This document shows positions 1 through 35,026 of a DNA stretch of 35,026 nucleotides, in pieces; positions within the stretch are counted from its first letter, which is position 1, and every line of letters starts with the position of its first letter. The position numbers and the translations under genes are program-made. The notes beneath the pieces are model-generated. The model was not told the origin of the DNA, ran no database searches, and saw only the letters and a program-made list of their open reading frames with translations. The stretch covers positions 1-35,026 of the IMG/VR virus record IMGVR_UViG_3300042397_002065. One strand, 5' to 3'. Source of the stretch: a virus.

Positions 1-167
1 CTAACTTGTGCAGGGCCAACCTTAACTACTGCCCCAGCAGAGTCTTTGTAGAATACGCCACCAGTTGAGGCATCGTAGTTGAGGTCAATCTCACCGAGAG
101 CCATTGAAGCGGCAACAGGACGCTTGGACGCGGTGCCCGATCGCTTCAGAAGAAAATTTAAGGCCAT
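1..167 (-). CDS. Tail fibre protein, N-terminal fragment (cut by window edge)
   Basis: Only the first 55 codons are present; the gene runs off the left edge. The ATG at 165-167 opens a frame starting MALNFLLKRS. Its first 55 residues match the N-terminus of the 952-residue fibre encoded just upstream (266-3124) at 42 of 55 positions, so the two are paralogues. This N-terminal block is common in cyanophage fibre proteins and probably anchors the fibre to the baseplate or to a neighbouring fibre, with the divergent distal part contacting the host; that role is inferred. A terminator (221-246) and a GGGTAAAAC element (206-214) separate it from the previous gene, so it probably has its own promoter. 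Confidence 0.8.
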   Translation of the reverse strand, partial: MALNFLLKRSGTASKRPVAASMALGEIDLNYDASTGGVFYKDSAGAVVKVGPAQV

Positions 168-205
168 GTGACTAAAAGTGTTAAAGGATTAAATGGCTTC
201 AGGTA

Positions 206-214
206 GTTTTACCC
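206..214 (-). promoter_or_regulatory. GGGTAAAAC element (putative late promoter) before the partial fibre gene
   Basis: The minus strand reads GGCGGGTAAAACTACC. The core ends 38 nt before the ATG at 167 and lies directly downstream of a Rho-independent terminator. A signal placed between a terminator and the next gene is what a promoter would be. It belongs to a family of ten copies in this window. Confidence 0.65.
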
Positions 215-220
215 GCCTAC

Positions 221-246
221 AAAAAGAGGGAGGCCGAAGCCCCCCT
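221..246 (-). terminator. Rho-independent terminator after the 952-aa fibre gene
   Basis: The minus strand reads AGGGGGG, loop CTTCGG, CCTCCCT, then CTTTTTG. The 7-bp stem has one mismatch, a stable UUCG-type loop and a run of five T. It lies about 20 nt after the stop codon of the 952-aa fibre gene and immediately before the next GGGTAAAAC element. Confidence 0.85.
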
Positions 247-265
247 GAAAACGAGTTGTTAAAAC

Positions 266-3124
266 TTAGAATGTGCCAGCGTCTAGGGCAGCAACGGAGT
301 AAATCGCACCTGTCGCGCTGTCGATAACCGTGCCAAGTTGATTAGCTGCTGTAACTGAGCTAGTGGTTTTAAGCAAGTCAAGGCGAGGGCGCTGCTGAGT
401 GATTGCCTGAGCGTTAGCGGCAGACGGAACGGCGGTAGTATAAGCAACAGCAGAACCGCTGACTGTCAAGTTAGCAGGGTCCATCGTCAGGTTAGTCCAA
501 CCGTAAATTAGGTTTGCACCGATGTCAACCTTTCCTGTGCCTTGGTTGCTCCCGCCTTGGAAGTAGATGGTTCCACCACCGACAGCGGCAGCAGACCCTT
601 TGTAACTAAATCCTGTACCACCAAAGACCGCAGAGGTCGTGGCAGCGTTGGCAGTAATGCCGGCGGAGGCATTGTTGACCAGAACGATGCCACCAGTTTG
701 GTAGATGGATGCCAGTGTGTTGGATGGGTTGCGGTACTCAACAGTTCCCGTCAGGATGGAGTGGTACATGTTGGAGTTGCCGACGCCTTGCAGAGCGTCA
801 ATCACAATGTATCCACTTGCCCCAGCGGCGGTACCAGCGTTATGCTTGAAGTTACCATCAATGGTGCAGTCGCGGAGATACACCGAACGAGTCCAAGTTC
901 CAGAGGTTTGGAAAGCAAACTGTGCGGTGTCGGTGACGTTCTGCTGAGTGAATGCGCAGCCGGTGAATGTGTTAATGCCCCCTGCGCCAGGTGACATCCC
1001 GGTGATAGATAACGGGGATGTCGAGTTTGTGCTGATGAAGTAGATGTCTGAGACAGCTAGGTTGCGAATTACGCCAGCACCAACAAGGTTAACAACCACA
1101 TTGCCAACAATCTTGGTACCACTCCAAGTTGCCTGATCACTGAATGTTCCACACAGGTGAACACCCTTGTTGATGGTGAAGTTCTCGGTGAATGTTCCGG
1201 CAGACAGGAAGATGGTGTCACCCTCAGAAGCGGCGGCGATTGCAGCCGCAACTGTGGCGAAGGGGCGGTCAGTGCCCCGAGCAGCAGTGGTATTGTTGCC
1301 ATCAGTGCAGTTAACGTACAGTACGGTGTCTGATGTTAGCGGACCAAGAGCAGTTGCTGCGGCGATAGCAGCATCGTAGGCGGTTTTGACAGCATTAGCT
1401 GTCGCAGCCTGAGTTGTAGAAGTGCTTGAAACAGTATCATTCAGTTGAACTGCACCTGCAGCAGTAGTTGAAGCGGCGTCAATCTCAACAATCGGGTTGG
1501 CCGGGTCGGTGTTGTCAATTGTAATCGGTGAGGATCCTGTAATACCTTGAACGCCGTCAGCACTATTTGCAACCCAGGAAACTGTGCCAGAACCGTCAGT
1601 AGACAGAATGTAGTTGGCAGAACCGTCGGCAACGGGCAGTGTGTACGATGTAGGGGATTCGCCAACCGTGAAACTATTTTGGAACGCAACCGTCGAGCTA
1701 GGAAGGAAGGTTGTATTCGAAGTTCCCTCAAAGTTTGTCGAGCCTGAGAAATAAGCCTGACCATCCATTGTAAGAGTGGCGCCGGCATCCACGATCGTTG
1801 TGGTCCCAGGGTCAAATGTTACGTTTCCGGTGAAATTACCACCAGCCTTCGGCATTGCGTCGTCGGCAGTGGCCTGGGCACCAACAGCTGCGTCGTAAGC
1901 ATCCTTGACGGCGGTGCTTGAAGCAATGGAAGTGCTGGAAACTGTGCTAACACTATTGGAGATTTTGCTCTGCAGGCCAGAGGGAGTCACAGCGTGGTCG
2001 GTGTTAGAGCCAGCCTGGACTTCAGCATCAGTAGCCAGCTGAACAATCCCTGCCTCGCCGGTTGTAGCGTAAGGGGCCTGGAAACCAACGTTCAGGAACT
2101 GCCAAGCGGTACCGCTGGACAAGAACCAGTCGCCGACGTGGTAAGGAGGCGTACCGGCAGGACCTGTGCTACCCGGGACGTCAACGATGAGGAAGAAGTC
2201 GGCGTTTGTGGGACTAGCTGCGGGAACAGCGCTACCGGCAACAAACCCAGCGGCGGTGCCGGCGGTTGTCACATTATCAACCAAGCCTGTCGAAGTGTCA
2301 ATCGTACCGGCAAGAGTGACATTGCTGCTTAGGGTCAGAGCGTCAATCTGGTCTTGAAGGTTTTTGCCTTGGTTAGCGGTCAGGGCTTCGGTAACCGAAG
2401 TGCTAGAGGTTGTATCGTTGAGCTGAACCGCACCAGGCGCCGTGGTGGAGGCCCCCGCAATGCTCAGAACTGGTTGGGTCGGGTCAGTGTTGTCAACACT
2501 AATGGCAGAACCACCGGTGGCGGAGACGCTGGTAACAACACCGGGGAAAGTTTGGCCGGCATTGAAGGTGATGTCACCTGTCATTGTGCCGCCAGCCTTG
2601 GGGAGTGCTGCGTCAGCAGTACCCTGGGCAGCTACAGCGGCGTCATTGGCAGTTTTGACTGCGGAAGGTGTGGCGGCCTCTGTGTTAGAGGTGCTGCTAG
2701 TTGACGTGTTCAGTTGAACAGCACCTGCGGCGCTGGTGGTGGCGGCGTCAATGCCAATGACAGGGTTTTGGGGATCTGTATTGTCGACTGTGACAGGGCT
2801 GGATCCTGTAACGCCTTGAACACCGGTAGAAGCGCCTGCGGCGGCTACCCACGCTGTTCCATTGAAAACTTTCAGGGAACTGGTTGAAGTGTCGTACCAG
2901 AACTCACCGGCAGAGTTGCCAGATGAACCAGCCGGGGTGGAGTTAGGAGCCGTAGCAGAAACCTGACAGGGGCCTACTTTGACCACACCGCCAGCACTAT
3001 TTTCGTAGTACAGGCCGCCGGTGGCGGCATCGTAGTTGAGGTTCAGTTCGCCAAAGGCCATCGACGCGGCTACTGGGCGCTTGCTGGCGGTTGCTGAACG
3101 CTTGAGAAGAATGTTTACAGCCAT
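266..3124 (-). CDS. Large tail fibre protein with modular repeats and a beta-helix domain
   Basis: 952 residues. The N-terminus (MAVNILLKRS, residues 1-55) is shared with the partial fibre gene at 1-167. The next 550 or so residues are modular: 'GSSP(V/I)T(V/I)DNTDP' blocks, 'GAVQLN...SST' blocks followed by alanine-rich 'AVK.A.DAA' helices, and 'PKAGG' with TMTGDITF near residue 180 and NFTGNVTF near residue 430. From about residue 595 the sequence 'GTDRPFATVAAAIAAASEGD' opens a region rich in short beta-strands, typical of right-handed parallel beta-helix (pectate-lyase-like) tailspikes. The protein ends in DAGTF, as does the fibre encoded at 3137-4120. It is likely the long receptor-binding fibre or spike. 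No Shine-Dalgarno sequence is evident before the ATG at 3124, which follows the previous stop codon by 12 nt. Enzymatic activity cannot be judged by eye. Confidence 0.85.
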   Translation of the reverse strand: MAVNILLKRSATASKRPVAASMAFGELNLNYDAATGGLYYENSAGGVVKVGPCQVSATAPNSTPAGSSGNSAGEFWYDTSTSSLKVFNGTAWVAAAGASTGVQGVTGSSPVTVDNTDPQNPVIGIDAATTSAAGAVQLNTSTSSTSNTEAATPSAVKTANDAAVAAQGTADAALPKAGGTMTGDITFNAGQTFPGVVTSVSATGGSAISVDNTDPTQPVLSIAGASTTAPGAVQLNDTTSSTSVTEALTANQGKNLQDQIDALTLSSNVTLAGTIDTSTGLVDNVTTAGTAAGFVAGSAVPAASPTNADFFLIVDVPGSTGPAGTPPYHVGDWFLSSGTAWQFLNVGFQAPYATTGEAGIVQLATDAEVQAGSNTDHAVTPSGLQSKISNSVSTVSSTSIASSTAVKDAYDAAVGAQATADDAMPKAGGNFTGNVTFDPGTTTIVDAGATLTMDGQAYFSGSTNFEGTSNTTFLPSSTVAFQNSFTVGESPTSYTLPVADGSANYILSTDGSGTVSWVANSADGVQGITGSSPITIDNTDPANPIVEIDAASTTAAGAVQLNDTVSSTSTTQAATANAVKTAYDAAIAAATALGPLTSDTVLYVNCTDGNNTTAARGTDRPFATVAAAIAAASEGDTIFLSAGTFTENFTINKGVHLCGTFSDQATWSGTKIVGNVVVNLVGAGVIRNLAVSDIYFISTNSTSPLSITGMSPGAGGINTFTGCAFTQQNVTDTAQFAFQTSGTWTRSVYLRDCTIDGNFKHNAGTAAGASGYIVIDALQGVGNSNMYHSILTGTVEYRNPSNTLASIYQTGGIVLVNNASAGITANAATTSAVFGGTGFSYKGSAAAVGGGTIYFQGGSNQGTGKVDIGANLIYGWTNLTMDPANLTVSGSAVAYTTAVPSAANAQAITQQRPRLDLLKTTSSVTAANQLGTVIDSATGAIYSVAALDAGTF

Positions 3125-3136
3125 GGTAATAAAGAA

Positions 3137-4120
3137 TTAAAAAGTACCAGCATCTACAGGTTGGCCATCGTTAAATACGATGTCTCCGGTCATTGTTCCC
3201 CCGGTGCGTGGCAGTGCCAAAGCCGCTACGGAGAGAGCTGCAGCAGCATCAGTTTGTGCTTGAGCGGCCGTGTCATACGCTTCTTTTACAGCAGTAGCAG
3301 AAGCAGCTACTGTCGAAGAAGTTTCATCGATGGCGTCGCTAATTCCAGTGATGGAGGAGGAGTCGCTAAAGACTAAACCTTCTCCGCTATCCCGGAAACT
3401 GATATTTCCGGTCATTTGCCCGCCAGATTTTGGCAGAGCTCCGGAGGCAAGAAGCAAGGCGGCTGAGGCTGCAGAAGAAGCGGCGGCGGCATCGGCCACG
3501 GCGTCAGTAACGCCTACTGCCAGATCGTCAAGAGCACCTTGAACATCGGGAGATAAATCCGGATGACTTGTGTTGTCATAGGGAACTTGCCCTGCAGTCG
3601 GATAAGCGTAGTGCGCCCCCAGGATCCATTCACCGGCATAAAAGTATAGACCTTGGTAGGTCTGACCCGGTTGACCAGTGACAATGACTACGTCAGAATT
3701 GCTTGGTGACGGCACACCGATAGCTGCCGATATTTTATTGCTCGTGGTGATTCCCGGTGCGGCATCAACGGATTCGTTGGTTGTTAAATAAACAGTAGAG
3801 CCGGGGATGCTATCAGTCCACGCCGGATGGTCGAGGGCGGCGTCCCAAACTAAAACTTGCTGGTTGGTTGGGTTATCCCCGTAGTAGGCAGGGTTGGACA
3901 AGAAATAACTTTCAAGTGAGCCAAAGCTCATTGGCATGGAATACCATCCACCACCAAGAATACCCTGAGTTTGGGTCCCGTCAAACTTTGTAATAAAGTT
4001 TGAACCATCGCCTACAAAAATGAGTTTGTCGGCCAGGTTAAAGCAAATTTGTCCGGATTGAAGAGATACCGGTTCAACTCCGGAAACTGTGGAGCGCAGT
4101 TGTTGAAGAGAGATGCTCAT
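3137..4120 (-). CDS. Short tail fibre protein with 'TGDI/TGNI' repeats
   Basis: 327 residues. The N-terminus (about residues 10-60, 'SGQICFNLADKLIFVGDGSN') has the usual small anchoring domain of cyanophage fibre proteins. The C-terminal third has two repeats of the form '(G)ALP(K/R)(S/T)GG.MTG(N/D)I.F', near residues 230 and 305, separated by alanine-rich helical stretches that are likely trimeric coiled coil. It ends abruptly in VDAGTF, the same last residues as the 952-aa fibre, so it looks like a shortened paralogue lacking the beta-helix head. The ATG at 4120 follows the previous stop by 2 nt, so it is co-translated with the small fibre-associated gene at 4123-4593. A virion fibre or fibre adaptor is the most likely role. 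Confidence 0.75.
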   Translation of the reverse strand: MSISLQQLRSTVSGVEPVSLQSGQICFNLADKLIFVGDGSNFITKFDGTQTQGILGGGWYSMPMSFGSLESYFLSNPAYYGDNPTNQQVLVWDAALDHPAWTDSIPGSTVYLTTNESVDAAPGITTSNKISAAIGVPSPSNSDVVIVTGQPGQTYQGLYFYAGEWILGAHYAYPTAGQVPYDNTSHPDLSPDVQGALDDLAVGVTDAVADAAAASSAASAALLLASGALPKSGGQMTGNISFRDSGEGLVFSDSSSITGISDAIDETSSTVAASATAVKEAYDTAAQAQTDAAAALSVAALALPRTGGTMTGDIVFNDGQPVDAGTF

Positions 4121-4122
4121 GG

Positions 4123-4593
4123 CTACACAATTACTCCAGAGTCGACGGCAACAATTTGTCCATTTGAATCGATTACTATACCGTTTCCGGCTCGCATGTA
4201 GTTTTGTGTCTCCAAATACGAAATGTAGTCAGACTGAACCCAGGACGAAGTTACAAAGGCAGCAGGGTTGTTTGGAATTTCGTATTGAGCGTAAATGGGA
4301 CCCTCGAACACTCCACCATTTTGGTCGATATTGTCCTCGGGGTACGGCACTACCGATACCCACTGACCTCCGTTCAGGTCTGTGTACCAGATGTTGAGAT
4401 TTGAGTTATTACTATCGTACCAGAGCGAACCTTGAACAGGTTTTGGTGGAGGTGAAACGCTGACGTAGACAGGAGCAGATGTTGGAGAGGAGACTGCCAC
4501 GGCCGTCCATTGGACGCCATTCCATTTCCACGTACGTCCATTAGACGTATATATCTGACCCACCGTTGGATTAGGGGGAAAACTATAGGCCAT
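4123..4593 (-). CDS. Small fibre-associated structural protein
   Basis: 156 residues. It starts 'MAYSFPPNPTVGQIYTSNGRTWKWNGVQW', a motif of the form 'FP.NPTVGQ.YTS.GRTW.WNG..W' seen at the start of many cyanophage fibre and adaptor proteins. A second block, 'PPKPVQGSLWYDSNNSNLNIWY...GQWVSVVPYP', is the 'P.GxLW(W/Y)D...W' element that also appears twice in the 1026-aa baseplate protein. The 'GGVFEGPIYA' segment resembles the fibre 'GG.MTG.I' repeat. A GGGTAAAAC element (4618-4626) ends 24 nt before the ATG, so the gene probably heads the fibre transcription unit. The exact position in the virion is unknown. Confidence 0.7.
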   Translation of the reverse strand: MAYSFPPNPTVGQIYTSNGRTWKWNGVQWTAVAVSSPTSAPVYVSVSPPPKPVQGSLWYDSNNSNLNIWYTDLNGGQWVSVVPYPEDNIDQNGGVFEGPIYAQYEIPNNPAAFVTSSWVQSDYISYLETQNYMRAGNGIVIDSNGQIVAVDSGVIV

Positions 4594-4617
4594 TTAATAG
4601 GCTGCTATTGTAGCTGA

Positions 4618-4626
4618 GTTTTACCC
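4618..4626 (-). promoter_or_regulatory. GGGTAAAAC element before the fibre unit
   Basis: The minus strand reads CTGAGGGTAAAACTC. It overlaps the TGA stop codon of the SwmB/DUF1320-like gene and ends 24 nt before the ATG at 4593. Confidence 0.6.
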
Positions 4627-5709
4627 TCAGGGTCCAAAATTCGTGTTACTACCGTCAATGTACCACCCACCTGCGTCGTTTGGCTGCGTAATTTGTAATG
4701 TACCGCCAAGTTCAACGTAATTGGCTGACGTAATCCAGTTTGGAAAGTCGTTGTTCTGCCCAACAGCTCCCCAGCCAATCCTGTAGTCAGGTGCCTGGTC
4801 GCCTGCGGTATCTGTAGTCCACCCTGAGAAACCTTTTCCGGACACACTGTTATAGCGTTGCGGAGTTCTCCACGACCGCATGATGCCCCGAGGAGTATCA
4901 ATCGCAGAGTCACCGTTGCCCGCACGAATCGCAGACATTGCCATCTCTGCTTGAATCTGCTTCAGGCAAGACTCGAAGTCGGCGCGAACATCATCGCGGC
5001 GGCGAACAGTATCAAGATAGTAACGGGCAATAATTAACGCCGTACGTCGTCGGTTGCTAGTGATGAGCACTTGTCCTGCTTTGCCCGACTGCTCGATATA
5101 AGAGTCAATGAGAGAGTTGGCATCTTGAATTGCCATTCGCAACTTGGCAACATTGACCGTTGTTGCGGCGGCATCATCAATGTTTGTGAGTTGAATTGCT
5201 TCTTTGAGTCCGTACGCAACAATGAAGTCATCAGGAGAAGCACTACGGGGATCAGACTCACCTGGAGTAAGAACACCAGAGCGATTCTGGTAAGGAAATC
5301 CGTAACCGCCAATTGTGGCGCCGAGGTTTGACTGCGACTGCGATCCATCGGTCTTCTCGTCGGGAGTCAGAGTGTTGCGAACAGGGACACGGTAGAACGC
5401 ACGCACTGCGTTGCGCTTCTTTACTACATCGTTGGCGCTTGGAGGCACAGGAGAGCGTAAACACTGATGCAAGTTCAGTGGCGGTTCGTACGAGACAAAC
5501 GCTTCATCCCAAGGGGATAGGAAGGTGTCAAGTTCCAACACCAGCATGGTATCGGATGCGTAGTTAACGGTAGTTACCCCGTACTGTCCGTAGTTTACCG
5601 TGAAGCACTCCACGGGTACGGCAACCTTGTCGTCGAGGGGACCGTCGAAGTACAGAATGACACTGTTTGGCGTCGTGATGAGCGCCTCTTTTACTTTGGG
5701 TGTTGCCAT
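4627..5709 (-). CDS. SwmB-like domain fused to a Mu gp36 (DUF1320)-like domain
   Basis: 360 residues. Residues 4-80 alternate beta-strands in the pattern 'V..AL...PNSVILYFDGPLDD...VP..CFTVNYGQYGV..V......LVLELDTFLSPWDEAFVSYEPP', which fits the SwmB-type repeat of secreted cyanobacterial proteins. Residues 158-262 ('DDFIVAYGLKEAIQLTNIDD', then 'MAIQDANSLIDSYIEQSG' and 'RRTALIIARYYLDTVRRRDD') follow the pattern of DUF1320, the family of Mu gp36, usually a head-tail connector protein. The last 100 residues are low-complexity, rich in Gly, Trp and Asn. Both domain calls were made by eye and need a profile search. The gene sits between small baseplate genes and fibre genes, far from the head genes where gp36 usually lies, so it may now be a baseplate or fibre attachment protein. 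The ATG at 5709 lies 6 nt after the previous stop. Confidence 0.6.
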   Translation of the reverse strand: MATPKVKEALITTPNSVILYFDGPLDDKVAVPVECFTVNYGQYGVTTVNYASDTMLVLELDTFLSPWDEAFVSYEPPLNLHQCLRSPVPPSANDVVKKRNAVRAFYRVPVRNTLTPDEKTDGSQSQSNLGATIGGYGFPYQNRSGVLTPGESDPRSASPDDFIVAYGLKEAIQLTNIDDAAATTVNVAKLRMAIQDANSLIDSYIEQSGKAGQVLITSNRRRTALIIARYYLDTVRRRDDVRADFESCLKQIQAEMAMSAIRAGNGDSAIDTPRGIMRSWRTPQRYNSVSGKGFSGWTTDTAGDQAPDYRIGWGAVGQNNDFPNWITSANYVELGGTLQITQPNDAGGWYIDGSNTNFGP

Positions 5710-5715
5710 GCTTTG

Positions 5716-6138
5716 TTAACCGTAAAGATAGTCGTCGGGTTCGTTGGTTGAAGGGAAGAATTGTTCTGACACCCAGAATGCGTATGCGGTTTTATCTACG
5801 CGGATAACAAAACCTTTGCTACTTGGATACAAACACTGCTTGAGATAGTTAACTGCTAGTCTGAGCGGCCATTCATCTCTCCACGTTGTATCCCAACTGT
5901 CTATAGTTATTGTTTGCCCTACTTTAGTGTAGTCAAGTTGCGCAACAACACCGCCTCCCTTTTGTTCAAAGCCGACAAAAGGAGGGTCACTGTAGTCAAA
6001 AGTTTCAGAAATAGAAGTATATGGCATACCGTCGTACTTCACCTGAATGTACCGAGCTTCTTCCACTCCATCGGTGAAATAGGGGAAGTCTTGATACAAC
6101 CAGCCGATGGCATTTATTGAAGGGCGACGAATAGCCAT
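5716..6138 (-). CDS. Unknown baseplate-region protein (140 aa)
   Basis: I do not recognise a family. The protein is rich in aromatic residues ('AIGWLYQDFPYFTDGVEEARYIQVKYDG', 'TIDSWDTTWRDEWPLRLAVNYL') and ends in a short acidic tail (NEPDDYLYG). It has no signal peptide or membrane segment. The ATG follows the previous stop by 2 nt, and the gene lies in the run of small genes after the OB-fold spike, so a small baseplate or tail-tip component is a fair inference. The mix of beta-strands with one amphipathic helix does not suggest an enzyme. Confidence 0.6.
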   Translation of the reverse strand: MAIRRPSINAIGWLYQDFPYFTDGVEEARYIQVKYDGMPYTSISETFDYSDPPFVGFEQKGGGVVAQLDYTKVGQTITIDSWDTTWRDEWPLRLAVNYLKQCLYPSSKGFVIRVDKTAYAFWVSEQFFPSTNEPDDYLYG

Positions 6139-6140
6139 AG

Positions 6141-6425
6141 TCAGACAGTTGGTGGGGGTACTGGAGGAAAGGGACCGAAGTCTGCGCCTATTTCTGCTAG
6201 TATGTAGAAACCCTGAAACAAGACTGGAACAAACTCTATGCCGTTAACCACAAGTCCGGAGGTAGTGGTTATACCGGACACGTTCAAGTTACTGTTTATA
6301 TTGACGTCTGTGCAAAAAGTCGCTCCATCATAAAACCTGTAGGGTTTCGGGTTTTCGCAACTCTCCCCGACGTTTGAAGGGTACTCCGGCATAGGACCGT
6401 AGTTGGGGTTAGGGTACCCACTCAT
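6141..6425 (-). CDS. Unknown small structural protein (94 aa)
   Basis: 94 residues. The N-terminus is rich in Pro, Asn and Tyr ('MSGYPNPNYGPMPEYPSNVG') and includes Cys23 and Cys38. It is followed by 'DVNINSNLNVSGITTTSGLVVNGIEFVP', a hydrophobic stretch and a proline-rich end (PPVPPPTV). The 'N.N.NLNVSGITTTSGL.VNG' section resembles the short beta-repeats of phage fibre and baseplate proteins. The start ATG overlaps the stop codon of the spike gene (ATGA), implying translational coupling. It may cap or attach to the spike; the function is unknown. Confidence 0.55.
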   Translation of the reverse strand: MSGYPNPNYGPMPEYPSNVGESCENPKPYRFYDGATFCTDVNINSNLNVSGITTTSGLVVNGIEFVPVLFQGFYILAEIGADFGPFPPVPPPTV

Positions 6426-7228
6426 GACGCACCTCCCAGGTGAGTTGCCTCACCGCCAAACGGGTTGGGACGGGGGTCTGTGCCGTAAGAAGAGTATTTC
6501 TCCATAGGTCCTGCGGTGGTTGGGAAGGTGTAGTCCCAGGTGGCAGCGTTGTTAATAGGCGCCTGCCCGTCTCCACTTCCATCTGGTCTTTCGGTGCTGT
6601 CATTTTGTCCTGCGTGCCCATGGGAAGCATCGATGTGCCTCACCCAGAAGAACGACCCATTCCTCTGAAGACAAACGCACAGCCAGTCAGACTGTAGAGG
6701 TCCGCCAGACTCAACTACCATGCATCCGTGGTTTTCTTGAGTAGCAGGGGGAAGTGAACCACTTGGATAACACGGAAGTCGAGTCATCGAGGAGTTGTTG
6801 GGCATCTCAGGTTTGTCCTTGGCGTTGGTTGCTAAGAGTTCTGGGTCGTGCAGAACATCCTGAAGAATAGCATACTGATACTGCCCGTTCGAAGCATTGA
6901 TATTGACTCGCTTTCCAACAAGACCGGGGGGTTGTTTTCCCTTAAACGCAGGTGAAGTGTCTATCCAGTGCGAGGCGTCGGGCTTCTCGCCCTTGCGCTC
7001 TTCTGACCACTCACCCGCTCCTGTGACTTGAGGAATGCTGGGGTTCATGTCATCGAAAATGACTTTGACTCGACCCCTTTCTTCGGGGTCATTGACGTCT
7101 ACAACGGTTCCTCTGAGGGAACCTTTCGGCAAACCCGCAAACTTGGAGTTTGCCTCACTGGCATTAAGAGCAGCGGCCAAGTCTTTAACAATACCGATAC
7201 TCGTTAAGTTCGGGGGTTTGATGCTCAT
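6422..7228 (-). CDS. Baseplate central spike/hub protein with gp5/gpV-type OB fold
   Basis: 268 residues. Residues about 38-130 have the OB-fold signature of the phage spike family (T4 gp5 N-terminus, P2 gpV, VgrG): 'GTVVDVNDPEERGRVKVIFDD', a WID motif, 'GKRVNI' and a final strand 'YQYAILQDVLHDPE'. These proteins sit at the centre of the baseplate and carry the membrane-piercing tip. No lysozyme domain and no long beta-helix repeat follow. Residues 150-268 ('GCMVVESGG...CVCLQRNGSFFWVRHIDASHGHAGQ', then a Gly/Asn/Pro-rich tail) are not recognised and include paired Cys and several His that might bind a metal. ATGA overlaps link it to both neighbours. Confidence 0.75.
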   Translation of the reverse strand: MSIKPPNLTSIGIVKDLAAALNASEANSKFAGLPKGSLRGTVVDVNDPEERGRVKVIFDDMNPSIPQVTGAGEWSEERKGEKPDASHWIDTSPAFKGKQPPGLVGKRVNINASNGQYQYAILQDVLHDPELLATNAKDKPEMPNNSSMTRLPCYPSGSLPPATQENHGCMVVESGGPLQSDWLCVCLQRNGSFFWVRHIDASHGHAGQNDSTERPDGSGDGQAPINNAATWDYTFPTTAGPMEKYSSYGTDPRPNPFGGEATHLGGAS

Positions 7229-7464
7229 CGTGTGTAACGAAGTGTGTTACGAGGGTGTTTGCTGGTTTCACGAGGAGGAACCGGAGTTGTTGGGCGAACG
7301 TACATTGGTTTGGGTTCCAGTTTTAGTTCGGGAGTTTTTTTAATGAGCGGCTCTTCTTCAAATGGTGTCTTAGTTTCTTCGAGAGCTTCCTGTGGTAGTT
7401 CCACTTTTTCCGTCAGTTTTGTAAGAGGCTCACTAAAAGGCGTTCCTTTGCGTCTTTGTGTCAC
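7225..7464 (-). CDS. Small Pro/Glu/Lys-rich protein of unknown function (79 aa)
   Basis: 79 residues, highly charged and proline-rich ('PLTKLTEKVELPQEALEETK', 'PELKLEPKPMYVRPTTPVPP') and probably disordered. No family is recognised. The start is GTG at 7464, 21 nt after a GGGTAAAAC element; no ATG lies in a sensible place. The stop overlaps the ATG of the spike gene (ATGA). As first gene of a baseplate unit it may be a small assembly or linker protein, but nothing in the sequence shows this. Confidence 0.55.
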   Translation of the reverse strand: MTQRRKGTPFSEPLTKLTEKVELPQEALEETKTPFEEEPLIKKTPELKLEPKPMYVRPTTPVPPRETSKHPRNTLRYTR

Positions 7465-7485
7465 GGGTGGGTTTCAACTAATAGG

Positions 7486-7494
7486 GTTTTACCC
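7486..7494 (-). promoter_or_regulatory. GGGTAAAAC element before the spike unit
   Basis: The minus strand reads CCCGGGTAAAACCC. The core contains the TAA stop codon of the 1026-aa gene and ends 21 nt before the GTG start at 7464. Confidence 0.6.
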
Positions 7495-10400
7495 GGGAAG
7501 AAGGTACCCGGTTTTTGGTTGTGTAACAGGATAGCGCCACGCTGCTTCTTGTTGAACATCGAAAAAACCGTCCTCAGCCGCGCTAAGGTCCGCTGAAAAG
7601 TAGGCGTAACATACCTTGTAGTTGTTTGCATCAGCAGTGTAGGTATCCGGGTTGGTATCACAAGTAGGAGGAAACTTGTACACACTTGCGTCCCACACCG
7701 GGGGAGGCAATTCCTCTACTATACCGGTTTCTAAGTCGTTACTTAAGAAACCGGTTACTGTTCGACATGTCTGAGTAGTGAGGTATATTCCTTCCCAATC
7801 TCCAAACCCGGCGCCCACAGGTGACGTCGTATCCGCTTGACGGCAGTGAAGAGGGTCATAGTCAACAAGGTTGCCTTCAGTGAACTCGTCAAATGCAAAC
7901 TCAAACACTGGGAAAACCCCGGAGTTAGTGTACTCACCAACTTGAGTGTAGTTGAAAAATCCAACGTTAGAGTAAAGATATGGTTCCGAGTACACGTATC
8001 GGTCGATATTAACGTCGTCTTCATACAAGAATAGTTCTTCGTACACTTCCGGTTCTTGCAATTCTGGGGGGCACTGCATTAACTCAGCAAGTATACTAGA
8101 TCCCCAATATGCAAAGTCTTGACAAATGAGGTTGGTCTTTTGCCAATTGGTTTCATTGCGCGAGTACTCCGGCGGAAGGCGCAAAAAGAACCGCTGCCAG
8201 TTTTCAGGTCCAGGTCCTGTGTTGGTGTCAGCACGAAGAGGATTAGCAAAAGTATCTAGCTCCAGGTCGCTGAGGTTATCAACAACTTGTAGATCTTTTG
8301 TTTTCCATACCCGCAGTGGAGTCTCACAGTTATAAACATTGGGTGAAAAATAATACTGAATCCCACTAAAAACCAGATCGGAAATGTCTTGAGTGTAAGC
8401 AGTTGTTAAAATATCAGAAATAGTAATGGAAGGCAGACGCAGTTTTCCTTTGGGGCTCAAAGGTGAGTAAGAAAAGTCAAATTGACCCGTTGCAGAATTT
8501 ACTGTATAAATAAACTCATAGTCGCTTGTTGAATACGCGACGCCGCTGTTCAAAAGAACACCGTCGCAGTACACAAAGAGGGTTGAATAGTCTAAAGCGC
8601 CTGGCGGTACGGAACCTTGAGGGTGATAATTAACAGCAATCCAAGAACTCCCCGTGTAAATAGCAGCCGCACGAGTTTGATCGTCTGGATTTGAATAGTC
8701 CCACCACAACTCGCCCTGAAGGGGAGAACCATAAAGTGAAGTGTTGGCAATGTACTTTAGCACTGAATCAGGTTCAATGACCCAACTGGTATTTGTGTAA
8801 AGCTTTAAAAGAACCGCTGTGACATTTTGTGTTATGGAGACGCTCAGGTTTGTAACATCGTAATTGAGCCCATTTGTATAAAATCTGAGAACTTCATTTG
8901 TTCCAGAGGTTGTCAAGTTATTACTTAAGGTGATCGTTATAGCATCAACAGACACCACTGTAGTACCGACCGGCACGTTGACCCCTGAAACAGTCATGCC
9001 CGGGGAGATTTTTCGGTTTTGTGATCTTAAAACAATATTTGGACTACCTGCAGTAGTACTAGCTTTGACCGAAACACTGGGAGAAATGCCAGATCCGTCG
9101 ATTACGGTTACAGGGATTTTGTAAGGCAAAAATAGAGCATCCGCATCAAATGAGTTTTCATCAGGGTACATAAACTCCATCGGCACCCAGTACACCGAGG
9201 TAGCTTGCTTGTACAAGGTTATGGAACCGCTACCGGTCAGAGTTCCTTGAAGTCCGATGATTCCATCTGATACGGAAAGTCCAGAGGAGTCAAGAACCTT
9301 AACAACGGTGTTGCTAAGTACGGTCGGTGCCGCTGCTTGAAAAGCAGCAACATCCGGGAATGTTAAAGGAATAGTTGTAGGGACAACAGGCTGCTCTCTG
9401 TACGTCACTTCCACCCAAGAAGAACAGTCCCCAAGGTAGTCGTACCAAACTGCCAAAGCACCTGTCTCACTGTTCCACCAAAGGTCTCCCTCTTTAGGGG
9501 CCGAGGGAGGCAGTACGCTTACAGAAGCTCTTTCTGCGTACACAAAACTTAAAAGTTGGTTGAAGTCAATACTTCGGTTAACCTCCCCAAGGTATAGGGA
9601 GTCTCTCTCGGAATACCCGTGAACTCCCAGACTGTCAAAGAGAAGGTTGAAAGGAAGTGCCCCTCCTTTGTTGCCCCACGCACCCGTGAAGTTCTTTAAG
9701 ACACTCGGGGTTATCCAGTCCGACGGGTCGTGCCACTGTCTGACGGTGACTTGCTTAACAACGTTCGTTTGAACAGCCGGGTCGGAGTAGTTCCAGACAA
9801 GAAACGCAGTCGGGTCTGTCTGTGTGACACTCAGTGCTTCCGGGACAGTCAAGTACCAAAGTTTCTTGTCCGAGTCGTAGAAGGAAGGCACATCCTCGGA
9901 GAACGTAGTGCTGTACGACAGAAAAACACTTTGGTTGAAGTAGTAAGTTGACCCCGCAATCAGATTGTCAAACTTGTAAGGCAGGGTGAGTCCGGTGTCG
10001 TAAGCAGGGTAGAGTTCCAGTGTGCTGCCGACTGCTTTTACAAGAAAGGAAGTGTCGCCTGCTGTTCCAACTTTAGGTCGGTAGAAAGGCGCTGGACGCG
10101 ACTTTTCCACACTGAGTCGTAGGGGCAAGTTGCTGTTGAGGTTCGAGATGAAGTCCTCAGTTAGCTCACTGAAACCCAGAACGTACCTGCCATCTTCAAG
10201 AGTCAATGACTGTATGATGAAAGAGTCAAGACCGATGAAGACCTCTGAACCTGCTTCAAGGTTCTCAACGGGTTCAATGACGATGGTGTTGTTCCAGTTG
10301 CGTACTTCGTACACGTCAGCAACGATGAACGAGTTGTAGACACCAAAAGTCCCACCGAGGACCTGCCTCTTCTGGTCGACTGTGTCCGGCAAGTTGCCCC

Positions 10401-10569
10401 AGTAGTTGGGTCCGTTCCACCCGAGTGCTTGCGCCACCCAGTTCAACTGCCCTTCTACTCTGCCCTCTACTTCAGTTACTTTGGACTTCTGTTCGGGGGA
10501 CAGGTAAGGGTTGGTGTACTGGCGAAGTTCCCACTGACGGGGGTTGAAAATTGGTCGTTGTGTTGTCAT
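7489..10569 (-). CDS. Large baseplate-region protein, unassigned (1026 aa)
   Basis: 1026 residues, mostly beta-strand. I do not recognise the family as a whole. Two copies of the structural-protein motif 'P.xG(D/E)LWW(N/D)...W(V/I).V' occur, near residues 360-388 ('GDLWWNSETGALAVWYDYLG') and 617-646 ('GELWWDYSNPDDQTRAAAIY'). The same element is in the small fibre-associated protein at 4123-4593. The C-terminal 120 residues contain 'FPPTCDTNPDTYTADANNYK' and end 'YPVTQPKTGYLLPG'. The gene begins 1 nt after the stop of the 434-aa gene, which itself overlaps the J-like wedge gene, so the three are co-translated. A wedge or peripheral baseplate protein (functionally like T4 gp7, gp10 or gp12) is plausible from context only. 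Confidence 0.65.
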   Translation of the reverse strand: MTTQRPIFNPRQWELRQYTNPYLSPEQKSKVTEVEGRVEGQLNWVAQALGWNGPNYWGNLPDTVDQKRQVLGGTFGVYNSFIVADVYEVRNWNNTIVIEPVENLEAGSEVFIGLDSFIIQSLTLEDGRYVLGFSELTEDFISNLNSNLPLRLSVEKSRPAPFYRPKVGTAGDTSFLVKAVGSTLELYPAYDTGLTLPYKFDNLIAGSTYYFNQSVFLSYSTTFSEDVPSFYDSDKKLWYLTVPEALSVTQTDPTAFLVWNYSDPAVQTNVVKQVTVRQWHDPSDWITPSVLKNFTGAWGNKGGALPFNLLFDSLGVHGYSERDSLYLGEVNRSIDFNQLLSFVYAERASVSVLPPSAPKEGDLWWNSETGALAVWYDYLGDCSSWVEVTYREQPVVPTTIPLTFPDVAAFQAAAPTVLSNTVVKVLDSSGLSVSDGIIGLQGTLTGSGSITLYKQATSVYWVPMEFMYPDENSFDADALFLPYKIPVTVIDGSGISPSVSVKASTTAGSPNIVLRSQNRKISPGMTVSGVNVPVGTTVVSVDAITITLSNNLTTSGTNEVLRFYTNGLNYDVTNLSVSITQNVTAVLLKLYTNTSWVIEPDSVLKYIANTSLYGSPLQGELWWDYSNPDDQTRAAAIYTGSSWIAVNYHPQGSVPPGALDYSTLFVYCDGVLLNSGVAYSTSDYEFIYTVNSATGQFDFSYSPLSPKGKLRLPSITISDILTTAYTQDISDLVFSGIQYYFSPNVYNCETPLRVWKTKDLQVVDNLSDLELDTFANPLRADTNTGPGPENWQRFFLRLPPEYSRNETNWQKTNLICQDFAYWGSSILAELMQCPPELQEPEVYEELFLYEDDVNIDRYVYSEPYLYSNVGFFNYTQVGEYTNSGVFPVFEFAFDEFTEGNLVDYDPLHCRQADTTSPVGAGFGDWEGIYLTTQTCRTVTGFLSNDLETGIVEELPPPVWDASVYKFPPTCDTNPDTYTADANNYKVCYAYFSADLSAAEDGFFDVQQEAAWRYPVTQPKTGYLLPG

Positions 10570-10570
10570 A

Positions 10571-11875
10571 TCACTGTTCCAGGGTGTTAGAAGTACTCAA
10601 GATAATATCGTAAGACGGCAAGGTTGCGTACTCTTGCTTCATGGCAGTGACAGGCGACAACCATAACTCTGGGTATCCCTTGACCTGCTCGTGCAATCCC
10701 AGAAGATTTTGGTCCCAAGGCAGAGTCAACCAGTCAGAGATAGGTGTGAAGTCCCTGTGCGTGATGTTTCTAACGTCACGGATGTCCTCAACGGTAAAAC
10801 CAGAACCCACGGACACGAACGCCAAGTTGCAGTAAACGGGGCGAACTTCCACACCGTTTGCGTCCAGTGTCACCTCTGGCACCAGGTTCTCAGGGTACGC
10901 CACCAGACTGGCACGAGGTCTCGGTCCGGCAGGTCTCTTGAGTTTGGTTATGGTCCCGGAAACTTGAATGCTCTGAATGGACACCTTGGTGTCGGTCCAC
11001 ACGACCTTCCAACGACTCTGAAAGGACGGGTCAAAGGCAAACAGGCGAAAGTACTGCCCTGCCGAGTCTTTCTCCACAGGGGCGGAAGTTACCAACTCCC
11101 ACAGAGTTGTAAGGTCGTTATAGTAGTAAAGGGATGCCTCACCGGTGACCGCAGTGTTGGCGGGGCAACGAAGAAGTATCTCGGAGTAGGCACTCGGTAA
11201 CTCACTCTGCCAAGACAGGTATGCTTGAGTAGGTTGAAGATAAGAAGGAAAGTAACTGTCGTAGTTTTTCCAGAACAAGGTGTCAGTGTTAAGGAAGGCA
11301 TTGACGCCAGGGTCTCGCCAACCAGACAAAGTGTCAGTGGAACTTTCAATGACAAGGGACTCGCCCGTGAGTGCGTAGTCTGTCACCGTGTAAAGTGCTT
11401 CAAAAGGGTTGTCGTCGTATAGCAACTGATAGGCAAAGAGGTAGGTTCCTGCATTCATTCCTAACTCTTCTAAGTTAAGAACGGCAGGTATGACAGAAGT
11501 TGTGCCGTATTTCCACGTTATGTTGCCCCCTTTTATGACAACGTCTCTGAAGTCGTTTGAGGCAACTACCTCCATTGAGGAGGAGCCGAATATCCCTTCC
11601 CCATAAGGTATGTAGACATACCCTAGTTCTTCGTATTCTACTCCTACGGCTGTATTTGGAACTGCTATTGAGTCAAAAAAGTTTTTTCGGTACGCTTCCC
11701 CAGCGGCAGGCAAACGGTTATAAATTGGTCTACCGCCAGGAACCCACTCAGTCGGTCTTGACTCCAGTCCTTTCAGTGCAATGTACTGTTTAGACAGAGC
11801 ATTAACCCTCGGACTGGTTACTGCCGTTTGAATCTGTACGATTCCGCCGTCAATGGGAGTTTGCTGCTGAGACAT
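10571..11875 (-). CDS. Baseplate-region protein, unassigned (434 aa)
   Basis: 434 residues with no family recognised. It is rich in aromatic residues and beta-strands, with segments such as 'SIAVPNTAVGVEYEELGYVYIPYGEG' and 'LPSAYSEILLRCPANTAVTGEASLYYYNDLTTLWELV' that resemble viral jelly-roll or Ig-like structural domains. The ATG at 11875 shares one base with the stop codon of the J-like wedge gene (TGATG), and the stop lies 1 nt before the next gene, a strong sign that the three form one assembly intermediate. In T4 the wedge is built from gp6, gp7, gp8, gp10, gp25 and gp53; this protein may fill one of those roles (gp8-like by size). That is inference from context. Confidence 0.65.
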   Translation of the reverse strand: MSQQQTPIDGGIVQIQTAVTSPRVNALSKQYIALKGLESRPTEWVPGGRPIYNRLPAAGEAYRKNFFDSIAVPNTAVGVEYEELGYVYIPYGEGIFGSSSMEVVASNDFRDVVIKGGNITWKYGTTSVIPAVLNLEELGMNAGTYLFAYQLLYDDNPFEALYTVTDYALTGESLVIESSTDTLSGWRDPGVNAFLNTDTLFWKNYDSYFPSYLQPTQAYLSWQSELPSAYSEILLRCPANTAVTGEASLYYYNDLTTLWELVTSAPVEKDSAGQYFRLFAFDPSFQSRWKVVWTDTKVSIQSIQVSGTITKLKRPAGPRPRASLVAYPENLVPEVTLDANGVEVRPVYCNLAFVSVGSGFTVEDIRDVRNITHRDFTPISDWLTLPWDQNLLGLHEQVKGYPELWLSPVTAMKQEYATLPSYDIILSTSNTLEQ

Positions 11876-14694
11876 CAGAGGTTCAGGGTTCCTAGCCTGT
11901 AATTAGGTGGAGTAAACGTGTACGTAGTTCCCGAATAGTATGATAACTGAGGAACTTCGGTCAGAGTCTCAGTGTTTTCCCAAACAAAAACCACTTGGGG
12001 GAATGAATTGGAATAGCGGCCGGAGTCTTTTGGAATTAGCGTAATTTGAGCAATTCCAAGTTTAACAGCAGAAATGTCCTTGCCCATTTGAGAAAGAATA
12101 TCTTGCTCGCACGAATAAGCATTGACGTACCGAAGAAGGTTGCCGGCAAATTCTTGGATACGCGCGGTATTTACCACGGTTGTGTTTGTCCAGTCAGTAA
12201 CTGTTACGTTTGGTGTGAAAGCACGCATCACCCGGTACATATTTTTTCCATCCTCAGCCAAAATGGTATCCTCAGCATTTTGAAGATACAGGGGGCTGAA
12301 GAATGGGATGTACTGTTGGTACTCAAACTGACCCGGAAGGTATTCTTGGGTCTCTGTAAAAGTTCCATTTTGCAGATAAATGTAAAACTCAAACAGAGGA
12401 GATACGCTGGAAGTAGCAGTGTAAGAAATGACTTTAGAACCCTGCCGGAAGAAAGTTCGGTCCCCTTTGAAAAATGTAAACATTCTGTATGGAGACTTAA
12501 TGGTCCTCGCCGCAATTTGAGAAGCTAATAAAGCTTTTTGTGCCGGTAGCGGTGCTAAGGGGAACACCACACCGGAGTCAATAAGACTTTGTACGTCTGT
12601 ACTGTCGGGAGTAAAATAAGTTGCCGCGATATAGTACTGAGGAACAGAAATTGAAGTTTCTCGGTACTCAAGATACGAAGTAACGCTAAAACGGGGCTTA
12701 TATTTGAAAATGGGCAAACCTTCGTCACCACTTTTGACCACTATTTCCTTTAAAATACCTTGGGTGACTAACTCATCAAAATAGGTACTAACCGTTAAAT
12801 TATTTGGCTGATAAGTAAAGGAAGTTACAACATACGCGTACTTATTAACAACGCCTTTGCTGAGGTCAACGTAGTTGTAGTAGGGGTCGGCGACTGGATT
12901 AGGTCCAGACCCAACCTGAGGTGTGTAAACCCAAGTCCCATTTGTGTAAGTTTGGCCGACCTGGAGTTCGAGTGGAGTGACAGAACCACCTATGAGACCC
13001 GCACTCTGAGCACCTGTGAGAGTGTTTGTTGAAGTACCAAGAGTAAAGTTTTGTGCCACCTCCCATACTAGGGCGCCCGGACGCTTACTTAAAGGAATTA
13101 AAGAAGTTGGATCGGGAATAAACTCATCTACAGCGTAGTCGTACAGCACAATTTCAGGGTTAAAAACGCCAGAAACCGTGGAAATATAACTGTTTCCTAC
13201 TGTCCAAGGGGAATAAAATGTGGCTGTTGAAATACGACCCTGAGTAATAAACAGTGGTATCTGTGACTGACTTTCAATGACTATGTTAGTCAAGATGATG
13301 TGAAGTTCATCATCACCCCCGTAGGCACTATCCCAGTACACAACGTCGCCCTGATAGAAAGTGCCAGGTGCCAGATTTTGTATTTGTTTCATCACAAGGT
13401 TGTTGTAGACAACCTGCTGTGGTTTCTCTCCCGACACGGGGGTGAACGAGGAGAGAACAGGGAAGAATGAAGGAACGGGGAAGGACAGACTTACAAGGTC
13501 GTTAGCATTCAACAAATACTCGTACGTAGTGAAGTCGTAGACTTGAGTGTAAGTTGCCGAAGAGGGTTCAAGAAGTGGAGGAGTGTTGTATGCTATTGAG
13601 GACTCAATGTGCGGGTCTTTGAATCGCGAAGAGTCCTCGAAAGTGTTGTAGAATGCTGCGTCAACGTCGCTGACAGTCGGGTTCAAGTCTGCAGGGAAAA
13701 CGTTGCCCGGAGTCAGAACGTCAAAGATGCGGTCGCGAAAGTTGAGCGAACTCTGACGAAGGTTGGACCCGTATGACCCGTTGGCATCTATCTCGAGTGT
13801 CAGGTTGTACTGAACCTGACTGAGTGTCAAGGGGTACAGATGTGCCTCCAGACCGATGGGTGTCGAGAAGTTGACGACATTCTGACCCCGCTGCAGTTGG
13901 TCCCTGGTGAGTTCAGTGCCGTTGGGCCCCAGGACGAAGAAGGATGCCTGCCCGTTTGGCATCAGGTAGTCCGTCAGGTAGTTGTAACTGCCTTGATTGG
14001 GTCGGTTTGGTTGAACTGAAGTCAGAGTGCCGACACCGTAGAGGTCGATGAAGAAGTTCTGCCAGTCTTCCTCGCTGACAGGGTTGCGACGGCGAATGAG
14101 AGTGAAGAACCTTTCCTGAACTTCCTGGTAGGTCTCAACGTCGCTGCCACCGACTGCGGGTTGCGGGTTGGTAACTGTGAGTCCGGTAACGTTGATCGCC
14201 GAGGAAACAGTGATGGAGTCTGAGGGGCAGTTATAGATGGCGCCAACGTATTGTGAGGCAACTGACACGAAGGCAGTGCTCTCACCAGGGGGAATACGAA
14301 CCTCTTCGGAGGACACGAAGGTGAATGCCTCACCACCTGTCAGGTTAGGGTCAGTTACAAATGAGGAACCAATCGGAATAATCGTCACCTCATTTGACGA
14401 GGGAACGGTAACTAGAAGACGAGCAGTTGCTGGTGTGCCCAGGCGCCTCATGGCGCCAAGGAAGGGACCCAACCAGTCTATGAGAACTGCTTGAGGGAGT
14501 TGGTTTGCCCAGTATAGGAACTCACCCTGGGCGAACGCTTGACCTTCCAGTAAAACTGCAAGAGGGTTGCCCGCGCTGAAGTCGTTGAGAGTTTGATTTG
14601 ATGCTTCGTAAACTTTCTGCGACGCTTCTTGAACGAGTTGTGCCTCGTTGCGAGGGTCGATACTAATTGGCGGTAAGGGGGCGTATCTTGGCAC
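11875..14694 (-). CDS. Baseplate wedge protein, J-like (P2 gpJ / T4 gp6 type)
   Basis: 939 residues. The N-terminal third follows the baseplate J pattern: a helical start ('QKVYEASNQTLNDFSAGNPL', 'LPQAVLIDWLGPFLGAMRRLGTPATARLLVTVPS'), then a beta-domain with 'IPIGSSFVTD' and 'IPPGESTAFVSVASQYVGAIYN', then 'GGSDVETYQEVQERFFTLIRR' and 'VGTLTSVQPN' at residues 180-230. The remaining 600 residues are extra beta-rich domains not found in short J proteins, making it closer in size to T4 gp6 (660 aa) or larger. The start is GTG at 14694 with AAGG 8 nt upstream; no ATG is better placed. It opens a tightly coupled baseplate block with the two following genes. J/gp6 proteins form the ring that ties wedges together around the hub. 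Confidence 0.8.
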   Translation of the reverse strand: MPRYAPLPPISIDPRNEAQLVQEASQKVYEASNQTLNDFSAGNPLAVLLEGQAFAQGEFLYWANQLPQAVLIDWLGPFLGAMRRLGTPATARLLVTVPSSNEVTIIPIGSSFVTDPNLTGGEAFTFVSSEEVRIPPGESTAFVSVASQYVGAIYNCPSDSITVSSAINVTGLTVTNPQPAVGGSDVETYQEVQERFFTLIRRRNPVSEEDWQNFFIDLYGVGTLTSVQPNRPNQGSYNYLTDYLMPNGQASFFVLGPNGTELTRDQLQRGQNVVNFSTPIGLEAHLYPLTLSQVQYNLTLEIDANGSYGSNLRQSSLNFRDRIFDVLTPGNVFPADLNPTVSDVDAAFYNTFEDSSRFKDPHIESSIAYNTPPLLEPSSATYTQVYDFTTYEYLLNANDLVSLSFPVPSFFPVLSSFTPVSGEKPQQVVYNNLVMKQIQNLAPGTFYQGDVVYWDSAYGGDDELHIILTNIVIESQSQIPLFITQGRISTATFYSPWTVGNSYISTVSGVFNPEIVLYDYAVDEFIPDPTSLIPLSKRPGALVWEVAQNFTLGTSTNTLTGAQSAGLIGGSVTPLELQVGQTYTNGTWVYTPQVGSGPNPVADPYYNYVDLSKGVVNKYAYVVTSFTYQPNNLTVSTYFDELVTQGILKEIVVKSGDEGLPIFKYKPRFSVTSYLEYRETSISVPQYYIAATYFTPDSTDVQSLIDSGVVFPLAPLPAQKALLASQIAARTIKSPYRMFTFFKGDRTFFRQGSKVISYTATSSVSPLFEFYIYLQNGTFTETQEYLPGQFEYQQYIPFFSPLYLQNAEDTILAEDGKNMYRVMRAFTPNVTVTDWTNTTVVNTARIQEFAGNLLRYVNAYSCEQDILSQMGKDISAVKLGIAQITLIPKDSGRYSNSFPQVVFVWENTETLTEVPQLSYYSGTTYTFTPPNYRLGTLNL

Positions 14695-14707
14695 GGGTTT
14701 ACCTTAA

Positions 14708-15265
14708 TCAGGAAGGACAAATAACGTCCGACCCACCGGGGGCGGCATAGTTATTACAAGTGGGATTAGCAGCAGAATAGTAAATACCGTTGTCGATTTC
14801 TAAAGTCTCTAAGAGTTCTTCTATTTGATCTGCAACAATTTGCTTAGTAACAAGGTCTGACGGGTCTAAAGCAGAGAATTTCTGCGGAATTGTAGGTGTA
14901 GGGATATAGTTGGCGTTCTCGTATTTGTCGTTAGTAGTGTAGCTCTTAGGGCTAGTCCTAAAGTCGTTTGGAGGATTGGACGGAACCGATGAGTCATATC
15001 CGAATTCCCACGCACCAACCACAACCTTAGAACCCGAAATTGGGTAACCGCCGACGTACTGACCCGTGGAGTCTAAAGTTGGTTGAGAAGTTCCAAGAGT
15101 AATAAACTCGGTGTCCAGGCCATTGGGGCCAGAAATGATGAGGGAGTTTACGCCAAGGGGCTGATAGTGCCAGTCTAAATCTTGACCGTCAAAGTATATT
15201 TGCTGCGCCCCGTTTAACCACTGTGAAGTGACGATGACTCCAGAACTAAACGTCGTCTTTGCCAT
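14708..15265 (-). CDS. Small tail/baseplate structural protein (185 aa)
   Basis: 185 residues. The N-terminus 'TFSSGVIVTSQWLNGAQQIYFDG' matches the pattern '(T/F)..G.VVTS.WLN..Q...F' found at the start of several phage fibre and baseplate proteins. The middle has short beta-strands and the C-terminus a helix ('DLVTKQIVADQIEELLETLE') followed by a small Cys-containing tail ('NPTCNNYAAPGGSDVICPS'). No enzyme signature is present. It is the first gene after a strong terminator and a GGGTAAAAC element (30 nt before the ATG), so it heads the baseplate unit. A virion component attached to the baseplate is likely; its specific role is not known. Confidence 0.65.
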   Translation of the reverse strand: MAKTTFSSGVIVTSQWLNGAQQIYFDGQDLDWHYQPLGVNSLIISGPNGLDTEFITLGTSQPTLDSTGQYVGGYPISGSKVVVGAWEFGYDSSVPSNPPNDFRTSPKSYTTNDKYENANYIPTPTIPQKFSALDPSDLVTKQIVADQIEELLETLEIDNGIYYSAANPTCNNYAAPGGSDVICPS

Positions 15266-15295
15266 GAATCCCTTGCGGATTGCTTTCTTGAAGAG

Positions 15296-15304
15296 GTTTT
15301 ACCC
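15296..15304 (-). promoter_or_regulatory. GGGTAAAAC element directly after a terminator
   Basis: The minus strand reads TCTAGGGTAAAACC. It lies 7 nt past the T-run of the terminator at 15312-15338 and 30 nt before the ATG at 15265. Termination followed at once by this element is the best local evidence that the element starts transcription. Confidence 0.7.
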
Positions 15305-15311
15305 TAGATGC

Positions 15312-15338
15312 AAAAAGACCCCGACTTTCGCCGGGGTC
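15312..15338 (-). terminator. Rho-independent terminator after the tail tube gene
   Basis: The minus strand reads GACCCCG, an 8-nt loop, CGGGGTC, then TTTTTG. The perfect 7-bp GC-rich stem and five-T tail lie about 28 nt after the tube stop codon. It ends the unit that carries decoration, capsid and tube genes. Confidence 0.9.
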
Positions 15339-15365
15339 CTAATCTGAGTTCCAGTACCTGAAAAA

Positions 15366-15809
15366 TCAGGTGCGGTCCCAATAATTTACTGTCAATTCGA
15401 TTTCGATTTCCTGTACGTCACCAGACTCGCGATCGACTTCACCGGTGGTGATTGATGTGAATTGGCACTCATACATGACGTATTGACCGCCACCAGCAGC
15501 GTCACCGTTGCCGGTGCAGTCGCGAGGGGTTACGGTAACCGTGATCGGGTTACAGTTGTAAGTCAGCCAGAACTGCTCCAGTGACTTGAAGATGGTCGGG
15601 TCGTAGGGGGCGCTCAGTGTGACGTTGTCAGCTGTGCGGGGTCCCACAACGTGGTACAGACGGTTGCCTGTGCCGTTAGCGTAGGTGTTGCTATCTGCAG
15701 AGTCCTTGACTCCACTAAACTTGGTGAACACCGAAGTGAAAGTCGGTCCACCTACCGCAGTGAAGGAAACTTCATACTGCGCTTTTGTAATTGGGCGAAG
15801 AATAGCCAT
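15366..15809 (-). CDS. Major tail tube protein
   Basis: 147 residues, the usual size for contractile-tail tube proteins (T4 gp19 is 163 aa). The pattern is typical: an N-terminal 'YEVSFTAVGGPTFTSVFTKFSGVK', a central exposed loop ('SADSNTYANGTGNRLYHVVGPRTADNVTLSAPYDPTIFKSLEQFW'), then two long beta-strands ('QYVMYECQFTSITTGEVDRESGDVQEIEIELTVNYWDRT'). Tube subunits form hexameric rings through which DNA is ejected. The gene has a near-perfect Shine-Dalgarno sequence (AAGGAGGTG, 6 nt before the ATG), fitting a protein needed in many copies. It follows the capsid gene by 25 nt and is closed by a strong terminator. Its separation from the sheath gene by about 7 kb is unusual. Confidence 0.8.
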   Translation of the reverse strand: MAILRPITKAQYEVSFTAVGGPTFTSVFTKFSGVKDSADSNTYANGTGNRLYHVVGPRTADNVTLSAPYDPTIFKSLEQFWLTYNCNPITVTVTPRDCTGNGDAAGGGQYVMYECQFTSITTGEVDRESGDVQEIEIELTVNYWDRT

Positions 15810-15834
15810 GATAACACCTCCTTAGTGTCCTAAA

Positions 15835-16887
15835 TCAGGACAGAATGTCGGTAATCATAGCGCCTGAACCGATAAGACCTGTGGCACCAAGACCCACCAG
15901 GTTAACTACACGCTCAACAGTGATCTCAGCGCGGACAACGCGACGCTCACGGATGTAGTACTCAGGACGAACGGCAGGGGTGCCGGTCAGCTGGTAGGTG
16001 TAAGCGAAAGCAGGAGTAGCAGCATTAGCGCCACCAGCAGGCATAACGGAGTCAGAAGGACCGTTGGGGCTGTAGAACAGCAGGATTCCGTTCTCAGGGA
16101 ACACAGGCTGCAGGCTACCGTCGGTGGCCAGATAACGACCCTCAGCCACACGCAGACCGCGCTCGAGACCGAAGTAACGGGCCAGCATGTCGGTGTCAAT
16201 GCTGTCGGCGGTGGTGTACTTGATACGCTCAAGGATCGCCTGGTTGGTCAGCAGTTGGTCGAACACGGCGGTTCCAACAACCATTGAGTTGGGGCGGATA
16301 CCGATCTGGTTGGCGACCGAGCGCTTCAGGGTCAGTACGTCTTCGATCGGGTTTGAGGTCAGCGAAGACCAGGCCGAAGGACCGGAAGCAGTTGTGTAAG
16401 AAGTGTTAAAAGTTGTCCAGCTAGTGAAGCCCAGACCGGTTTGTGAACCGGCGGCACCAGCGGGCTCGTAAGGGTTGTAGGTGGAGCTAACAGTGACAGC
16501 CTGAGAAACGGTGTACTCATAGGCGTTCATCAGGCGGCTCATGGCGTTGCGAGTTTCAATCGCACGCAGGTCTACCTGAGCGGGGCCTTCACCGGCGTTC
16601 TCGATGACTTCTTCGGGCAGTTCCCAAGCCACAACTTCCTGCTCCAGAGCATAAGGCTCCGAGTCATAACGTGACTGGACGTAAGGGATATTGGTGCCAT
16701 ACGCACGACGGAAGTCGTTGATGGCGAACTGCTCTTTGCCGAAGCGCAAAATGCGGCCAGCACGAGTCGGGGTGTCAACAACAGGAGCAATAAAGTTGGC
16801 GATATTGGTCGCCGGCAGCATGAAACCTTGTGCCAGTGTAGTCAGAATAGGATCTACACCCGCATAGGTTTGCGAGAGGTTCATCAT
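15835..16887 (-). CDS. Major capsid protein
   Basis: 350 residues. Position after the protease-scaffold, gpF-like and decoration genes, together with composition, point to an HK97-fold coat protein of the Mu gpT-like or major-capsid-E-like kind. It has an N-terminal arm ('LAQGFMLPATNIANFIAPVV'), an E-loop-like region ('GRILRFGKEQFAINDFRRAY'), a helix ('RAIETRNAMSRLMNAYEYTVSQAV'), and a P-domain-like end in which 'RPNSMVVGTAVFDQLLTN' resembles the 'P....v.g......L..' segment of this family. The C-terminus has 'YYIRERRVVRAEITVERVVNLVG'. The start may be the first or second of two adjacent ATGs (16887 or 16884). It assembles on the scaffold encoded at 18216-20669. Confidence 0.8.
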   Translation of the reverse strand: MMNLSQTYAGVDPILTTLAQGFMLPATNIANFIAPVVDTPTRAGRILRFGKEQFAINDFRRAYGTNIPYVQSRYDSEPYALEQEVVAWELPEEVIENAGEGPAQVDLRAIETRNAMSRLMNAYEYTVSQAVTVSSTYNPYEPAGAAGSQTGLGFTSWTTFNTSYTTASGPSAWSSLTSNPIEDVLTLKRSVANQIGIRPNSMVVGTAVFDQLLTNQAILERIKYTTADSIDTDMLARYFGLERGLRVAEGRYLATDGSLQPVFPENGILLFYSPNGPSDSVMPAGGANAATPAFAYTYQLTGTPAVRPEYYIRERRVVRAEITVERVVNLVGLGATGLIGSGAMITDILS

Positions 16888-16936
16888 GGGAGGGAGTCTC
16901 CGAAATTAAATCTTGTCTTCAAATGGTTGCAACCAG

Positions 16937-16967
16937 GGCTGGGGCTTACACCAGAGGATGCCCAGCC
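16937..16967 (-). other. Stem-loop between decoration and capsid genes
   Basis: GGCTGGG (minus, 16961-16967) pairs with CCCAGCC (16937-16943) around a 17-nt loop. No T-run follows, so it is not a standard terminator. It lies in the 92-nt gap before the capsid start and could be an mRNA processing or stability element; this is inference. Confidence 0.4.
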
Positions 16968-16979
16968 AGAGGTTAATTA

Positions 16980-17468
16980 TCAGGCAAACGTTACAAGAAC
17001 GAGCTTACGACCGCCAATGTTAATGGCTTCACGAATCAGAGGGGTGGTACCATCGATTGTGACAGCGTTACCGGCGGCAACGGCCTGACCCAGCAGGTTG
17101 ACCTGCAGAGGGGTGTTCAGGGTGATGGCAGCAGAGGCGGGAGCAACTTCGATCAACAGCAGACCGCTGGTAGCCACAGTCAGCTGACGAGCGGTGTAAG
17201 GCTGAGCCAGAGCGGTAGGCATGTAAGCCTGGTTCACACCAGCGATGGTGGTGGGGACAGCTGCGAAAGCGTTAGGGGCAGCGGCAACGTTAGGACCGGC
17301 AGAAACCAGGTAGCTAACAACACACAGCTCACCTACTTCAACTACGCCGATGTTTGTACCAGCGGCAGTAGCCAGGGGTGAACCAGCTTCAGCGTCAACA
17401 GCGGCTTCCCAGGTTTCCGCGTAGCGGATGTACTGTTTGCCGTAAATAGGGGCAGCATTAGTAGCCAT
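16980..17468 (-). CDS. Putative head decoration (capsid cement) protein
   Basis: 162 residues, very rich in Ala, Val and Thr, with no charged helices. Short beta-strands ('NIGVVEVGELCVVSYLVSAG', 'TARQLTVATSGLLLIEVAPA', 'AVTIDGTTPLIREAINIGGRKLVLVTFA') suggest a beta-barrel. In Mu-like and many other phages a small beta-protein gene (DUF2190-type cement or gpD-type decoration) lies directly before the coat gene, as here. The residue pattern near the C-terminus ('LLGQAVAAGNAVTIDG..TPLI') is compatible with such a protein but is not decisive. AAGGA lies 8 nt before the ATG. The 75-nt leader carries an inverted repeat and starts at a GGGTAAAAT element, fitting a highly expressed gene. A minor coat or tail protein is the alternative. 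Confidence 0.6.
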   Translation of the reverse strand: MATNAAPIYGKQYIRYAETWEAAVDAEAGSPLATAAGTNIGVVEVGELCVVSYLVSAGPNVAAAPNAFAAVPTTIAGVNQAYMPTALAQPYTARQLTVATSGLLLIEVAPASAAITLNTPLQVNLLGQAVAAGNAVTIDGTTPLIREAINIGGRKLVLVTFA

Positions 17469-17507
17469 AGTCTTTTCCTTGTATAGAGGACTTCAAGTTT
17501 GTTTACT

Positions 17508-17531
17508 CTAGGACTAGTTTTGAAACCTAGT
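17508..17531 (-). repeat. Inverted repeat in the decoration-gene leader
   Basis: CTAGG at 17508-17512 pairs with CCTAG at 17526-17530, and ACTAG at 17513-17517 can pair with CTAGT at 17527-17531 in a second register. It lies between the GGGTAAAAT element and the start codon, so it would be in the mRNA leader. A role in mRNA stability is possible but unproven. Confidence 0.4.
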
Positions 17532-17543
17532 TTAGTGTGATTG

Positions 17544-17552
17544 ATTTTACCC
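17544..17552 (-). promoter_or_regulatory. GGGTAAAAT element before the decoration/capsid unit
   Basis: The minus strand reads TGACGGGTAAAATC, with one change (final T) from the consensus. It lies 75 nt before the ATG at 17468, farther than most copies. Confidence 0.5.
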
Positions 17553-17553
17553 G

Positions 17554-18210
17554 TCAGCGGTACTCAACGCGGCAACGACAGCGATCGTAACACTGACACT
17601 CTCTGCCAGGCATTGGAAGAGTGCCAAGAGGTTGCCAGTCTTGCTCAGCGTAACCCCGGCAGTCTGGGCATACCTTTGAGTCGTGCCTGTCAATACGGCG
17701 CATCTCTTTGTAACCTTGTTCTTCTCTAACGTAGTATTTCCCTAAGTCAAAGAACGAGTAACTTGGGTTTGCAATGTAGCGAACTACTCGTGTAACCAGA
17801 CCAAGCCAGCTTCCTACTCCTTCACGAAAATCTTCGGTTTGATCCCCGATGAGTATTGTGCCGTTGTCTATAGATGCTTTGGTCTCGTCAAGAAACTTTA
17901 CCAATGGCGGCATCATATCACCGACTATTGTCGGCCACGCTTTTTCCATTTTGGCTCTGGGGTTTGAATCTCCGGCACCAAGAAAAACTGCGGCCAACGC
18001 TGAGACCAAGGTTTTGTCCATGAGCGACCTTTCGTACTCGCTCCATTTGAGCTGTTTGTCACGGAGGCCCTTGACCAGAGCTTTTGACTCCTTGGTCATC
18101 CGCTCTTCAAGGGCCTCCTGTGAACCAGTTTTCTTGGCCAGGGTTTCAGCCTGCCCGTAGTAATCGGGTCGGCGTTTTGTTACCATTCCGATTGCTGAGA
18201 GCAGGTCCAT
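17554..18210 (-). CDS. Minor head protein, Mu gpF / SPP1 gp7-like
   Basis: 218 residues. The C-terminus has the Cys-rich signature of the Mu gpF-like head morphogenesis family: 'RHDSKVCPDCRGYAEQDWQPLG', then 'LPMPGRECQCYDRCRCRVEYR', a likely zinc-binding knuckle with C...C and CxC...CRC. The N-terminal two thirds are helical and charged ('ALEERMTKESKALVKGLRDKQLKWSEYERSL'). Members of this family bind the portal and are carried into the head in low copy number. Here the protein is shorter than Mu gpF (over 400 aa) and lies after the protease-scaffold gene rather than directly after the portal. The ATG lies 5 nt after the upstream stop. Confidence 0.75.
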   Translation of the reverse strand: MDLLSAIGMVTKRRPDYYGQAETLAKKTGSQEALEERMTKESKALVKGLRDKQLKWSEYERSLMDKTLVSALAAVFLGAGDSNPRAKMEKAWPTIVGDMMPPLVKFLDETKASIDNGTILIGDQTEDFREGVGSWLGLVTRVVRYIANPSYSFFDLGKYYVREEQGYKEMRRIDRHDSKVCPDCRGYAEQDWQPLGTLPMPGRECQCYDRCRCRVEYR

Positions 18211-18215
18211 AACAC

Positions 18216-20669
18216 TCAGCTATACATCGAACGCTTGAGAGCTTCCACGTAGTCAAGACCCTCGGTCTCAACAAGGCGCAGCGCTTTGGCGTGGGGGTCC
18301 AGGTCCTCTTCGGAGTACTGGAAGCTGCCGCCAGGAACCATCTCACCGTAGGTGACCATCGGAGGCAGGTTGTTGAGCAGACCCAGCAGCTTGGTGGCAG
18401 GGGTCTCTCCTTCGCTAAACTCCAGAGTACCGAACTCAAGACCTTCGCAGTAAGACTGCAGCTCATGTTGAGGCATGATGCCATCCACGATCTTGCCTTC
18501 GCTGTAGAGAGAGTCTACGAACTGAGCGATTTTCTCTTTACGAGCATTCATCTTGCTCTCTTGATACTCACGCTTGATGCGTCCGTTCTCTTCCTTCAGC
18601 GCTTTCAGCTCTTCAAACATGGCGGCCATGTCATGGCCCATGTTCATGGGGCGTGACTGACCCATTGAACCCATGCCGTACTCCATGCCGCAGAAGTCGT
18701 CAGTTTCGTTGAAGTCATCCTCATCGACTTCTTCACCTTCTTCCTCATAAGTAGAACCGAAGCCGGTTTTGGTATAAGGACTTTTCTTCTCGGCGTACGC
18801 ACCGCCCATTTTGTCGACGGTTTCATTAGGACCGCCTTCGAAGTCACCACTAAGGTTTTTCTTGTCACCTTTCTTGCCACCCTCGGCATAAGCACCGTCA
18901 GGACCCACGGTTTGGTCAGCTTCGTCAACTTTGTCGAACTGACCGCTCAGTTGCTTCTCGGAAGATTTCTTCTCGCCACGCTCAGAATAAGCACCGCTGG
19001 GACCGACGGTTTCATTGTCACCACCTTCGAAGTCACCGCTCAACTGCTTTTTCTTACCTTTTTCTTCAGCATGGGCAGTAACACCCAGGTCCGAGGTAAC
19101 TTCAGCGGGCTCAGGCTCACCATGGTCGATGGAACCACCCTTCACAGCAGCACGACCTTGGCTAGAAGTCTGACGCAGAACACGCATATTCTTGTCACTC
19201 ATGACGTTAGTCATGCCAACCGCAAACACGGTGTCATCAGGGGTTTCCTCGGTCTCAGTGGGCACCTTGGTGTCTGAGTCCTCACGGCCAGCGGGGTTGG
19301 CACCAGAAGCAGTTTTCGGCTTGTTCACACCGTAGCTGGACTCGTCAGTGTCATACTGGTCCATGTTGTTGATGCGGTCCTCTGCCTCTTCCTCACCAGC
19401 AAACCGGTCGCCATCTTCATCCGACTTGGCGGTTTTCTTGCGGTCGGCGTCCAACTCACCGTTCTTGGCGGTGTGCATACGGTCAGCATCTTGAGCGCCG
19501 CTTTTGGCTGTGCTCATACGGTCGGCATCGCCGCCTTTGCCAACTTTCATGCGTGTGCCGTAGCTGTCGTCGCTGTTGCGAGCGGTCTCATAGCGACCTT
19601 CTTCGTCTTCAGCGTGGTCAGCAAAGGGGTTTTTGCCCTTGGCGAAAGACTTGCCGATGTCAGAACCGGACATTTTTTCGCCATCTTCCTCTTCACCACC
19701 TTTGGCTTTGGCCTTGGCCTTCATTTTCTCAGCATTCTTTTTGAAAGCTTCCGGCATTTCGCCGTGCTGTTCATCCATGTCGCTGCTAAGCTCGGCCATT
19801 TTGGCTTTCACTTTTTCTTTGTAGACGTTCTCTACAACTTGCATAACTTGGCCGTGAGCGCCTTTGGCTTGCTTACGGCTGATTTTTCCGTCTTCCATAA
19901 ATGAATCCTCTGGGAGATTGTCTTCAAGGTCAGCCGTCTGCTGAGCTATTTCGTGTTCTGAGTATTGTGAGCTAGGGTTTTCAGCACTAGCGTCTTCATC
20001 AAGTTGGTTCTCGTCTTGGTCTTGGCTGAGTTCCGTAGTGGCAGAACCATCCGCTTCCTCGACTTCTGTTTCCTGTTGGTCTCCGTTGCTTTCCTGAAGG
20101 TCAGCCACAGCGGCGTTCATGTCGTTTCGAACTGCCTCAAGTTTCTCCTTGAGCATCTCAATGGGACTCTTTTCCACGATGAGTGTGGGTCCAAGTTCCT
20201 CGTCGAAGATGTCCTCAGGACTCAGAGTTGTGGCGGCATAGTCAAAGACGCCGTCCTTTTCCGAGAAGGAAAAGGGTTCCAGACCCTTGACAGCAGGGGG
20301 CGCAGCACCAAGCAAAGCAAGGTGACGTGCCGACCACTTTCCAGGGTTGGGGTTGATTTGACTGTCCGGAGAGTAGAAAGAGATGGACACCTTTCGGTAG
20401 TGCCCGTCTTTCACAAGGTCCTTCGCTGTGTCGGTGAACTCTACGTCCGCATAAAGATTGTCTCCCTGGCGGGAAAAACCTTTGATCCATCCGTAAGAAG
20501 GTACACTATCGTTATCGCCCTGGTGGCCAATTACTAAAGGTGCTTCGTGTACGGTGGGGTCGTAAGTATCAACCACCTGTTGGAGATCTTTCGGCGAGAA
20601 AGTTCTCTGTACTCCTTGGGCAGAAGTTTGGTCTCCCGCTTTGAAGACGTGAATCTTTTTCGTGAACAC
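18216..20669 (-). CDS. Capsid maturation protease fused to scaffold (Mu gpI-like)
   Basis: 817 residues. Residues 1-135 match the Mu gpI-like prohead protease pattern: 'HVFKAGDQTSAQG', 'FSPKDLQQVVDTYDP', 'EAPLVIGHQ', 'SYGWIKGF', 'HYRKVSISFYS', 'RHLALLGAAPPAVKGLEPF'. His49 with Ser95 or Ser97 are the likely catalytic residues. Residues 150-680 are very acidic and repetitive, with a Glu/Gln-rich part, a 'DADRM.TAK.G' series and three 'LSG(D/Q)F...ETVG..GAYAE' units. Residues 690-817 form a scaffold end: a coiled coil ('FEELKALKEENGRIKREYQESK') and a helical tail ending 'YVEALKRSMYS'. Scaffold and protease in one chain is known in Mu gpI; this copy is more than twice as long. The start is GTG at 20669, with no ATG available. 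A GGGTAAAAC element lies 26 nt upstream. Confidence 0.8.
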   Translation of the reverse strand: MFTKKIHVFKAGDQTSAQGVQRTFSPKDLQQVVDTYDPTVHEAPLVIGHQGDNDSVPSYGWIKGFSRQGDNLYADVEFTDTAKDLVKDGHYRKVSISFYSPDSQINPNPGKWSARHLALLGAAPPAVKGLEPFSFSEKDGVFDYAATTLSPEDIFDEELGPTLIVEKSPIEMLKEKLEAVRNDMNAAVADLQESNGDQQETEVEEADGSATTELSQDQDENQLDEDASAENPSSQYSEHEIAQQTADLEDNLPEDSFMEDGKISRKQAKGAHGQVMQVVENVYKEKVKAKMAELSSDMDEQHGEMPEAFKKNAEKMKAKAKAKGGEEEDGEKMSGSDIGKSFAKGKNPFADHAEDEEGRYETARNSDDSYGTRMKVGKGGDADRMSTAKSGAQDADRMHTAKNGELDADRKKTAKSDEDGDRFAGEEEAEDRINNMDQYDTDESSYGVNKPKTASGANPAGREDSDTKVPTETEETPDDTVFAVGMTNVMSDKNMRVLRQTSSQGRAAVKGGSIDHGEPEPAEVTSDLGVTAHAEEKGKKKQLSGDFEGGDNETVGPSGAYSERGEKKSSEKQLSGQFDKVDEADQTVGPDGAYAEGGKKGDKKNLSGDFEGGPNETVDKMGGAYAEKKSPYTKTGFGSTYEEEGEEVDEDDFNETDDFCGMEYGMGSMGQSRPMNMGHDMAAMFEELKALKEENGRIKREYQESKMNARKEKIAQFVDSLYSEGKIVDGIMPQHELQSYCEGLEFGTLEFSEGETPATKLLGLLNNLPPMVTYGEMVPGGSFQYSEEDLDPHAKALRLVETEGLDYVEALKRSMYS
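18790..19056 (-). repeat. Three tandem ~30-residue repeats in the scaffold region
   Basis: The encoded units are 'QLSGDFEGGDNETVGPSGAY', 'QLSGQFDKVDEADQTVGPDG' and 'NLSGDFEGGPNETVDKMGGA', each followed by A(Y)(A/S)E and a Lys-rich linker. Residues about 538-627 of the protease-scaffold protein. Units 1 and 3 are also alike at the DNA level around 'CTTCGAAGTCACC' (plus strand). Confidence 0.8.
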
Positions 20670-20695
20670 TGTGTTAATGCGTGATCTCTTGGTTG

Positions 20696-20704
20696 GTTTT
20701 ACCC
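20696..20704 (-). promoter_or_regulatory. GGGTAAAAC element before the protease-scaffold gene
   Basis: The minus strand reads GAAGGGTAAAACC. The core contains the portal gene's TAA stop and ends 26 nt before the GTG start at 20669. Confidence 0.6.
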
Positions 20705-22216
20705 TTCTTTGAGGGCTTCATCAGTAGCCTCATCCTCGGTAACTTCTTCATCACCAAAGGGCCTCTGCTGGTCGTCGGGAACGCCATCACCATCAAGGTC
20801 GGGTGCTTCTCCCAACCCCACCTCTTCGCCAGTGTCGAGGTCCTCGACTGGTTGTTGCTCGTCGTTGCCAGGAACACCTTCCTCGCCCAGTGCCGTGTCG
20901 TCAGCACCGAAGATGGAGTTATAAAGGTCCATGTCAGACTCTGGATCATACATAGTGCGCGCCTCAGTCTCGCCTTCTTTGTTGGTTTCGAAGTCGGTGG
21001 CGTCCTGCAGTTCCACACGGAAGTGGCGCTCAATCCACTCTTTTTTAGGTGTGTAGCCCGACTGAATGAGCAGTGAGACGTCAGGCATCGTCAGAGGTGA
21101 CTCTTCAATGCGGAACTCACGGGTGAGTGTCGGTGCGGCAACGTCGGTACCGAAGTTGAGGTCAACGATCCAGCGAATGAGCGACTGAGACAATGCCTGA
21201 GACACCATCTCAGAGAGTTCGGCTGCTTTAACGACTCGCACGACGTTCGCCACTTGAGACGATGCCCGTGACCCCGCCTCTGCCTGCCCTGCCTCATTCT
21301 CCCCGCAAATCAGAACGCTTATTTCTTTGTCAACGTAGTCAATCAAGTTCTTGAACACGTCCGGCGAACCTGTGGGCGACACGAAACTGAGTTCGTATCC
21401 TTCAGGCAGTACCATGGCGGTCTCCTGACTTAGGTTAGAAAGGTGGTCGTACAGAGTGTCGAGTTCAGCAGTCGAGGCACTCAGGGGCGCCATGGCAACT
21501 GCAGTTGGTGTTGCGTACCGGTCGCCGTAGAGAACGTACGACTCAATCGCACGGCGGCGGAACTTAACCAGCGGGTACAGAATGCGACCCATTGCTGAGC
21601 CGTAGGGGTCGCCGTTGTGACTGACGTAGTATCGGTTGACAATGAACTTTCGCTTAGGGATTTCAACACCTTCGAACATGCGGTTGAAAGTCAAGCAGCG
21701 AAGAACGAAACCTCCAGGGGCATTCTCGTCCTCTTGGAACACGAAGCGACGTTGATCGCGCATCCGAATATCAAACGGAATTACACCTCGCTTGGTCTTC
21801 TTCCACATTACTTCGCCGACTGAAAAACCTGTAATCAGGCACTCAGACATGCCCTTGTAAATATCATCAAGGGGCATTTCCTCTAAAACTTCTGCTACAA
21901 AGTCGCGAACTGCAAGATCTCCAGGTTTGGAAGAATATTCTTCCACGTACCAAGGCCGTGAGGTTACTTCTTGAAGCAGTTTGCTAAAACATGCTTGAAC
22001 TTGCTCGTCATACAAAAGACGCTGATAAACAACAAGTGCCCTGTTACCGCCCTTGTTGATTAGTAGATCATCATTAGGCCGCACGATTGTGTTGCCGCTA
22101 CCTGTAAAGGGAGAGCTACTCCCAAACATGTAGATTGATGATAAATTATATGGATCGCTGGTATAACGAGCAACCTCACCAGACGGCACAGGAGCAGTTT
22201 TAAATCTCTGAGCCAT
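20699..22216 (-). CDS. Portal protein, Mu gp29 / DUF935-like
   Basis: 505 residues from the ATG at 22216, which has AAGAGG 6 nt upstream; longer frames starting at 22300 would overlap the previous gene and are unlikely. Signature segments of the DUF935 portal family are clear: 'YQRLLYDEQVQACFSKLLQEVTSRPWYVE', 'GFSVGEVMWKKT', 'RRFVFQED', 'YGSAMGRILYPLVKFRRRAIE', 'YGDRYATPTAVA', and near the C-terminal third 'ISVLICGENEAGQAEAGSRAS' with 'LSEMVSQALSQSLIRWIVDLNFG'. The last 80 residues are an acidic tail ('DLDTGEEVGLGEAPDLDGDG'). The dodecameric portal sits at the head vertex and admits DNA. A GGGTAAAAC element ends 34 nt before the start. Confidence 0.88.
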   Translation of the reverse strand: MAQRFKTAPVPSGEVARYTSDPYNLSSIYMFGSSSPFTGSGNTIVRPNDDLLINKGGNRALVVYQRLLYDEQVQACFSKLLQEVTSRPWYVEEYSSKPGDLAVRDFVAEVLEEMPLDDIYKGMSECLITGFSVGEVMWKKTKRGVIPFDIRMRDQRRFVFQEDENAPGGFVLRCLTFNRMFEGVEIPKRKFIVNRYYVSHNGDPYGSAMGRILYPLVKFRRRAIESYVLYGDRYATPTAVAMAPLSASTAELDTLYDHLSNLSQETAMVLPEGYELSFVSPTGSPDVFKNLIDYVDKEISVLICGENEAGQAEAGSRASSQVANVVRVVKAAELSEMVSQALSQSLIRWIVDLNFGTDVAAPTLTREFRIEESPLTMPDVSLLIQSGYTPKKEWIERHFRVELQDATDFETNKEGETEARTMYDPESDMDLYNSIFGADDTALGEEGVPGNDEQQPVEDLDTGEEVGLGEAPDLDGDGVPDDQQRPFGDEEVTEDEATDEALKEG

Positions 22217-22250
22217 TAAACCTCTTGTGTCGTGTTGTCCTAGTAATGTA

Positions 22251-22259
22251 GTTTTACCC
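22251..22259 (-). promoter_or_regulatory. GGGTAAAAC element before the portal gene
   Basis: The minus strand reads AACTGAGGGTAAAACTAC. It overlaps the TGA stop of the gp25-like gene and ends 34 nt before the portal ATG. Confidence 0.65.
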
Positions 22260-22640
22260 TCAGTTTGCCAAAGCGAATTGGAGAGGAGGTTGGGGGACAC
22301 CGTTGACCCCGTACTCTACGTACACAAGATACAGGCCATCTTCACCAGTTTTTTGCCAACTTCCACTCACATTGAGAGAAGTAAGACCAGGCACATTTTG
22401 CTTGATGGAATACTGAATAGATGAGTTAACTTGGCTGGGATCTAAAATCTCGAGAACAAAGTCATCGGTACCATACGTGGCACGCATGACTCTTTCAAAG
22501 TACCGCGTCTCAAGTACACTGCGTATCTGCTGCGTCGTCAGGGAGTAGTCAGTGTTAGTGGCAAGATTGCCGTTGACAATCTTCAAGGGATAGTTCAACC
22601 CACGGACACTGGGAGATAATACTTCTGGTGACGTACTCAT
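22260..22640 (-). CDS. Baseplate wedge protein, T4 gp25 / P2 gpW family
   Basis: 126 residues, normal for the family. The pattern is clear: 'GLNYPLKIVNGNLATNTDYS', 'TTQQIRSVLETRYFERVMRATYGTDD', then 'SSIQYSIKQNVPGLTSLNVSG', equivalent to the 'G..yPl...G......i.q.I..il.T..gERvm...fG' and 'i...L....P.i....v' of gp25-like proteins. Despite lysozyme-like similarity in the family, gp25 is structural. It initiates sheath polymerisation at the baseplate, so its place after the sheath gene makes sense. The start codon overlaps the stop region of the RHH-like gene by 4 nt. Confidence 0.85.
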   Translation of the reverse strand: MSTSPEVLSPSVRGLNYPLKIVNGNLATNTDYSLTTQQIRSVLETRYFERVMRATYGTDDFVLEILDPSQVNSSIQYSIKQNVPGLTSLNVSGSWQKTGEDGLYLVYVEYGVNGVPQPPLQFALAN

Positions 22641-22918
22641 CGAATGTACCGCTTGCTAATCTGAAACTCTAGGTTTTTAACTCGGCGTCTTGCTTCTTCA
22701 CGCGGCAAGTCGCTTTCCATTACATTTCTAATTTCTTCTTTGACTTGGTTATAACTCAGAGACCCGTAGAAGTAGGGGTCCGTCAGTGTCTCTTCTTGGT
22801 TTTGTTCGGAAAGAAGGCGGAGGCAGAGTAAATCCAAAGAAATACCCTGCTCAGCCGCCTGCAGTTCGAGTTTTTGAAGAAGAGAGCCTGGAAGTAGTAA
22901 TGTCAGTTCCTTGTACAT
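22637..22918 (-). CDS. Small protein with a ribbon-helix-helix-like N-terminus
   Basis: 93 residues from ATG 22918, which has AAAGAGAG upstream; an alternative ATG at 22939 overlaps the sheath stop (ATGATG) and would add 7 residues. Residues 1-40 ('YKELTLLLPGSLLQKLELQA', then 'EQGISLDLLCLRLLSEQ') follow the CopG/Arc pattern: a beta-strand ending LP, then helix-turn-helix with 'GIS'. RHH proteins bind DNA as dimers through the strand. The C-terminal half is charged and helical ('YNQVKEEIRNVMESDLPREEARRRVKNLEFQIS'). It sits between sheath and gp25-like genes, an odd place for a repressor; it could regulate late expression or be a small structural protein with chance resemblance. Confidence 0.55.
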   Translation of the reverse strand: MYKELTLLLPGSLLQKLELQAAEQGISLDLLCLRLLSEQNQEETLTDPYFYGSLSYNQVKEEIRNVMESDLPREEARRRVKNLEFQISKRYIR

Positions 22919-22935
22919 TGGGCTCTCTTTAATCA

Positions 22936-25900
22936 TCATCCGTTATTCTGACCCAGTCCTTGTGAGTTCAGTTCGTTCTGCATGTTGCCGATTGCCACAC
23001 GAATGAGGTCAATCTGGATGCGCTCGAGTGTCGGAACGGGGGTCACGAACACCTTGGCGTTCACGATGCCGTTCTCGAGGTTGTCGGGAGTGTTGATGCG
23101 ACCGTCGCAGATAACCTGGAAGGCATCAGACGGGCGAGCACCAAACAGAGCACCCTTGACATACAGTTGGTTCAGAACACTGTTACCCACGCTCACGATT
23201 TGGTTGAACACCACGCCGAAACCGTCGATCACGTTGAAGATCTGACTGTCGAAGGCGTTACGCAGTGAACCGTAAACAACGTTCATGATGACACGAGTGT
23301 TCACGAACTGGTACAGACGCTGTTGAGCGTCGGCAGCGTTCACGCGAGTGCGACCACCCCAGATGAACACGGCTGTCTGGGGGTAACCAGGCAGAGTGCG
23401 CACGGCGTTGCAACCGTCGGGGTTGAGCAGGTTCTGCTGAGCAGAGTTGATGGGAATCTGAACACCCACCGCATCAGCCAGCTGGTACTTGACGCCAGCA
23501 GGCGGGAACTGGTAACCTTCAGCACGGTAGCGACGAACAGCCACACCGGTCACGTAAGGAGTCGGAGGGATGTACTGGCCGCTAGCGTTCAGAATGTAGG
23601 AACCGTAGTAGGCGATGAAACCGAAGGGGTTGAAGTAACGCTGACTGTCCTCATAGAGGCGGTTAACGTTGTCCACACCGGCTTCGATAAACTCAGCCTG
23701 AGGAACACCATTGAAACCAACGCCACGCAGTGCCTGGTCGATGATCTCAGTAGAAGTAACAGCGTCGAAGCGCCACAGTGCCACAGGAGGTGTCTGTTGA
23801 GTGGTGTAGGTGAGAGTCACCTGTGAACCGTACAGAGGCAGACTGTAAGCAGTCAGGTCCTCACCAGCATTAACCACAACCCAGCTGTAAACACCGTTGT
23901 CGTTGTAGACCACAATGGTGTCGCCAACAACCACGGGAGTAGTGCTGTCAGGTGCGTTACCAGCAACGGTAACATTCAGGTAAACACCGTTAAGAGGTGC
24001 CAGAGCAGCTTGTGAAGTTGGTGCAAGACCAACAGCCAGGCCAGACTGGGCAACGTAACCGGGGTTAACTGTCAGAACGCCAAGAGTGGCACCGTCATAA
24101 GTTCCGCCTGGGAAAGGACCCTGAGCGGGAACCAGGTAGGACTCAGTCTGGAACTCTTGCTCGACCGTGGGAACACAGAAGAAGTTCTGAGCACCAGCGT
24201 TAGTTGCGTTGATAGAAGCAACAGCAACGCTCCAAGCAGTATTGGTTGTAGCACCGCCGTCCCAGTCACACTGGGCGTAGGCTTGCAGAGGACCGACAGG
24301 ACCATTGGACTGAACACGGCTAATAACCGTTAAAGCACCAACAGTAAACTGAGTGTCAACTGAAGTGTACGTTCCATTGACAGAGGCAGGAAGCTGATAG
24401 GAAGCATTCGCCTTGGACCCGGCGTTAAACAGGGTTGAACCTGAATAAGACTTTACAAGCGTCGAAACTGCAGAAGGCAGCGTCGGTGAAGCAACAATAG
24501 CATTGAGTGTTGCGGCGGTGAACCTTACGGTGCGTCCGACAACCCAGTTAGCACTGTAGCTTCCTACAACGGCCTGAGTGTTACCAGCCAGGTTATAACC
24601 GGCGGCATTCAGAGCAGCTTCGGTAACCAGTGCGGGAGTCGCTTGAGTTGTGCCACTGATGGTAGCAGTCAGCGAGTCAGTGATGGTCCACTGAACGGTT
24701 ACCAGGTCACCAGCGGCAACCGGGAAGTCAGTTCCAAGGATGACACCCTGAAGGTCGGTAGTTCCGGCCTGAAGCACACCGTCAACGTACCAGTCCCAAG
24801 TCATTGTGGAACCAGTGGCCAGTGCGTTCTCAACCCAAGTAGGAGGCAGGAACATGACGGCTTCGCCCTCGACGTTCCAGAAGCCTTGTGAGCCAGGGAG
24901 AAGTCCAGTAGAAAGGTCGATAGCAGTCGCTTTGCCGTCAGCGTCACGAGTAACAAACTGAGGGGCGATAGACGAAATAGAACCGTTGTTGCTGTAGAGC
25001 TTGGCCAGAGCAACGTTGCTCAGAGCAGGCTCGAGCAGTTCAAGCTCAGGCAGCCAACCAGCATCGACAGTTTCACCGGCAGGAGCAACGGTGCCTTCAC
25101 CCAGGACGCTTGCGCTCTTTGAGAGGAAGATAGACAGGTCAGGGTTGTTGACGTCAGCGACAGGTGCGGAAGCGGCACTAGAAGCTTGGTCGTAAATGCT
25201 GCTGCTATTGAAACCGTACTTCCGGCCGCGCATGAGCGGGAAAGTAGTAGCTTCAGTTGTGCTACCAGACACGGCCCCTTCCAGACTGGCCATCACCGTT
25301 GAGTAGGCGATGGAAGGCGTTGCAGTAGCAACGGGATCAGCCACAGGGATTTTAACGTAAGAACCAGCAGCAAAGTTAGTGGTACTTGCAGCAAGGAAGA
25401 AGTTGTTACCGTCAACAACTTTAACGTAGTAGGGGTTCAGAGCCTGTTTGGAAGAAGCTTTGAACAGGAAGTAACCAGAGGCAGTCAGGATGGCAGTTGT
25501 GAAGAAGATCTTCATGCCATCTACAAGACCGTGCTGAACACAGTTGATGTTAGCAACTTGAGCGAAAGCAGGGTTGGTGCTTGCCAGGATGCTAGCCGAA
25601 GGGTCCAGGATTGTCCGGTTGAACATTCCCAGAGTAAAGGTGCTGGTGGGATCCTGCAGAGTTCCGGGGAAGTGCTGCGTGTTGATACCGTGAGCATTGT
25701 TCCGAATGTTTTGGAACAGGTTCGAGGTCTGACCGTTGATGGTAACAGACTGGTCGTAAGCAGGGGCAGCGTAGCTAATAGTAGCCGACTGAACGCCTGA
25801 GGTTGACTGAGCAATGTTCAGAGCACCCGGAGGAAGCGCAGCTCCAACCTTTGAAGTGCCACCTTGGGCAACAACGTAGTTGAACACGGACACGGCAGCC

Positions 25901-27384
25901 GAAGAAGTGGAAGCCAGGTACACCACGTTCATGGGGTAGTCGCTGGTCAGTTCGGTGTCGTAAGGAGGAGCAACAACGTACACATTGCCCTGGAGGGCAT
26001 TGAACGGGTTGTTGGACCCAGCAGCACCTGACAGAACAACCTCTTGAATCTGCAGATCCACGGGCCAGTAGGCGTTGGAGTCAATAGTGACTTTGCCGTA
26101 CGAAGCAGCGGACAGAGGGGCGTAAATAGTGTAAACGCCACGGTCCAGTGCGCCAACCTTCACATCGGGAGGGATGTTGGAGTTGGTGGACTCTTGAACA
26201 GCTACTTTTGGTGCAGCACCGCCAATCAGGTCTTGATAGTCAAGACGTGAGTAGGTAACAGAATCACCAGTCCACTCGTAGATGGCGTTGTCAACCAGAT
26301 ACTTCACACCCTGAATCAGGTCAGCAGCGGCCTGATGGGGGACGTAGTTATCGTACTTATTAAGGTCGGTAACAAGGAAGGGGCCGGGGTCAGCCAGGGC
26401 CATCCACTTGAAGTTATTGCTTTCGCAATGAGCAGCAGCTTTGGCGCCCACAGCGGAACGACCAGCAGCGTCAAACTGAGCATATGCGGTAGGAGTAATC
26501 AAGTATCCCTGATCTTGCTGACCGTCAAATGCTGTTTCGATGCACTGGATGTAGTCTTGAGGAACGCGAGTGGCGTCAGCTTGCAGACCGTTGATGTTTG
26601 CCACATCGTATGTGTTCTGAGCAAACGCGAATGTGCCAGACACAGGTTGGGTCTTGGTGACCACAGTTACGGGCGAGTCGAAGGTTGCACCTGCGATCGA
26701 CACGTAAGAGTTTTGTGAGTTGGAAGTGGGGTCAACGTCAACCACCAGACCGAAGTCGCGAACATACACCGAAGTGCGAATGCTGGGGTTGCTCTCGATT
26801 GCCTCGGCAACTGCAGTCGCAATGGCGGCAGAGATCTTACGGTTGTTGGCTTCGTCACCAGCTACGTAGTTCACGGGGATGATAACAGGAACACCCAGCC
26901 ACTCGCCGCTGGCCGTGTAACCGGTTGAACCGTCGCCGGCCACCAAACGGTTGCCATTGAGAATGACTTGAACGTACACCTTGTCGCCAGCCATCAGTGA
27001 AGAAGGCAGGGCAGAGGAGCTGCTCTTTGCACCGGAGGGGAAGAACTCCATCTCCACGATGCTGTTAGGAGTACCCACGCGAACCACGCGAAGGTCACCA
27101 ACCTGAGCGTTCTGGAAGAACTCGTTGACGCAGTTGTAGCTCAGAAGGGGAATGCGGTCAGTAGGAACAGAGCCGCCAACCAGAACCCGGTAGTCAGCAA
27201 GGCTGGTTACGGGAATAGGTGTGTTAAAGGGAAAAACGGTAACAGGAGCAGAGTCAGGCGCCTCAACCAGCATGTACACGGTCGAGAAAGAGGCAACTGC
27301 TGCCGAAGCAATATTACCGGCCCGTTCCTCGATGTACACGCCGGGCGCGCCGGGTGTGTTACCACTCATTGAAAATGTAGCCAT
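22936..27384 (-). CDS. Contractile tail sheath protein, unusually long (1482 aa)
   Basis: 1482 residues from ATG 27384. This start matches the family N-terminus 'MATFSMSGNTPGAPGVYIEERA'; the upstream ATG at 27417 adds 11 atypical residues. The C-terminal 240 residues are typical sheath core: 'RYFNPFGFIAYYGSYILN', 'RYRAEGYQFPPAGVKYQLAD', 'LNPDGCNAVRTLPGYPQTAVFIWGGRT', 'RLYQFVNTRVIMNVVYGSLR', 'FQVICDGRINTPDNLENGIV' and 'VFVTPVPTLERIQIDLIRVA'. These carry the handshake strands that link subunits. Residues about 100-550 include another conserved part ('GYLITPTAYAQFD...RSAVGAKAAAHCE'). About 600 residues in between are extra beta-rich, Ala/Ser/Thr/Val-rich domains absent from shorter sheaths (T4 gp18 659 aa, Mu gpL 495 aa), likely displayed on the outer tail surface. 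Contraction drives DNA delivery. Confidence 0.9.
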   Translation of the reverse strand: MATFSMSGNTPGAPGVYIEERAGNIASAAVASFSTVYMLVEAPDSAPVTVFPFNTPIPVTSLADYRVLVGGSVPTDRIPLLSYNCVNEFFQNAQVGDLRVVRVGTPNSIVEMEFFPSGAKSSSSALPSSLMAGDKVYVQVILNGNRLVAGDGSTGYTASGEWLGVPVIIPVNYVAGDEANNRKISAAIATAVAEAIESNPSIRTSVYVRDFGLVVDVDPTSNSQNSYVSIAGATFDSPVTVVTKTQPVSGTFAFAQNTYDVANINGLQADATRVPQDYIQCIETAFDGQQDQGYLITPTAYAQFDAAGRSAVGAKAAAHCESNNFKWMALADPGPFLVTDLNKYDNYVPHQAAADLIQGVKYLVDNAIYEWTGDSVTYSRLDYQDLIGGAAPKVAVQESTNSNIPPDVKVGALDRGVYTIYAPLSAASYGKVTIDSNAYWPVDLQIQEVVLSGAAGSNNPFNALQGNVYVVAPPYDTELTSDYPMNVVYLASTSSAAVSVFNYVVAQGGTSKVGAALPPGALNIAQSTSGVQSATISYAAPAYDQSVTINGQTSNLFQNIRNNAHGINTQHFPGTLQDPTSTFTLGMFNRTILDPSASILASTNPAFAQVANINCVQHGLVDGMKIFFTTAILTASGYFLFKASSKQALNPYYVKVVDGNNFFLAASTTNFAAGSYVKIPVADPVATATPSIAYSTVMASLEGAVSGSTTEATTFPLMRGRKYGFNSSSIYDQASSAASAPVADVNNPDLSIFLSKSASVLGEGTVAPAGETVDAGWLPELELLEPALSNVALAKLYSNNGSISSIAPQFVTRDADGKATAIDLSTGLLPGSQGFWNVEGEAVMFLPPTWVENALATGSTMTWDWYVDGVLQAGTTDLQGVILGTDFPVAAGDLVTVQWTITDSLTATISGTTQATPALVTEAALNAAGYNLAGNTQAVVGSYSANWVVGRTVRFTAATLNAIVASPTLPSAVSTLVKSYSGSTLFNAGSKANASYQLPASVNGTYTSVDTQFTVGALTVISRVQSNGPVGPLQAYAQCDWDGGATTNTAWSVAVASINATNAGAQNFFCVPTVEQEFQTESYLVPAQGPFPGGTYDGATLGVLTVNPGYVAQSGLAVGLAPTSQAALAPLNGVYLNVTVAGNAPDSTTPVVVGDTIVVYNDNGVYSWVVVNAGEDLTAYSLPLYGSQVTLTYTTQQTPPVALWRFDAVTSTEIIDQALRGVGFNGVPQAEFIEAGVDNVNRLYEDSQRYFNPFGFIAYYGSYILNASGQYIPPTPYVTGVAVRRYRAEGYQFPPAGVKYQLADAVGVQIPINSAQQNLLNPDGCNAVRTLPGYPQTAVFIWGGRTRVNAADAQQRLYQFVNTRVIMNVVYGSLRNAFDSQIFNVIDGFGVVFNQIVSVGNSVLNQLYVKGALFGARPSDAFQVICDGRINTPDNLENGIVNAKVFVTPVPTLERIQIDLIRVAIGNMQNELNSQGLGQNNG

Positions 27385-27462
27385 GTTGAACTCAGTATAC
27401 CCTCTTTTCAGGTACATCTAGCGGCCGGGCTGAGTCCGCATAGGTCACCGAAGTGGATGTAC

Positions 27463-28119
27463 TTATTCCACTTTTACCCTCAGTGATGTGTCTATCCCCA
27501 TACTTTTCTGATATACAGATAGCGGTCCTGCGGTACTGACTTTACCTGTTTTTAGACACCTCCACTTCTGAGCATTTAGCTGAGAGTTGGGTCGCCCCCG
27601 TTCCCATCCTTCACCCGGGCATTCGGATGCCTTTACGTCATTAGTTCCGTTTGTCCACCATACTTCGGCTAGTCCGGGAGTCCAGCCTTCCCCGGGGCAT
27701 TTTTTGCTTCTTTTGTTATCCTTTCCGTTATTCCAGTACGGGAGCGACCCCACTTCTTTCATTAGCTCCCTACCTTTTTCCCATCCTTCACCGGGGCTTG
27801 TCCATGACCTGACATCTTCCCCATTTTTTGTCCACCATGGGCATTTACCTCCTATTTCTCCACCTTCACGACCATACTTTATTCCAGCTTCAGTTGCTTG
27901 TTGTATAAAATATCCCCCATTATGCCATCCATGAGAGTGCATACTGGGGGAACATACGTACAGATGTTCAGGTACATTCCTCCCTCCCTCGCTTACTGCG
28001 GGGTGATGGTGCACATGCATCCCTTTCATTTCCTCGTCAGTCAGTCCCCAGTGCGCCTGGGCGACTTTTCGATGGTTTTTTATGTGCGGCGACAGCACTA
28101 TAGAAACAGTTTTTTCCAT
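27463..28119 (-). CDS. HNH homing-type endonuclease with W-x-NG/PGEGW repeats
   Basis: 218 residues from ATG 28119 (an upstream ATG at 28143 adds 8). Residues 12-70 carry the HNH core: 'HRKVAQAHWGLTDEEMKGMH', then 'VHHHPAVSEGGRNVPEHLYV', then 'CSPSMHSHGWHN', with the H-H pair, central Asn and final His expected for metal binding and strand cleavage. Residues 90-190 contain three repeats of the form 'W(W/N).NG......PGEGW..GR', found in phage HNH proteins and probably binding DNA. No intron is evident: the gene is free-standing between the LysM-like and sheath genes, a typical home for a homing endonuclease. No good ribosome site is seen. The last codons (S-L-R-V-K-V-E) are encoded by the CTGAGGGTAAAAG element of the sheath gene. 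Confidence 0.8.
   Translation of the reverse strand: MEKTVSIVLSPHIKNHRKVAQAHWGLTDEEMKGMHVHHHPAVSEGGRNVPEHLYVCSPSMHSHGWHNGGYFIQQATEAGIKYGREGGEIGGKCPWWTKNGEDVRSWTSPGEGWEKGRELMKEVGSLPYWNNGKDNKRSKKCPGEGWTPGLAEVWWTNGTNDVKASECPGEGWERGRPNSQLNAQKWRCLKTGKVSTAGPLSVYQKSMGIDTSLRVKVE
27471..27479 (-). promoter_or_regulatory. GGGTAAAAG element inside the HNH gene end, upstream of sheath
   Basis: The minus strand reads CTGAGGGTAAAAGTGG, with one change at the last base. It lies in the last codons of the HNH gene, 86 nt before the sheath ATG. A second partial copy (GAGGGTATAC, about 27397-27406) lies 12 nt before the sheath ATG. Confidence 0.5.
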
Positions 28120-28156
28120 ACATGTATCATACCACACGAGCATGTGAAGTACACTG

Positions 28157-28528
28157 TTACCCGGTCTGTTTACCAGTTAGCGCTGCGTCACTGTCTGCTG
28201 AATAGCCGTTAAGTGAGTCTTGAAAGAAAACCGAATATAAGGTGTAGCGGTCGAGTGCTTCTATGTATTCGTTTCTAGAGTTATATGGATACAATAGGTC
28301 TTCCTCGTCGTTGGCGGTCAGACCAAACACGAACGAAGATTGAGAGAGTCCCCCCGAACCAGGATCAGTTGTTGGTTGCACTTCTATCTGAGCACCCAGT
28401 GGCGGCAACTCCATTACATTCCACTGCGGGTTTGCATCAAGTACGTCTCTGTACTTAAGCGAGTCCGTGTAGAAGAGATAACCGAGTCGCCGCCAATCAA
28501 ACTGTGGCTGAAAGGGAACTGTAATCAT
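28157..28528 (-). CDS. LysM / tail protein X-like baseplate hub protein
   Basis: 123 residues from ATG 28528, which overlaps the preceding stop (TGATG). Residues 10-50 ('RRLGYLFYTDSLKYRDVLDANPQWNVMELPPLGAQIEV') resemble the short LysM-like fold of phage tail protein X: a strand, 'DSL.YR.VLD.NP', then 'LPPLG..(I/L)'. gpX-type proteins link the hub to the tube or bind peptidoglycan. The rest ('NDEEDLLYPYNSRNEYIEAL') is acidic and aromatic and not recognised. It is followed by the HNH gene after a 37-nt gap, so the insertion probably separated it from the sheath gene. Confidence 0.55.
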   Translation of the reverse strand: MITVPFQPQFDWRRLGYLFYTDSLKYRDVLDANPQWNVMELPPLGAQIEVQPTTDPGSGGLSQSSFVFGLTANDEEDLLYPYNSRNEYIEALDRYTLYSVFFQDSLNGYSADSDAALTGKQTG

Positions 28529-28896
28529 CACCCAATACGGTTTTGTGAACGTGCCATTAAACGAGCACCAACTGAGGTGCCGCGGTTAAGCTCAAAGCCA
28601 TTGGCTTCTGCAACCTTTTTAGCGTCTGCTTCAACTTGAGCGGGGTTTGTTGGAATGAACGGGTTTGTTGTGTCGTCTGTTTTACGAGCTAGTTTTTTAC
28701 GTACATCCGTTTCTACGGCTTCTTTTTCAGCGGCAGAAGGAGCTTCAAAATGCTCCACAGCAGGCGCCAGAGTTTCAAGGTTTACTGGCTCGGAGCCAGA
28801 AATTTTTTCAGTCACAGAGCTTTCCACTTTTTCAAGGGAGGGTGTTACTTTCAAGTCACCTACAACGGGGTCTTTGGAGTTTTTGGTTCGTGTCAT
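28528..28896 (-). CDS. Hydrophilic protein of unknown function (122 aa)
   Basis: 122 residues, rich in Lys, Glu, Ala and Thr, almost without aromatic residues in the first 95, and probably disordered or coiled ('AAEKEAVETDVRKKLARKTD', 'PAQVEADAKKVAEANGFELN'). The last 30 residues form a possible helix with 'GTSVGARLMARSQNRIG'. No family recognised. It starts 2 nt after the gpG-like gene and ends on the TGATG overlap with the LysM-like gene, so it is translated with tail genes. It may be a tail assembly helper, but nothing shows this directly. Confidence 0.6.
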   Translation of the reverse strand: MTRTKNSKDPVVGDLKVTPSLEKVESSVTEKISGSEPVNLETLAPAVEHFEAPSAAEKEAVETDVRKKLARKTDDTTNPFIPTNPAQVEADAKKVAEANGFELNRGTSVGARLMARSQNRIG

Positions 28897-28898
28897 GA

Positions 28899-29306
28899 TT
28901 ACTTAGACTTTGATAAAATGTGTTTCCAAGCTATCGGAACGATATGCTTGAGTGAGCGGTCTGGAATACCCATCCACGGTCTGGCAGGCATCTTGGCAGT
29001 GCCTGACTGATGGTAGCGACCGTACTTGGTTGTTTTGACATCAAAACCGCCACCCTTGGGGACGATCTTGGCAGTGTCTTGCATCTTACCGGTTGCCCTG
29101 AGAATAGGTTGCCCTGGATAGCGTTTTTGTTTCTGCTCCCGGTATCTCGGAGAAAGAGATGCCCAAGGTCTACCAGTCGTAGGATCTGATTCCTGGCGCC
29201 AAGGAACCGCGTGGTCTTTGAGTAGAATGGGAGCCCATTCTTTTTGAGTGGGTTTCCACCAGCCGAGATTCAAGGAAGGAAGCTTTTTCACTTCGAAACT
29301 AATCAT
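28899..29306 (-). CDS. Tail completion / virion morphogenesis protein, Mu gpG-like
   Basis: 135 residues. The middle carries the pattern of the phage virion morphogenesis family (Mu gpG, P2 gpS): '(T)GRPWASLSPRYREQKQKRYP', 'GQPILRATGKMQDTAKIVPK', then 'YGRYHQSGTAKMPARPWMGIPD' and a final amphipathic helix ('SLKHIVPIAWKHILSKSK'). Family members act in tail completion and head-tail joining. Here the gene directly follows the tail assembly chaperones (ATGA overlap). In Mu, gpG lies next to gpF in the head genes, so the order has been rearranged. The N-terminal 30 residues with several Trp are not recognised. Confidence 0.7.
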   Translation of the reverse strand: MISFEVKKLPSLNLGWWKPTQKEWAPILLKDHAVPWRQESDPTTGRPWASLSPRYREQKQKRYPGQPILRATGKMQDTAKIVPKGGGFDVKTTKYGRYHQSGTAKMPARPWMGIPDRSLKHIVPIAWKHILSKSK

Positions 29307-29737
29307 TTCTTTCTCCGTGCCGCTTTCTTAGCCTCATCCGCTTGTTTTTCATGAAAGTCATTGGTAACTGATATCATGGTCAGAACTTTGCTTATAGGCT
29401 GACTTTCCATCCAGTCAATGGAACTGTCCCACCGCTCTTTGCAGAGGTGAAATGCTGTCTTTAACCAGTTTTCAACTGTGAACAACCGCTCCTCCAAAAG
29501 GTTTTCGGTGACCCACTTGACAACTGTGCTGAACTTCCTGGCGGGTATTTGATCCAGACACTCTTCAGGAGACAATAAGAGCCTAATAACTAATTCCATG
29601 AAGGAGCGTTTTTGCTGACGAAGTATCTGACCTAGATAGAAGTCTTTTGGAGTTATTTCCCTGAAGTGGAGTACAAGCCCATCGCCCCACTCCACCAGGT
29701 AAGAAAAATCTTCTAGGTCAGTAATAGTCAGTTTGGG
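29303..29737 (-). CDS. Tail assembly chaperone, downstream (frameshift) part
   Basis: The frame is open from the slippery site at 29731-29737 to the stop at 29303. A free-standing start (GTG 29695, 130 aa) is possible but has no good ribosome site. After a -1 shift the downstream part is 142 codons, beginning 'LTITDLEDFSYLVEWGDGLV' and continuing with a helical, charged domain ('FYLGQILRQQKRSFMELVIRLLLSPEE') and a basic end (KQADEAKKAARRKK). In phages with long tails the second chaperone product is made only as a frameshift fusion and binds the tape measure and tail tube proteins while the tail is built. Domain identity is inferred from position and the slippery site rather than from sequence motifs. 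Confidence 0.7.
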   Translation of the reverse strand, partial: PKLTITDLEDFSYLVEWGDGLVLHFREITPKDFYLGQILRQQKRSFMELVIRLLLSPEECLDQIPARKFSTVVKWVTENLLEERLFTVENWLKTAFHLCKERWDSSIDWMESQPISKVLTMISVTNDFHEKQADEAKKAARRKK

Positions 29738-30060
29738 TCTTCGTCGTCTCCGTTTGCTTTGCTAACGAGATCACTGAGTTTGCGGAAGTCTTTGACGCCG
29801 AGGTCCAGGATCTCTTCGTAAGTGATTTTGTCATCACCAACGATTAGTCGCTCAATGATTCGCAGACCCTTCTCGATGTCACCTGCCTTGGAGAGTTCTT
29901 TCTCCATATAAATCAGGTCACGACCGGTCATTTCTCGAATGGTGATCTCGCGACCGTCGGAGATGGCGGTGGAGAACGTCTCGAGTTTGGGGAAGGGTGC
30001 CGGAGTGGACTTTTTGGTTACGGCAGCGGTTTGAACCGTATCTTCTGACAGAGTTCGCAT
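29728..30060 (-). CDS. Tail assembly chaperone, upstream (short) product
   Basis: 110 residues. The segment 'ISDGREITIREMTGRDLIYM', followed by 'EKELSKAGDIEKGLRIIERL' and 'IVGDDKITYEEILDLGVKDFRKLSDLV', follows the pattern of phage tail assembly chaperones of the gpE/gp41 (TAC) type: a 'dG..i.iREmtg.D' start, then paired helices and 'l...Df..l...v'. The gene ends at 'GDDEDPN' with the slippery heptamer CCCAAAC directly before the TGA. A small fraction of ribosomes should shift to -1 and produce a 252-residue fusion with the downstream frame. A GGGTAAAAC element ends 26 nt before the ATG. Such chaperones coat the tape measure during tail assembly and are absent from the mature virion. Confidence 0.78.
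   Translation of the reverse strand: MRTLSEDTVQTAAVTKKSTPAPFPKLETFSTAISDGREITIREMTGRDLIYMEKELSKAGDIEKGLRIIERLIVGDDKITYEEILDLGVKDFRKLSDLVSKANGDDEDPN
29731..29737 (-). other. Programmed -1 ribosomal frameshift site (C CCA AAC)
   Basis: In the reading frame of the short chaperone the codons are GAC CCA AAC TGA. The heptamer C-CCA-AAC fits the X-XXY-YYZ rule and re-pairs as CCC-AAA after a -1 shift. The new frame avoids the adjacent TGA and stays open for 142 codons. GGAG lies 10 nt upstream, the spacing of the internal Shine-Dalgarno stimulator of bacterial -1 shifts such as dnaX. No strong downstream stem-loop was seen. Confidence 0.85.
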
Positions 30061-30063
30061 AGT

Positions 30064-30291
30064 TTAGTTAGGATGTTGCTGATTGAGTTTTACCCTCAGA
30101 GCGAAAAGGCGGGCTTCAGTTTCCATCAGCCCCTCACCAGGGGGTAGTTTGAGATAAATGGCGTTTGCTATTCGCCAGCTAACTTCGGCGTCTTCAATAT
30201 TTCCAGGCACAAGGCGGTCTTCAACATCATCCAGCCAAAAAGAAACGATTTCTCGCCTAAACTCTGGGTTCTGAGGAAGTGGAAAAGGCAT
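30064..30291 (-). CDS. Unknown small protein (75 aa)
   Basis: 75 residues: 'MPFPLPQNPEFRREIVSFWL', then an acidic loop (DDVEDRLVPGNIEDAE) and a helix ('SWRIANAIYLKLPPGEGLMETEARLFALRVKL'). No family recognised. Its ATG overlaps the stop of the preceding gene (TAATG). The codons for L-R-V-K-L near the end are formed by the CTGAGGGTAAAACTC element, so the promoter-like sequence is also coding. The gene lies between the DNA polymerase and tail chaperone genes; whether it belongs to replication or tail assembly is not clear. Confidence 0.6.
   Translation of the reverse strand: MPFPLPQNPEFRREIVSFWLDDVEDRLVPGNIEDAEVSWRIANAIYLKLPPGEGLMETEARLFALRVKLNQQHPN
30087..30095 (-). promoter_or_regulatory. GGGTAAAAC element before the tail chaperone unit
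   Basis: The minus strand reads CTGAGGGTAAAACTC. It lies within the last codons of the 75-aa gene and ends 26 nt before the chaperone ATG at 30060. Confidence 0.6.
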
Positions 30292-30473
30292 TATAATGCT
30301 TTTGATAATACGAGAGCGCCTTCAGGAGTGTAATACTCCGAGTTAAAAGCGCAGTTCACAGATGAAAGAATTTCTTTTCCTCGCTTATCATAAGGTATCA
30401 CTAGGAAGTACACATCATTAGCTCCACGAAAAGGAATGATAGAAGCGGAATCGACTCGTGATTTTCTTGACAT
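30291..30473 (-). CDS. Unknown small protein (60 aa)
   Basis: 60 residues: a basic start (MSRKSRVDSAS), a beta-hairpin-like middle ('DVYFLVIPYDKRGKEILSSV') and 'CAFNSEYYTPEGALVLSKAL'. No family recognised. The ATG overlaps the DNA polymerase stop (TGATG), so the gene is translated with the polymerase and may be an early gene product. It is too short to judge from sequence alone; the tight coupling on both sides is the main reason to accept it as real. Confidence 0.55.
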   Translation of the reverse strand: MSRKSRVDSASIIPFRGANDVYFLVIPYDKRGKEILSSVNCAFNSEYYTPEGALVLSKAL

Positions 30474-33250
30474 CAGACTAAACCTTTTTTGATTGCTTCA
30501 TAGCGGGTTGTGAGTTTTTTGATGGCCCCTATTTCAGAAAGTTCTCGCATGGAGTATTCTAAACCGGGCCGCTCTTGGTCACCATTTGGGTTTGACGGTG
30601 ACACAGTTCGTTCTGTGGGTGACTTTCGAATGCGGTCATCAATGGCCACAGCAGAGAAGAATGCCCGGCTAAGTGGGAGATCGGGAATCCCTACACTTGA
30701 TTGAAACAGCGACCATGTGTACAAGTGTGCAATTTGAAATAGCACGGCAAACTGCTCGGCATACTTTTCAGGCGTCATGTACCAGATTTCATCATGTATA
30801 CTGATGATGAAACGGCACGGGATTTTGTACTCATCTGCCAGCCATTGTGTGGTTGTGAGGATCACCGAAAGAATTTCGGCGCCCGATGCTTGAATGGTCC
30901 AGTTGATACGCCCGGTGTGAAAATCATCACCCACCGCAGCTGGGCGCATGGCTGTGGAAATCTTGGTGCCAAGACATGGGAGTTGCGGCACTCGCATCTT
31001 CATCGAAATTTGCTCCATGAGGTTGAAACAACCGGAATCAGTTCCTCCTTCATAAAGACCATCGCGTTTCACACCTTTTTTGCCTTCGAGCGCTCGAGTC
31101 GCAAAACGCCTGAGTTCAGCATCTGGCTTGTCAGGAAATTTCCGTTTGATTGTGGCTTGCACAGTTCGCAATCCAGCACCGTAGAGAATCGCAAAACCAA
31201 TTCCTTTTGATGTGTCTCGGTCCACACCCGCTACTTTTGCAAGTGCGCTGTGAGGATCCGTACCGTTTTCCTTTGAACCGCTAAGCACGTTGAACCCAAA
31301 AGGTGAACAGCCGACGTGTCCGCCTTCCCATTTATCTGAGTAAATCGAGGCAATTTGAAGTTCTTGACCATCAAAGTCGGCACCAACAATTTTCCAACCG
31401 TCAGGAGCCACGACCCGGGTTTTCAGCTCCGTTCCAATGCGCCAATCTTTGGTTTTGCACATAGTCACCATCAAGGGTTCCACGGTTCGCCGTGTCACAG
31501 TGCCGTGAGCTAGAATGTCTGGAACGCAGAGCAAAGCATCTTCACCGTGTGGATTGCTAGTTTGAAAGAAAATACGACTCATCACACGCTTGCGCACTGA
31601 CGTCCAGTAGGAAATTGCGTTTGCAATTTGAAGCGCTCGCTGAGCCTCAGGAAGGTCACTGCTGAGGCGTCCCACCTGCATGTGGTCGACAAACTCTTTG
31701 CTGAGCACACCACCGACATTGTCGCCATTGCCTTTTGGGTGGGGGATTTGTTGAAGTCGTCCATCCTCATCATGGAAGCACCAGCCTTTGTCGGCTGTGA
31801 GCAGCATTGGCGAGCCTTCCCATTTCAGCTTCAGCAACAGATGGGCCAGATTGCTTTTCACGCCAATCTGAACATCAGGATCTTTGATAAACTGGCGATA
31901 CCAGTTTGGCACGCCAGCATATTTTCCTTTGGCGCTTTTTACTTCCCAGTCAAGCTGAGAGAGCCATGGATCGGACTTCACCCATTTTTCACGCTTCTCC
32001 AAATCTCCAATTTCAGACCACTCTTCGTAGGCAGACGCAACAAGGCTGCGACAAAGTTCGGTCATTTCATCTGTGTGTTCTTTGAACACTCGTTCACAGT
32101 TTTCAATCCATTCTTGCCAGTCTTTTGTCAGAGGAATGATAGAACCATTTAAATGGTAGTGTCCAGCCAGACCCACAAGCGACGGCGTGGAATCAAGATA
32201 TTTTGGCCACAATGCTTGAAATAGTTCAGCGGTATAAAACGCGTCCTTGATAGCATAGTCTAGCGCCTCAGGAAGCATGATTTTAATTTGAGACAGGTCC
32301 GTGGCTTTCACAAAGATGTCACGAACCACTTTGTCACTTGCTCCAAGCTCAGTGACGTCTTCACCAAAGTACTTCCTGACTGCGGCTACGTGAAAGTTAT
32401 AACACTGAACCAGCGAGTTTGTTGCACCCTGGTCTAGCCATTTTGGCGCATACCTTAGTCTACGCTTTTCTGCATCTGTGAGCACTTCCGGATCTTTACC
32501 TGCCAAAACGTAAAGCCAACGTTGACCGCTAGCAAGACCAGACACGCCAATATGAGCGGAGAGTGTGTCAAAATAGAAGTTTTCTGGACGAGTGTTGTCA
32601 AGAGAATAACCTTCACGAGCTCGGACCCTGTCATAAGATACGTTATGGCCTGGAATAAACCGGTCCCTTCCAACAGGAATCAGTTTAAACTGATCCCAGT
32701 CTTTTTCAGGAAGTGTCGGATCAAGAAGTTCTTTGGCGAGCCAAACATACGCTGCTTTTTCACTAAGCGCTGTACCAATAATTGGAAAAGCACCGCCATG
32801 CACATAAGTTTCAGTGTCAAACGTAAAAGCTTCTTCAAGAGGAAAGGGAACTTCTTCTATTTTCCACTTGTTATCAATAAGTTCATAACGCCTCCAACCC
32901 GCCTCGTAACAAAACTCGCTGGGAGGAGGAAGAGGAGGAAGCTCACATTTTGCAAAATTATCGCCTAGCTCTTTGTAGCGGCCAACCTGGTCAGCTGCTA
33001 TTGCTTCATAGTGCTCGCTTAAAAGGTTACCCCGAAGTTCCGGCAACGGCAAAGCGCCATCATACAAACCTTCAGGATAATCAACTGGAACTGGAATGTC
33101 AAACTGTTTAAGTAGTCCTTTTGCACGACGGACTGCCATTGTGGTCATTTGAGGGGCATCCTCACTTCCAAACACCTTGCGGCGAAGTTCGGAGTTCAGA
33201 ACAGGATAGCCGAGTTCAGTCTTACGCATGGACGAACGATGAGTTTTCAT
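30473..33250 (-). CDS. Family A DNA polymerase, mitochondrial Pol gamma-like, with 3'-5' exonuclease
   Basis: 925 residues from ATG 33250; the open frame runs further upstream but there overlaps the preceding gene. Exonuclease motifs: 'FTFDTETY' (Asp145, Glu147), 'GHNVSYDRVRAREGY' (Asp207), 'YAIKDAFYTAELF' (Asp336). Polymerase motifs: A 'VGADFDGQELQIAS' (Asp625), B 'RDTSKGIGFAILYGAG' (Arg678, Lys682, Phe686, Tyr690), C 'ISIHDEIWYM' (Asp820). These and further segments are colinear with mitochondrial DNA polymerase gamma: 'SGLASGQRW', 'SDPWLSQLDWEV', 'NWYRQ', 'HTGRINWTIQASGAEIL', 'AHLYTWSLFQ...GIPDLPLSRAFFSAVAID' and 'SPSNPNGDQERPG'. All catalytic acids are present, so it should copy the phage genome with proofreading. 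It lies in the structural region without a GGGTAAAAC element; a TATAAT box lies just before the ATG and no Shine-Dalgarno sequence is visible. Confidence 0.95.
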   Translation of the reverse strand: MKTHRSSMRKTELGYPVLNSELRRKVFGSEDAPQMTTMAVRRAKGLLKQFDIPVPVDYPEGLYDGALPLPELRGNLLSEHYEAIAADQVGRYKELGDNFAKCELPPLPPPSEFCYEAGWRRYELIDNKWKIEEVPFPLEEAFTFDTETYVHGGAFPIIGTALSEKAAYVWLAKELLDPTLPEKDWDQFKLIPVGRDRFIPGHNVSYDRVRAREGYSLDNTRPENFYFDTLSAHIGVSGLASGQRWLYVLAGKDPEVLTDAEKRRLRYAPKWLDQGATNSLVQCYNFHVAAVRKYFGEDVTELGASDKVVRDIFVKATDLSQIKIMLPEALDYAIKDAFYTAELFQALWPKYLDSTPSLVGLAGHYHLNGSIIPLTKDWQEWIENCERVFKEHTDEMTELCRSLVASAYEEWSEIGDLEKREKWVKSDPWLSQLDWEVKSAKGKYAGVPNWYRQFIKDPDVQIGVKSNLAHLLLKLKWEGSPMLLTADKGWCFHDEDGRLQQIPHPKGNGDNVGGVLSKEFVDHMQVGRLSSDLPEAQRALQIANAISYWTSVRKRVMSRIFFQTSNPHGEDALLCVPDILAHGTVTRRTVEPLMVTMCKTKDWRIGTELKTRVVAPDGWKIVGADFDGQELQIASIYSDKWEGGHVGCSPFGFNVLSGSKENGTDPHSALAKVAGVDRDTSKGIGFAILYGAGLRTVQATIKRKFPDKPDAELRRFATRALEGKKGVKRDGLYEGGTDSGCFNLMEQISMKMRVPQLPCLGTKISTAMRPAAVGDDFHTGRINWTIQASGAEILSVILTTTQWLADEYKIPCRFIISIHDEIWYMTPEKYAEQFAVLFQIAHLYTWSLFQSSVGIPDLPLSRAFFSAVAIDDRIRKSPTERTVSPSNPNGDQERPGLEYSMRELSEIGAIKKLTTRYEAIKKGLV

Positions 33251-33256
33251 GTTAGT

Positions 33257-33262
33257 ATTATA
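33257..33262 (-). promoter_or_regulatory. TATAAT -10-like box before the DNA polymerase gene
   Basis: A perfect TATAAT on the minus strand ends 6 nt before the polymerase ATG. The -35 position (GGTTTA at 17-nt spacing) is poor. If used, transcription would start at or near the ATG, giving a nearly leaderless mRNA, which would fit the absence of a Shine-Dalgarno sequence. Confidence 0.35.
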
Positions 33263-33266
33263 GGGT

Positions 33267-33285
33267 GGTTTCCCCGAGGTAAACC
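33267..33285 (-). other. Stem-loop between structural gene and DNA polymerase
   Basis: GGTTT and AAACC pair, with an inner CC/GG pair, directly after the stop codon of the 213-aa structural gene. No T-run follows on the minus strand, so it is a weak terminator at best. It may reduce read-through into the polymerase gene or stabilise the upstream mRNA. Confidence 0.4.
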
Positions 33286-33927
33286 CTACAGGGTGTCGAT
33301 GGGCGGAGCAGTCAGGTTGTCGCTGACGGGGTACATAAAGCTGTACTGGATAGCCCGCTGATTGGCAGTTGGGGGAACGAATGCAGCCACTTGATTTTGG
33401 TAGAAGCGGCGAGGCACCTGAGCCCATCGGGGATTCCCCCCGGCAACTGCGGGGGTAGACGTTACAGCGGAAACCGTAATGCTCCAACCTGTTCCGTCGG
33501 GAATGTCACCTGTCAAAACATTCCCCACAGCGTAGTTGCTGCCGGGGGCAATTAAAGTGAAGCTGGTCACAACGCCTGTACCATCAACAATGGCTCGACC
33601 GTAGGCACCACTACCGACACCGCCAGTCAAGGGGATGTTGTATATACCGGGGAGATATCCGGACCCCGCTACCAACGTACCGGTCGTGCTGATAATGCCA
33701 GACACAGCAGCCTGACTGGGCACGAAAGAATGAACGACATAGTCGAACATTGTGGGATTGCCAGGATCAACTCCGTAGCCGTTGGGCTGAAGCTGAGTAT
33801 AGTACTGCATGGAGTTGTTTTGCCATGAGCGGTAAGTGGGGGCCAGCACATTCCCGTACTTTGCTAAGTCAGCAGAACTCAGAAGAGACTTTACAAGTTT
33901 TGACATTTGGACGGCACGAGGGTTCAT
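33286..33927 (-). CDS. Virion structural protein with a 'GSGY..G.Y' beta-repeat
   Basis: 213 residues from ATG 33927, which has GAAGGAAG upstream; the frame's first ATG (33942) lacks one. Residues about 85-145 ('AGSGYLPGIYNIPLTGGVGS', 'GAYGRAIVDGTGVVTSFTLI', 'APGSNYAVGNVLTGDI') form a Gly-rich beta-repeat widespread in cyanophage structural proteins, typically 'GSGYTPGTY..VPLTGG.GSGA.A...V...G.VT.......G..Y..GD.L'. The flanks are unrecognised: an N-terminal 'LLSSADLAKYGNVLAPTYRSW' and a C-terminal 'RRFYQNQVAAFVPPTANQRA'. A GGGTAAAAC element ends 25 nt before the start, which marks it as a late gene. A decoration or fibre-type surface role is plausible. Confidence 0.7.
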   Translation of the reverse strand: MNPRAVQMSKLVKSLLSSADLAKYGNVLAPTYRSWQNNSMQYYTQLQPNGYGVDPGNPTMFDYVVHSFVPSQAAVSGIISTTGTLVAGSGYLPGIYNIPLTGGVGSGAYGRAIVDGTGVVTSFTLIAPGSNYAVGNVLTGDIPDGTGWSITVSAVTSTPAVAGGNPRWAQVPRRFYQNQVAAFVPPTANQRAIQYSFMYPVSDNLTAPPIDTL

Positions 33928-33952
33928 GCTCACTTCCTTCACACGTAAACTG

Positions 33953-33961
33953 GTTTTACCC
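33953..33961 (-). promoter_or_regulatory. GGGTAAAAC element before the 213-aa structural gene
   Basis: The minus strand reads GACTGAGGGGGTAAAACC. It follows the TGA stop of the 114-aa gene and ends 25 nt before the ATG at 33927, with the Shine-Dalgarno sequence between them. Confidence 0.65.
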
Positions 33962-33963
33962 CC

Positions 33964-34308
33964 TCAGTCAAACACGTAGTCGAAGCACAGAGGACCGGGG
34001 TTCTCATCATAAAGACCGAGCTTTCTTGCTTCGTTTACAGCTTCAAGCTGCTCGCGGTTATTATTTAGCCGCTGATGAAGGCGCAAACGCCACAGACAGT
34101 AATCTTTGGCTTTTGCAGGAGTGGGGTTTTCTAAGTATTTGTCATATCTATTTTTGACGCACTCAACAATGCCTACTCCTACTTTGTTGATGACCTTGTC
34201 TGCTTTGGTCAATGAGCGGGTAGGTTTTGAATAATCAACAAAGTGTCTCAGAAGGGGGTCGGTTTTCATTGCCTCTTGCATGTCGCGGTCGCCAAAGTTG
34301 AGTCTCAT
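33964..34308 (-). CDS. Unknown helical protein (114 aa)
   Basis: 114 residues from ATG 34308, 1 nt past the stop of the preceding gene; a longer frame from 34407 would overlap that gene and is unlikely. The protein is mainly helical and charged ('MRLNFGDRDMQEAMKTDPLL', 'RSLTKADKVINKVGVGIVEC', 'NPTPAKAKDYCLWRLRLHQRLNNNREQLEAVNEARKLG') and ends in a small hydrophobic tail (GPLCFDYVFD). The helix-turn repeats in the second half could be TPR-like, but one unit is not enough to claim this. Function unknown; it precedes a late structural gene. Confidence 0.6.
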   Translation of the reverse strand: MRLNFGDRDMQEAMKTDPLLRHFVDYSKPTRSLTKADKVINKVGVGIVECVKNRYDKYLENPTPAKAKDYCLWRLRLHQRLNNNREQLEAVNEARKLGLYDENPGPLCFDYVFD

Positions 34309-34309
34309 G

Positions 34310-35026
34310 TCAGTTAGGCTTGGTGAACATTTTGATATCGAAGTCTTTGACCCCTGAAGATTCATAGACTTCATCCTTATGCTTACGGTAGATTTCATAA
34401 GCATCAAACACTGAACTGAAGTAAATCGGGCGATCTCCCGGGTTATCTTGCCAACTCAGCATTTCTGTCAAAGATAGAGGAACGTCAATGTCCCACTGTT
34501 CATCGCGGCTTCCATAAAGCAAAGGAAGAGCATCATTTTTCCACCAGTCACAAATAAGACTAATGGTTTCATCCCATGCTTGAGGATCGGTGATGTGAGT
34601 GCTTACTTCCGACCTCACCCAGTTTACGTACTCACGACCCCGTTTAATTACCTCTTCTGCAGATGCTGGAAGTTTCTTGATAAAGTATGCTTCATCGTAA
34701 CCTGTTACAACTCTTTCAATTACCGCGGGGAAGAGAAAAGCACTAGAAGCGAGGCGAACGTCAGCCGCGTTTTCACAAATATGCATAAGCACACACTCAA
34801 GGACAGCCATTGTGCTAGCTATTGCAAGTGTGTGAGGATCTTCAGTCTTTTCTTCAAAGACCACTTTTGGTATTGCCTTTCTGGTTTCTTCAAGTTCCTT
34901 TTCAAGGCGCCTGACTTCGCGACCAAGTTCACGCTCTAGCTTAACTTTATAAATCTCAGTTTCTGTGATAAGCTTATCAAAGCGTGTGTCAATTTTTTCA
35001 ATCTCAGCATCAAGTGCCTCCACGCT
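34310..35026 (-). CDS. Unknown protein with N-terminal coiled coil (possibly partial)
   Basis: At least 237 residues. The frame is still open at the right edge, so the GTG at 35023 may not be the true start. Residues 1-60 form a charged heptad-rich coiled coil ('EALDAEIEKIDTRFDKLITE', 'LERELGREVRRLEKELEETR'). The following 180 residues look globular, with 'LAIASTMAVLECVLMHICEN', 'WVRSEVSTHITDPQAWDETI', 'LICDWWKNDALPLLYGSRDE' and 'RPIYFSSVFDAYEIYRKHKD'. No enzyme motif or membrane segment is evident. It lies upstream of late structural genes, and the stop is 1 nt before the next start. Function unknown. Confidence 0.65.
   Translation of the reverse strand, partial: SVEALDAEIEKIDTRFDKLITETEIYKVKLERELGREVRRLEKELEETRKAIPKVVFEEKTEDPHTLAIASTMAVLECVLMHICENAADVRLASSAFLFPAVIERVVTGYDEAYFIKKLPASAEEVIKRGREYVNWVRSEVSTHITDPQAWDETISLICDWWKNDALPLLYGSRDEQWDIDVPLSLTEMLSWQDNPGDRPIYFSSVFDAYEIYRKHKDEVYESSGVKDFDIKMFTKPN

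Follow-up and report, generated by a model that had tools for sequence, protein, structure and literature searches.

A strand-biased single-box element as a candidate late promoter of phages related to Synechococcus phage S-CBWM1

The window, meaning the whole stretch of DNA analyzed here, is a 35,026-base virus record in which every called gene lies on the minus strand. Its gene junctions carry ten copies of the eight-base word GGGTAAAA, eight of which extend to the nine-base form GGGTAAAAC; the two exceptions end in T (17544) and G (27471). The copies, and one associated hairpin, are arranged as follows.

33953..33961, minus strand: box GGGTAAAAC, 25 nt before gene 33286-33927
30087..30095, minus strand: box GGGTAAAAC, 26 nt before the gp79 homologue 29728-30060; S-CBWM1 orthologous site 47492
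27471..27479, minus strand: box GGGTAAAAG, 53 nt before the tail sheath gene 22936-27417; S-CBWM1 orthologous site 121938
22251..22259, minus strand: box GGGTAAAAC, 34 nt before the portal gene 20699-22216; S-CBWM1 orthologous site 127025
20696..20704, minus strand: box GGGTAAAAC, 26 nt before the head maturation protease gene 18216-20669; the portal gene (end 20699) has its stop codon in the TAA of this box; S-CBWM1 orthologous site 128436
17544..17552, minus strand: box GGGTAAAAT, 75 nt before the gp172 homologue 16980-17468, a gene located ahead of capsid; S-CBWM1 orthologous site 130696
15296..15304, minus strand: box GGGTAAAAC, 30 nt before the gp177 homologue 14708-15265, immediately behind a T-run hairpin that can be seen in the sequence; S-CBWM1 orthologous site 135703
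7486..7494, minus strand: box GGGTAAAAC, 21 nt before gene 7225-7464, its TAA being the stop codon of the fibre-like gene 7489-10569
4618..4626, minus strand: box GGGTAAAAC, 24 nt before the ATG of gene 4123-4593, directly after the stop codon of a head-tail adaptor gene
227..246, minus strand: terminator-like hairpin of 8 pairs, then CTTTTTG, immediately upstream of box 206
206..214, minus strand: box GGGTAAAAC, 38 nt before an ATG near position 167, which opens a baseplate-wedge-like gene truncated at the end of the window

The original prediction had named these ten copies and their strand, and all ten were recovered at their positions on the minus strand, here the coding strand, with zero exact GGGTAAAA on the plus strand. 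Its count of eight exact nine-base copies holds as well, as does its placement of eight copies 21-38 nt before a start codon, at the distances listed; the remaining two, at 27471 and 17544, lie farther out. It overstated the longer form said to be present in half of the copies: CTGAGGGTAAAA occurs at only four of the ten sites (three with the final C), and this extension consists in part of TGA stop codons abutting the motif. On the minus strand GGGTAAAA is the commonest 8-mer, observed 10 times with 0.57 expected from an order-3 Markov model (maximum 4 in 300 runs), and GGGTAAAAC is the commonest 9-mer, observed 8 times with 0.17 expected (maximum 3 in 300 runs). The hairpin at 227-246 stands out, though a terminator scan of the window was overall near the level of shuffled sequence. 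Promoters of new transcription units often follow hairpins of this kind, as the boxes at 206 and 15296 do. Because all called genes are on the minus strand, strand bias and gene orientation cannot be separated inside the window, and the bias proves little alone; relatives were therefore needed as a test.

A megablast search of phage records with the first 25 kb of the window returned no match, so relatives were sought by protein. The window capsid protein shares ~66-67% identity with its counterpart in Synechococcus phage S-CBWM1 (Aokuangvirus, 139 kb), the nearest isolate, and 37-40% with the capsids of S-TIM5-like phages. Further identities with S-CBWM1 are 61% for the portal, 52% for the sheath and 57% for the DNA polymerase, and the portal, protease, sheath, baseplate, neck and DNA polymerase genes keep the same local order in both. 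By its syntenic virion genes and strand-biased GGGTAAAA, the window belongs to the S-CBWM1-like (Aokuangvirus-like) lineage, an assignment that stops above genus level. Six of the ten window sites occupy orthologous S-CBWM1 junctions (before gp79, sheath, portal, protease, gp172 and gp177). The lineage is common in environmental viromes and little studied: more than 300 IMG/VR stretches encode a relative of the window capsid protein, and the literature searched yielded no description of transcription control in these phages. In literature searches on the motif strings, the matches listed were all unrelated; the S-CBWM1 and S-TIM5 genome papers may mention these motifs.

In S-CBWM1, GGGTAAAA occurs 33 times on the forward strand and once on the reverse, and no other 8-mer of the forward strand is equally over-represented. 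For 23 of the 33 sites an annotated start follows 10-60 nt downstream (6.3% expected from background; p ~1e-20). At nine sites the gene upstream ends on the motif's own TAA, as also happens in the window at 20699 and 7489, an arrangement that would let promoter and gene end share bases. Among 80 related loci with overlapping gene content, GGGTAAAA is again the commonest 8-mer, with 221 copies on the capsid strand and 0 on the opposite one. The strand split is 275:4 in 25 whole records found by their capsid gene (backwards-motif controls total 22) and 211:8 in 15 records found by the gene for sigma2, a phage sigma factor described below (controls total 45). Contigs with only distant sigma relatives (L133-L136) hold 0-1 copies. 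The check proposed with the original prediction, a motif search with strand and distance to start, is thus passed in S-CBWM1 and in both the capsid-found and sigma-found records, and the scatter inside genes that would count against a promoter was not seen. The motif is a signature of the whole S-CBWM1-like phage lineage.

Two records each carry one opposite-strand copy. The copy in G003 lies 31 nt ahead of a gene on its own strand, where just two genes are called, and the syntenic copy in G001 stands ahead of the same open frames, including a fatty-acid desaturase (PF00487). Differences between the two records at codon positions 1/2/3 number 36/27/98, and this concentration at position 3 indicates that the opposite-strand frame is real. 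Motif orientation tracks gene orientation. The divergent module (G001 58001-59900, G003 33300-35130) comprises a gene of unknown role and the desaturase, and its own box faces that of the main operon. A Chi- or KOPS-like polar word acting in replication, recombination or packaging would also produce a strong strand bias in genomes with nearly all genes on one strand, but we regard such a function as extremely improbable, since the motif flips with this rare module, keeps a constant spacing to start codons and does not occur in whole blocks of genes.

Alignment of 121 sites from six genomes confines the information to position -1, the eight-base core, C or T at the next two positions, and A-rich offsets 14-15. 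At position -1, A or C is preferred and T avoided (3/121), the sole upstream preference worth noting. The junction before gp172 and the capsid gene retains the exact core in 48 of 66 related loci; the other 18 have no exact core within 1 kb before the capsid gene, and four of these carry a one-base variant in the same place. At the orthologous pre-capsid sites the base at offset 14 from the first base of the motif is A in 48 of 48, and this A is the likely transcription start. With offset 14 as +1, the nine-base box would span about -14 to -6, transcription would begin at an A five bases past it, and typical distances from box to start codon would leave a 5' leader of roughly 17-25 nt. No -35 partner was detected by position information, k-mers or known boxes: upstream of the sites, TAGGC, the Group 3 -32/-35 box, occurs 2 times versus 1.0 expected, and TTGACA, the upstream half of a sigma-70 TTGACA/TATAAT pair at 16-18 nt, occurs once versus 1.5 expected. 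A sigma-70 promoter scan of the window was likewise not far above shuffles. The original prediction had called the element unlike both TATAAATA and sigma-70 boxes, which is true in sequence. The core is GGGTAAAA(C/T), and it almost certainly acts as a single-box promoter. The fixed distance to start codons could also suit an RNA-level element of the 5' leader, such as a translation enhancer or a processing or stability site. That explanation is hardly credible, however, given sites that precede tRNA genes, sit directly behind terminator-like hairpins or overlap upstream stop codons, a spacing too distant for Shine-Dalgarno, and an invariant A at the expected start position.

The genes served by the box point to its timing. 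Of the 22 structural genes named in S-CBWM1, 9 carry a site no more than 100 nt away, versus 0 of 16 nucleotide-metabolism genes (Fisher p 0.005) and 0 of 37 genes in the putative early block at 26.7-47.3 kb (structural genes versus both motif-free classes together, 5e-6). The largest site-free gap in this genome is significant by gene count (p 4e-4) and not by length (p 0.17). In the 190-kb G027, every one of the 21 sites is located past base 101,376, within or after the half that holds the virion genes. The window capsid and baseplate J genes have no box directly upstream, and structural genes of this kind would need read-through. From gene content we infer that the box very probably belongs to the late class, serving virion and other late genes in S-CBWM1-like (Aokuangvirus-like) phages. 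The original prediction of a late promoter is thereby supported by strand, start distance, conservation and gene-class bias, its lateness coming from gene content. A promoter not specifically late, read by host sigma-70 machinery ahead of any well-expressed gene, would be in keeping with the resemblance of TAAAAT to a -10 hexamer and with the genes that some S-CBWM1 sites precede: tRNA genes (closely, at two sites), a homing endonuclease gene and others whose role is unknown. It is nevertheless quite improbable, as the box has neither a -35 element nor a TG extension, is absent from the two motif-free classes above, and gives way to a different sequence in early-type blocks.

That other sequence is a second promoter-like class, GGGCGGTAAACCGCCCTTTAC in S-CBWM1 or GGGCGGTTTACCCCCTTT in G029, followed after ~16 nt by TATAGT, TATACT or TAAGCT; the two-box form GGGCGGTTTACCCCCTTT, ~16 nt, TATAGT is found in a 33-kb motif-free block of G029. 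In both genomes it closely precedes genes of motif-free blocks and the gene for sigma1, a second phage sigma factor. Examples in S-CBWM1 (L081-L083) are at 8917, 11181, 27355, 28420, 38767, 40208 and 101576, and those in G029 (L173-L178, read reversed) are at 32771 and 65918-96085. In S-CBWM1 the -35 position holds a perfect inverted repeat, GGGCGG-TAAA-CCGCCC. The class is absent from the window.

S-CBWM1 and its longer relatives encode the two sigma factors, sigma1 (gp142) and sigma2 (gp152; S-CBWM1 numbering); neither gene lies in the window. Sigma2 has a region 2, and its best profile matches are SigB/SigF/SigG and SigF models (TIGR02980, 2.8e-14; NF005644, 3.2e-12), which places it at family-level similarity to SigB/SigF/SigG, with both scores below the curated cut-offs for full members. 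By sequence, its best credible match among solved structures is chain 8x6g_H, named by a fold search as the SigB open complex of S. aureus; the formally top structure was a repeat protein matched through a short helix and was set aside. Sigma2 also has region-3-like helices, and its C-terminal domain is predicted as a compact helical unit (pLDDT 83) within a modest full-length model (pLDDT 67). This domain has no convincing sequence match to region 4 and no significant fold match; a 4.1-like remnant may persist, and alternative helical folds of the domain could still bind DNA. A sigma2 lacking a recognizable region 4 would explain the missing -35 box. Two contigs as large as jumbo phages, G026 (277 kb) and a 279-kb contig (L170), likewise carry the sigma2 gene; the strand split in G026 is 30:6, a weaker bias than most, and G026 may have genes on both strands.

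We infer that sigma2 is probably the reader of the box, redirecting the host RNA polymerase core to it, and the evidence favours sigma2 over sigma1. All motif-bearing genomes belong to one lineage and carry both factors, so co-occurrence cannot tell one from the other. The same late promoter could instead be read by sigma1, which stands beside sigma2 throughout the lineage, or by a host group 3 sigma such as SigF, which in cyanobacteria recognizes GGTAA at -12 (PMC2758279). Either reader is unlikely. Sigma1 keeps region 4 (a weak Pfam match and a weak match to RpoS region 4), with which a -35 box would be expected; its own gene lies behind the different, two-box promoter-like sequence; and S-TIM5, with one detectable sigma, which is SigF-like, still uses a single box. 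Host SigF also needs TAGGC at -32, the word found at near-background frequency upstream of the sites. With sigma2 as the best candidate, the phage-coded or modified polymerase factor proposed originally would be a phage sigma, and a new polymerase type is not needed. Taken as a whole, a late single-box promoter of S-CBWM1-like phages read via sigma2 is the likely model.

Group 3 promoters offer one point of comparison. The -10 element of B. subtilis SigB begins GGGTAT and that of cyanobacterial SigF contains GGTAA (PMC2758279), and GGGTAAAA contains both GGTAA and GGGTA; sigma2 itself falls in the SigB/SigF family. The phage box differs from the SigF (TAGGC...GGTAA) and SigB (GGGTAT) promoters in having no -32/-35 element and in extending to GGGTAAAAY. 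Among phages, SPO1-type sigmas of Bacillus phages (for example Grass and phiAGATE) are also phage-coded, and some show distant similarity to sigma2, at 27-29% identity. The middle and late promoters of SPO1 have two boxes. In the Microcystis phage Ma-LMM01, which resembles the present phages as a cyanophage whose late transcription is not T4-type, late genes have host SigA-like two-box promoters and no gp55 homologue is present (PMC5780444).

The closer parallel is with T4, whose late promoter TATAAATA is a single box with no -35, read by gp55 with gp33 and gp45 (PMC2988020). Here too an eight- or nine-base box in the -10 region, with no -35, stands before virion genes, and its likely reader is a phage-coded sigma-70-family protein without a -35-reading domain (PMC2988020 for T4). 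By its predicted register and single-box form the element would be functionally of T4 late type. It is not filed in the T4 late family, however, because the box is GGGTAAAAY, not TATAAATA (0-1 occurrences in sigma2 loci), and sigma2 profiles as SigB/SigF/SigG-type; sigma2 is moreover longer than its T4 counterpart and carries region-3-like helices and a C-terminal helical domain in one chain.

S-TIM5 (Aurunvirus) has a box of its own. GGGTAAAA fails there, with a strand split of 8:4 and no bias. GTTTAAAG has 36 copies, and for 24 of these a start on the same strand is no more than 70 nt away. The copies mainly precede structural genes and occupy three divergent junctions. The divergent pairs (L084-L087) are:

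49544 (minus strand) and 49562 (plus strand): GTTTAAAG pair
57048 (minus strand) and 57054 (plus strand): GTTTAAAG pair
122790 (minus strand) and 122802 (plus strand): GTTTAAAG pair

From this distribution GTTTAAAG is probably the late promoter of S-TIM5. The only sigma-70 region 2 match in this phage is the SigF-like factor, ~23% identical to sigma2. S-TIM5 thus shares with the S-CBWM1 lineage a single box, orientation with the gene, placement before structural genes and a related SigF-like sigma, whereas the bases of the box differ (GTTTAAAG versus GGGTAAAA). A broader and more tentative reading is that these phages possess a late system parallel to that of T4, in which a one-chain sigma derived from SigB/SigF lost its -35-reading region 4, kept a C-terminal helical domain and came to read a new single-box promoter, the box having diverged with the sigma between sister lineages as GGGTAAAAY (S-CBWM1-like) and GTTTAAAG (S-TIM5). 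A one-chain late sigma had not yet been found in nature according to a T4 review (PMC2988020), and sigma2, if this possibility is correct, would approximate it.

A clear late promoter would allow late operons to be read directly from metagenome contigs, with the box as a diagnostic for the lineage. The matched sigma-promoter pairs of S-CBWM1-like and S-TIM5-like phages bear on how promoter and sigma change together, and the box offers a case for how a single-box promoter works outside T4. S-CBWM1 additionally contains a repeated intergenic element, TCCTGAGG...GATGTGAAAGATT...ACTGTCCCA, at 26561, 26650, 65874, 96379, 96468, 126628 and 135673; four copies of it end just before a GGGTAAAA box.
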